In this document: piece by piece, positions 1 to 64,000 of the stretch
How the letters are laid out: the number at the start of each line of letters is the position of its first letter
Position numbering within the stretch: position 1 is the stretch's first letter
Origin: Cloeon dipterum
Taxonomy: Eukaryota > Arthropoda > Insecta > Ephemeroptera > Baetidae
DNA: 64,000 nucleotides
Assembly: GCF_949628265.1 (NCBI RefSeq)
Contig: NC_088789.1
Span: 35,581,883-35,645,882 of the forward strand
Direction of reading: 5' to 3'
Program-made: the position numbers and the translations under genes
The notes under the pieces: model-generated
Told to the model about the DNA's origin: nothing
Database searches by the model: none
The model's input: the letters and a program-made list of their open reading frames with translations, nothing else

Positions 1-56
1 CACGAGAGCGAGCGCGCGTTTCATTTCTTTCTCTCTCTTTCTCTCTCTCTCTGCGT
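1..56. repeat. CT-rich low-complexity tract upstream of Dscam
   Basis: A pyrimidine-rich stretch made mostly of CT and CTTT units, ending about 210 bases before the Dscam start codon. It probably lies in the 5' untranslated region or core promoter. No TATA box is obvious. The rest of 57-268 is GC-rich leader sequence. Confidence 0.6.
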
Positions 57-268
57 TCAGCGTTGCCGATGGCTGCGGCCGCGCGGGTATTGATCTGAGG
101 CTGGTTACTATAGCAGCGTACTACCGCCATTCACGGGCCGCGGGGCGCGAGGGGAGCGAGGGGCGGCTCGGGGGCGGCATCGATTGCATCTCTTGGCAGC
201 TCGGCAGTACATCGTCTGGCAGGCGCGGGCAGGCACGCCGCCATGCACTGACAGAGTCGCGCGGCCAG

Positions 269-3200
269 ATGCTGCTGCAACCACAAAGACATACGCAGAC
301 GGTATGCACCCTGCTGCTGCTGCTCCTCCTCGCAGGTGAGTCCCTTCGGACGCAACCGACGCCCGCGCCCGCCAAGCCCTCCGCGCCAGCCTCCAAAATA
401 TCGCCCCCGAATCCCGCTTTTCGCGGACACGCCCCCCGCAACCCCCGACCGGCCGCCGCAATTTGCCCCAAACCTCACGTCGGGCTCAGGGTTTTCATTT
501 TTGAGACGGTTTCGTGTCAAAATTTTGATGAGTTTCGCGAATTTCTGTGGTTTCCGAAAATGATTTTTCCCGATTTTTGGCTGAGATTATCTCCTTTAAT
601 TTCGCACGCACAGGTGTCAAACTGCTTCAACCTAATAACAGGGTGCATGGCTACAGTCATGGAAAATATCAACCCTGTGGGAAGATCAGGGGATGATTTA
701 TTAGGGGTTGAAAATGACGGTTTGGCACGCATCCATCAAAATTATGCGTTTTTCGCAAAGTTTGGGAGCGTTCCAAATTGTTGTTTGGTCTTTAAATCGA
801 CTGAAATTTTTCCAACCTGTTCTCAGGGTACAGTTTTATCAAGTTCAAGAAACATTAACGGTCACAATTAATTAGGGGATGATTTATAAGGGGATGAAAA
901 TTATAATTTGGTTAAAATTTTTATTTTTTTTCGACTTTAAATTCATTTGGTTTACATTACCTGATATCAGGTTATACCTTAAAAACTTGAAAATCATCCC
1001 CTTTTGACTCTAAGGGGTTAATTTTTTATTTTTGAATTTTTGGATTTTTAGGTTTTGACATCTAGGAATTTCTGAACATGATCAGAAAGAATCATCCCTC
1101 TTGCACTCTTAGGGGTGGAATTTTTTGGGGTTGATATTGACAGCAAAATTATTAATTTTCACAAATTTTAACATTTTCTAACGATTTTTTGGTCATTTAA
1201 AATTTCTAGACCTCATTTTAGGGTTGATTTTGCCACCTTTAAGAAAAATCAACCCTCTAGGACACTCAGAGGGTGGTTTATTATTGGTCAAAAAAATTTA
1301 ATCGACTAGCATTTGTCAAAAAAATGGTTTTAAAATTTTAATTTCTTTTTCCGCCACTTGAAACGTCTCAAAATTCTCAAACCCGACCACTGAGCATGTT
1401 TTCAAAAGAAATTAACCGCAAGAAAATCCGGCAATTTGTCGATTTTCGCACCCGAAAAGCCTATTCAATCGAGCCACAAACAAATAAATAAATAAGAGTG
1501 AACGTGCTGGGAACTAATGATTTGGGGCGCAGCGTGCGTGGCGCTGGAGCAGCAAGGGCCGGTGTTCGTGCTGGAGCCGGCGGCGCGGGTCGAGTTCTCG
1601 AACAGCTCGGGCGCCCGGATCGACTGCTCGGCGCACGGCAGCGGCGTCGTCAAAGTCGAGTGGCTCTTGGCCGACGGCAGCCCCGCCCTGCCGGTCGCCC
1701 GCCTCCGGCTGCTGCACCCCAACGGCACCCTCGAGCTGCCGCCCTTCCCCGCCGACCGTCTCCGACACGACGTCCACTCGGCCCTCTACAGGTGCCGCGC
1801 TTCCAACCACCTCGGCACCATCCTCAGCAGGGACGTCCACGTCCGCGCAGGCAAGTCGCTTAATAGTACACGTGTATTTACGAACAAAAATGATTTTTTT
1901 CCATTTTTGGAGGGAGTTTTTTTTATTTAAGTTTCAATCAGATTCACCTAAAATTTTCTGAACCTGATGACAAAGTTGAGTTTAGTATTCTTGGGGCATT
2001 TCATCCCTTTTGAAGACCTGGGGGTGGTTTTATCAGGGGTTGAAAATGGCTGTTTGGTCGACTTGTTGCCAAAAATTCAACATTTCAGCAGTGTTTGATT
2101 TTCTCTAAAACTGTATTTATTTCTTTGAAGAGTTTGAAATTTCCTGAGCTTAAAGTCTATGTGTTTTTATACAAAAGTACTAAATTTTAACTTCCTAGGT
2201 CTTTTTGGGGATGATTAGTAAAGGTTTAAAAATGCTAAAAAAGCTCGTCAGGAAATTAATTTTTTTTATTTCATGATTATTTAAGGTCCTAAATAGGTTT
2301 TCAGGGTTAACATGCGAAACAAAATATTTTTCCAACCCCCTGTTAGGTCAAGGGGTGGTTTTACGAGGGGTAGAAATTTTTTACTAAAAGTAGTATTTTA
2401 TTTTTCTTTTTAATTTTTATTCTAAATTAATTTTGAACAACCTGGAAAGGTCTATTATCTCATTTCCAAGTAACCTGACCTACAGAACCTGATCTCAGGT
2501 GCCTATTTTACATCCCAGAAATTTTTTTTCTAGACAAAAACAAAATTAAAATTATTTTTTGAATTTATTTTTTTTGGCAGTTGTTCGTCAGCAGTACGAG
2601 GTGCAGGTGTACGACGAGTACGTGATCAGCGGAAACACAGCGGTGCTGCGGTGCCAGGTGCCGAGCTTCGCGTCCGAGTTCGTGTCGGTGAGCTCGTGGC
2701 TGCAGGACGGCAGCGTCAGCATCTACCCGAACACGGACACGGGCGGCAAGTACGCCGTGCTGGGCGACCTCTACGTGTACGACGCCGGCCCTGGCGATGC
2801 CTACAAGAGCTACGCGTGCCGCACCGTGCACCGGCTGACCGGAGAAGTGCACGCCAGCGCCTATCCGGGCCGCATCGTCGTCTCGGAGCCAAAGGGACCG
2901 GTCCAGCCGCGCATCACCGTCGACAAGCACTCGGCCAAACTGGTGCGCGTCGGCGACGACGTCACGCTTGCCTGCGTCGCTCAGGGCTACCCTGTCCCCA
3001 GCTACAGGTACTGAAAAATTAATTTCTAGTGAAAATAAAAATAATTTTTTTCGATTTTTGAAAATTTATATTTCATATTCATGTGGATTTAAAAGTCTGA
3101 AACTTCCTGAACTGAAAGTCAGGGTGCATAAATATCACCCTGGAAATTTTTAATACTCTGGTGCGTTTTGAAATTAATTTGCGGACGGTAGAATATGCCA

Positions 3201-6200
3201 CCTGAATCAAATGTTTTGCATAAAAATAATTTTTTTTCGTTTTTTAAGAGATTATTAAAAAAAATTCAGGAACACAAGAGGTTTCAAACCTTCGGAATTA
3301 TAAGTTAGGTTATAGATGTATGACCCTGAAAAATCTGAACCCTTTGGAACACTTTGAAAATTATTTATAAGGGATCAAACTTGTCTCCTGGAGCAAATTT
3401 TACAAATTTTTTTTATTTTTTAAAATATTAAAATTTTTTATTACATTCACCTGAAGGATCTTAAAGACACCACCTGATCTTTTATGACCCTGAACCTTCA
3501 ACCTATTTATCAACTTTCAGGTGGTACCGTGAGGACCGCGAGCAATTGCTGCCGGTGGCCGTAGGTCAGCGGCTTTCCCTGGTAGCGCCAGGTCTCTTAA
3601 GAATCTCAAAGGTGCGTTTTACCCTGACCCTGAATTTCAACCTATCATTTTTCAAAATAAAATTTAGGTTCGTCTCGAGGACCGTGGAAAGTATTTGTGC
3701 TGGGTGAATAATTCGGCTGGCGAGGAGACTGTTCAGGTGGCGCTGACGGTGACGGCGCCGCTGTCAGCCCACGTCCAGCCTCAGCATCAGGTCGTCGATG
3801 TCGGAAAGGCGGCCGTGTTCAGGTGAGAATATTTTAATTTAAATTGAAAAAATTAAAAAAAAATGTTAAAATGTCGTTTTTTGCGTTTTTAAAATTAAAA
3901 TTTAAATTTAATTAAATTATCCAGTAGTTCAAAAATCATTTTAACCTGATATCAGGGTGCAGTTAAACCATCATGCAAAATTTTAGACCTCTGTTTCTCT
4001 CAGGGCGCGTTTTATAATACCTTAAAAATGCTTATTTGATTGATGTGGAGGTGAAGAAACTCATTTTTCACGATTTTCAACTGTGAATTAAATTTTCCAC
4101 AACAACCTTACAGGTCCGAAACCTTTCGAGTTTAATCTCAGGGTGTTTTTCTCAAGTCATACTAATTTTCAGCTTTCTAAGTAATCAAAAACTGGATTTA
4201 TAAGGTGCTAAATATGCCAAAACAGAGCATTTTGAACCATAAAAATTAAAAAATCAACCTGAATAATTTTGAAAGGAAACCTTTTAGAACATTTATTTTT
4301 TACGATTATTGTCTGCAGGTGTGTGGCTGGCGGGAGTCCAGTGACGCAAGTGACGTGGCTGCGGAACGGACGTCCAGTGGCGGGCGACGCGCGGTTCGAC
4401 CTGTCGCGGCGGGACACGCTGAGCGTGCGTCCGGTGCTGAAGGACGACCACGGCATGTACCAGTGCTTCGTGTCCAACGAGTGGGAGCAGGCGCAGGCGA
4501 CGGCGCAGCTGCTGCTCGGCGACGCCAGCCCGGAGCTCGTCTACTGGTTCTCCGAGCAGACCCTGCAGCCAGGGCCCGCCGTCTCGCTCAAGTGCGTCGC
4601 CACTGGCAACCCGCCGCCCCAGTTCGTCTGGACGCTCGACGGATTCCCTGTACCTGACAATAATAGGTAAAAATATTATTTTTGAAGATTTTTAAAAAAT
4701 AATAATAGTAAAATATTTTGGGGACATCCCAAAAGACTTTAATTATAATTTGATTGATTCTAAAGACGCAAAAATTAATTGCGTGCCTAAAAAACTTTGA
4801 ATTTCTACTCGACGACCCATAGAAGTCGAGTTAATAATTTTTAAAGTCGAAAAAACGCGATTTGTGACATTTCTAATTTTTGTTTTCGGGGTCCAGACGG
4901 GGCCCTTTGGGCCGGACGGCACTGATTTTAGCACGAATCGATACCCCTCAGTGGGGCACACCCGTCCGTGTTCGGTTTTCCAAAATCTGACCATTTTTCG
5001 AATTACTACGAATTTTTTTCTACCTATGTTTCAAAAAAGTCAAAATTTTTAAATAATTTGGTTTTATTTTTATTAAAATTCGGCTGCTTGTCCGATCATC
5101 AACCACGACCCCTCATCGGATAGGCATTGGACGGGGCTTTGATCTGGCATATCATAACGACCTTTTTCAGGGTACCCCGACCTGAGATCCTCTACGAGGC
5201 CGGTTGTTAATGCTATTTCCGTAATTTCGAGCACATTTTCCAATATCCAGCCACAATATCTTACCCTTGCCCTTCATAGACCTTCCTCAGGTCACGTGAC
5301 CTGAGATCCAGCAAGTTAAAATGAATGTGTTGCAGATTTCTCGTGGGTCAGTACGTGACTGTGCACGACGACGTGATCAGCCACGTGAACATCTCGAGCC
5401 TGCGCGAGGAGGACGGCGGCGAGTACACCTGCACGGCGCGCAACGCGGTGGCGCAGGTGTCGCACAGCGCGCGAATCAACGTCTACGGCCTGCCGTTCAT
5501 CCGGCCGATGCCTCGCATCACCGCCGTCGCCGGCACCGACCTGATCGTCAAGTGCCCTGTCGCCGGACACCCCATCGAGTCCATCACCTGGGAGAGAGGT
5601 AACCTGAAATCAGGGTGGGAGAAGGGTATGATAAATATTATTTTAAACATTTACAGACGGGGTGGTGCTGCCGATGAACCGCCGGCAACGCGTTTACCCC
5701 AACGGAACGCTGGTGATTGAGCATGCGCAGAGGCCGGCCGACGCTGGAACCTACACGTGCCAGGCGCAGAACAGGCAGAAGCACCTGGCCAGACGCGACG
5801 TGGAGGTCCAAGTACTAGGTAAATTGAACTATGCACCGAACAATAATTTTTAAATATTAAGAAAACATTTAAAGACCGTCTTTGACGAAGTTTCTGGGCA
5901 CACCAATCGATTCCTGAGGGTCGAATTAGTTAAGGTGGATTTTTTCCGATCAAAATGTCCAGCGCAATGGGCGAACGTTTTTCCCGCCAAAATATTATGA
6001 ACGTTTAATGCGAGAGCTGCGCATGCGTCAGAGCTAAAGTCATCCGTACAGGTAGTCTTTCTGCAAGAGCTCAAGCCAGCTTTGACGCATGCGCACTTCT
6101 CGCAAATACGTTCATATTGTTTTGGCGGGAAAAAGGTTCTTTGGTAAAATATCCACTTTATACCTTATTCGACCCTCAGGAATCGATTGGTGTGCTCAGA

Positions 6201-9200
6201 AACTTCGTCAAAGACGGTCTTTAAAGCAAATCTTTCCCCAGCCAGTGTGTCAAAATAGCTTCTCGTCAGGATAAGCGGATTAAATTGTAGTGATTTTTCT
6301 CCTTTGTTGTCGAAGAAACACTCAGGCAGCCATAGAAGTTGATCTTCTTAAAAGCACTTGTGCGGCATCCGCGCGTTGCTTATTTAACTTTTCACCTTTG
6401 TGTGTTATTTTGACTCTTTAATTAAATCCGCAGTGCCGCCGAAAATACTGCCAATTCCGGCGATGACGAACCTCCTTCGCGAAGGGATGCGTGCGGCCAT
6501 CCCTTGTCAAATCATCGAGGGCGACCTTCCGGTGACGTTCAGGTGGGAACGCAACGGGCAGCCGCTGCCGTCGCCTGGCCTGGCCGCCGTCGCCCGCCGC
6601 CTCGACGAATACTCGGCCTCGCTCGTCATCGAACACATCTCGTCAGCCCACAGTGGCGACTACACCTGCATCGCCCAGAACGTCGCTGGCACCGTCACCT
6701 TCACCGTTCCCCTCACAGTCAATGGTAAGGTCACGATTTTCTTTATTTCCCTTTTATTAAACCTTTCCTCTAGTTCCACCGCGGTGGGTGATCGAGCCGA
6801 GCGACGCGAGCGTGGCCTCCGGACACGACGTGGTGCTGCACTGCCAGGCCGACGGCTACCCTGTGCCCAACGTGACCTGGCGTCGGGCGGACGGAAACGC
6901 TCCTGGCGAGTACAAGGACTTCCTCTTCGAGCCCAACGCTAAATTGCACAAAAATGGCTCGCTCGAGTTCACGCACGTTGGCAAGGAGAGCGAGGCGCAC
7001 TACGTGTGCGAGGCCAAGAACGAAATCGGCACCGGCGTCAGCAAGGTCGTCTTCCTCAAGGTCAACGGTGAGTTCTTAAGGGTGCACCTGAGGTTTGATT
7101 TATACGTTAGATGACCAAATTTCCCGATCGGAAGTTCAGCGTTACGTCCGTAGCATAGCTCCAACGGATTTTTGGCGCCAAAACACAATGCTACGTACAT
7201 CACGCTGAACTTTCGGTCACCTAACCTCAGGAATCGATCAAAATTTCATCAAAGACGGTCTCTGACGAAGTTTTTGAGCACACCAATCGATTCCTGAGGG
7301 TCGAATTAGTTTTAGTTGATTTTTTCCGATCAAAAAGTACAGCGCAACCTGCGATTTATTTTTCCCGCCAAAACGATATGAACGTAAATTCGAGAAGTGC
7401 GCATGCGTCAGAGCTGGCCAATCAAGTCATTCGTACAGGTGGTCTCTCTGCAAGTGATCAAACCAGCTCTCACGCATGTGCAGTTCTCGCAAATACGTTC
7501 ATATTGTTTTGGCGGGAAAAAGTTCTTACGTTTGCGCTGGACCATTTTACCTAATTGGGCCCTAAGGAATCGATTGGTGTGCTCAGAAACTTCGTCAAAG
7601 ACGGTCACTAAGAAATATTCTTTGTATAGCTCCACCGCATTTCGCGCAGAAGAGCAAGCAGGTGCAGGTGGTGAAGGGTGAGCAGGCCCACCTGCAGTGC
7701 AGTGCACTGGGCGACACGCCGATGGAACTGGTTTGGCGCGTGGGTGGACAGCGGGTGGCAGATGCTCGCTACACGACTCGCGAGCAACTGCTGGACGAGG
7801 GGATGGTGTCGGAGCTGGGCATCAGCCATGCCTACCGACACGACACCGGCCTCTTCGCCTGCCACGCCACCAACGCCTTTGGACACGACGAGATGACCGT
7901 GCAGCTCATCGTCCAGGTACGGCTCTACACAATTGGCAGAGGAAATTGAATCTAAAAACTGTTAATTTAGGAGGTGCCTGAGGCGCCGAAAAACGTGCGA
8001 GTGGGCGAGCAGACGTCCCGGTCGCTGACGGTGTCCTGGACGCAGCCGTACGCAGGCAACAGTCCGCTCACGGGCTACCTGGTGCAGTACAAGCCGGTGG
8101 CGGAGGCCTGGGGTGCAGCACCGGCCAAGGTAGCCGTTCCACCCACCCTCACCACGGCCACGGTGCGCGATCTCGCGCCTGCCGCCTCCTACCACCTTCG
8201 CGTCCTGGCCGAAAACAGACTAGGTCTCGGAGAGCCTGGAGAGGTCATCCAGGTCACCACACACGAGGAAGGTAGGCCGTTCTATCATTTAATCAACAAT
8301 TTTATAATATTACGCAATGTGACGCAATATAGCTGCGCAGTAGCTTTCTAAAAGTTTTTTCCATGCGCAGTCACGTCCATTTTGTCCCTTGACTCTCTAA
8401 CAGTTCAATAAAATCCCCTTTTGCTTGTTACCAGTGCCTAGTGGAGCGCCACAGGACGTGCGAGCGGAAGCGCAGAGCTCGACGGAAGTGCTGGTGTCGT
8501 GGGAGGCGCCGGCACGTGACCAGTGGAACGGAAACATCCTCGGCTACTACGTGGGCTTCCGGGCGGCCACCGACAGTGGTTTGTCATCCACAGGGATGGC
8601 CTCAGCGCCACCCTTCACTTTCAAGACGGTCGAGGCAGGTGCTGGAGGAAGACTCGTGCTCTCTGGCCTCGCCCGGTTCACTGCCTATCAACTAGTCGTT
8701 CAGGCCTACAATAGCAAGGGCGCAGGACCGCCCTCGCTTCCCGTTGTTGCGCGCACCCTTGAGGATGGTGAGTCGCAAACTCCTCTGACAAAAGATAAAT
8801 GACTAATGTGCGTATCTTATTTTCAGCGCCAAGCATGTCCCCTGAAAACGTAAGGTGCCGCAAGTCAACGTCACAAAGCATAGAGGTGACGTGGGAGCCG
8901 CCACCTGTCGAGGGCCGCAATGGCATCATTCAGGGCTATAAAGTAACCCATCAGGCCGTTGACGAGTGGTTCGGTAAGGTCTAAATTTGCACCTTTTGTA
9001 ACCCTTCTAATTAAATTTTACCTGGCAGACGGTGAAGGGGCAGAAACGAAGGTGACCAGCTCCCTGAAGACGACGCTACAAAGCCTTGCAAAGTTCACCA
9101 ACTACACCGTGTCAGTCCTCGCGTTTACGGCCGGTGGCGATGGCGTCCGCAGCGACGCCCTGCTCTGCCGCACCGAGGAAGATGGTAAAATTAAACTCAA

Positions 9201-12147
9201 AAATATTTCAACCATCCCCATTAACCCTGGTTCCTTAGTTCCATCTGCACCAGGTGGAATCAAGGCGGTGGTGAGTGCGGTGAACAAAGTTGTGGTGGCG
9301 TGGATGGCGCCGCCGGAGCCCAACGGCGTGCTCACCGGATTCACGCTGTACATCGTCGAGGAAGGAGGCGACGGCGCCCGCAAAAAGCTGCTCAACCCCG
9401 CCGCCGACAGCCACGAGCTCGTCCGTGACGACTCCACCATCAAGTTCTGGATCACTGCCTCCACTGCCGTTGGCGAGGGCGAACCTACCAAGACTGTCAT
9501 CGTGCCACCTTCAAACATTGGTAAATCATATTAATTATGTTTCACCATTTTCCTAATTATTTTTTTATTACAGTGCCGGCACGGATTTTGTCCTTTGGCC
9601 GGGAAATGGCGACGGCGTGGAAGCAGGAGTTGCAACTGGCGTGCAAGAAGGTAGGCGTTCCGAGTCCACAGGGTTGGTGGCGGCTGCGAGGCCGGACTCT
9701 CGAGACAGGCGGCCGCAAGCAGATCAACAAAGACGGTTCGCTGACCATCAGGGACGTGCAGAGCTCTGACGAAGGGAACTACACCTGCAAGGTCGAGAAC
9801 TCGCTAGGATCCGACGAGATCTCCTACCACGTCAAAGTTAGGGGTGAGAAAATTAGTTAAAACACGTGGACATTTCCTTAACCCTGAATTTTCAGTTCCT
9901 CCAGAACCACCAGTGCTGGCGGTGGTGGGTGCGCAGGCGGACGGACTGCAACTGCAGTGGAGCAGCAAGAAAAACGGTGGCAGCGCCGTCCTCGGCTACG
10001 TGGTCAACTACAAGCGAGACTACGGCGACTGGGAGGAGCTTCAGATCGAGAGCAATGTCGAGACGCACCTGCTGAAGGGCCTCTGGTGCGGCACCCACTA
10101 CCAGCTCTACGTCACCGCCTACAACCGGATTGGAACCGGTCTCCCCAGTGACATCGTCAGCGCCACCACCAAAGGTTCCAGTAAGTTATTGTCAGGGCGG
10201 TAATAGTCAACGGATTTTTATATATACCCTTCTTTCAGCGCCGATCAAGCCGACAGGGGCGCAGCTCCTGACGAGCAACGCGACAGTGGCGACGCTGTGG
10301 CTGGACACGTGGGCGGACGGCGGCTGTCCCATCCTGTACTTCAGCGTCGAGTGGCGCGACCTGCGCGGCGGCGAGTGGCAACTCGCGTCCGCAAACGTGC
10401 AGCCATCAGAACGCGTCTTCAGCATTGCTGACCTGCGTCCCTCGGGCCGCTACCTGCTCAGGGTCACCGCCTTCAACAACGCCGGCGCCACCCAGGCCGA
10501 GTACAACCTCACCATGGCGCCGCACGCAGGTTTGTTTGCTTGATCCAATCCCTGATTGGCCCTCCCGCCCTGAATCTGGCTCGAAAAGGTCGAATTTTAC
10601 GGATTTACGCATTATGATGCAATCGGGCTGCGCAGAACCTATTGGTGCTTTTTAATTATGCGCACTGGAACTTTCCGTCACCTTCAGACTCTATTGAAAC
10701 TATAATTCGACCCTTTCCGAGCCAGAGGGGTGGGAAGGCACATTCGCAAGCGAATAGAATAATCGAGCAATGCATCTGATAGTGTCGGGCGTGCCTGAAG
10801 AGCCTGCGCCCACCGAGCACCTAGACCACGTGCCTTTTTACGCCAATGCCGCAGTGATAGTGTCAGTGGCATTAGCCCTGATTTTCCTCCTCGCTCTGTT
10901 CGTAGTCTCGTGGTTGCTAGTTTTGAGAAAGAGTAAGTAGAGGTCTGAGGCGCCATTGGCGTGTCTCACTAATCTCTCGTGCGCGTCCTCAGGGCACGTG
11001 GCGCAGGCGGCGCACATGGGCGAGTCGCCGTCGCTGGCGCAGCTGCAGAACCAGCAGAACAGGGACCAACAGTACCTGGCGGTGCGCGTGGCCCACCAGG
11101 GCCTGGACACCGCCTCCTACAAGACGCAGGACTCTGCGGGTGCGTGTTTAATTATTTATTTTATTGTCCAACAAAAGCCCTGATTTTTGGGGGGAACTGA
11201 TTGCAGACTACATCGAGGACATTTGTCCGTACGCGACGTTCCAGCTGAGCAAAAACCCGTACGGCGAGAGCACGTACAGCGGCAACGTGTACAGCGGGCC
11301 GTACCACTCGGTGCAGGGCTCCTTCGTGTACCACGACCTGAAGCAGCCGGGTGCCGCCGACACCTACAAGAGCAGACACGTGAGTGTAGCTTATTTTGTC
11401 GCTGACCTGACGAGGGTTGACCCTGATATTACGGCAGAAGCAGGAGGTGGCCGGCGAGTACAGCAAGGTGCGGAGAAAAGGCGGGCGGATGCGCGAGGCC
11501 GAGAGCCAGGAGTCGGACAACCTGGGCAGCACCGACTCGGAGGTGAAGAAGATCCTGACGCTGCACCTGCCCATCTCCGAGTACGACACCCTGGGCAGCG
11601 ACTCGGAGGTCGAGCAGGAGATGGTGTCGTTCCGCCACCGCCGCGTCCACCGCGACTCCACCTCGTCGTCCGAGACGTCGCCGTCGAGCGGCCGCAAGTC
11701 GTACCCTTCGCGCAAGCCCAAGCCCAAGGGCCAGGTCGCCGGCAAGCGCCAGGTGCGCACCTCCAGCGGCTACTCCAGCCACACTGACGAGACCACCTTC
11801 AGGTAAACTGATCAAAATTCACTTACCTGCTAGGAGGTCTTCAACCTGACCTCAGGGAAAAGACCCTGAGTTTGTAAATTTTCCAGAATTTTAAAAATAT
11901 TAATTTTAAAAACATTCCCTCAAAAGAATGTACCAAAAAATACCCTGGTTTAAGGTTAATTTCGATTTAAAATTTTTATTCGTGTTTCAGTGGTCTGGCG
12001 TCGAAGCGAGCGTCGGCGTGCGAGCGGGTGCAGCAGCCAGGCCGCTTCTCCGATTCGCACCACGAGCTGAGCGAGGCCGAGTGCGACCGCGGCCGCAAGC
12101 CTCGCCTCTCGCGCACCAGGGACACCACCTTCCAAATCAACGTCTAG
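269..12147 (+). CDS. Dscam-like: Down syndrome cell adhesion molecule (Dscam)-family receptor, 24 exons
   Basis: Type I homophilic adhesion receptor of axon guidance, self-avoidance and, in arthropods, immunity. Exons: 269-335, 1533-1850, 2581-3007, 3521-3611, 3668-3822, 4319-4666, 5336-5598, 5657-5818, 6434-6724, 6774-7067, 7630-7916, 7971-8271, 8435-8767, 8827-8973, 9029-9184, 9239-9520, 9574-9843, 9896-10180, 10239-10529, 10783-10932, 10993-11139, 11207-11379, 11438-11802, 11991-12147. They sum to 5760 nt with every phase matching: 1919 residues plus stop. The order is signal peptide (Leu-rich, exon 1), Ig1-9 (exons 2-11), FN3 1-4 (exons 12-16), Ig10 (exon 17), FN3 5-6 (exons 18-19), membrane span (exon 20) and tail (exons 21-24). 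This is the classic Dscam plan. Ig modules show paired Cys and D.G.Y.C motifs. No arrays of mutually exclusive exons are visible, so it resembles the non-hypervariable Dscam paralogues rather than insect Dscam1. The start is the ATG opening a hydrophobic leader. Confidence 0.95.
336..1532 (+). other. Dscam intron 1
   Basis: No gene seen. An AT-rich intron from the GTGAGT donor after the signal-peptide exon to the acceptor before Ig1. It contains several spaced copies of loose motifs such as 'aggggatgattta' and 'cctgatatcaggt' that recur in other Dscam introns. Confidence 0.7.
1851..2580 (+). other. Dscam intron 2 with a GC donor
   Basis: Reading-frame continuity between Ig1 and Ig2 requires splicing at CAG|GCAAGT (1851) to TTTGGCAG (2580). 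This makes it a GC–AG intron, the common minor U2 class. The interior is AT-rich with no gene seen. Confidence 0.7.
3008..3520 (+). other. Dscam intron 3
   Basis: AT-rich intron with a consensus GTACTG donor and TTTCAG acceptor. No embedded gene is seen. Confidence 0.6.
3823..4318 (+). other. Dscam intron 5, donor of the downstream duplicated copies
   Basis: AT-rich intron containing the palindrome-like 'cctgatatcaggg'. Its sequence up to about position 4268 is recognisable in the decayed copies at 38.09-38.53, 42.36-42.73 and 44.91-45.35 kb. In those copies it is fused to Dscam intron 22/exon 23 sequence. Confidence 0.7.
4667..5335 (+). repeat. Dscam intron 6 with a dispersed repeat fragment
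   Basis: The segment at about 5090-5200 contains 'aacgacctttttcagggtaccccgacctgag' in broken form. Its reverse complement recurs near 19.9 and 20.2 kb, and a same-strand relative occurs near 59.1 kb. The rest is AT-rich. No gene is seen. Confidence 0.6.
5873..6220. mobile_element. Foldback MITE in Dscam intron 8, flanked by TTAA
   Basis: The left arm beginning AGACCGTCTTTGACGAAG is matched by its reverse complement at the right end. The first 24 bases are identical and similarity continues inward for more than 150 bases, so almost the whole 348 bp can fold on itself. TTAA lies on both sides (5869-5872 and 6221-6224), consistent with a TTAA target duplication. Because TTAA also extends the palindrome, superfamily assignment is open. 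There is no coding capacity. Confidence 0.75.
7105..7235. repeat. Small inverted-repeat element in Dscam intron 10
   Basis: The left half (gttagatgacc ... cggaagttcagcgttacgtccgtagcat) is mirrored by the right half (atgctacgtacatcacgctgaactttcggtcacctaac). The two meet at a GGCGCC centre. It looks like a short non-autonomous foldback element lying just before the next MITE. Confidence 0.6.
7253..7608. mobile_element. Second copy of the foldback MITE, Dscam intron 10
   Basis: Same family as 5873-6220. It shares the arm with 'cacaccaatcgattcctgagggtcgaattag', the 'tttttcccgccaaaa' segment and the 'gcgcatgcgtcagagct' centre, then the mirror image ending 'gaaacttcgtcaaagacggtc'. It is more diverged at the ends and no clean target duplication is visible. 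A decayed half copy appears near 55.52-55.58 kb. Confidence 0.7.
10560..10735. repeat. Inverted repeat in Dscam intron 19
   Basis: 'tctggctcgaaaaggtcgaatttta' near 10573 is matched inverted by 'tataattcgaccctttccgagccaga' near 10700-10728, giving a hairpin-capable unit of about 155 bp just before the membrane-span exon. Probably a short MITE. Confidence 0.55.
10783..10932 (+). other. Dscam exon 20: transmembrane segment
   Basis: After a short juxtamembrane stretch the exon encodes a run of about 25 hydrophobic residues (AAVIVSVALALIFLLALFVV) followed by LRK, a typical stop-transfer signal. It is bounded by a TAG acceptor and an A|GTAAGT donor. Confidence 0.85.
10993..12147 (+). other. Dscam cytoplasmic tail exons 21-24
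   Basis: The tail carries the Dscam-like ICPYATFQLSKNPYGE segment in exon 22, then Ser/Arg-rich sequence with PSSGRKSYPSRKPKPKG in exon 23. It ends with TTFQINV. The last three residues fit a class II (hydrophobic-x-hydrophobic) PDZ ligand, which is inference. Exons 23 and 24 are the ones copied repeatedly at 38-46 kb. Confidence 0.75.
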
Positions 12148-13263
12148 CCATTGTCTGTGATTCGCACCCTCCCCTCCTCCCTGCCCTCATCCACCAACGA
12201 CCACCACTCAAATATAAATATATTCACTGCGTTGACTGACCAAAACCTCGACTTTTCTTTCTATTCAACCCATTATTAATACAATTTGGAAGAAAATAAC
12301 CAAAACGTCTCGGCTGCACTGCAGTGGCTTTCAAAAATTGATTATTGACTTGGGAGGTTTTTTTTATGAATTTGCGGTGTTTGGGAGTAAAATGTAAGAA
12401 TGAGTCTCAATCTTTTTAAAATTTTAACAGCAAGAATCAATTCTGCTCCATATATAGTCTTTTCCTGCAAGAAAGGTAAAGCCGCTACCCACAAAATTAC
12501 CAGAATTTCAGCACGCCGGTCAGACTGAAAAAGTTAAAACTTCTGCATAACTAAAATTTGTATTAAAAATAATTTAAACTTAAATCTTGCTTATTTAATT
12601 TAAAAATGTTAAACCTTTGTATAGTTCGATTTTAAAAAGATTAACCACGAAAAATTTAATCAACTATAGGTGAAAATAAAACAAATAATTTTCGCATGTA
12701 AAAATGTTCAATTCGGATGAGACTTGGACTTCCACCGATGCTGGTTCGTTGCAGCCAGGTCGTAGACATTCTCTTCCTTTCCGCGGCATCCTCCCATCAT
12801 GCCGCAATACAGTAACACTAAATACTCCCCTTGACAAACTTCTTAAATTTTTAAATAAAATTAAGGCAATCGGCAAACAGCAGGATGGACTCCGACTCTC
12901 AAAACAGCTCTTTCATCCTTGTTGATTTGTCTTATTGAAATTAATATGGTTATTTTGATTTGTTAGTCACACTGGAAAAGAATAAAACCTCGCAAGTAAC
13001 ATATGTACATATTCTTTAATCGAGAAATAGCTATGTACAACATTGAATGTTGATGACAATTATTGGCACAACAATCACAAGATACGCGAACAATATTTCG
13101 GTCTTACCAACTAAAGCACAAATTTTCCAACCCAGTTTGCTGAAAGTGTGTAACACTTGGAGAATTCAGGAGGAGCGCTTTTTAATATTTCAGAAATGCC
13201 TTGAAAAATGAATTCGAGTGAACTAATATATCAATGAAAAAGACAGCAAAATAAATCTCGATA
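12148..13263. other. Intergenic: Dscam 3' flank and gene A 3' flank
   Basis: Dscam 3' untranslated sequence follows the TAG stop with AATATA/TATAAA-like elements near 12208 rather than a clean AATAAA. The stretch 'ctgaccaaaacctcgacttttctttc' and 'tctcggctgcactgc' recurs after each downstream Dscam fragment, so those duplications extend past the gene end. A short open stretch on the minus strand at 12664-12876 has no recognisable homology. Confidence 0.5.
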
Positions 13264-16200
13264 TTAAAGCGCCACCGTTGTCAAAATGTGTGCGATTTCA
13301 TCAATGTTGGCAACATTTAGCTCTAAAGCAAGCTGAGACGCAGTCTGACCAGAATTGTTGGTCGCATTTACGTCGACCCTGATTTCCTCGACAAGCCAGC
13401 GAACCACTTCACGCAAATGCTGGCTCTCGCAGTTCTTGATTGCGAGGTGCAAAGAGGTGTTTCCGTCGTTATCCGCTTCTGCGACGAGTTTGCTATTTTT
13501 TCCATGCAGAAGCTTGACCATGTTAGGAGAGATCTTCATTGCTTGGTGCAAATAGTTCTGTCCATTCCTGTCCTTGTAAGTCAAAAATGCTTTGAAGTCG
13601 AGAAGAATGTTGACCATCCTCTCACTGTCTTGCTTGATGGCGTAGTGCAGAGGAGTGTTTCCTTCTGTGTCAAGTGCATTTGGGTCAGCCCCACGCTTGA
13701 GCAGTTCTTCCGACAAGTAATATTCTCCTGACAAGACAGCTCTGTGCAGGGAGTTTTTCCCATTTTCGTCCAACTTTATCAACACAGAAATGTTGCTGCC
13801 AAAGTCGAGAAAGTTGCGCACCAAGAGCCTATTCCCTGACTGGGCGACGTAAATAATAGCTGTGTTACCTGCTCGGTCGCTTTTGGTGAGATCTACGCCC
13901 TCAATGAGCAACATTTTGACCAGGTCCCACCTTCCCTCTCGACACGCGTACATAAGCACGGTTAGCTGATGGTTATCAGTTGCTTCCAAGTCGGCCCCAG
14001 CATCGATCAGCATCTGGATAATGTCTAGATTTCCTAATTTCATCGCCAAGTGTAGTGCCGTCTGTCCAAATTGGTCTTTTGTCATCAACAGGCTTCTATC
14101 CAAGGAAATCCACCTCCTAGTTGCTTCCAAATCGTTGCACATGACCGCATAGTGGAGACAAGAGCTGCCCTGCTTACCCAAGATTGATGTGTCGTCGTCT
14201 GCCGCCATCAGGAGATTGACTATTGAGTCGTCCAAGCTGAGTTCAAGAGCAATAATCACGGCCTTGCGTTCAAGCCTGTCCTTCATTCTGACGTCCACTC
14301 CTGCTTGTTTGACCAGAAATTTTGCAATCTCAAAAAGACTCTGAGAGGTGTGCTTCTTGAAGTTCTGGATCAGGATGTGTAGCACAGTTTGTCTATCTCT
14401 TGTCAGTTCTCTCGCCAATAAGGGTCGTTTGCTTAGCAGAAGCTTCATCACCACCAAAACTTGCTTTCCGAGAGCTGCACAATGCGCAGGGTTCCAACCA
14501 TCATCGTCCATGGCTTCAACGTTGGCTCCAGAATCGACGATCTTTTGAACAAGTTCAGGACCTCCTTTTTCGGCAGCGTGGTGAAGTGGCGTTTTTCTGG
14601 TACTGTCCCTTGCGTTGGCGTCAGAATTCAGCATGAAGACGTGTTCGTTAATAAAACGGTTGCTTGGATCCAAATCCAAAGAACTCAGGTCGACTTTCAA
14701 ATCTTTTACCAGCCAGACCAGCATTTCTCCATTTTCGAGTTCAATTATCAACTGAAGGGGAGTCTTGCCTTCTGCTGTTCGGATCCCTATCAAATCTGGA
14801 CTGATCGAGAATAGATGTTTGGCTATGTCCAATCGCCCTTTGGAAACAGCATGATGGAAGGGATTCATGTTGTCTGTTGACTCTTCTATTTGCAGTGTCT
14901 TCCTGTTTCGTCTGATCCCGCCAAAATGATTCTCCGTCAAGTATTTTACTGCATTCAGGTGATCATACGTAATAGCTACAATCAAAGGGTCGTGCGATCC
15001 TCCTTCAAAAACAGCTTCTTGAGCTCCAGAACGGATTAGAACTTGGATACACCCGACACTACCACACATGCAGGCGAAATGAAGAAGGTTTTGATTTTCT
15101 GCTAACCCAGTCAGGCCATATTCTAACATCAGTACAAGGAGTTGGCTGAAATCATTTCTGACCGCAGCAAATCCTACGGACAATTTATGCTTCTTTAACA
15201 AGTGGGCCAGGTTGGGAAATTGAGCATTCAGACTTTTTGTGAAGCCAATGGCGTTGTTCCCCTCAATTTCGGTGAAAACCTCCTGTATAACTTCCTCCAG
15301 TTTCATTGTATCGAATTTGGGCACCAAAACAACTGCAATTGCTTCGTTTTTTACTGCTATTGGTAATAGCCCTGGATTAAATCTCAAGCCAATCGAAGCG
15401 TGGAGAGTCAAGTGATCCTTCACCAGGTCGAAAATGTTTATCAGATTCTCATCGCACACCAGGGTTAAAAATTCACACGAGTTGGTTCCCTTTGCAACGG
15501 ATAGCCAAAACTTTCTATGCCTCTCGACTACTTCTCCTGTTAAAGTGGCGTAAAAGGAATCTAAAAATTTTCTGCTTTCCTGGTGACGTATTTGGAAGAA
15601 CCAAGAAACATCAGAAGGGACAAATTTTTCAATATCCTTCAACAGTTTCCTTGCAATCAGGAAAGCAGCGATTATTTGATCGTGAAAAGTCACGAGGCCA
15701 TCCAAAACAATCGCAATACCGAAATCCTTGACTTGACCTAATTTTAAGTCAACCAAGTCTCTGGGTCCGGCATCGCTAACATACCAAAGCGCTAGTTGCT
15801 GAAGAATGTTTAAGTGCACTTCGACCTCCGGGTTCTCCAAGCTTTGGTTTGTCCTTTCTAAATACATTTTTGCACAAGCTCTCAGTAAAATCTCATAAAT
15901 TTTATACAAGTTTTGATCAACTTTGTACTTCAAAACTGAACAGAGATGGAACGGATTACCACGTATCTCGTGGCTTTGAATGGGTCCTAGCGAGGTTTTG
16001 GCTTCATGTTCCTTGTGACCGAGAGCCATCAGAAACTCGATCTGCTGCCTTTCATTCATAGGCTCAATTTCCACGGTATGTGCGTTTTCTCGAAATTGTT
16101 TTGCGTGGTGAGGTCTCGCACCGATAATAAAGGGAACTCCTTGCTCGTTTAAGGCCTTAACTAATACACAAACATTTTCTTGGTCAAGTTCGCTAATTTG

Positions 16201-16730
16201 ATCAAAATCGTCAAGAAAAACGAAAATCCTTTTCTCCCGAATCAAAATCTGTATGCTCTCTCCAGATTTATGTGTGATATCTTCAAGAACTTGGATTTGA
16301 TCCCTATCCCTGGGCATGCCAGTGATATACACAGAAATTTCTCTGAGGGATATGTACAGTGCTTCGATTTTAGAGTGTCTTTGCTGTTCAATTCGTCGCG
16401 CAATCTCTAATAGTAAACTAGTTTTTCCCATTCCAGCACCGGCGGAAGTGAAAAGCAAAATTCTGCTTTTCTTAAAAATTTTCAAACATTCTTTCAGGAG
16501 CCCATCAAAGTCAATTTTCTTTACTAATGAGCGTTTACTTATCTTCAGCTTGAAGTTCCGGTTGGTGAAAGCTCTTGCCAATTCAGGTAGGTAGAGAAGA
16601 AACTGGAGGGTTGAGATCAAGCGAACGCTGTGCTTTTCTTCGGTAACCAGCAATTGCATCAAAAGCTCCTGAAGGCTTCTTTTTCTCAGCTCGGTGCCGT
16701 TGAAGATTCCGATCAATTTATCTAGAGTCT
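13264..16730 (-). other. Gene A exon 11: NACHT plus ankyrin array
   Basis: One 3467-nt exon. It opens with the tail of the second caspase-like unit (SLQELLMQLL...STLQFLLYL, resembling a p10 C-terminus). The NACHT follows, with Walker A, Walker B, the sensor-like GARPH and a HDQIIAAFLIARK segment comparable to the NLR 'FAEFLAA' region. Ankyrin repeats with TPLHHAAEKG and TALHLAMKLG cores then run to the stop. The Walker B motif reads DDFDQ, unlike DGFDE in B and C. Confidence 0.85.
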
Positions 16731-19203
16731 CTGCATAAAATAATAACAATAGGTATTTACGTAAGAAAAAGGTTTGAAAATATACCTTCAGATTTCACAA
16801 TCAGAGCCAAAAAGCCGCTATGTCGAGTTGCCGGGATTTCAAATTTCTGGATTCGAGGCTAGAATAAATTTAAAGTTGCATGATTTATTTTGTTAAATGT
16901 ATTTGACACAAAGAAACTTACACCGTCATGTCCAGATATCTGTTCTCCCTCCACCTGCTGGTCAATAATGATCAAGACGAATGGCTTTCCGTTCAGTTTA
17001 TGATTAAAAGGCTCATAAAAGTCTTGCAAAATTTCAGAGACTGGAACTAGTTCTTTGTCCACAAGCACGAAAGTTTGTTTCGTCGTTTCATCTTCAATTA
17101 CTGGGGCGAAGAGACAAGTCACAAAGCAGCCGACATTGAAATCAGACTCATGAACTGATAACATAAAACACGAATGAAACTGAGATCTATATTGGCATAG
17201 CAGTCACTGACCTTGTTTGAAGCTTAGTTTAAGTTCGCTTCTGGTTAGCTCCCGTGCACTTGTTTTGAAGCCTTGCATTTTTAAAGCTCTCGTCATCCTC
17301 TCAACGTGACCATTCTTCCGATTACACAAAACATTGGCTCGAAGACCTGATATGTTTCGTCCTTGGTACGATTTCCAGTCACACGATGCGATTGGTGCAA
17401 TACTTCTTGTGATTTGACTTTGGTCTCCAGTTCCGTCATGATTCAAACTTGGAGATGTCCTGGAAATCAGCCATCCCTGTTATCTCAAGGTTAATTTGCT
17501 CGTTTTCAGAAAATATGACGGCTGAATCGTCTATTTTGGCTTTAAAAAGGCGACACCAAACGGACAACGGACACTCACCTATGGATGACGAATATTGCAT
17601 CGTGAGTAGACGTGACTATTATTGGAGTTTGTCCAGAGTTTTCTTGGCCCCACTGATTTTGAGACATTTGGTGAATGCAATTCTGTACCATTGTCAAGAA
17701 TGATATAATTGACACATTTCTGTCTAGATTGTTCAGTGTCTGGCAGTGTGCCCTCACAAACCAAGAACCATGCTTTTCATCAGTGTTCGACAAGGATCCT
17801 TTTAACGAAACTTGAAATTAAGCCCGATATTCGTGAAATAATCAAAGCTCACCTTCAACTGTCGAATAAAACAAATACAAATTGTGCATTTTTGGCCAGG
17901 TTCTGATATCTTTAATTTGACGATTTTGATTATTATTGTCGTTTATCGCTTCCTCAAGCCCTCCACGGCAAGGCTGTAGATATTTAACAAATTTTTAATA
18001 CTAGTAATCTTTGATTGTGCTCAAGTCATTCCTACACCGAAATTGAAAAGCTTCATGCATTCCTCGAAACCATCCCATTTTGCTACACGAGATAATATGT
18101 CATCAATTTTAAATTTAATAAATTTCTCATCGTCGCCACTGCTTTGGCGCAAGGGATGGTCGGTCCAAATGGTGCCATTTTCCTCACCATGAGAGAGGAC
18201 AAAGAGCACCAACGCCGATGGTATCACTGAATTAAAACAATAACTTGGCACACTGCTGAAACAATTTGGTAGTTGTTGGCATACCTTCGGAGCCGAAAAA
18301 GCGCAGAAACTTATCTCGATCATCCAGAAGTCCAAACAACTCCTCTATTGTAGGCGACGAAAGTTCACGGAAAATACAATTTCGGTTCTCGTAGGTTGTA
18401 CTGAGATTTTCAACATCCTTCACGTTGCATTTTCGAATGTACTTTGATTTTGGAAACCCGTAGTGGACAACAAGGACGAAAACACTAGTTTAAAATTAAA
18501 AAATTAGTAAACTATTTGAAAAATACTAAACAAATTTACATGTCCGGTTTTCCATTCAAACCACAAGAGCCAAATTTAGCCGGTCCCAAGGGTTGACCCA
18601 GATTCCAACCTGGAATTTTTATTTTACTGCTGTTTTGTAAATGACGCAAATGTCAATAATTGGAAAATATCCGAAACGCGGTTTTTCAAAAGAGTCATGC
18701 ACGATGGTGGTTGGAGAGGACAAATACTGTATTTTAGAAGTCGAAACATGAATATTGGGTCACTTATTTTCTGAAAAATTCTCTACCAAATGGTGCAACC
18801 AATGTATTAATTTAATTACCGAGGAAGGTCTCCTAACATGAAACAAGACTAAGGAGAACATCACTATAACCGTAAGGTTTTTAATTAGATTATTCTGTCC
18901 TTACCTCTTTCAATAATTTTATCCAAGTTGCGGTTTTTGCCGTAACCTGTAAAATTGTCATAATCAAACCATATATTGGCACTAGAAAACCAGATAAAAC
19001 AAAAAGACAAATAGTTCAAATTTTATCTCCTTTTTGAGATAAACACGATCAGGTGTTGCGTTTTTTATTTCATCGTTAAATCCACAACATATAGTTAGCA
19101 TAAACAAAATATAGGTTTGAATAATTATTTAATCTCACTTACCCAGAAGACGGACTATGAGACTAACTAGTGCAGCCGAGATTATGAAGACAGGAATGAG
19201 CAT
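13264..19203 (-). CDS. Gene A: membrane-anchored? caspase–pseudocaspase–NACHT–ankyrin protein
   Basis: Eleven exons: 19203-19143, 18946-18905, 18609-18540, 18484-18285, 18226-18036, 17973-17853, 17798-17579, 17459-17212, 17154-16922, 16858-16786, 16730-13264. They sum to 4926 nt, 1641 residues plus stop, with all phases matching. Residues 2-20 are hydrophobic and followed by basic residues: a signal anchor or signal peptide. Next comes a caspase-like domain (about 85-300; His137 in LSHG, Cys190 in PCRG, GSWF of p10), a degenerate second one (about 301-540), NACHT (Walker A SAGAGMGKTS near 582-591, Walker B FLDDFDQ) and about 16-18 ankyrin repeats to the C-terminus. It is the first of three head-to-tail paralogues and lacks the 141-residue N-terminal domain of B and C. 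Role inferred: intracellular sensor with a built-in protease. The start is the only ATG that opens exon 1; a missed upstream exon cannot be excluded. Confidence 0.85.
16786..17459 (-). other. Gene A exons 8-10: degenerate caspase-like domain
   Basis: GLRANVLCNRKNGHVERMTRALKMQGF resembles the first strand and helix of a caspase large subunit when read with B and C (split here only for length). KLNGKPFVLIIIDQQ occupies the place of the usual 'sLxgKPKlfiiQaC', so the nucleophile Cys is gone. The SHG loop reads LFAPV. HSGFLALIVKS resembles small-subunit sequence. Predicted catalytically dead. Confidence 0.7.
17579..18484 (-). other. Gene A exons 4-7: caspase-like domain with His/Cys retained
   Basis: VFVLVVHYGF is the first strand. 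VLFVLSHGEENGTI carries the catalytic His, and NFG|PCRGG carries the Cys, whose codon lies at 17970-17968, the second codon of exon 6. KMHNLYLFYSTVE then GSWFVRAHCQTLN matches caspase small-subunit order. The introns interrupt the domain at the same points in B and C. Confidence 0.8.
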
Positions 19204-22200
19204 CTCGTTTTGTGTCTTCACTTCAGCTTGGTGTTACATTGCTACGCATTGACAGTTTGCACCTGTTTCAAATGAAAACGCATCAATGAGTTAGAGGCAT
19301 CAATCGAAGAATGGCTCCTACATACATACACGTAAAAAGCGCTTGGCTGCTCTGTGAGAGTATCGCGTCGGGCCGCGAGGTCAAGTTGCGCAACCTGGCG
19401 AAGCTTTGCGAGCCTCGAGATTTTCAAGTTTTGGCCAAGCACCGTCGAGTGTCCTCGAAATGGCTGAATTAAGCATACGAAACCGGCACGGGAGCGAAGG
19501 TCAGGTCGAGGTCCCTGATAAGGTCGTCAGGGTAGGGCAGGTTGAAACCATTTCCGAGACGAATCCATCGATATTGGTCGGACGAGCGGCTGAATTTTGA
19601 CAAAAATAAATCCATGCATTTCGTGTGGATAAGGCGAAAGAAGAGTAAAGAAATAATTTTGAAAATTAATTATTCTATTGGGCCCGAAAAAGTCGGCGCC
19701 ACCGCCTGCGCTCCGCCACCCCTCGTGCAACGCCAGCGCTCAACCGCAACGAATGCCGCAACCCGCGCACTACTGAAAGAGCCAAAAACCAGCGATGATG
19801 CCGGAAAAACCGCACACAAAACAGTCTCAAGGTTGCGCGACCTGAGCAAAAGGCGAGGAAATGTGCCAGAAACTATGCAGAAAAAGCATTAAAACCCCCG
19901 GGGTCAGGATATCAGGTCGGGGTACACTGAAAAAGGTTGTTTTGGTGTTCCAGGTAAAGGTCGAAAAAAAGACATCCGGTGAGGGTTCGTGGTCGGCAAT
20001 ACTACGTAAAAATTCGAATATTGAAATAAATAGAGAAAGTGGCGTGCATGCAAGCAGCCAGCGCGCCTGCGCATTTCACGCAGCGGCGAGAGATAATGAA
20101 AAAAATATATAAATTCTAGGAGAGCCTGAGGAACGTCGATGGCGGGTGAGGGTGAAAAGTCTGCACCAAGTACCGCCAACTGTGCTCGAAAAGAGTGGGA
20201 AAAACATCAAAAACACGTTTCTGAAGCGATCTCAGGTCGGGGTACCTTGAAAAAGGTCGTCAGGGTATTTCCCATGAAAACCGAAGCAAAGATCTATCTG
20301 ATGAGGGGTAATGTTCGAGGATAGCATTAGCGGTTGAATTTTGAGAAAAAAAACCATTGTCAGACGCGCTTCATAGGAAAACCCGAAAAAACAAATTTTT
20401 AATTTTTAGTGGGCTAAAAAAATCTCAAATTTGGTTTGGAGACGCGCGTTTGTCATCCGCGTTGGGTGAAGCGGGTAGCAATACATTATGGGTCCGAATT
20501 TCGAAAAAAATCACCAATCTTCGATGTCCCGTGTTGTTCTTATGGGTAAAGTTAAGAAATCACGTTTTTTAATATTAAAAATCGGTCTTGTAAAAATATG
20601 CCAATGGAAACGGGTCGTAATTGGTCTCGAATGATTGCCAGATAAATTTCGCGTCGATCAACCATCCGTTGATGCTGAATTTGTTCCCCAAACGTGAGTC
20701 ATGTGCAAGTTTTCGCAAAAACACGAATTTTCCACTTCCTCAAAACTCAAACTTAGAGTACCGCCAAGTTGATAAAACTCTCACAAAATGATTTTCATTT
20801 GATACCTAGCTCAGATGGCTAGGCGACATATACGACTAAACTTCGGGTGCAATAAATTTTTGAAAATGTTGACTTTTTATTAAATCTCGCTAAAAAAAAT
20901 TTGTGGTATTTGGAAAAATGGTTTGATTTTGCAAAACCGCACATGGGCGGATGCGCCCCACCGAGGCGCATCGACTGGCATAAAATTCACCGCCTGCCAG
21001 CCCTCGGGGCCCCGACCAACCCCCAAAAACAAAAATTTTGAACTGTCGCAAATCGCGTTCTTTCACCTTAAAAAAATCATAGCTCGACTCCTATGAGTCG
21101 TATACGGTCAAAAACCAATATTTGGTGCAATTCGTGTTAAGTTTCTGCGTATATCTGACTCCATCGGAACCCCCGCGCGCCCTCGTCACCCCCAAACCCC
21201 CAAAATCAACGCAGGAAGTGACAATTTCTTCTGATTTTTATCTGAACTGTGTGTTATTGTTATTTTAATGGGAGTTTTGATTTTTGCCAGGTTTTTAGCC
21301 TTCGATCCTGAATATCTCGGAGAGTAAGCGGCCCGTCGAGCCCATAGAGGCCACGCGTGGGCCCCGCAAAAATATGATTTGTCTAAACCACGTTTCTTTG
21401 CCTAAAAAAATTAATAACTTGGCTCCTATTGGCCGCGGGGTGAAAAGCTTAAATTATTTAGACTCGCCGTAAAATTAGGCACCATCGTCGCGCCCGCCCA
21501 CCGATAGTACGTTCCGATTAGACCGATGAAGCATCGACATCGACGCAGAGAATTTGATTGATAAGGCACAAAAAGTCTTACATTCCTCTGACACAGCGTC
21601 ATCTGTTGCTTGCGAATTAACTTGCCAAAAAGGTAGACTTTTGAAAAGTCTTACATCTTATGGAGTGTGTAATAAAAAATTATTTTTATGCTTCAGGTTT
21701 TAGAATTGTAAACAATATGGCACTCATATTTTTACTGTTTTAACACATATAGGACCACGAATGGAGATTGATAATTAAATAAAAAAATACATGTTATCCT
21801 ACCAGCAAAAAAAAATACAAATAGCTTCATTAATTATTTGCTTCTCACGTTTTGATCAATGAGCGCCTCTCGCGATGGAAAGAGAGGCAAGGTTGAATCT
21901 GGAAACAGACCTTCCGTCCTTCTGCAAAATCAGGCCCGTGGTTTTAGAAATGTTTGTCAGTGAGCCCGGCACATAGCCTTGTACAATATACGGGTTAGAC
22001 TAAAAAAGTCTTATCATGAAGCTGAGAGAAAAGTACGAGTTCTTATCAGCTTAATATCGGTATTAAGTTAATGCGCATGTCTACGTTAGAAGTAGGACTT
22101 TTTTAGTTTTGTTCGCCAAGGTGATTTCCTTGTGCTTTTTATCGGCTAATAAATTACTACTACTGAGTTTTGACTTAAATTTGTCGAACCATTGATTAAT

Positions 22201-24293
22201 TTTCTCAAATATAATTATTATTCTAAAATGCGCCCTTCTGAATTAAGAGAAAACATACTTCCTAGGTTCTCTTAGACTTTTCGTAAGATTTAATTAATTA
22301 TATGCTGAGCAAAATAAACTTTAACAGAAAGAACAGATTTTTTTGCCAAAACTCACCCGCGGAAGCCAAAACTTCCTCTAGAGCTGGAGGTGAGGCAGCG
22401 ATGAAACAGACGAACCTATTTGCAAGGGTGACGAATGAACAGTCTAGCGTGATGAGACTTTTTCAGTGTAGCGCACGCCTGCTCACTGATGCTGTAGACT
22501 TTCACAGAGAAGTCTTATCAGACAAGACGTCATTTTCCCACCTTGCATGCGAATTTTAGCGGGAATATTCAAAGAGAAGCCGAGGTGGCCGAGAGAGGCA
22601 ACACACGAGATAACATATCACGTCAAGAAAATTTGAATATATATCTCTTCTGGAAATCAGCTCTTCGCCGAAAACTTGTATGCGAAGGCGATAAGTGGGC
22701 TGGCATCTGATTAAGCTTGCCTCTTTACTTGGATACTCTAGATCCACCTTCTCGGAACTTTTTAATTCTTTGTAGATTTCTGCGGGGGCCAGATTCGTGT
22801 GACGCGCAGATATGGCGTCCGGTGACTCCAGTGAAGCAGTGGTCACGTGAAAGTGCGCGAAAAGAAGCAAGTTTTCGTGAATATTATGACATAATTTTTA
22901 TTCCTCGTACTATTAATTGCATCTTTTGGATCATAAACACAAACTCTTGACACTCGTACGGCAATCCAAAGAGAACTTTTTGTTTCCCACATTCAGACGC
23001 TATCTTGGATTTCCGCAGTGCGAACCAATTTTATCGCACATCTGGCCCCCGCTGGTATAGATTTTACAAAAGTTTTTATTGAAAAGTATTTTAGACTGTA
23101 GGAATATCTGAAGTTGTTGGGCTGCCCTGGAAGGTCAAATTTCCGTGCGTCACGTCGGGGTCACCAAAGTACCATAACAGTCCGGGGGCTGTATGTGGCG
23201 CTCTCTCCTCCCCTGGCTGCCTGAGTATATCCGTGTTAACCTTATAAGCAGTTATTCAAAACTCGCAGATAAACGTGTGCGGTAGCAGCAAATATTGCTC
23301 CCTCGGATCGGCCGCACAATTAGGAGTTCGTTAACCTTCAGCACATAGCAACTTTGTAAGTGATTATTTCAGTGAACAATATTAATATTCGTGATTTGTG
23401 AATTTAATAGTTAGTGTATGTATTACAGTACGAACCCTAATTGACGAATAATTGAACTACCTAGACCAATAAAATTATATTATATTTTATTAAGAAATGC
23501 AAAACAAAATAGGATAAGTAAATGATATTTTGCATATATTTGTTGCGAACTAATGCAATTAAACAAAAAATGATTAGTACCCGCTTGAACTCTTATATAA
23601 CTTACAGCTCGCGGAACTGGAGCGGCGTCTTGATCTCGCCGAGCACTCTCAAATTGCTGCTTCTCAGGATCAATCGTCTCTCATATTTAATACTACTCTT
23701 TTTCTCTAATTCCTTTGACAGTCAGATCAGGTGGCCAAAGCAGGATCAGTTGAACTACTATTTCTCTTAAGCAAATAAAACTCTCCAGAATCGTCATAGC
23801 ACGCAGCAGCGAGAGGGGAAAAAATTAAAATACGCCGCAGAAATAGGATTTGCATCTTTGCTTGCTGAGCGGTGAGAATTACTCATCCTGAAACTGAGTG
23901 GGCCTGTGGGTTCCGGCAACAGGAGCAGAAAAATGAGTTATGCCGGGCAACACGCAACGAGAGATAACAGTTTAATCTGTTCTAAATTGAAGAGGCCGCA
24001 CCTCGTCAGTGAGCCTCAGATTATTGATAAAATGTTTCAATTACTTCATATCTTTCGTTCTGTTTGTTCTTTAATAGGTCTAGAAAATGGTCAAGCAATT
24101 AAATCAGAGAAATCGCTTGGACAAAGTTTTATTACTGTTTTTTACTTTGAACAGAGAGAAAAAGATATCGATCGCGAAATGGGGCATTTATAACGTTAAT
24201 GTTAAATGTCACGCATGTTAAAAAAGATAATCCAATTTTATACATATAACGATGTTTTCTGGGTCGCAGCCTGCGGCCGCGCGTTACACCTTG
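19204..24293. repeat. Intergenic between genes A and B: decayed dispersed repeats, no gene seen
   Basis: Two copies of a segment reading 'caggtcggggtac.ctgaaaaaggt' lie near 19.91 and 20.23 kb and match Dscam intron 6 and 59.1 kb. The stretch 20.8-21.5 kb has recurring 'ctcctat.gg' motifs like those in the 57-59 kb block. 'AAGTCTTATC/GACTTTT' motifs recur at 21.57, 21.64, 22.0 and 22.5 kb. No open frame here has recognisable homology. A possible promoter or leader of gene A lies in 19204-19460. Confidence 0.5.
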
Positions 24294-24301
24294 GGTCTGC
24301 T

Positions 24302-25115
24302 CAGTGCGTTCTTCGGGAGCAAATTTTTCTCCCTGGGAGTACCGGTCCCGAAAAAATGTTTCCTGTTACCGGCATTTCCTGGTGCCATTACCAAATATTT
24401 TTCCCGATTCTTCCCGCTCCCGATTTCCCGCCAAAAATTTTAAAATCGAAAGTAGACAACATCTGCGTTGATCACTTATAAGTTAATTAATTAATTCTTA
24501 GCTCTCATATTTATAAATACAAACATACTATGCTCTTTTATTTTTATGTGTTCAAGTTATAAATTATACTTTTTGTTGATAGAAAAGTTCACGGACGCAA
24601 TTTTTACTGGGCCACGTTAAATACTACGTTTTTAAAAAATTCAATTTTCTGTAGAAATGCAGAGATTACCAAAACAAAACCTACAAAACTGCATTTTATT
24701 TAGATCAAGAACTTTTGTCCCAACTTTTTTAAGTTGCGAGAATCATCACACGTCAATGAAAAAAAATCTGTAACATTTTTAGTAGTGATTGAGTATTTTT
24801 AATAGTGAATGACAGAAAAGAAATATTACAGCTTGAACTCCACAAATTAAAATTAGGATAGTTCATTAAGTTATCAAACCGTGAAAAATATCTAATATAC
24901 AAAACATTCCTAACTATTTTTTAATCATTCTAGCCAAACTAAAAGCGAGTTGTGAATATGAATTTTTACTAGGTTCCCGGGGATTCCCGCTCCCGGAAAA
25001 ACTTTCCCGCTCCCGTCCCGACCGTGGCTCCCGTCTAAAAATGTCGGTCCTGGCGCCGGGAATTCCCGGGAGATTCCGGGAGTCCCGAGACATTCCCGTC
25101 CCGGCGAACGCACTA
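24302..25115. mobile_element. hAT-type non-autonomous DNA transposon with 8-bp TSD
   Basis: Perfect 8-bp direct repeats GGTCTGCT flank the unit at 24294-24301 and 25116-25123. The ends are short inverted repeats, CAGTGCGTTC at the left and GAACGCACTA at the right (reverse complement TAGTGCGTTC). Both subterminal regions are rich in 'tcccg/cccgg' clusters. The 814-bp interior is AT-rich and has no transposase. Eight-bp duplications with CAGTG-like ends are the hAT signature. Confidence 0.88.
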
Positions 25116-25181
25116 GGTCTGCTGGCGTGCGTCCGTTAGGACAGAGCAGGCCGAAAAGCATAACGACAATATTCGATATCT

Positions 25182-25187
25182 TTTATT
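25182..25187 (-). terminator. Candidate polyadenylation signal of gene B
   Basis: AATAAA on the minus strand, about 135 nt beyond the gene B stop codon. The hAT element ends only 66 bp further on. Confidence 0.5.
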
Positions 25188-25321
25188 CAAATTACAATAA
25201 TAAAACCATCAAGAGGAAACTTTAAACAAAGAATCTAACTAAGAGGTATTATATGCAAAAAAAAACGTAAATAATGTGGAAAATGTGAAATCAAATACCT
25301 AAACTGAAGCCCAAAATATGT

Positions 25322-28300
25322 CTAGAGCAGGATGCATGTACTAAATTCACTTTCCGCTGGGACAGGTCTTCTCTGAACACGATGCGCAGTGATTAATTTT
25401 TGTTCGTTGACACCGTAGTCGAGCAGCTTTTGCGCTGAAAATAGGTAGTTTCTTCCTGCGACCAGGTCAAGAGCGGTCAATCCATCTTCGTTTTTTACAC
25501 GAACGTCGGCGCCATGTTCCAGCAGCTTTTGCACCAATTCTGGACAGTTATTTTTCGTTGCGAAGTGCAGGGCGGTCCACCCATCTTGGTTTTTAATATT
25601 CACGTCAGCCCCGTGGTCAAGTAGGATTTGCACCGATTCCTTATTTTGCTGAATCACGGCTAGGTGCAGCGGAGTCATTCCTTTTTCGGTTTTTTGGTTT
25701 GCATCTGCGCCAGATTCGAGGAGGATTCGAAGCAAGTTTACGTTGTTTTTAATAGTAGCAATGTGCAGAGCAACCCATCCATTATTTCCTTTCATATTCA
25801 CGTCAGCGCCGTGATTGATCAACTGCTCAACCAGCTCCGGACAATTCTCTTGAATGGCCACGTGCAGAGCGGCCCATCCTGATGGATTTTTCAGGTTCAC
25901 GTCGGCTCCGTGATCGAGCAGCTTTTGCACTAGTCCTGGATAACTTTGACAGGCGAGGTGAAGCGCAGTCAAGCCGGATTTTTCTTTAGAATTGACGTCG
26001 GCCTTGTATTCGAGCAACTTTTGCAATAAATCATTTTGGTTGTCTCTTACAGCGATATGCAGCACTGTCCATCCATTGTTCTCTCTGACATTCACGTCAG
26101 AGCCCTTTTCGAGCAGCTTTTTGATCAAATTCAATTCTCCTGACTTGGTTGCGTAGTGCAACGCGGTGTTCCCCTCCAAGTCTTGAATGTTGAGGCTCGA
26201 GTTTTGGCTCAGCAACATTTCAACGATATCCGTATATGTGTTTTCGCATGCAAGCATCAGCGGGCTGCGACCGAATTTATCAGTTGCACCAAGGTTGGAT
26301 CCTGATTGAATCAAGTTCCGCACGAAACACCAATTTCCTTTCTCAGCAGCCAAATGAAGCGCTGTCCGTCCTAAATCATCTCTAATGTTCAAGTCTCCAC
26401 AAAGTTTTATCCACTTTTGCAACGCAGCCGAGTCATCCGTCATGGCGGCGTAGTGAAGAGCCGATCGCCCGAACTTGTCCTTGAGCGAAGTGTTCACGCT
26501 TCTTGATATCAAATATTGAAAGAAATCTCTGTTCAATTCTCTCTCGAGGACAATTGTCAATGCTGTACGCCCTCTTTTATCCCCAGCGTCAACGTCCACT
26601 CCAGATTCCTCAACCAGAAAACGCACAGCTTCTAAAGCATTGTCATCGTTTTCGCAGTTCTCAACTAGGATGTGCAATGCCGTTTTTCCCTCATTCGTAG
26701 TTTCTTTTGACAATAGTGTGCTCGTTAAGTGCAGCGTTTCAATTATTTCAAATCTGATGTCTTTGCAACATGCGTAATGCAAAGCGTTCCATCCTTCTTG
26801 GTCCTTTACTTGGACATCGGCCCCAGAGGCTATTAGCTTGCGAACGAGTTCGAGATATCCGTATTTTGCGGCACAGTGCAGAGCAGTTTTCCCTCTTTCC
26901 TCTTTTGCTGTGACGTCACCTTGAAGCATCAAGAAGTGTTCGAAGTAGGAAAGATCAATATCCGACCAATCTTTTCGTTCTTTGCTTGGTTTCAAGGACT
27001 CTAAGTCGTGTTCTGCAAGCCAGAGTAGCATTTCCACATTGGTTTGACGAACTGCCATCTGAATTGGAGCTGTGCCGTCCTGCGTTTTGCATCTTACCAA
27101 AGAAGGACTCTTTGATAACAAATATTCTGCTGTGCTTTTATGACCTTCATTGACAGCAAAATGGAACGCATTCCACTCTTGAACCAACCCTTCCACCTTC
27201 AACGTTTCCGGATCTCGTTTAAATCCGCAGATGTTTTCCTCGAGAAGATATTTTACCAGGTCCAGGTGACCGTTTCTGGCAGCAACAGTCAAAGGATCGT
27301 AATACGCGTCAATTCTTCTCCTGTATTTGAGCAGAACCTTGACACATTCGACACTTCCGTGTTTGCATGCGTTGTAGAAGCTGTCCTCGACCTCAAAATG
27401 ATTGAACGCTCCAATTCCGATCTGCAGTAGCAATTCAAGCAGTTTGGCGTTATTTCTTCTAGCCGCTTTAATGCCTACTTTCCGGAGTGGTTCTCTCATT
27501 TCAACATTATGGTAATAACAGGCGTCGACTATGTCACGAAAACCAGGGAATATCAGTTTGAGTTTTTCAAAGGTTCCAACCGCGTTGTGTTCCTCGATTT
27601 GCAGCAGGATGTCGGATAAATTTTGCTCCAAACCCTTCAGGTCGAGAACCCCCATGTCCAGCAGTTCGATGGCGATTTCCTCGCTTCCAATTGCACTTAT
27701 GAACAGGTCTGGGCTTGGCTTCATCCAAATCGAAGCATTGAACTCGTCGCGAAATGAAATGTGCTGTTTCACGATCTTGAAAATGTGCTGCAGATTCTCT
27801 TGAACCACCTTCTTCAAGAAAAATAACGGGCCGAGTGATCTCGCAAGAGTAAGGAGAGCGGCTGTTTGCAATCTCAATTCTCTTTTTTCTCCGTCCTTCT
27901 CAAGATAACTATAAAAAAGATCTATGAATTTTCTGACCTCCGAGAAACTCTGTTTGAAAAAAGCTGGTTCTTTCTCGAAATCTTCAATGAATTTTTGGGC
28001 GCTGAGGAATTCTGCAAACGTTTGGTGCAGAAACCTAACTTCTCCATTCCAAACTGTCGCAACTCCATAATCGCTGTTTACTTTTTGTAAATCTTGCAAC
28101 TCTGGACGGACCAGACTGGATTCCATGATGAAGCGAGAGGCTATAAGTCGGAGACTGCTCAGTGCTTCCTCTTCTTGTCTTTCAAAGACTTTTTCGGCCA
28201 AGCACTCCTTCACCTTCTGTCGCACCACATTGTCATACATTTTGTATAGGTTTCCTTTAGTCTTGCTCTTGGCAAGCAAGAAAAGGTGCAAGGGGTTTAC

Positions 28301-29079
28301 CAGAATGTCTTTAATAGGGAAATTACCTATAAATGGCGCAATTTCTTCTTCGTTCTTCCCCAAATTCTTCAGGAAATCAATTTGCTGCTCCTCGTTTAGT
28401 GGTTCGATCTCTATCATAACTGCATTTTCGACAGTTTCCATGATTGCTTTCGCTTCGTGTGGGCGCGTACTAACACACAGAGGAATCTTCTTTACTTCCA
28501 AAGCTTCTAACAAAGTTAAAACTTTCGACCTGTACTGTGGACAGACCTCGTCGAAGCCATCAAGTAACACGAATGCTCTTTTCTTCCGAATCCAATCATT
28601 GATGTCTTCTGAAGAGTTTCGCGTGGCTTCTGCGAGAAATTTAACCGCACTGTTGTAGGTCTCTAACGCCGTGCAGAATAAGCTCTTTTTTAGTTGGACA
28701 CACAAAGTTTTGATGTGTGGATCGGATTTTCCAAGCTGGAAAGCGATTTCTTTGAGAACGGTGGTTTTTCCTGCGCCGGCAACTGAACTCAATAGCCATA
28801 TTTTTTGAGCTTCTTGTGACGATTTCATTTGTTCCAACAAATCATCAAAGCTCATTCTAGTCAGGGCAACATTTTCTTTGCTTTTCAATGCAAAATTGAG
28901 CTTGACAAAATGTCTGGGGAAGTCTGGAAAATTGAGGTGATATTGCAGAGTTGAATTCAGCAAACTCCTCTCGCTTTTTTCTTCTGACGAGATAAGAAGG
29001 GGCTCGAGTAGTTCCTGTAAGCTCCTACCTTTTTTCGGAGCGTTGTGTTTGAGGATTTCAATCAATCTTTCGACCGCAC
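25322..29079 (-). other. Gene B exon 12: NACHT plus about 20 ankyrin repeats
   Basis: A 3758-nt exon. NACHT motifs lie at about 28.79-28.47 kb. A divergent post-NACHT region leads into degenerate and then canonical ankyrin repeats. The last eight are near-consensus (for example GWTALHFATKNNCPELVQKL), suggesting recent repeat amplification at the C-terminal end. Confidence 0.85.
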
Positions 29080-32000
29080 CTGCGAATCAATATAATTAAC
29101 TGGTTTAATAATACATTTCACAGGTGATACTTCGGACTTAAACTTTAAGAATTTAAAGTTGTTACTAAAAAAAGGTAATAGTACAGATATTCTCGGCTCA
29201 GAAGCAATTTCGAATAAGTAAACGTAAATAATCTAATCAATAAGATCTTCTCTGGATTTTAGCTAACCCCTACACCATCAACTTCGCCAGCTGCAATTCT
29301 GCGTCACTCCGCGGCCGCACTCAGCATCAGCCTCTCATATATTTTTAATAAATCTCTTGACTGGAAAACAGCAGCTATCACACCAATTCCTAATGATAAC
29401 CCGAAAGACAACATGGAAAACTACCGCCCATTAAGCATCACATCACTGGTTGGAAAAACGCTCGAGAGATTTATCCGCGACGGAATGGTCAAATTTTTAG
29501 ACGACAAAAAAGTGTTCCCAAACTGCCAGCACGGTTTCAGAGCAAAACGCAGCAGCTGTCCAGCTGATTGACTCTGCTCAACAATCAACGACTGGACGGT
29601 GACACTGGACGAGAAGATCATATCCACGCGGCATTCTTAGATTGTAGCAAGGCTTTTGACAAAGTAAATCACGCGCGTCTCAAATCCAAGCTTGAGTATT
29701 ATCGCGTTAAAGGGTGGCTTCTTAAGTGGCTGGAAAAATTCCTGGCCGGTCGCACTTAATTTGTGCTCCGAGCCTACGAAAGTCACTTTGGGCTTGATAC
29801 AGGGCAGCGTTCTGGGCTCCTTGATGTTCAACGTGTTCGTCTCCGACCTGCCCGACGCCCTGAAAAAATGCACCCTTGTGCAATATGCAGACGATGCCAC
29901 CATACATAAGAAGATCTCGTGCCAAGAAGACGCGAATGAATTTCAAGATGAACTCAACAACATAGAAAATTAGGTGTGCGAATAATGGCATGGATTTAAA
30001 TTCAAGAATGTGCAAAAATCATGGACATTACGCGCGCGCGGCTATCCTTGCATTTTGAGTACGTCCTTGATGATGCGCCCCTTCAATACGCGGACTCACA
30101 GCGACTGCTCGGGGTGCTCATTGTGCGCGACCTCCGCTGGCGTGTGCACACAGACATCGTGCGGGCGAAAGCGGCGCAGCGGCTTAGCTTTGCGGCGCGT
30201 AATTTGCGAGGGTGCACGCCGCGCGTAAAAAGAATCGCGTATTTGACCATGGTTACCCGACGACGCAGGAAAATATCAACAAACTAAGCAGAGTGCAAAG
30301 CAGGGCGATGCTCTTTGCTTGTGGAAAAATCCTGCCTGACAATGAGCCAAGGCTGCAAAATGTGATGCTGTCCAACATGCACCTGCGGCACACCGATCTT
30401 GTCTTCTTCCAAAGGTGCCAAAGTGGCCAGATAGACTTCGATACAAGAGCGAGAATTATTAGGGGCGCGCCCTGCGAGGGGCAACACGGCACATCCCCGC
30501 CTCCAGCCGCCCCCGGCGAGAACCACTTTTGGCCGATAAGCGCCTTTACAGGGTATCCAAGCCCTGGGAACGACCTGCCACCGATTTTGACGGACTGTGA
30601 CGCATCAAAATTCCCCTCCTTGTGCGAGCAGTTACTGTGGTGCAATTTTTTAAGTGTTCATTCGTATTAATTTATTAATTTACGGCACATGACGACGACG
30701 AATCAATTTTTTGTCTCAAGCGTTTATGCATTTATCCTGCTTGTCATTTCTTGCCATTGTTCATTAGTCTTAATAATATATGAATGTACTTCTTTAAAAT
30801 GAGGAACAAACAGAAATACATACCTTTGTTCTTTAAAATCAACACAAGCCAGCCACTGTGATTCGTAGCAGATGTCTCGAAGTTCCCTGATGCTTCAAAT
30901 TGTTGCCGATGATGCTAGGAGCAATTTTAGAACCTTTGAGAACATTTTTAATCAGATTTTGGGCTTACCCAGTCAGAATGATGTGCTTCCTGATGTACTA
31001 TAAATAATATTTTCGGCTTTCCAATCAAACTGTCACTTTTTGGGCCAACAAAATTGTGCAAAATACTGGTGATTTTAGTTTCTTTGCCGTCCACTAGAAC
31101 ACAAGCTTCTCTCGTTGTTTGATTTTCGGTCACTTGGCCGAAAACACATGTCAAAATGCAGCCAACGTCAGGCTCTAGCTTGGATACTTTGGAAACAAAT
31201 TTTAGCGACCTTAGCAAACTTTATTTAATATAAAACTTACCTTTTTCAAAGCAAGAGTTCAATGATTCTTGGCTTAATGGAGATTTTCTTGTTTCAAAAT
31301 CCAGGTTCCAACGAAGAGCTCTTTCCAATTCTTGCGCATGTTCATCTTGTTTATCGCAGAAAATGAAAGCCCGTCTACCTCGAATGTCGTTGCCCGAATC
31401 CGACTTCCAAGAATAGAACTCGGAAACTTGCGATTTTAGTGCTACTTTTCCTGTCTTGCTATCAATGGGATCAAGGGATCTGAACAAAAATCGAAAGCAT
31501 TGCAGTAAGAATGACTAAAATCCACTGCTGTTATAAAACAGTTTCAAGAAATGTAACTGACTTTGAGAAGACGAACGATCTGTCCTGTTGGAACATCTTT
31601 AACTCAGGGGTTTGGCCTGTGGAGCAATTCGTGCCAGCGAGCGAAGTTTTGTGTATGCGGCACTGCACAGAAGTTAGCAATTTCAGCAGTGGTTGTTCCT
31701 CATTCCGATTTAGACACTCGCAAAATGCCTTGACAAAGAACGACGGCTCGTCCCTTTTTGGGCGTGCTGCTGCAAAACCACAAATAATTGCTTGTAATCG
31801 AAACACTTCTTAGAATATCTTACTCTCAACTGTCGAATAGAGCGTGACAAAGTTGTGCATTCCCGGGCGAGTGGTGATTCTGCATTCATTCATGTTTGCA
31901 TAGTTTTGGCATGGATTCTTTATGTCGAACTTAGAATCCTCCAACGGACCCCGGCATGGCTGAAATATTAAAAAATATGGTTTGATATGACTTTTCATCT

Positions 32001-33533
32001 CGTAATTTTCCTTTTTATTTAATTTTTGGTCGAAGCTTACCCCAAAATTTACGATTTTCAGGGATTCTTCGAATTTTGTAAGCTTCTGTAATGAGTCAAA
32101 GACCTCATCTCTTGCGAAACGTTCGTAATCATTTGTGTTCCTTTTGAAGTGGTCGGTCAATATCGTTCCGTTTTCAGTCCCATGAGAGAGAATGAAAAGC
32201 ACGAAAACAGAAGGCACGTCATCTGAATCAAAAAATATATTATATATTTAGATGAATATTAACTAAAAGGTAATACCTTGTGAGTTGAAAAACTGCAAAA
32301 GCATTTCTTGATCACCAAGAAGTTTGAGCAAAATGTTCTTGTTCGGTGACCGAAAGTTACGGAAATTGCAGTTCCGGTTTTTCCCGAAGGATGTCTTGAG
32401 ATTTTCTACGTCACAGGCGTCTCCGTTTCGGATATATTCAGGATTGTCTTTGAAGTCGTAGTGAATGACCAAGACACAAACACTTAAAAGAGCAATATAG
32501 TTTCCAATTAGATCTAAACTCAGGAAAATTACTTGTCTGCGTTTTGTCTGGTTACTCGTCCATCTATTTCAGATTCAAAAAATCCAAGATTCGCTTTCCC
32601 TTGAGGTCGAATGTGTGTATCGCCTGGAATAAATGAAGAGCCATTAATAGCTTACAACTTAAGTTATGCTGGATGGAAATGTTAGTCGTACACACGCCTC
32701 AAAGAGAAATACCTCTTTCGTCATTCTCCGTGACATCATGCAACTCAATCGGTTTTACCATTTCAACCTCTTTGTCCTCTTGAAGAACGAAAGGAGTCTC
32801 TCCTGCAGAAACAATATTATTTGAGGGACAATAGAGTGGGATTTTCAAAGATAGATATGTGTTCGCAGACCTAGAGACATTTTGGTAGGATTGGACTCCC
32901 CCGCGCTTCTTGAGGCCGTTGAGTAATCTTCATTACTCGATTTCCGATTGGATTCGCTACTCGCGAGTTGCTTGTTTAGCTGAAAAATAGTCGTACAAAG
33001 TTGGTTTGGTATCATTCTATCATTGTTTAATGTTTCAGGTTCTATAGACGTCAAGATCACATAAGATATATATTTTATAATTGTTTCAAAGATAAAAACT
33101 CTTTACTTACCTGCTGCGTCTTGTCGTGTTGTTGACTTCCTGAAGCAACAGAATCATCCAAACGGTGGTAATTATTTGGAACTTTGATGTTGCACGTTTG
33201 GACGAACTGTTGCAGTTCTTGGACTGAGGAAGCAGTGGCAAGAACGAGACATTCTTTGTGTTCTGCCTCGGTCAGCAAGTGCTCGAAATCTTTGTCAGTT
33301 TTGTGGCTTTGGTCCAGGAAGGATCCATCGTCAGGGTCCACCTCCAAAGACTCGTGCCATGCTGATTGGAGCACAGCTCCCCAGAAGTCTTGTCCAAGAG
33401 TGACCCATGCAACTCCTGAATTCGAAATTCTTGCATCTGGTCTTGGTTTCAAAAACTTTGACGGAGCAATGAAGTAATTTATTCTGGTGTTCTTGTCCAC
33501 ACAGAAAGCGAAATAATTGCTCTCTGTTTGCAT
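25322..33533 (-). CDS. Gene B: caspase–pseudocaspase–NACHT–ankyrin protein with unknown N-terminal domain
   Basis: Twelve exons: 33533-33111, 32979-32871, 32802-32713, 32623-32533, 32482-32277, 32222-32041, 31959-31824, 31769-31562, 31479-31241, 31186-30969, 30914-30824, 29079-25322. They sum to 5751 nt, 1916 residues plus stop, phases consistent. Residues 1-141 form a domain shared only with gene C. A Ser/Asn-rich linker follows. Caspase-like domain about 238-481 (His320 in LSHG, Cys369 in PCRG, SFFVKAFC); second caspase-like domain about 482-710, lacking both residues; NACHT with Walker A VAGAGKTT near 764-771, Walker B LLDGFDEV and STRPHEAK; FAEFLSAQ segment; about 20 ankyrin repeats. The last intron is unusually long and holds a LINE relic in antisense. 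Role inferred: single-chain NLR-like sensor and protease. Confidence 0.88.
29268..30665 (+). pseudogene. Non-LTR retrotransposon (LINE) reverse-transcriptase relic
   Basis: Reverse-transcriptase signatures appear in order across several frames. These are WKTAAITPIPND and NYRPLSITSLVGKTLERFI (29.38-29.48 kb), QHGFRAKRSS, FLDCSKAFDKVNH (about 29.64-29.67), QGSVLGSLMFNVFVSDLPD (about 29.8-29.85) and QYADDAT, the YADD catalytic box (about 29.88). A typical C-terminal tail with LLGVLIVRDLRWR follows near 30.11. Frameshifts and stops interrupt it. It looks like a jockey/CR1-like family, but the clade is uncertain. It is inserted in the intron between exons 11 and 12 of gene B, opposite to that gene. 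Confidence 0.85.
30824..31479 (-). other. Gene B exons 9-11: degenerate caspase-like domain
   Basis: IRGRRAFIFCDKQDEH, then ELERALRWNLDF, matches the caspase large-subunit start. DVGCILTCVFGQV replaces the catalytic SHG loop and SLIGKPKILFIVHQEAHH replaces QACRG. ATNHSGWLVLILK follows. Fold apparently kept, catalytic residues absent. Confidence 0.75.
31562..32482 (-). other. Gene B exons 5-8: caspase-like domain with His/Cys retained
   Basis: VCVLVIHYDF, IRNGDACDVENLKTSFG, FVLFILSHGTENGTI, NFG|PCRGPLEDS, RPGMHNFVTLYSTVE and FFVKAFCECLN follow caspase order. The Cys codon is at 31956-31954. The intron between exons 7 and 8 is only about 54 nt. Confidence 0.82.
33111..33533 (-). other. Gene B exon 1: 141-residue N-terminal domain of unknown family
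   Basis: It is strongly similar to gene C exon 1 over its full 141 codons, both exactly 423 nt. Conserved blocks include ESLEVDPDDGSFLD, FWGAV.QSAWHES and HLLTEAEHKEC. The composition is mixed and probably globular. I do not recognise it as a death, CARD, DED, PYD or TIR domain. Confidence 0.7.
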
Positions 33534-35080
33534 CTTAATGGAATGACTACAGTGTCGTGTTCACAAGCTGTTATAATTCCATTTCATTAAGAAATCTGTA
33601 ATCAAAGGGAGAAGGCACAACGAGAGCATTAATATAACTCTTAAATCCTTTATTTATTACAAAAACGTTTAAATAACGATAATTAATTATTGGATTATGG
33701 ACGTATGAATTAAGATGTTGCAAGACCAATGAGTTCACGCTGTAAAATGACTGGGGTCAGAAAGTTTTTCGATTTTAATGAGGACTTAACCAACTTCTAC
33801 TTCTTTTCAGCAGTTTTTGTTATTCCATTCACAACTGGGAAAAGAATTAAAAAAAAATCATTCTATTTTTATGCAGAACGCTCTTCATCGTCGGCATATT
33901 CAACATTATTTTATATTTTAATAATTTCACTCTGGAAGCGACCAGTTACCATTTGGTGGCGCCGCACGATCAGTCTCTTTCGTGCTTTTTTTCGCAGCAG
34001 CACGCGCGACAGCCGAACGCCGACCAAAGCTCTGCTCGCGTGGAATTATCTGTCACCGCAGCAGGAAATTCATTTCACGGATAATTGAATTTCAAATCGT
34101 CTAACACATCGCAGATGTAGTTAAATAAATTCGAAAATTCGTTTGCGTTGCAATGACTCAAGTGGCTTTAGCAATGAACTTGTTGGCGGCTGTATAGGCG
34201 TAGGCCCAACAAGTTTATTAAATTGATTTTTTTTATATATACAGCGCGGCTCTGTGGATTTCCAATCCCTAAACTCATGCAATATTCAAAGTCACCCGCT
34301 TGCTTATGGGTGTGTTAAGCAATAATCGAGTAAAAGATAAAAATTGCAGCTTGTAAGAAAGTCGCAAGACAAAGGTAGACTTTTGCTTAAAGTCTAATCA
34401 AGTATATTTCGTGCCACAGATAATTTCTAATGAATTATCTGATTAAACAAGCCTTTTGTTCTTGCGCGTCGTTGCCGGGGCCCAATCTCAACCCCACGGG
34501 GGCCCGGCGGCGCCGGAAAATCGAAAAAAGCCGTTCTAATTACGATAATAGGGTGGGCCACCGAGAAAAAAGTCGCCGGGGTAAGGCGGGTGGTGAGGCC
34601 TGGCGAGACCTTTCCAGGGATTATGTTTTAATTATTATAGTTCATTTATTAAAAAAAAAAACTCCTGATAATATATTAATTCACCATGTATGGTTAAAAA
34701 ATGGTTATTTTCGCCTCACAAATTATAACACGACGAAATCATTTTTAATTATGTCCAGAACCGACTTTTAAATCGTAATAAAATATGTCACCAATAAAAA
34801 GCCATTCATCTCATATAAAGAGAAGGGCCCCTGGAGTCTCATCCTTATCTCAGTTGCGTCAGATCCCTTATCTAATTGAGTTAAAGGAATAAAGTCTTTC
34901 TTATCTCTGGTTTGTCCGTCGCGAGAACGAACAAAGTCTTCCTTTCCAAGAGGTCGGACTTTTTACCGACAAAACTTTGTGATTTTATTAAACAAAATTA
35001 ACATTCTCTTCCGGGTTTTTTAATTAGGCAAATTTCTGATCAACAATATCGTCCAATATAATAATAGATTTAAATTAATT
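33534..35080. other. Gene B upstream region
   Basis: AT-rich DNA with no supported gene. The promoter of gene B should lie in the first few hundred bases. An open stretch on the plus strand at 33729-34088 has no recognisable homology. Confidence 0.4.
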
Positions 35081-36240
35081 AATTGTAGCTGTACAAATCC
35101 CCTCGAAAAGGTTGAAAATCGGAATCAGTCGATTTGTTGCTCCTCGAATTGAGCCGCGAATCGAATGAATGCTTGACTCTTTATTCGCTGCTCCTCTTTT
35201 CTAAACATCAGCCAGTGTTAGACTTTCCGAGGCGAGCGCTGCACAAGCCGCTCTTATCAGCCCACAAATAAGTTGGACTTTTCTCGATATGAAAAGTCTG
35301 AGTCAACAATTCACGTTTTCAGAGGAAATTTTAAAATTCAGACAATCCCAGAGAAAATGAGACTTTTCGCCTTTCGCAAAAAGTCTTGTCTTTTGCAGGA
35401 TAGACGACGGACTTGAATTAATGAGTGGCCGCAACACATTGTCAAATATAAATTGATGAAATTAAAGCTGTTTGAATAGAATAACGCTTTTTTTTAAAAA
35501 AAATACACATTAAGCCAAAATTTTGTTTCAATTGCAGGTGTGATTTTTAAAAATCTCTCCTTTTGGTGGGACGTGCTTTCTGGCTGTGCGTAGTTACAAA
35601 TAATATATGACACCGGCAAGTAGTTGCGAGTGTTGGAAAACTTACCCAGTATGGAAACGGGTGTAGAGCGCATCCGTCCTTCCCTCTGGTTTAGCTCTCG
35701 CTCTCGACTTATTTGCGCCTGCCTCCTTTTCTCTCTCGCTGAGCGAAGAGTGAGACTTTTCGTCGTTGAATGCGATTTCCCATCGAGTCGCAATCAGGCT
35801 GCGCGCGATCGTCGAGCGGTAGCCGCCGAGCTATTTGCCCTCTCTCGGCGCCCTGACCAAACGAAAAACACAAATGCACTCGCAGCCGCACGCAAATCAA
35901 CTCGCCGGCTCCACCTGAACCTCAACCTTTTTGTAAATTTGACAGTGCGTAAAATTTCGATAGAGAAAAAAGGTGATAAAAGCGTGTTCTAATTTATTTT
36001 AATGTTAATTTTCCTGACTGTGTATTGTTGCAGACGCGGATTTTGGCGCATATTTTCGAGTGAAAGTTTACCTGAGATGCACCTTCTCAGCGGTGGAAAA
36101 AGACTTTGGAGGCTGACCGCGGAGCTTAATTTTCATTAAAGCTGAACCACTGAGTGTTGACAATCCTTTTAATTTGTTTTATTTAATTATTTTGGGACGA
36201 AAATGAGACAAAACAATCTCGCAATGAGCTCTTGTTATCA
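35080..36240. repeat. Multi-copy segment, copy 1
   Basis: It begins 'cccctcgaaaaggttgaaaatcggaatcag' and contains 'gagccgcgaatcgaatgaatgc', 'cttatcagccc' and 'gacttttctcgatatgaaaagtc'. From about 35.56 kb comes 'ggtgtagagcgcatcc' and then 'ctctctcggcgcc'. The first part recurs at 56.93-57.42, 61.38-61.68 and 63.90-64.00 kb, the second at 59.80-60.10 kb. The tail 'ctttggaggctgac' at 36.08-36.24 kb recurs at 47.88-48.03 kb. Confidence 0.65.
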
Positions 36241-37319
36241 CAACAGAGGTTTTTAAGAATTTCATTTAATCAATATTAACATTTATTAATTTTTATTGAT
36301 TTGTCGGAAATAATGGAAATCATCTGCTTTGATATTCGTATTTTGCAAAAATCAGCCCGCAAAAGGGGTGGAATATTATAATAATCTTGAATTAAAATAG
36401 CTTTCGGGTTTAAAAATGTATATTTTATTTTACCAAACCCAAAAATGTACAGCAACTCGCGCACTGCCTCTACGCAAATGGATAATAATAAGTGATGCGC
36501 GGCAGCCAAAGTAGGATATTTTTCATGAATTGACTTCTCGCCTTCCGTCAAATCCCAGTTGAATTTAATTGTGACATTTTTCCATTTTTTTTTCACTCTT
36601 CTCTTCCAAGGGACAAACCAACAAAGCAAAGCCGATAAAATACCTTCGTGTTGGGGCGTGGCAAAAAATAAAATGAAATTAACTAGAACTGTTGCGCGCG
36701 GTCGTTGCTTGCTTGAAATTTATTTGTTCCCGCGACTATGCGCTTTATGTGTAGTCTCCTCTGGTCGCTGCTTTTTATTCCGGCTGCGGCCGGCCGGCCG
36801 GCCGCTTCACTCTTCCTTTTTTCTCTCCTGCCGTCTGCCAAGCTCCTCTCCGATAACGCAACACCGCGGCCTTGACACAATCAACTTTACTCCTATCAGC
36901 AACCAAAAACTAACAAGATAAGCCTCCTGATTTTTTCGAAAATAAAATTGCATTTTTCTCCGATGATTTAACTTATTAAAAAATTATTATCAACAATTTC
37001 ATTCAGGAAGATTTCCTGTTTTTTCTATTTAATTTTCACGTCTGCTCCTCGCTTCTCATTTTCTTTTTTGAAAATGACGCGATCCACACTAGCTGCCACA
37101 GGAAACAAGCGTGGTTTTCGCGCCCAAAGTGTTTGAATTGAGAAACGTCACAGTTCTTGCCAAGCAGCAAATAACTTTGGCAGTTGCCACACGAGGACAG
37201 CACCTCTCACGCCCACTGCCTTTTGCTTCTTTCGGGACATCAGAGCAGCTGATTGAGCCCGTGTTTGTGTTTACGTCTCGCGAATTGCGCACATTTGGAA
37301 CGTTTTCCGTGTTTCGCAG
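36241..37319. other. Spacer before Dscam-derived copies
   Basis: AT-rich spacer. The block 'ctcctct.gtcgctgctttttattcc' near 36.76 kb, followed by 'tctctcctgcc.agctcctctccgata', is repeated near 44.45 kb directly in front of another Dscam-derived copy, showing that the duplicated unit began upstream of exon 4. No gene is supported. Confidence 0.45.
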
Positions 37320-37472
37320 ACGGTCGGCGGCGATGCAGCGGCTGTTGCACTCGTCGGCGCCGCTGTCGGCGCCGCCGGACAAGGCCTTGCTCGGCAAGCC
37401 GCGCAAAAGAGCGGCGACACGTTCAGCAAGTGCAAAAAGGCGCTCGAGAACCGCGGAAACCACGTCGCCAAG
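37320..37472 (+). CDS. Candidate isolated coding exon, Ala/Gly-rich then basic
   Basis: 153 nt, 51 codons open in phase 0, bounded by TTTCGCAG and AAG|GTATTT. The translation starts TVGGDAAAVALVGAAVGAA and ends KCKKALENRGNHVAK. It has the GC-rich third positions of the Dscam exons and sits in AT-rich DNA. No ATG lies within it, so it would be an internal exon. No partner exons and no homology are recognised. The reverse strand is also open here, so coding status is uncertain. Confidence 0.3.
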
Positions 37473-37789
37473 GTATTTAAAAAAACTTTAAATTCGCCCT
37501 TGCAGAGGTTTGAAGGGCCCTTCGACCCTCGAGGGCGCACCTTCCAACTTATGCAGGGCTGTGTGGTGGTTCATTAGCTGGAATGCGTTTAAAATTTTAA
37601 AAATTTGAAGAAATCAGAGAAAAGTATTTGAAAATTCAATTTCATTTCCTTAATTTTAAATTTAATTATGATTAGAATTAGCATACATTATGGAATTACA
37701 TATTTTAAAGAAAGAATATATTTTTAGGTATCTACCTATTTCTCAGGGCATTTAATTTTCCTTAAAATAATAACTTTTTGGCCTTTCAG

Positions 37790-39230
37790 GTGGTACGTTG
37801 AGGACTGCGAGCAAATACCTGCTGATGGCCGTAGGCATTCCCTGGTGGCGTCAGGTCTTTTAAGAATCTGAAAGGTACGATTCACCCAGACCGTGAATTT
37901 TCACCTTTAATTTTTCAAAATTATATTCAGGTTTTTGTGGAGGAGCGTGGAAAGTATTTGTGCTGGGTAAACAATTCTGCTGGCGAAGAGACGGTTCAGG
38001 TGGCGCTGACGGTGACGGCGCCGCTGTCGGCCCACGTCCAGCCTCAGCATCAGGTCGTCGACGTCGGAAAGGCAGCCGTGTTCAGGTCAAAATATTTTTA
38101 TTTAAAATTTAAAAAAACAAAACTTTTAAAATGTCGTTTTTGTGTTTTTAAAATTAATATTTTAATTAAATGAAGGTATCTACTTCATTTAAAATCTTGT
38201 TAACCTGATATCAGGGTGCAGTTTAACCATCGTACGAAATTTCAGACCTCTATTCCTCTCAGGGCTCCTTTTATAGGGGTTTAAACCTGCTGATTTGATG
38301 GAACTGGAGGCGAAAAAACTCATTTTTGTACGATTTTCAACTGTGAATAAAATTTTTCTTACCAACCTGAGAAGTCTGAAACCTTCTGAGTTTAATCTCA
38401 GGGTGGTTTTCTCTAGCCATGCCAATTTTCAGCTTTCCAAATAATCAAAAACCCGATTTAAAAGGTGTTAAATTTGCCAAAAAAGCATTTTAAACCAAAA
38501 ATTGAAAAATCAACCCTGAAAAATATTTTTAATTTGCAGAAATATGCGCTGATGCAGGAAGAGGTCGCTGAGCTGACGAGGGTTGACCCTGATTGGCTTA
38601 GGCAGGAGGTGGAGCAAGGTTTGAAGAAAAGGACGCCCTGGGCAGCGACTCGGAGGTTGAGCAGCAGCACCGCAACTCCACCTTTTCGTCCGAGACGTCG
38701 GTGTCGAGCGGCCGCAAGTCGTACCCTTCGCCGAAGGGTCAGGTGCGCACCTCCAGCCACGCTGACGACACCACCTTCAGGTTAACTGATTCGAATTCAC
38801 TTACCTTCATGCTAAAAGTTCCCATCTCCTGATCTCAGGCTAAATACCCTTTGAATTGCTTGGAATTTTATTTCTATTTTTTTAATATTTAACGTCTTTT
38901 TTGTCCCGCTTGGTGTAAGTTTAGTTTCAATTTTAATTATGGTCTCGTGTTGCAGTGTTGTGTCGTGGGAGTGGGCGTCGGCGTGCTAGTCTGGCTGCTC
39001 GTCCGACTCGCACCACCAGCTGAGAGCTGAGCGAGGCCGAGTGCCGACTCGCCTCACCACCAATACCACCTTCCATGTCTGTGATTCGCCCCTTCACACC
39101 CCAAATCCATAAATTTAAAAAAAATATTCACTGCGTTGACTGACCAAAATCTCGACTTTTCTTTCTTTCGAACCCACTTTGAATAATTAATTTGATCTCG
39201 GCTGCGCTGCCTCAACACTCCCTCTCGCTG
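37790..39230 (+). pseudogene. Dscam fragment D1: exons 4, 5, 23, 24 and 3' flank
   Basis: The exon 4 copy 37790-37874 has lost 6 nt and ends in an in-frame TGA where the parent has TCA. The exon 5 copy 37931-38085 keeps 155 nt and an open frame (ERGKYLCWVNNSAGEE). Parent intron 5 sequence then runs to about 38.53 kb and joins directly to intron 22/exon 23 sequence (to 38780). An exon 24 copy follows from 38956, then 3' untranslated-like sequence. Exons 6-22 are missing. A genomic, not reverse-transcribed, copy because introns are retained. Confidence 0.85.
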
Positions 39231-39777
39231 CACTCGGCAATTTTAGGAATCAATTACAGATTTGAGAATTTTTGCTGTGATTTTAGCAATAAAATTCCCT
39301 CATCCTAGTAAAAGCAAAAGTCTCAATTTTAATGCAAAGTTTATTCAGCAAGAAACAATTTGGCAAATCAGTGGAAGGTGGAGGAAGCAAATTAGCCTTT
39401 TTTCCGCGAGGAACAGCGAGCAGCAACCTCGGCAGGCTCGTCAGACTGAATTCTTCAAACCTTCTGCTTTCTGCTTCAATTTGTTCTCCTTGCCAGCGGC
39501 CACGATCGATTTTGAACCAAAAGCATCGCGTAATTTTAAAATTTCAGCCAGGCCGAAATCTTCCTTTTAATTTTTAGCCACTTTTAGTTCGTTTTTCAGC
39601 TCGATTTGCGATCATTTTCGGTCTTATCTAAGATAGATTTTTTATTTTGCTGTCTCTTCGTCACAAGAATAGAGCGGTGTGCCATTTTTGCTTTAATTTA
39701 AAAAAGGTGGATTTTCACAATAATTAAAACGGCACCTGGTAAGGAGGGAGAAACTGCATGCCATTTAGGCGACATGT

Positions 39778-40450
39778 TTGCGACGCCGAGAGCCACGAGT
39801 CAAAAACCCTGGGCAGCGACTCGGAGGTGCGGAGCAGCAGATGGTGTCGTTCCGCCACCGCCGCGTCCTCCGAGACGTCGGTGTTGAGCGCCCGCAAGTC
39901 GTACCCTTGGCGACTCCACCTTCAGGTATAATCATCCAAAGTCACTTACCTTTTAACCTTAAAGTTGCAAGGTCTTCAACCTGATTTCAGGGGTTTGTAA
40001 ATTGTTAAGAAGTTATTTCTATTATTTTTAAAAATTATCTTTCAAAAAAGTGAGCCTAAATATGTATACCCTGAATCAGGGTAGGATGTTGTTATCGCCA
40101 TCTATGGCCTCACCTGGTTTGAGGGTGGTTTCGATTTTAATTTTGGACTCAGAATTGTTGCAGTGTCTTGGCGTCGAAGCGGGCGTCGGGCCGCTTCTTC
40201 GACTCGCAGCTGAAAGCCGAGCGCCACGTCGCCTCTCACCTCGACACGGACACCGCACCTTCCAAACCAACGTCCGGACATTGTCTCTGAGATTCGCTAC
40301 CCCCTCCCCTACTTAAATAAATTTTTTACTGACCAAAATCTCGAATTTTCTTTATTTTATCAACCCGGCCAATCCGCTATTCTTTTAATTAATTATAATC
40401 AAACATCTCGGCTGCGCTGCTGCAACACTCCCTCTCGCAGCTGCTTCAGT
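39778..40450 (+). pseudogene. Dscam fragment D2: exons 23-24 only
   Basis: 39780-39925 matches exon 23 (ctgggcagcgactcggagg, then tggtgtcgttccgccaccg). 40164-40290 matches exon 24, followed by the 3' flank 'ctgaccaaaatctcga'. It is shorter and more decayed than D1, with frameshifts. Confidence 0.75.
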
Positions 40451-41149
40451 TTTGGGATTTTTTTATACGAATTTTTAGAATTTGGAACAAAATTTGAGAA
40501 TCGTAGCACACAAAACTAAAAAGTTTACCAGGCGGAGGAATCGTTTCGGCACATCAGTTGGCGATTAAAGCGAATTAGTCTTTCTCTTCCGCGGCAAAGG
40601 TGCAGCCGCAACCTACACATTCGCCTGAGATTTGGCATTCTATTCATTTTTTATAATCAAGATTTATTTTAAAAACTTAATTTTGACCTATTTAATTTTA
40701 AATGGCCTTAAATCTTAGAAATTGGCAGTTTTATTTTGAAAGAGACTCGGAGAGGAAAATTAAATTCAGTTACTTCTATCTTTAAAGTGTGTTTTTTTTA
40801 TTAATTAAAAATCATGCGATGTTCCCATTGAAAGAGTCGATGGTAATTAATTAAGCCTTTATCTAAATTCTTTAATACGTGTATTTATTTGTATTGATCA
40901 ATTTAACAACCGGATTTTTAGCTGTAATTTGTGATTTCCTTCCTTGAAACACGACAAACTTGCATTATTAACTAGAAAATTATCTAAAATTTAATTACGC
41001 GTGCGATTAAAATATTACAAACACAGATTATAAAAATAATTTTAAGAAATAGCCAAAAAATTTATATACTGATGACCTTTGACAGGTTACCGCATCCTGA
41101 GATCGATTCCAGTGAAACTTTTCGCAATTGTTCAACATCCGCTCAGGGT

Positions 41150-42026
41150 TTTTTCAACATAATTCAAAAGAAGCGAAGCAAAAACGCGTGCGGCGCGAAT
41201 ATCTCGCCGAGGCGGCCGCCGGACCGGAGGTCTGTCTGCTGAGGACGTGTCGAGCCGGATCGGAGGGCCCAAAGGCTGCTTCCTGCTTGTGCCGATCAGG
41301 GTCAACCCTCGACAGGTCAGCGAGCTCCTCACGCAACAGCTAATCACGTGTCTGCAAATAAATAAACAAATTTAAGGGATGATTTTGAATTTTCTTTCCA
41401 AATTGCGCTATTTTGGAAAATTCAACACCTTAAAAATCCAGTTCTCGGTTATTTAGAAAGATGCAAATTATTTTTGCAAAATAAAATCACCCTGGGATGA
41501 AACTCATAAGGTTTCAAACCTGTCAGGTTGTTGTGAAAAATGTAATTCACTGATGAATATTGAGAAAAATTAAATTTTTTGCCTTCACTCGAACCAAATG
41601 TGTTTTTAAACCCTTATCAAAGGGTCTGTGAGGAAAACTAAGGTCTTAAATATTTTAGAATGGTTAAAATGCACCCTGACATCAGGTTATTAAACTAACT
41701 AGATTTAAATATTAATTCAAAAATTGCCAAAAATGACATTTTTTTTTACCTACAAATATCGTCACCTGAACACGACGTCGATAACCTGGTGCTGAGGCTG
41801 GACGTGGGCCGACACCGTCAGCGCCACCTGCAACGTCTCCTCGCCAGCCGAATTTTTCAGCCAGCACAAATATTTTCCGCGATCCTCCAGACGAATCTGA
41901 AAGTGAATTTCATTTTTAAAAATTAAAAGTGGAAATTCATGGTCAGGGTAAAAACGCACCTTTTAGATTCTTAAAAGATCAACAGGGAGAACCGGCAGGA
42001 TTTGCTCACGGTCCTCAGGGTACCAC
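41150..42026 (-). pseudogene. Dscam fragment D3, inverted: exons 4, 5 and 23
   Basis: On the minus strand, exon 4 copy 42026-41960 (with in-frame TAA), then exon 5 copy 41896-41766. The exon 5 copy is open but lacks two in-frame 12-nt blocks relative to the parent. Intron-5-like sequence follows, then an exon-23-like stretch at about 41336-41160 (ELADLSRVDPDRHKQE). Same deletion structure as D1, opposite orientation. Confidence 0.8.
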
Positions 42027-42299
42027 CTGAAAGGTCAAAAGGAAATTATTTTAGGGAAAAATTAAATGCCCTGAGAAAAAATAGATGGATAGAGTATTAA
42101 ATTTGTTGGCAGGTGGCAAGACCCAAGAGTCGTGCGTGAAGTGTTTCCGCAGCCGAATTTTGCCAAATTTCCAGTTTTAATAATAATTATTAACTGCTAA
42201 AAATTGACCAATTACACGCGGGAACTCTTTTCAGCTGCGATCGTCACTCGGCTTAATTTGTTGCAGCCTCAATTTGGCGATTTTCCCCTGGACGTTGTT

Positions 42300-43262
42300 G
42301 GCCATTGACCAGCCTCAGCACCAGGTCGTTGGTGTCGGAAAGGCGGCCGTCTTCAGGTGAGAAAATTTTTATTGAAATAAGGAAGAATTAAACAATTTTA
42401 AAATGTTGGTTTAAAATAATATTAACCTGATATCAGGGTGCATTTTAACCTTTCTACGACATTTTAGACCTCTAATTATCTACGGGCCTCTTTTGTAAGG
42501 GTTTAAAATTTAGTAACGCTGGTTTCTTTCATGTGGAAGTGAAAAAATTATTTTTCACAAATTTATACTGAATTAAATTTTTGTTAACAACCTAGGGGAC
42601 AGATGTGAACTCTTTTGGGTTTAATTTCAGGGTGTTTTTATCCAGCAAAACAAATTTTAAACTTTCTAAGTAATCAAAAAACTGGATTTTTAAGGCAAGT
42701 TGGAAAGAACATAAAAAATTGGCCCTGAAAAAATATTTATTTGCGCGAGGAGGTCGCTGACCTGACGAGGGTTGACCCTGATTGGCAGAAGCAGGAGGTA
42801 AAGCAAGGTGCAGAGCAAAGGATAACCTGGGCACCGCGCGATTCGGAGGCGACTCCACCACGTCCTCCGAGGCGTCGGTCTCGATCGGCCGCAAACCGTA
42901 CCCTTCGCGCAAGCACAAGCCAAAGGGCCAGGTCGCCGCCAAGCACCAGGTGCGCACCCCCAGCGACTACAAGCTAACAATTCCCTGACTTCATCAGGGT
43001 AAAGACCCTGAGTTTGTTAATTGTTCAGAATTTTATATCTATTCTTTTTTTAAAAAATATTCCTTAAAATACTCTGAGTCCGGTTAGGCTGTTTTTAACA
43101 ATTTCGTTTGTAGTTGGTTTCGATTTAAATTTTGGACTTGTGTTTCAGTGTTCAAGTGTTGTGGCGTTGAAGCGAGCGTCGGCGTGCGAGTCGGGCCGCT
43201 TCTCCGACTCGCGCCACGAGCTTGAGAGCGGAGCGAGGCCGAGTGCCGCCTCGCCTCACCAA
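42300..43262 (+). pseudogene. Dscam fragment D4: end of exon 5, exons 23-24
   Basis: The last roughly 50 nt of exon 5 (to 42356) are followed by intron-5-like DNA, then exon-23-like sequence at about 42748-42990 and exon-24-like sequence from 43149. The exon 24 copy breaks off near 43262 and runs into inverted fragment D5. Confidence 0.78.
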
Positions 43263-43819
43263 ATTGTGAAAAAATTATTTCTCGCATCCACATGGACCAA
43301 ATTAGTGTTTTTGAATCCTTTTCAAAGGGTCTGTGAGAAAAATAAAGGTCTTAAATTTTGTGAAATGGTTAAACTGCGGACCCTGATATCAGGTTAAAAT
43401 AATTTTAAACTAAAACTAGAAAACTCAATTTAATTAAAACATTAATTTTAAAACTTCCAAAAAAATATCCCTTTTTATTTTTAATTATTTAGATAAAAAT
43501 ATTCTGACCTGAACACGGCCGCCTTTCCGACGTCGACGATCTGATCCTGAGGTTGGACGTGGACCAGAAGCGGCACCGTCATTGTCGGCGCCACCTGAAC
43601 CGTCTCCTCGCCAGCCGAATTATTCAGCCAGCGCTAAAACTTTCCGCGGTCCTCCAGACGAACCTGAATTTAATTTTTAAAAATTAAAGGTGGAAAATCA
43701 GGGTTAGGGTAAAACGCACCTTTGAGATTCTTAAAAGACCTGGCGGCACCAGGGAAAGTCGCTGACCTACGGCCACCGGCAGCAATTGATGCTCGCGGTC
43801 CTCGTCCTCAAGGTACCAC
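43262..43819 (-). pseudogene. Dscam fragment D5, inverted: exons 4-5
   Basis: The exon 4 copy 43819-43720 is 100 nt and in frame, with a 9-nt insertion. The exon 5 copy 43663-43509 is 155 nt but carries a TAG where the parent has a codon in KYLCW. Downstream intron-5-like sequence is cut at the junction with D4. Confidence 0.8.
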
Positions 43820-44609
43820 CTGAAAGGTCAAAAAGTTATAATTTTAAGGAAAAATTAAATTCCCCGAGAAATGGGATCATAAAATAGATGGATGGAATAT
43901 TTGTTGCCAGGTGTAAAGACCTACCAATAAGAATCGTGCGTGAAGTGTTTCCGCAACCGAATTTTGCCAAATTTCTAGTTCTAATAATGATTTACATTTA
44001 TTTCACGGGAACCCTTCAGCTGGGGGTCGTCGCTCAGATTAATTTGTTGCAGCCTGAATTTACATCTGGACATTGCGAGTTGGATCCGGCTTCAAAGCAA
44101 TATTTACTTACCTGTCACAATCATGTCCTGGGTCCTGGGATCGATGTTTTCCCCTTCTTGCATCTCATCAAAGCCTCTTTTATTATTATTTTTTTTTTTA
44201 ATTTATTTTAGGCTTGAACGAGACAAGAAACTGCCGTTTTTCTCTCGTTTTTATCAAGAAATTGGCTAATTGCGTGCACTTTATTCGGTCAGAGCTTTGG
44301 ATGGGTTTCAGTTTTTATCATTTTGCTTGTTTGCTCTCACAATCAGAGGTTGAAATCATTTATTGAAATTATTAACCTTAATTCATATAGGCGGTTGCAC
44401 TTGCTTCCTTCAAAATTATTCATCGCGACATATTCTCTTCGTGTCTCCTCTCGTCGATCGCTGCTTTTTATTCCAGCTGCCACTTTCCTGCTGCCTTTTT
44501 TCTCTCCTGCCAAGCTCCTCTCCGATAGCAAAAATATGCTTCTCTCCTTTCAGCACCCAAAAACAACACAAGATTAACCGGCTAATTTTTTTATATAAAA
44601 ATAATTCAG
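43820..44609. repeat. Duplicated flank in front of fragment D6
   Basis: 'tcgtgcgtgaagtgtttccgcaaccgaattttgcc' (43.93 kb) is also found near 42.13 and 47.52 kb, and 'tttgttgcagcctgaattt' (44.05 kb) near 42.26 and 47.70 kb. The 44.45 kb 'cgctgctttttattcc' block matches 36.77 kb. No gene is seen. Confidence 0.6.
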
Positions 44610-46060
44610 GTGGTACCTTGAGGACCGCGAGCAATTGCTGCCGGTGGCCGTAGGTCAGCGACTCTCCCTGGTGGCGCCAGGTCTCTTATTAATCTAAAAG
44701 GTGCGGTTTACCCTGACCTTAAATTTCCACCTTTAATTTTTATAAAATAAAATTTAGGTTCGTCTGGAGGACCGTGGAAAGTTTTTGTGCTGAGTGAATA
44801 ATTCGGCTGGCGAGGAGACGGTGCAGGTGGCGCCGACGATGACGGCGCCGCTTCCGGCCCACATCCAGCCTCAGCATCAGGTCGTCGACGTCGGAAAGTC
44901 GGCCGTGTTCAGGTGGCAATATTTCTATTAAAATAGAAAATGTTGAAATGTCGTTTTTTGCGTTTTTAAAATTATTATTATTTTAATTTAATAAAAGTAT
45001 GTAGTTAATTTAAAATCACTTTAACCTGATATCAGGGTGCAGTTTAACCAACAAACGAAGTTTCAGACCTCTATTCCTCTCAGGGCTCCTTTTATAAGGG
45101 TTTAAAAATGCTGATTTGGTGGAAATGGAGGCGAAAAAACTCGTGTTTCACGATTTTAAACTGTGAATAAAAATTGTCTTACCAACCTGAGAGGTCTGAA
45201 ACCTTCTGAGTTTAATATCTGGTTGGTTTTCTCTAGCCATGCCAATTTTCAGCTTTCCAAGTAATCAAAATCCCGATTTATAAGGTGTTAAATTTGCCAA
45301 AACAGCATTTTAAACCAAAAATTGAAAAACCAACCCTGAAAAATATTTTTAATTTGCAGAAATATGCGCTGATGCAGGAGGAGGTCGCTGAGCTGACGAG
45401 GGTTGACCCTGATTGGCAGAAGCAGGAGGTGGAGCAAGGTGCGAAGAAAAGGGCACCCTGGGCAGCGACTCGGAGGTTGAGCAGCAGCACGGCAACTCCA
45501 CCTTTTCGTCCGAGACGTCGGTGTCGAGCGGCTGCAAGTCGTATTCTTCGCGCCAGGTGCGCACCTCCAGCAACACTGACGACACAACCTTCAGGTTAAC
45601 TAATCCAAATTCACTTACCTTCACGCTAAAAGTTCCCATCTCCTGATCTCAGGCTAAATACCCTTTAAATTGTTCAGAATTTTATTTCTTTTTTAAAAAT
45701 ATTTCTTCGAAAGAATCAATCTTTGTATACCCTGATTTAGGGTAGGATGTTTTTAACGTCTTAGATTAGTTTCAATTTTAATTATGGTCTCGTGTTGCAG
45801 CGTCGTGGCGCGGAAGCAGGCGTCGCGCCGCTTCTCCGCGACTCGCGCCGCCAGCTGTAAGCCGAGCGAGGCCGAGTGCCGCCTCTTCTCTCCAGTCTCC
45901 AGGGACACCACCTTCCATGTCTGTGATTCACCCATTCTCACCCCTAATCCACCCCTCAAAAATAAAATTAATCGCGATGAATGACCAAAATCTCGACTTT
46001 TCTTTAGTTTCAACCCATTTCAAATAATTAATTTGATCTCGGCTGCACTTCTTCAACACT
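44610..46060 (+). pseudogene. Dscam fragment D6: exons 4, 5, 23, 24 and 3' flank
   Basis: Exon 4 copy 44610-44700 has the parental length of 91 nt but ends in an in-frame TAA. Exon 5 copy 44758-44912 has the parental 155 nt but a TGA replaces a Trp codon. Intron 5/22 fusion as in D1. The exon-23-like region runs from 45360 to 45594 and the exon-24-like region from 45801 to about 45930, then parental 3' flank sequence. Confidence 0.85.
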
Positions 46061-46851
46061 CCCTCTCGCGGCAGACAATTTTAGAAATTAACTACATTCC
46101 TATGAGATTTTAGCTAAGGAAATTTTAATTAAAATGAGTTCAAATTTATTTTTAACGCATATCATCTGGTCTATTAAACTAAAAAATGCCAGTTTTATTT
46201 TGAAAAGAAAAAAAATCACAAAAAAATTAATCGAAAGAGGACAAATAAAAATCGGTTCAATCGCAAGTTTAAATTATTTTTTATTATAAAAAACCGCAGG
46301 TTGCGCATTTCAAGAGTCAATTGTGACTGATCTAAATTTCGGAATGGATAAAATTTATGCATATCATTTTATTTTTTAAATAACAATGTTGTACTGACCA
46401 AGCGAACACACCGACAAAATTATTTACTGAAATTAAGAAACCGCGCAAATACGGAAGAATTAATTACAAGACACATAAATTTCAAAAATTAAATATTTGG
46501 AAAAGGTAACATTAACGTTTCATTGGCATGGAAACGAAATTAGGGCAATTTTTTACGTGCATAGATATCAGTTCTGCTTGGAGTAACAAATTTTTGAAAA
46601 AATTAAACCTGCAATTCCCTTCCAAAAATTTAGCAAAGTGTCTGAAATCGATCCATTTAATTTGCTTAAATTTGGTTTCCCTCCCATTTTATTATATTTG
46701 CAAAATTAATGCATGTTTTGCCGCATTTCCATGTTGCGTTGTGACTTGTGACGTCACCGGGTGCAGTGCTTGCGCTCGTTTCGCGCCAGTTTGGAGACGG
46801 CTCACGCGATTGGTCGATCGGTTCACCGGCTGATCGCAGCGGCCAATCATC
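46061..46851. other. AT-rich spacer
   Basis: No gene, clear repeat or RNA seen. The base composition turns GC-rich from about 46.73 kb (cgtcaccgggtgcagtgc), which looks promoter-like before the candidate exon below. Confidence 0.35.
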
Positions 46852-47072
46852 ATGCAGCTGTTTTTCTGCATACTTTTTCAGTTTCCAGTCTTGCTTTCTG
46901 TGCGCCAGGACATTCGAGTGTTTTCAGACGGATTTTCAGGTGTTTGTCGCGAGTGCAGTGCCGAAAAAATATTAAAAGAGTGCAGGGCGAGTGTTGTGTC
47001 GTCGGACTGTCCGGTTTGCGCGGCGCCGGAGACGTGCTTTCGGAGCAGTAAATCCAGGAAAGCCGCGAACCG
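46852..47072 (+). CDS. Candidate first exon with hydrophobic N-terminus
   Basis: An ATG opens a frame starting MQLFFCILFQFPVLLSV, a signal-peptide-like run. It continues through a Cys-rich stretch (VCRECSAEKILKECR) and stays open up to AACCG|GTGAGT, a strong donor. No downstream exon is recognised in the window on this strand. It could instead be an untranslated first exon. Low confidence. Confidence 0.25.
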
Positions 47073-47099
47073 GTGAGTGTAAATGGCTACAAATGGCCC

Positions 47100-47785
47100 T
47101 CGTGAATTAATTTGATCACCTTGCCAACAGCCACGATCGATATTGTACCAAAGCATCGCATGGTTTTTAAATTTAAGCAAGGCCGAATTCATCCTTTTCA
47201 TTTTTTGCCAGTTTTGGTTCGTTTTTCAGCTCGATTTGCGATCATTTTCGGTCTCTGTTTCAAATGGATTTGAGCGATTTGCGAAAACTTGCAAATCTCT
47301 TTTTCTATAAAAGAGGGGTCTTTGCCATTTCTGCTTTAATTAATCAATGGTGGATTTTTACACCCCAATAGACAGATTTGCTGACGAATTAAATCTGGAA
47401 TCAAGAAAATACACGTTTCGACGTCTCTTTCGGAGTTAAAATAGTATTTGTCAAAACTCGCGCAACTGCCGAAAATTCGCGGAAAATCTCATGGTCACTG
47501 GCAAGACCAAAAATAATCTTGTGTGAAGTAGTGTTTCTGTAGCCGAACTTTGCCTATTTTAAAAAGTGCAAGTGGAAATTTGGTTATCTTTTTTTAACAT
47601 TAGGCCTGCTACACATCACTTGGGAGCTCTCTTCAGCTGTGGTTGGTTACTCAACTTAATTCTTGCATTCTAATTAAAATATCAGCTAGAAAAGACGGTG
47701 AATTTGTTGCAGCTGGATTTTGGCGATTTTCGGCTGGAAATTGCGAAGTGGGATCAGGATTTAAGGGGAAGATATGGTGGATGGG

Positions 47786-47824
<39 letters not shown>

Positions 47825-48030
47825 ACCCCTTGCATCTCAAAATCGAGTCTTACTTACCTGTCACTTGTCCCGGGGTCGATCTTTTCCCCTTCTCTGCGGT
47901 GGAGACGGACTTTGGAGGCTGACTGGAGCTTGCATATCATCAGAGCCGGGCCGGGCTGGTGTGTGTTGACAAAACTTTTACTTTAACTTCTTTTGGGCTG
48001 GAAATGAGACTAAGCAAACCGTTTCATATC
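47100..48030. repeat. Duplicated flanking block of the Dscam-fragment array
   Basis: 'cagctcgatttgcgatcattttcggtct' and the preceding 'gccacgatcgat.ttg.accaaa' at 47.13-47.26 kb match 39.50-39.63 kb. 47.49-47.76 kb matches the flanks at 42.11-42.30 and 43.91-44.08 kb. 47.88-48.03 kb matches 36.08-36.24 kb. This shows segmental duplication over more than 10 kb. Confidence 0.65.
47786..47822. repeat. (CT)n microsatellite
   Basis: About 18 uninterrupted CT dinucleotides. Confidence 0.95.
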
Positions 48031-49213
48031 TCTTGCCTGCTCTGCCGACTCTCCTCATGAAAAAAAACTTTTCTAACACTTCGTTTTCCATTTTGGTCTG
48101 GATTCGGAAATAAAATTAAAACAAAAATTTCAGATTCTTATTTGGGCTATTACAAAGAAACACATTTGTTACCTTTGAAAATCTTAATCTCCCCCGAGAT
48201 TTATAGAATGATCGGTTCGGTGGTCTCAAAAGTAGGCATCCAAGCTAAATTTCAATCAAAAACACATATTTCTTTAGAAGCTAAATCATCCTGGACCTGA
48301 GCTAGCCCTAAGAGTAGATTTTCAGGGACTTATAAATTGCAATTAATTCAAAAAATGCATAATTTCCAAATACTAAACTCGACCTAGTAGAACTGGTAGA
48401 GGGGCATTGAATGAGACCCTTCGGATCCCCGTAGGGTCCATAAATAGATTGCTGAAATGAAAAAAATCACGTTTTTATCAACTTAAGAATCTTTCAACTC
48501 TGCTCCCATCGTTCGTTTTGCGTTCCACCAAAAGGCTCTAATCATTTCCGGTCAAATTCTGCGTTGATTGGGAACTATTGCCAACGCACCATGATCACCT
48601 GTGGCAAAAGGTATAAAAGATGCTTTTTTTTACTCTTTAAAAGCGAACTTGTCAAAAGCCAAAATGGCATATCCACTCGCACGAAAGAGTCAATTTTGGT
48701 TATTCACCACAATTAAGCTTCGCAATTATTTCTAAGTAGTTTTACGAAAAACAATAAAAATCTGGTATTTATTTTAAAGCATATTTTATAAAAACATTAT
48801 ATTTCCAATAGTAACAATAGAAATATTTTAAACACATATTTACATTTTTATTATATGTACAGTTACAAGTGTAATTAGTTTAATTCTATCAAACCTACAT
48901 ATTAAGAATATAGGTACTATTTTAATATTAAAAAGTATTTTTTAGTACTGCCAGATTGTCGCTGTACAATTTATTTATTTCTTAACGCTTCATATACACT
49001 TATAATAGATAATAGGTCAATCGATACTTAAATGATACATAAAATGGATCTAATAATTTTTACAATTGAACGGATAGTATGTTTTTTAAATAGTGCAATA
49101 TGTTGCAAAAAATTTGGGCTCATGTGACTCTGATGTAAAATAACAGCTTTCAAACCAATATTCTCGATTTTTGCAACTGTCTGAAAAATTTCAAATATTT
49201 TTCCCCACTTAGT
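48031..49213. other. AT-rich spacer downstream of gene C
   Basis: No gene or clear repeat is recognised. Confidence 0.4.
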
Positions 49214-49219
49214 TTTATT
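49214..49219 (-). terminator. Candidate polyadenylation signal of gene C
   Basis: AATAAA on the minus strand, about 75 nt past the gene C stop codon. Confidence 0.55.
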
Positions 49220-49293
49220 CGCTTTTTATGTGAATATGTTTCACAAAAATAAATAGACTTTTTGATCACAAAAAATATTTAAAGTATGGATTG

Positions 49294-52200
49294 TTAAAGG
49301 ATTCTAGGTTTTTCTTTCATTTTTCGTAATGCAGTGAAGACTTCTTTGTCATTCCTTATCATTTTATTTACTTTAGCTCTATTGTCAAGCAGTTTTTGGG
49401 CCACTTCTTTCACTGGATTATGCTTAGCCGCCAGAAATAAAGCATTCTCTCCTTTATCATTTTCAACATTTATCTTTGCACCATTTTCGAGCAGCGTTTG
49501 GATCACTTCTGGAGATGAGTTGTATCTAGCGGCGTAATGCAGTGCGGTCCATTCGTCATTGTCTCGTGCGTTTACTTTGGCTCCTTTTTGAATCAAATTT
49601 TGTACAATTTCTGGATTTGTATTCCACCCAGCAGCTAGGTGAAGGGCTGATGATCCATCTTCAACTTGTGAATGAACGTCTGCGCCATTTTCCAGCAGCA
49701 TTTGGACAATTTCTGAAGTTGGGTTAAATTTAGCGGCAAAATGAAGTGCTGTCCATTTGTCATTGTTTTGTTCGTTTATTTTGGCGCCTTTTTCAAGAAA
49801 GATTTTCACTAATTCTGTATTTCTATTAAACCCGGAAGCTAGGTGAAGGGCTGATGATCCATTTATATTTTGTGAATTAACGTCGGTGCCGTTTTCGAGC
49901 AGCGTTTGGACGATTTCAGGAGCTGTCGGGTAATAGCTTGTGGCGTAGTGAAGTGCGGTCCATTTTTCATTGTCCTGTGCTTTTATTTTGGCCCCTTTTT
50001 CGAGCAATATATTCATTATTTCGGGGTTTGTATTCCACTCAACTGCTAGGTAAAGGGCTGATGAACCATCTTTGTTTTGTGAATGAATGTCGGCGTCGTT
50101 TTCGAGCAGCTTTTTGATGATATCTGAAGCTGGGTTATATTTAGCAGCCAAATGCAGTGCGGTCTGTTGTTCATTGTCTTGTGCGTTTACATTGTCACCT
50201 TTTTCAAGCAAAATTTTCACTATTTCAGGGTTTGTATTAAACCCGGAAGCTAGGTGAAGGGCTGTTTTTCCTTGTTCAGTTTGTAAATGAACGCCGGCGT
50301 CGTGTTCAATCAGCATTTGGACAATTTCTGGAGATTGGTTAAATTTTGCGGCAAAATGCAATGCTGTCCAATTGTGATTGTTTTGTGCGTTTACTTTGGC
50401 ACTATTTTCAAGCAAAAATTTCACATTTTCTGGGTTTTTGTTAAACCTAGCAGCTATATGAAGGGGTGTATCTCCATTTTGATCTCTTAAACAAACATTG
50501 GAGCCTCTATCAATAAGTCTTTTCACTAAGTCTAATTGGTTTGACAGCATAGCATAGTGCAAAATCGATTTTCCATCTGGACCAAATTTGTTTAGTTCAA
50601 CATTAGAGATCACAAACTTTTCTACCACTTCCCATTTTTTTCTTGCACCTGCAAGGAGAAGTGGTGTGTTTCTAGTTTTGGTTTCAGCGTTTTTGTCCAC
50701 TTCAGTGTTTTCCAAGAGCCAAAGAGCCACTTCCTCGCTGCATTCCGCGTCATCAATCGCCAGGTGAAGACAGCTTTCTCCATTGTTGGTTTCTTGGTCC
50801 GCTAGCTTGCTGTTCTTTTCGTGCACCATCTTGACCATTTCAAGGTGCCGCAAAGCGAAGTGCAAAGCGTTTTTGCCGTCTTCATCTTTTAATGAGAGAT
50901 CAGGGTTCAGCAGCTCGAACATTTGTCTCAAATTCTCGCGGCAAATTTGGCTGACTAATTTCAAAGGGTTGGTAAATTTAGCAAATTCCTCAAAAGCCTT
51001 TGCGTAGGTGGCGTCCTTCCCCTTCTCCGTAGAAAAGAAAAGGTCAACGAACTTTCTGCACTGAACCAATTCATCATCAAACAGGGGTACCTCTTCAGGT
51101 CCTGGGTTTTTTAAACCGTATAAAAACTTTTGTGCAGTAAGAAATTCTGCAAACACTTGGTGAGTGAAATTTACTCTGCCATTGCAATATGTCACTACTC
51201 CAAAAGCGTTGATCTTCTCTAAATCTTCCTTTGTTACACTGCCTTGGTCGATCTTCACTCCTCTTACGAAACGGAAGGCCACCAATTGGATGAACTTCAA
51301 TTTTTTGTCAACCCTCTCCTTTGCCACATATCTGCCTCCATTTTCTCTCACCAAACAAATTTCAACTTTGCGCCGCACTATTTTGTCAAAGATATCGTAC
51401 AAGTTTCCATCACCTTTGTACTCGGCCAACAAGGTGAGATAGAGTGGGTTTCCCAGAATGTCTTGGTCTTTGAATAAATTCATCAATTGTTCGATTTCTT
51501 CCTGTTTCTTTTGGGCAACGATCTGCAAAAACTCGATCTGCTTTGCTTCATCAAGGGGTTCAATCTCAACTATCGTCGAGTTTTTTATCCTATCTTGAAT
51601 GTGGTGCACTTCGTGGGGCCTGGTCCCGACAAAGAGTGGGACTCTTGCATTATTTAATGCAATCACAACTTTTAGGATTTTTTCTCTGAAATCTGGGCAC
51701 ACTTCGTCAAATCCGTCGAGGCAAACAACGACTTCTCCCTTTTTAATCCAGTTGTTGATGTCGTCATGTGAATTGCGAGTTGTCTTCGCGAGAAATTCTA
51801 TTTCATTTACTTTTAATGCAGGCATGTCAAATATATATTGATAATATTTTTTTAGAGGAATTAGTAGTATTTTAAACCCTCCATCATTTTTGGTAAGTTG
51901 GTACCTCATTTCTTTGAGAACGGTCGATTTGCCTGCTCCAGCAACTGAATTAAACAACCAAACAATGCTCGCGTCAACTGAATCTTTCAGTGCAGAAATA
52001 TCTTCTACGTTTTTTACTTGATGCGACTTTATCGAATATTCAGCATCGCTTGAAAATTTATTTTTCACCGTCTGAAGCTGACTCTCTATCGAATTTTTGT
52101 GTCTCTTACAATTAGTCAATCGGTAGGTCTTTTCCGTTGAAGCATTAAAATCTATGTTTGCCTCAATAGGAGATTTCGTTGAAATGTTGAAACCATCTAT

Positions 52201-52724
52201 TTCGTCTTCGGTAATTTTTGTATTTTTCAGCTCAATTTCGGGCTTGACAAATGCTTGTGACCACTTTTGAAATTTCATGGAGTACTGCAAGGTAGAAACC
52301 AAGGGATTCACATCATCTCCATTGGACTCACGAGTTGGCAGAAGAGTATTATCGTCTTGCAGGCTATTCTCACAGATTTTTCCAAAGCGCTCAATCCCAA
52401 ATGCAAACGATTTTTTGTTTTTCTCAATCAATTGTGTGGCATTTTTCAAGAACGTATCAAAATCCATCTTTTCCTCATCAGCAAATTTTGTTGAAATTTT
52501 AAAACTAACCATGTGATCAGGGGGGATTTTTGTATTTTTTAGCTTGAATTCTGGTTTAACAAACGTTCTTGGGAAAATAGGAAATTTGATGAGATACTGC
52601 AAAGTGGAATTGAGAAGAACCGCATCCTCTCTATTGGACTCACGAGTTAGCAGAGGCTCCAGAAGTTCTTGCAGGCTTTTCTCACCGATGTTTCCAATTA
52701 GTTCAATCAACTTCTCTAATTCGT
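49294..52724 (-). other. Gene C exon 11: duplicated linker, NACHT and 15 ankyrin repeats
   Basis: A 3431-nt exon. The first roughly 620 nt hold two related copies of a linker (SLQELLEPLLTRESN... and SLQDDNTLLPTRESN..., each followed by STLQY and a FVKPE/LKNTKI segment). NACHT follows at about 51.97-51.58 kb, then ankyrin repeats. Repeats 6 to 15 alternate in two types, a two-repeat unit of about 200 bp. Confidence 0.85.
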
Positions 52725-55419
52725 CTGTGAAAACGTGTTTTAGTTATGCACACCTTTTAATAAAATACGTTATTTTGAAACTTACCTTCATATTTTAAAA
52801 TCAAAACTAGCCAGCCACTGTGGTTTGTAGCAGAAACTTGCAAATCTTTTATGTCCACAGGGAACTAAAAATTTTAAGATGTGTATCAAATTCATATTTA
52901 GCATCGATTCGATTAGAGCTTACACTGTGCGTTTGAGGTACCTCCACGTTAACAACAAACAGAATTTTCGGCTTTCCTATCAATTTTTCGTTTTTAGGAC
53001 CAACCAAGCTGTGCAGGATGTCAGTGACCCGAATCTCTCGATCCTTTTGCACGCGCACGCAAACCTCTTTCTGTTCGTTTTCACACACAGGGCCAAATAT
53101 GCAGGTCAAAACGCAGCCCACGTCTGGTTCCAACTTAAACACTGCAAAACCATAATTAATTCATAAATTTAATTTAATTCATTTTATACTTACCTTCCTT
53201 CTTTTTTTTATCAGAATCATCGTCGTGACCTTTCAGTTCTGTAAGATTCATGTATGCAACTTCGAAGCCTAGGCTCTGAAGGACTGCTTTCATTTTTCGC
53301 TCTTGATCGCTTTTGACTAGAGATAAAATGAATCCGCTGCGACCCCTGATTTGATTTTTATCATCCGATTCCCAGGAGAAATATGGATCATCTTTGATCA
53401 TGCCAGCAATATCATCAGTACTGCCACTAAGTTTTTCTGTGATGTTTGGCCTGAAAAAAATCGGTTGTATGAAGTGTTATACTGTTTGCTAACTTCTTAA
53501 GATTTATGTTTAGACAAATAGGATTGATTTTATAGAAATCTGTTCAATATAATGCTACTCACTTTGAGATTATGAATTTTCTGTCCTGTGTAAACATTTT
53601 GATTTCTGGTGTCTGCCCAAAAATATTGTACTTCTTGTTCCAGTAATGGAGAAGCGTTTCATGCCTTCGATTTTGAACAATGGTGAAGAATTTCAACAAG
53701 GTCTCATCATTTTTCAAGTAGTTCAAACACGTGCAGATATCTCGAACAAACCATGAACTCTTAGCTGCATCCCCGCGTGCCAATGTCGCTGATTAAGTTT
53801 TAAAAGAATTAGTAATACGAAAGGAGCAATCGTTGCCGTTAAAATTACTTTCAACTGTCGAATAGAACACGACAAAGTTGTGCATTCCTGGGCGAGTGGT
53901 AATTCTGCATGCATTCCTGTTTTCGTAGTTTTTGTACGATTTATTACTGTCGTACTTTGAATCCTCCAACTCCCCGCGACATGGCTGAAACATAAAAAAT
54001 ATTTTGATATTACTGGTCATTTTAAAAATTTTCCAGGTAAGGTTTATAATTGTGTTTGTAAAACTCACCGCAAAATTCACTATTTTCAGACAATTTTGGA
54101 ATCTCTGTAGCCTCTGTAATGAGTCAAATACCTCATCTGTTGTGAAATATTCATCTTTGTTGGTCTTTATCTCTCCGTCTATTTTCCCATGGGCGAGAAT
54201 AAAAAGCACGAAAGCAGAGGGCACGTCATCTGAAATTATGAAGTGATCATGAGTTAAGATAAATTTTAATTTGAATGTAATACCCTTTAAGTTGAAAAAA
54301 TCCATAAGCTTTTGTTGATCGCCGAGGAGTTCGAGCAAAGTCCGTTTGTTCGGTGAATAATCACGGAAATTGCAATTTCGGTTTTTCTCGAAGATAGTCC
54401 TAAGGTCCTCTACGTCACAGGCGTTTCCATTTTTGATACATTTATCACGATCTTGGCACAGGTAGTTAATAACCAGGACACAAACACTAGAAAAGGCGAA
54501 ATTATAGTTTCTAATTAGATGTAATTTCGGGGGAAATTACTTGTCTGCGTTTTGTCTGATGACACGTCCATCTATTTTAGATTCGAAATATCCTAGATTC
54601 GCTTTCCCTTTAGGTATATTGTATGTGTAGCCTGAAATAAACGAAATGATATTAAATTTCTGTAACTCTTAATGTCGGACGGGAATCTTTGTAGAAAATA
54701 CGCGCATCAAAGAGAAGTGACTGTCTCTAAAGTTCGATGTCAATAAGACATAAAATATTTGCACACCTCCTTGAGATGTTGTTTTAGAGTTTGTCTCCTC
54801 CAAGCTTTTCAAGGCCGTTGAGCTATCTTGATTACTCGTTTGCTGATTGGATTCGATGCTCCTAAATTGGTCGTTATCCTGAAACATTGTCGTAGAAAAT
54901 TTGTTTGTATCATTTTCTGAGTTTTGGATTCTAGACGTCATGATCAAATTAGAACCTATAATAATATAGTTTTCATAGAGAAAAATCTTGATGTACCTGC
55001 TGCGGCTCGTCGTGTTGTTGACTTCCTGAAGCGACAGTAAAATCCAAACGTCGGTATTTATTTGGAACTTCGATGTTGCTGTCTTTAATGTGCTTTTGAA
55101 GTTCTTGAACGGAGGAAGCAGTTGCTAAAACGACACATTCTTTATGCTCTGCCTCGGTGAGCAAGTGCTCGAAATCTTCGTCAGTCTTGGGTTTTTTGTC
55201 CAGGAAGGATCCATCGTCAGGGTCTACCTCCAAAGACTCGTGCCATGCTGATTGGAACACAGCTCCCCAGAAATGTTTTCCAAGAGTGTCCGAGGCAACT
55301 CCTGGGTTCAAATGTCTTGCTTTTGGTCTTGGATTCAAATATTTTGATGGTACAATGAAGTAATTTTTTCTGGTAGTTTTGTCCAAACAGTAAGCGAAAT
55401 AATTTCCTTCTGTTGCCAT
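49294..55419 (-). CDS. Gene C: caspase–pseudocaspase–NACHT–ankyrin protein with unknown N-terminal domain
   Basis: Eleven exons: 55419-54997, 54878-54767, 54631-54541, 54486-54284, 54229-54069, 53984-53849, 53788-53563, 53450-53194, 53141-52924, 52864-52786, 52724-49294. They sum to 5337 nt, 1778 residues plus stop, phases consistent. The 141-residue N-terminal domain is shared with B. Caspase-like domain about 209-451 with His290 in LAHG (Ser to Ala against A and B), Cys332 in PCRG, and SSWFVRDICTCLN. Second caspase-like domain lacks both. An internally duplicated stretch of about 100 residues precedes NACHT (Walker A VAGAGKST near 895-902, Walker B CLDGFDEV, GTRPHEVH). FAEFLTAQ segment; 15 ankyrin repeats, most of 34 residues. 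It lacks the counterpart of gene B exon 3. Paralogue of A and B in the same orientation. Confidence 0.88.
52786..53450 (-). other. Gene C exons 8-10: degenerate caspase-like domain
   Basis: IRGRSGFILSLVKSDQERKM with AVLQSLGFEV matches a caspase large-subunit start. DVGCVLTCIFGPV and KLIGKPKILFVVNVEV occupy the catalytic loops, without His-Gly or Cys. SATNHSGWLVLILK follows. Confidence 0.75.
53563..54486 (-). other. Gene C exons 4-7: caspase-like domain with His/Cys retained
   Basis: FVLFILAHGKIDGEI, NFA|PCRGELEDSKYD, RPGMHNFVVFYSTVE and SSWFVRDICTCL in caspase order. The Cys codon is at 53981-53979, again the second codon after a phase-0 intron. Confidence 0.82.
54997..55419 (-). other. Gene C exon 1: 141-residue N-terminal domain of unknown family
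   Basis: Full-length counterpart of gene B exon 1, with the same exon length and a phase-0 end. Both end in a Gln-rich stretch (HDEPQQ here). The start ATG is shared in position with B. Confidence 0.7.
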
Positions 55420-56929
55420 CTTACTGGGATGACTACTACGCCGTTTTCACAAGCCGTTTGGTTTGCATTTCATTACGAAAACTGTAATCAAAGATAGTAA
55501 CACACTGAGAGAATGTTCAAGTCCATCTTTGACGAAATTGTCGTGTAAACCAATCAATTCCTGAAGTTCCAATTCGGTTAGGTGACTGTTGTGACACTCT
55601 TTGGCCTGTTACTGACCTTAGAGGTGCCATGACCAGGCGCAAATATCGACAGTCAAGAGCACCGTATATTTTACAGGATTGGCATTTATTTTGGAAGCGT
55701 GAGACGAGCATTGTTTAACTTAAACGTGATTTTCGCGCCCTCAGCGCACGATTTGTCTGAACCAACCACTAGCTGACGCGTAAACTGGCAGCCAAATGCA
55801 CCCTCCCCCGAGTGATCGGAGAGGCTGCATTTGGGCTTCCTCTGAGATGGTTTTCCGACCTCTGCCGAGCAACACCTAGCGTACGCGCCAGCCAGCCACA
55901 GTAATAAGTAAGCATTTTTGTCCAAGTCTCGTCTGCGTTTTAATAATTCACGTAACGGTAAATATGGCCAACATCGCGATTGAAAGCCTTTTTATAGAGT
56001 CACTTACGTTCCAATAAAACAAACCACATCATAAATCATTGTTAGACAGCAGTTAAATGGCGGTGTATAATTTCTACTTTTTCACTTGATAAATACAGAG
56101 AATTCCAAGATAATAACGTAATTAATAAAAAGAAGATTAATTTCAGTCAATCAGTTTGCAATTTTCACGGTTTACTAATTTTTGGAGAAACTGGACTATT
56201 TATTTGAGTTTAGAAGTTGCTGAGAATATTTAGTCGCGCGCTCTTGCCAGACCAGCAAGACGCAGATTTTATTCTAAGGATTTCGGACTGCTCACAAGCA
56301 GTGAGGCAATTAATATTTCTAAAGTCTCATAAATTATAATTTTCAGGAAAATTGTAGAGTCAATCAAAATTTCACTAGTGGAACTCAAATATCTAGCTCA
56401 TTATTTAGAAATTTGGTAACATAAAGATTATAAATAGACGCTTGATTTGTGATGCATTTTATGAAATTTAAACAACGTTAAATGGGAATTAGAGGGTGCC
56501 TAATTTTCAGGATAGACATGTATTTACTCGATTTGCATGCTATGGATATCACTATTTGTTCTGTTCAACTCAGATGTACCATTATGAACCCCAGGAGATT
56601 TGCAAATGTAGATTTTGTGGCGAACAGTGTGGAAAATATCATATTTTGAAATTTTTAGTAAATAGAATTAGTTTAAGAGAAGAAGCAAAGACTTGTAAGA
56701 ATTGATTGTATAGGATTAGTGTCGCACGCGTATGCGTTTAATAATAAATTCATTTCATATTAATTTCCACGCGAAGAATTCAAAGAATGGAGATCAAACT
56801 TTGACAGCGTAGCTCGTTCTCTCAGCCGAGCACTTTTGTGACTCGTTTATAGCCGGATAGATAAATTATTGGCCGGTATTGAAAGAAAAACGCTTTTGAA
56901 TATTAATAAGCTTTTCTCAGATTTAAAAT
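55420..56929. other. Gene C upstream region
   Basis: A decayed arm of the Dscam-intron MITE (tctttgacgaaattgtcgtgtaaaccaatcaattcctga) lies at about 55.52-55.57 kb. A minus-strand open stretch at 55686-55925 begins with a hydrophobic run but has no recognised homology. The rest is AT-rich and holds no supported gene. Confidence 0.45.
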
Positions 56930-57420
56930 TATTTGATTGTAATTAACTTTACTACCCCTCTCGAAACGGTTGAAAACAAGAAACAGTTGAGCCGCGAATA
57001 AAATGTAGGCTTGGAGTCTATATTTGCCACGCCCCTTTTTTAATCGCGACGCGATATTAACATGCGCAAATATTAGACTTTGCCGCGGTGACGCCAATAT
57101 GGCCGACAATGTTGCCGAGGCCAGCTCACGCCGCACACTTCCTGTCACCCTTCTTATCAGCCCAGCATTTTTATAGCAGTTTAGACTTTTCTTGCAATTT
57201 CAATAAATTCCAATGGTGATAATTCAACAATTTACATTTTCCATAAAATGTAGACAATTTTGATGAATATTAGACCGTAAGAGAGACTTTTCACCTTTTG
57301 TAAAAAGTCTATCTTCGGTAGGTTCATCGGTGATATATACATATAATAAATTGGCTGCGAGAACTTTTAAAATTATAATTTCCGAGATTAAATTACTTTT
57401 GTAAAATAAAACGCTACAAT
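56930..57420. repeat. Multi-copy segment, copy 2, first half
   Basis: 'ctacccctctcgaaacggttgaaaacaag', 'gagccgcgaataaaatg', 'cttatcagccc', 'agacttttc' and 'aaaaagtctatcttc' match copy 1 at 35.08-35.40 kb in order. Its second half lies beyond the GC-rich block. Confidence 0.65.
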
Positions 57421-59765
57421 AAGACTTGGCAAATAGAGTAGGGCCAAATTGTTGTTTTTGTTTTTTTTTTGTTTTTTTGGACCCTACTTATATAATACTC
57501 ATCGACAGGGGGGGCGGAGTTAAGGGGCGGGGAGGGGGGCCGAGGGGGGTCCGGGCCCGAGAGGTTTTTGGTCGCCGCCCCATAGGGGCCCGAGGAGCCC
57601 CCTCGAAGCAGGAGGCCTCCCTATGCTTCTGGGAAAAATCGCCAAAATGGGGCCGATCGGGCCGAAACTCGCGTGGTCGACGTAGGGTCGCCAACAAACG
57701 CATAAACAACGGAGAAACCCGCGATTCCTCCCATAGGCGAATTTAAAAAAAAAATAAAACCAAAATGGCCTTTTTGGGGGGGATGTGGGGTCGAAATTGG
57801 CGCCAACGTCCGCAGAATTTAACGGTGGATTTAACGAACACCGGTTTTGGCCCGCAACTCCCATAGGGGCCGAGATATAAAATTCTAAAGGCGCAAAAAC
57901 GTGGTTTGGACAAGAATTATTTTTTTTGAGGAGCCCCCGCGAAGGCCTGCGACGTTCGACGGCCCGCCACGACCACTCATTCGAAAGAGGCTGCAATTAG
58001 CTTCATTTTGACGGGTAGCACCGCCATCCTACTTAAACCGCGCGGAAGGTGGAAGGGCCGAAAGGGTTAAAAACAGGCAAAAGTCGAAACTCCCATAAGA
58101 TTAACACGGGAGCCCACATTGTTTGGGATCGAAATTCCAAGATAGCCAAAATTTAAGTTTGCCCAAAAAACTAAGGCACAGCGAGTATGAAATCCGGGTG
58201 ACCTCCTCAGGGTCAACGGTGACCCTTCAAAGTTCGAAAACGCGATTTTTCGGTACTCGCGGCCCCCCCGCGAGATCCCTATGGACCCCAGCGCCCCCAA
58301 ACTCGAGATTCGAGCAGGCGACCAGTGGACAAAGGCAACAGTGTGCGGAAAAGATTTTTTCGCCCCATAGCGAAAAAGTTATTAACCTGGAAAATTTTGC
58401 CCATTTTCCATTCCGTACCTTTCGGCAGGCATATCTTCGGACCTGGGCAAAAAAATGAAAAAAATGGCTAGATCATCGATGCGCAATTTATCTGCGAATA
58501 TTTTAAGACCAAATTCGACCTGATCGGACCAGGATCCCCGGAGGAGTAGTCTTTGGCGCGCGGTGCGGAACGGTTTTCGCCGCCCATAAGCTTAACATGG
58601 GAATTTGGAATTCGGATTTCGGGCAGAAAAAAAAATCTTTTGGCCGCGACTGCTGTACCATACTCTTCCGCCCGGCCAACAGTCCCTGCAAACCGATTTT
58701 GGCGGAAATCCGGGCCATAGGCGAATTACGGCGGAGCATTGAAAAACCGCGTTTTGCCGTGCAGCATTACGCGAACATCCAGGCTGAAAATACGCGCGGC
58801 GCCGCAGCGGAGCCGCCGGGCATTTAATCTCGAATTTGACCATCGCATACCCACGACTGAGTGCGCGGGGGTCTGAAACCAAATTGTGACCATTGTAGCT
58901 CTCCCAAAATTCATTTTATAGGCGATTTTCGGTTTTTGGTGTGCAAATCTCGTGCACGCGGCAGAAGGATCGTGCGGTGCGGCACCGAGCCACACAGTTT
59001 TATTTTTGCCAAAATTCGAGTTTTCGCCGCAGCATCGACCGCGACCCCTCATTCGAAAGCGCCCGCCGAGCGCTTCAACCTGGCGTGCCCAAACGACCTT
59101 CCTCAGGGTCCCCCGACCTGAGACCCTTCCGCAGGCCGAATTTAATCGCGATTTCGGCGTTTTCAAGCAAGTTTGACGCTGCGTTGCGTTAACTAGCCGC
59201 ACTTCAAACCACCAACCTTCCTCAGGTAGTCCACCCTGAGCACTTTTACTGCGCGATTCAGCCGGCCGCAACGACTCATTTCGCTTCCTTCGTCGCATTT
59301 AGAGTGCGTAAAAGTGCTTTTCGTATTCGCGAAAGCGGCGCAGCGTGCACCGCAGGCGCATTTCGCCCGCCGGAAAGACACATTCTAAATAATTTTTTTG
59401 CCAAAATTAGAGCGTTTGCCGCAGCGTCGACCGCGACCCCTGATTCGAAAGTGCCCGCCGAGATCTTCAACCCGCCGCTACCGGCCGACCTGAAAACCTC
59501 GGACGGTGCACCACGGTCTTCGTCGCCCGACGACCGGACCGGCGGAGCGATTTTCGCGCGCGAACCCTCCCCGGAGGCGTCTCGCCGGCGCGCGTACCCC
59601 CCAACCACCCCGCCGACCTTTCTCAGGATGGCCGCTCCGAAATCTCTCAGATAGCCGGCATTCTCGGCGTTTCCGGCGCCCCCGCCCGGAGTCGCCGCCC
59701 GCTCTGGGGCGACTCCGAGTTGGCTCCCGCCCCTAGTTAATAGGCAATCGAAGCTCAAATGCGAA
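57420..59765. repeat. GC-rich repeat block
   Basis: GC-rich, abruptly different from its flanks. It contains many spaced variants of 'ctcccataggggccgag' (57.58, 57.73, 57.86, 58.09, 58.36, 58.58, 58.71 and 58.92 kb). Units of about 390 bp repeat, for example 'gccgcagcatcgaccgcgacccctcattcgaaag' near 59.03 and 59.42 kb (written here in two halves: gccgcagc.tcgaccgcgacccct and attcgaaag). Open stretches exist on both strands but overlap in all frames, as expected for GC-rich noncoding DNA. Confidence 0.6.
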
Positions 59766-60100
59766 GCGCTTGTTTTTGGTTCGAATATTGCAGGAAAGCA
59801 CTATTTAAAAAAATCAATCCTATTGGTGCTTTCTGGCTCTGGGCGTAATTAAAAATAATCCAGATCCAAAACTGCTGGTTGGGAAAGGTGTAGCGCATCC
59901 ACCCTTCACCCTTCCTTCAGGTTCGGCTCTCCCTCTCGACTCATAATTGCGCCTGCCACCTGTATTCTCTCGCTCTATGCGAAGAGTGAGACTTTTCATC
60001 GTTACGCCTGCGTTTATCCGCATCAATTAGGCTGCGCGTCAGTTTGTGGGAGGTAACCGCAGCTTGCTTCCCTCTCTCGGCGCCGCGATATTTTTAAAAA
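59766..60100. repeat. Multi-copy segment, copy 2, second half
   Basis: 'ggtgtagcgcatcc', 'ctctcgactcataattgcgcctgcc', 'gcgaagagtgagacttttc' and 'ctctctcggcgcc' match 35.66-35.86 kb in order. Confidence 0.65.
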
Positions 60101-61380
60101 AACAAGCGCCGCCGAATCGTGCAATCTTAGCCGAACGCGACCTCTCATTGTCATAAACCAACTCATCCGCTCGACTTAAAAATACTCAAAAATTTGGGAG
60201 GCTCATTGTGGCTAGAACTTATAAACATTTTTTATCCACCCCCCAATCCCCGACAGTTCCTTTTTTTATTTATTCCGCTGTGACTTTCCTGACGATCTCT
60301 ATTTAAAAGAACTTAACCCTTTGTTCACCATGGCGCACGTCCCAATTAGGCAAACAAAACCCTTCTGCATGCAAACTATGCTTCTAATTGAAAAATATTA
60401 AGCCATATTAAATGGTGAAAACAATTTTTTTATTAAAGGTCCGAATTGATGCGTTTAAATTCCCGTTTCTCGTCTTTTTCTTGTTGAAAAGCAGTTGCAC
60501 ATCCGCCGAATGTGCCTATCAAGACTAAATTTGCTTTTCCTTCGCTCGCACGACCTCAGTTCTGGACGCTTTTACAAACTCAAATGCCGGATGTGATTGT
60601 TGATTGGCCTTTTAATTGTTGCAGTCGGATTGCAGATGCTAAGAATATCGCAACGATAAAATGTGCTCTCCTGTATAGGCGTCGAAAGCCAGCAACGATG
60701 CGGAAAGTGATTTATAGTCACGCTTAAAATTAATTAGACAAGCGCAAATATTGCGAGGAAGGCGACACGAATTGCAAAGACAAAAAACTCTCCCTGTGGA
60801 AGCGAACAGCTGCGGCTTCGCGATAATTTCTCCGCGAAGGAGCTGCAGGAGAGCCGACCAGCCGGAAACCGAGACCAATTCGGCGCGAGCCAATAAATCA
60901 GACAAACGTAGAGTTGCTTTATTTCTTTCTAAATTTGCCAGCCCTCCCAGTTTGCAATTAATAATTTGGGAAGAGTTTGCACGCAAGCCAAAAATATTCT
61001 CGAGTTAATTTGAAGCAGAATTTCCTTGGGCAGAGGCAAACAAATGTCGTGAAAAAACAGAAGTGCTGGTGCAACTCGGCGAGCCGTATATTATTCCTTG
61101 GGGCCCCGCCTTGATTACTTTATAGAAATTGGTAATTTGGGCGAAAAGTGTATTTATTGTCGGCGCATAGATCACCGCAATCGGCCTTTTTAGAAGCCGA
61201 CGGCAAAATCGTTTACGTATATTATTTGTTCAATTCAATTCAATTCGTTTTTATTTCTCCAAACAAGTCATTTTATGTTACAAACATTTAAAGTCATGAA
61301 AATTTGTTATCAACATTACAAATAATTTAAATTAACTGCACAATAATTGTGAAAAATATTTTTTTCCATCCCCGATTTAA
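60101..61380. other. AT-rich spacer
   Basis: No gene, RNA or clear repeat recognised. Confidence 0.35.
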
Positions 61381-61680
61381 AGTAATTTAATTGTAACTGT
61401 ATACTACCCCTCTCGAAATTGTTGCAAAAACAAGAATCAGTACATTTTTGCTGCACGAATTGAGCCGAAAATCAAATGAATGCTTTTGTGGCCTATTTGC
61501 TGTGGCTCTTTTTCAAACGCGCGCCGCATCTAAAAGTTAGACTTTTCTGCGGTGACGACACGGCCCTAGGGGAACCCAGACAGCTTTTTCATCCCGTGTC
61601 CCTATCCCTTTTTTCTCTCGGGTTCGTCCTTGCTTAGTCCCGCCCTCGACCCCTTATCAGATTCGTAATTTTTAAAATCA
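61381..61680. repeat. Multi-copy segment, copy 3
   Basis: 'tactacccctctcgaaattgttgcaaaaacaagaatcag', 'gaattgagccgaaaatcaaatgaatgc', 'gttagacttttctgcggtgacg' and 'ccttatcag' follow the order of copies 1 and 2. Confidence 0.6.
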
Positions 61681-61715
61681 GCCAATTTTTTTCAGTTAAT
61701 AACAATTGGCGAATA

Positions 61716-61886
61716 ACCAGCCCGTTGGCTCGCATTGTTCAGCGGCATTTCTCATGAGTGTCATGCAGCAATGAGAGGTATTTGAGCAATTCGGAGTTCT
61801 AATACTGGCCACCCAATGTCAGAGATGGCAAAAAAGTGGTTAGTTTAGTGACTCGAAATGCTCAAATTGCTCAACGGGCTGGTTTG
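61716..61886. repeat. Short inverted repeat
   Basis: 'aaccagcccgttg' and 'caacgggctggtt' lie in opposite orientation about 155 bp apart. Possibly a small foldback element. Confidence 0.45.
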
Positions 61887-62159
61887 CACCTTTCCAGCAT
61901 GCGTGAATTAGCTTCACGGGACGAATGTCTAGCGTTTCAAAAAAAGTCCTCGGTGCAAGTGGCCCTTCAATGGGCTGGGTCCCTGCGTGCGGCCTCGTAC
62001 GCTAATAATGTCCATTTGCGGTGTTATTGGCACTCGGAATTCAGCATTCGTGCCAGAGTGCAGTGCGCGCTCTTCCCGCTATGAGGACACGGATAAAAAG
62101 AGCAAAAAAAATATATGCAAATTGTAAACCTCGCAAGAGTGCTCACTTTTAAAAATAGG

Positions 62160-63895
62160 TCGGCCGAGACAGTAGCTTTTTACTATTAATTCTTCCTGGG
62201 TTTGCAAAAACCAGAATTTTGCCGGAAAACCTTGTTTTTTTGCGGATTTTTCTGCAAATTTTTTCTGCCAACACTTTCATTTCTACGGAAGGTAAAAATT
62301 CTCATGATGGATGACCAAAAATAGGAATTTTACAATAACGGAATAGCTGCCACTGGTTCAGTGTTCACCAATTTTGCAATGCGCAGCTGTTTTTTTGTGC
62401 ACAAAAAAACACCAGTCTTAGGGTTTTTTATTGCTTTTTTCCGAATTCAGCTCTGAAAAAATCATATATTTCGGACAAATTATATTACTCTGTCGGAGTT
62501 AAATTCTGAAAAACGCGGATAAAACCAAAACTAGTGTTTTTTCCACCTGATTTTCGCGCAAAAAACCAGTGGTGAATTTTGCGTCATGCAAAATTAGCTT
62601 CCTTTCCTCCTTGAACCGACAAATTGAGAATCTTAAGGCTTTTAATGCTGTCCCAAAACACAAAATTCGTCCCGTCCCTGAGGGACGTCCCGTAATCCCT
62701 GTCCCTGGTCCCCTTTCTCCTTTCTCGGTCCGATAATGTTTTCAAGAGCAGCCCTCTAACAGCTGAGAAATTTTGTAAGTTGGACTTTTCTCGATATGAA
62801 AAGTCCACCGACAATTTCCGTTGGTAACAAATCAATAATTTACATCTTGAGTAGAGTGTATTTCAAGAACGAGACGAAAAAACAACACACCGCGCATTTC
62901 CGGTATTGTTCTTGTTTTGCCGGATTGTTTTTTCAAAATTAAATGCCAGAACAATACCAATCAATACTGGAAAAGGCAATACAAGAATATTGTTTTTTCC
63001 TCAATTCTTTATGGTGGTAGAGAAATTTTCATTGAAAAGTTCTGCTAAAGCAGTCAAGCATAAATATTAATCTTTTCGCGACAAGGAAATTTTGGTTGTT
63101 GAAACCTGCGCGATTTTTCCGGAATTAGGACGATGTATTGCTTTTAGGTTTCCCAAACAATATAATTAAAAAAAACTGCATTGTGAAAGACTTTTTCTGA
63201 AATTTTGTGCATTTTTCCGAAAAACGTGTAATTTTATGAAAGATATAAGATTTTTATAACGATGACCAAAAAGAGGGATTTTACAAAATCAGCATAAAAG
63301 CCACTCGTTCAGGGTTCGCCAATTTTGCAATACGCAAAAATGCATCACTTGGTTTTTTGCGCAAAAAATCAGTTGGAAAAACCGAATAGTTTTGGGTTAT
63401 TTTACATTTCTCAAAAAGTCTACATTTCGCGTTAAAAAAGTCAGCTATTTTGGAACATTTCCGGTTGTCTCACTTTTAATGAAACAGTGGCGTTTTTACC
63501 GATTTTTAAAAATCCTTATTTTTGGTTGTTCATCCTGTGAAATTTTTACTGTCAATAAAAACTGCAGGAAAACCAGCAAAAAACGTTCGTTGCAATGCCG
63601 TGGGTTTTCCAAAATAATGCGGGGTTTTCGCAAACCCTGCACTGTTTCCACCAAGAAATAAAAAAATCTAAACGCCAATCGTAACTATCCAAAGTTTTTA
63701 ACTTTTTGGCACGAAATATATTGTGACTTTTCTGGGGTTAAATTTGGAAAAATGCGGACAAAACCAAAACTAGTGAAATGTTGCCATTGTTGCGGATAAA
63801 ACTGTCCCTCGTCCCGCTACAGTTTGTCCCTGTCCCGGCCCGTCCCTGTCCCGAAATTCAAAGTTCGTCCCGTCCCTGATTCCCTCTCTACATTG
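62160..63895. repeat. About 1-kb direct repeats with TCCCGTCCC clusters
   Basis: 62.28-62.60 and 63.23-63.45 kb share 'gatgaccaaaaa.aggga.ttttaca', 'gccact.gttcag.gttc.ccaattttgcaat' and a 'ttttttgcgcaaaaaa' stretch. 'gtcccgtccctg' clusters at 62.67 and 63.83 kb resemble the subterminal clusters of the hAT element at 24.3 kb. No coding region is supported. Confidence 0.5.
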
Positions 63896-64000
63896 GAGCT
63901 GTACTCCTTTCGATATAGCTGAGAATATGCGGAATGAATCCATATTTTTTTTCAGCCGCGAATCAAATGCCTGTTAGCTGGGCCTCTCTTTTCAACGCAC
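63896..64000. repeat. Multi-copy segment, copy 4, cut by window end
   Basis: 'tactcctttcgatatagctgagaat' followed by 'cagccgcgaatcaaatgcctg' and 'ctcttttcaacgc' matches the beginning of the segment at 61.40 and 56.95 kb. Confidence 0.45.

Follow-up and report, generated by a model that had tools for sequence, protein, structure and literature searches.

Whether an active caspase, a second caspase-like domain stripped of its catalytic residues, a NACHT NTPase and a long ankyrin array are really encoded together in single insect genes, and what such a protein might do, is the question raised by the 64-kb window analysed here (the whole stretch C4:35581883-35645882 of the mayfly Cloeon dipterum, from a 190 Mb genome in 10 contigs). 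Textbook insects signal without NACHT receptors, and mayflies are among the oldest winged-insect lineages. The sequence-only reading, which had taken the host for an arthropod, was right in this respect: the second of the three genes (gene B) is 98.9% identical over 1742 residues to LOC135942105 (P0001, on C4), an uncharacterized protein of C. dipterum, and further family proteins of this species are placed on C1, C2, C3 and C5. The host is the mayfly itself, and the caspase-NACHT-ankyrin genes are host genes.

All three genes (A, B and C) are present on the minus strand where they had been located before, and their proposed order of caspase, dead second caspase, NACHT and ankyrin is borne out in each, by Pfam and, for the dead second caspase, by a family profile that matches PDB structures (Table 1). 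Their 5' exons were spliced with a purpose-written GT-AG spliced aligner trained on paralogues, which gives stop-free models of 12 exons and 1896 aa for gene B (33533-25322), 11 exons and 1751 aa for gene C (55419-49294) and 8 exons and at least 1559 aa for gene A (18486-13264), the last without its N-terminal exon(s). The lengths first proposed (1641, 1916 and 1778 residues for A, B and C) come near these values without being exact, and our own initial lengths of 1923 aa for B and 1786 aa for C are superseded. The start of the first caspase exon of gene A is provisional, as the spliced alignment stopped short of the N-terminal exon, and a GPAKFG-like stretch is visible (by eye only) just 5' of the first modelled exon. 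In gene C, the NACHT-ankyrin part is treated as one open exon, within which the spliced aligner placed introns. The NCBI model of gene B, of 1742 aa, begins at an internal Met and includes the last two linker exons and the end of the first; it agrees with the spliced model in the caspase and NACHT parts and differs in two exon joins, with two pseudocaspase exons joined slightly otherwise. The last linker exon of gene B opens with the GKANLGFFES...NADN of the family. An Rfam scan of the 64-kb window returned zero matches.

Table 1. Features of genes A, B and C (window positions unless a contig is named)
Gene	Feature	Position	Exons	Strand	Support or remark
A	NACHT-ankyrin	13264..16730	single exon	-	Walker A GMGKT, Walker B LDDFD; ankyrin array runs to stop
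A	NACHT match in own genome	C4:35597903-35598319			NACHT search
A	pseudocaspase	16786..17417	17417-17212, 17154-16955, 16858-16786	-	splice model
A	caspase p20/p10	17579..18486	18486-18285, 18226-18036, 17973-17853, 17798-17579	-	Peptidase_C14 E 5.2e-18
B (LOC135942105)	NACHT-ankyrin	25322..29079		-	Pfam; NCBI model
B	pseudocaspase	30824..31454	31454-31241, 31186-30969, 30875-30824	-	splice model
B	caspase	31558..32482	32482-32277, 32222-32041, 31959-31824, 31769-31558	-	Peptidase_C14 E 1.3e-19
B	linker, three short exons	32533..32979	32979-32871, 32802-32713, 32623-32533	-	splice model
B	N-terminal domain, 141 aa	33111..33533		-	no known family
C	NACHT-ankyrin	49294..52724		-	Pfam; insert 5' of Walker A
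C	pseudocaspase	52786..53426	53426-53230, 53141-52926, 52845-52786	-	splice model
C	caspase	53563..54486	54486-54284, 54229-54069, 53984-53849, 53788-53563	-	Peptidase_C14 E 3.4e-15
C	linker	54541..54878	54878-54767, 54631-54541	-	splice model
C	N-terminal domain	54997..55419		-	start codon at 55419

The first domain is matched by Peptidase_C14 on the spliced 5' exons of all three genes, over profile positions 3-224 of 233 in B (p20 and p10), 5-225 in A and 20-225 in C, and a caspase fold, as had been anticipated for these exons, is present in the predicted model of a family paralogue. Each of the 22 spliced models has an intron of 54-89 bp directly 5' of the catalytic Cys, a count to be read with the fact that the aligner profile was trained on the spliced form; several loci were nonetheless spliced there unprompted, and the NCBI model of gene B concurs. 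Since this intron is in frame in B (where it immediately precedes PCRG) and C, reading through it yields QPCRG, which is ruled out as the true motif by the intron and its CAG acceptor. The spliced motif is GPCRG in 19 of the 22 (gene A, next to LSHG, among them), APCRG in two (gene C, next to LAHG, and locus L036) and GSCRG in one (L030). The catalytic His and Cys are kept together in all 22 models, and among 40 aligned annotated proteins His is found in 38 of 38 and Cys in 38 of 39. From these sequences we infer an Asp-directed protease activity.

The surroundings of this dyad are less orthodox. The QACxG pentapeptide of MEROPS C14A is not matched, with Gly replacing the S1 Gln in 36 of 39 annotated proteins; the equivalent of the S1 Arg64 is Arg in 34 of 36, and that of Arg207 is Arg in 25 of 39, being another residue in the other 14 and Thr in 12 of the 27 Cloeon proteins. 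The change of Gln to Gly, together with that of Arg207 to Thr, may have altered the cleavage specificity or lowered the activity in part of the family. Taken further, it would suggest that the “active” caspase does not work in most members, and that the tandem is a scaffold or has a specificity no longer directed to Asp. The His or Cys motif, or both, is also missing in 20 of 93 returned proteins (by a simple pattern, with fragments, poor models and outsiders included), and the annotated model of one relative lacks the catalytic Cys. However, a scaffold would have no need of the dyad, which is nearly invariant in the annotated proteins and complete in the spliced models, and the caspase dN/dS is close to 0.3, all of which makes a non-working caspase improbable as the general rule.

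The second domain is more degenerate. A profile of ten family sequences (A and B included) gave 75 distinct PDB sequences at E<=10; each of the 60 listed is a caspase, with the best match at E 7.1e-7. His is absent at the His place and Cys is not conserved at the Cys place. Pfam by itself detects a caspase in three of the ten members; for residues 326-543, the predicted order of strands and helices parallels that of the active caspase, the fold-search matches listed being those of the active domain. A direct hhalign comparison with the family's own caspase profile gave a probability of 0.8%, which leaves that particular pairing unsupported. The PDB matches and the loss of both residues mark a caspase p20 homologue, a cFLIP-like pseudocaspase.

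In the long exons, NACHT is detected by Pfam in A (E 1.1e-6) and B (E 2.7e-12), and in C at E 6e-5 with 23.4 bits, under the curated cut-off of 26.7, which gene C does reach in the genome-wide NACHT search; Ank_2 is matched at E 4.1e-80, 9.4e-169 and 5.8e-127 in A, B and C, respectively. The Walker residues (GK and D..D) are kept in 40 of 40 aligned annotated proteins, PF05729 is matched, and the NACHT part carries an NLR-like winged-helix motif. Against the PDB, the NACHT profile finds NAIP as its best match, with NLRP3 among the best; all 60 matches listed for the whole-family profile are ankyrin-repeat proteins. Pfam scans of A, B and C show no LRR family, ankyrin standing in its stead, and a scan of the first 238 aa of gene B shows no death-fold family (CARD, PYD or Death). 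The NLR plan first attributed to these genes therefore holds in its looser sense, a NACHT with a repeat sensor, and not in the strict one: by sequence, the family would be NLR-like, and not a bona fide NLR with NACHT, LRR and a death-fold domain. As for the 141-aa N-terminal domain of B and C, it is without known family, its AlphaFold model is mixed alpha/beta at low confidence (pLDDT 61), and a search of the PDB with that model gave nothing at E<=0.001. It opens 13 annotated Cloeon proteins, beginning at one of their first four residues (these proteins span two assemblies, so that some may be the same gene), and it is missing from others.

Do the caspase and NACHT parts belong to one gene? 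Throughout the family, the NACHT-ankyrin half is one long exon (with open frames of up to 2699 codons), in contrast to the caspase half, which is interrupted by introns at intervals of ~70 codons; the look is that of an intronless unit fused to an intron-rich gene. Horizontal transfer of the NACHT-ankyrin exon was considered in view of this striking contrast and rejected, NAIP being the best PDB match of the NACHT profile. The same contrast, together with four short annotated proteins that are caspase-only by Pfam (P0181, P0185, P0186 and P0187), might instead be taken to mean that annotation has fused distinct adjacent genes, one for caspase and pseudocaspase and the next for NACHT and ankyrin. 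The genome at large argues strongly against it. A NACHT search gave 101 matches, mostly clustered, with 46 on C4 and 34 on C2; with a pseudocaspase query there were 119 exon matches, spread over 103 distinct loci, and a caspase query produced 284 matches, of which the 150 listed were used. For 92 of the 101 NACHT matches there is a pseudocaspase match on the same strand no more than 4.5 kb upstream, which means that the linkage is not due to chance; the corresponding counts are 0 on the opposite strand and 1 downstream. A caspase match lies within 6.5 kb upstream for at least 77 (counting the 150 listed and 36 of another search), and both for at least 74, with neither for 6 among the caspase matches listed; conversely, 12 of the 119 pseudocaspase matches have no listed NACHT downstream.

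At closer range, 23 loci were read (A, B, C and 20 fetched ones, eight of them chosen for a nearby caspase match). The full exon order is found in 22, of which 21 are stop-free and L030 has one stop; in the remaining locus, L017, the caspase part is missing. The intron that leads from the pseudocaspase exons into the NACHT exon measures 55-84 bp in 20 of the 22, which leaves scant room for a second gene start, the exceptions being B (1744 bp) and L022 (2512 bp). With the order recurring at ~90 loci, an assembly chimera is ruled out, and with NCBI gene models of two mayfly species joining the parts as well, separate neighbouring genes are highly improbable. The fusion in a single gene, which the sequence-only reading had asserted from three copies, thus stands, and C. 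dipterum would have about a hundred caspase-NACHT-ankyrin genes.

The family extends beyond the window's species, since proteins with caspase and NACHT were also found in Neocloeon triangulifer. Among the matches listed from 5.8 billion proteins, these two mayflies are the only ones with both domains in one protein; below them come weak matches, to proteins with NACHT alone or with ankyrin, and one caspase-6, and one homologue listing consisted, after the mayfly proteins, mostly of vertebrate ankyrins (120 of 125 listed). These searches depended on 5-residue words in common and on a window of lengths; distant relatives in other orders could therefore escape them, and two of the searches scored the best 7998 candidates. 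When 40 proteins were placed in a midpoint-rooted tree, all 27 Cloeon sequences grouped in one clade (support 0.90), separate from the 13 of N. triangulifer; in this sample, then, the family expanded independently in each species.

Within the C4 cluster, the median dN/dS over six paralogues (15 pairs) is 0.31 for the caspase, 0.31 for the pseudocaspase, 0.38 for NACHT and 0.67 for the ankyrin part (range 0.57-0.97), the last exceeding the caspase in 15 of 15 pairs, which share genes and are not independent. The caspase and the pseudocaspase are under purifying selection, while the higher ankyrin value could be relaxed constraint. Mean identities among eight annotated paralogues (28 pairs) are 78, 83, 81 and 72% in the same domain order; ankyrin is less conserved than the caspase in 19 pairs and more so in 9, which makes some genes look mosaic, and LOC135942247 and 245 have caspases 100% identical and ankyrin parts 75% identical. 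By ankyrin repeat position, pN/pS is 0.99 at DARPin-type positions and 0.32 at structural ones (3-4 repeats per gene; suggestive). A birth-and-death pattern of receptor families and an NLR-like evolution are supported at the level of sequence. Such a receptor might still have a non-microbial job (self/non-self recognition, control of selfish elements, germline quality or developmental death): the immune role rests on inference, a lineage-specific expansion with all 27 Cloeon proteins in one clade suits any recognition conflict, and some fungal NACHT genes act in allorecognition (PMC12881547). Faster ankyrin repeats, tandem clusters and a constrained effector are, however, the usual signature of pathogen receptors, if not a proof of it, and a job outside defence appears to us unlikely, less so than a caspase that does not work.

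An adaptor-free, self-contained “inflammasome” is, with a probability of roughly 0.6, the best explanation of the family. Each gene would encode one chain, with the N-terminal domain (in some members), caspase, pseudocaspase, NACHT and ankyrin in this order. The ankyrin array would sense a ligand, and NACHT, judging from its intact Walker motifs and NLR-like winged helix, would bind ATP and oligomerise. This would gather the fused caspases and switch them on by proximity with no CARD, DED or ASC adaptor, the pseudocaspase most likely acting as a dimer partner within the chain, a part that cFLIP-L plays for caspase-8, and the freed or clustered caspase could then cut Asp-containing substrates, leading to cell death or an immune signal. 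NLR inflammasomes (NAIP/NLRC4, or NLRP3 with caspase-1) likewise combine a NACHT with a repeat sensor and a presumed proximity activation of the caspase; in the mayfly family, however, the caspase is on the same chain, ankyrin replaces LRR, a pseudocaspase is added, and no CARD or PYD is recognised. In the Apaf-1/Dark apoptosome, a STAND ATPase wheel with NB-ARC and WD40 activates a separate caspase-9/Dronc, whereas the mayfly proteins have NACHT, ankyrin and a fused caspase.

Other parallels are found in the literature. cFLIP-L is described as forming an active heterodimer with caspase-8 (PMC11121540), likewise a pair of active and dead caspase, although there these are two proteins and here tandem domains that would pair. 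Some fungal NLRs carry N-terminal CHAT caspase-like or serine protease effectors, ankyrin repeats being common among the NLRs of that kingdom (PMC12881547), but CHAT is a distant caspase relative, unlike the C14-type fold with a pseudocaspase of the mayflies. Bacterial STAND NTPases with a fused caspase effector (PMC8195603) are prokaryotic and have other partner domains, and the caspase-pseudocaspase tandem was not found in the available part of that source. Amphioxus hybrid genes (TNFR-caspase, LRR-caspase and DED/Death-NACHT; PMC2575513) offer a similar adaptor-free shortcut from receptor to caspase, with no caspase-NACHT fusion among those in the text available. Nearest in plan, on these sources, are the fungal CHAT-protease NLRs and the bacterial STAND-caspase fusions.

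The premise that insects lack NLRs agrees with reviews on Drosophila and various arthropods, NACHT being absent from Drosophila (PMC2575513) and arthropod NLRs being surveyed as devoid of an N-terminal effector, but the same survey gives NACHT or NACHT-LRR proteins in shrimp (PMC11508797). The main text of the C. dipterum genome paper (PMC7250882) has no occurrence of NACHT, caspase, ankyrin or NLR, and no published description of the family appeared in the literature searched, outside which lie most subscription papers and bioRxiv preprints. Public databases already list family proteins, as “uncharacterized” and in some cases with a caspase- or NACHT-domain label; as far as seen, then, the family lacks a description although its sequences are known. 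If the reading as a one-chain inflammasome is true, insects are able to evolve NLR-type immunity, and the family offers a natural test of whether the receptor, adaptor and protease of the inflammasome reduce to one chain. The tandem also makes the role of a pseudocaspase as activator testable on a single polypeptide, and the published genome and stage-specific expression data of C. dipterum (PMC7250882) make tests feasible.

A relative of these genes may point to their control. The protein P0190 and the locus C4:8,632,736-8,639,222 have the tandem caspase and, after it, NACHT, an ankyrin array, a pair of BIR domains and a RING-like finger. In L037 (C4:8632001-8642000), NACHT-ankyrin-BIR-BIR-RING is a single 1288-residue frame (3602-7465), its finger matching zf-C3HC4_3 at E 1.2e-4, under the cut-off of that family. 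P0190 itself, a model from another assembly, skips NACHT and has no Cys motif at the place of the catalytic Cys. At the C4 locus, the His place is occupied by Tyr; the splicing around the Cys involves very short exons and is doubtful, and the loss of the Cys is therefore taken from the P0190 model. The simplest reading of the sequence is that this relative would be an inhibitor modelled on the layout of the receptors. A wider picture, in which baetid mayflies evolved a full death-signalling circuit that needs no adaptor, is offered tentatively, and we would sooner bet against it than for it. Around a hundred one-protein inflammasomes (each with its sensor, NTPase wheel and protease, plus an in-built partner of cFLIP type) would then be matched by one or more BIR-BIR-RING brakes; with its catalytic Cys lost, such a brake could enter their wheels and either ubiquitinate them or hold them, in the manner of an inhibitor of apoptosis.

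Some minor observations remain. A search of the genome for gasdermin was empty and is uninformative, as control genomes likewise gave no match. At C3:7.77-7.88 Mb, genes with BIR domains (inhibitor of apoptosis) are densely clustered, giving 31 exon matches in ~0.1 Mb; this genome thus also has an expanded set of caspase inhibitors. In L039 (C1:20963001-20973000, 4207-7770), with a BIR gene immediately upstream, tandem caspase exons are followed by an exon at the NACHT place that Pfam does not recognise and then by DM9 repeats (E 3e-25 and 4e-39), for which the sensor part may have been exchanged. Within the window, a Dscam-family gene (1-12000, plus strand) with Ig, FN3 and DSCAM C-terminal FN3 domains (the latter at E 1.1e-23) adjoins the cluster, tail to tail with gene A, and inside this region ARAGORN, run in its bacterial setting only, calls a tRNA-Val at 10115-10197 on the minus strand.
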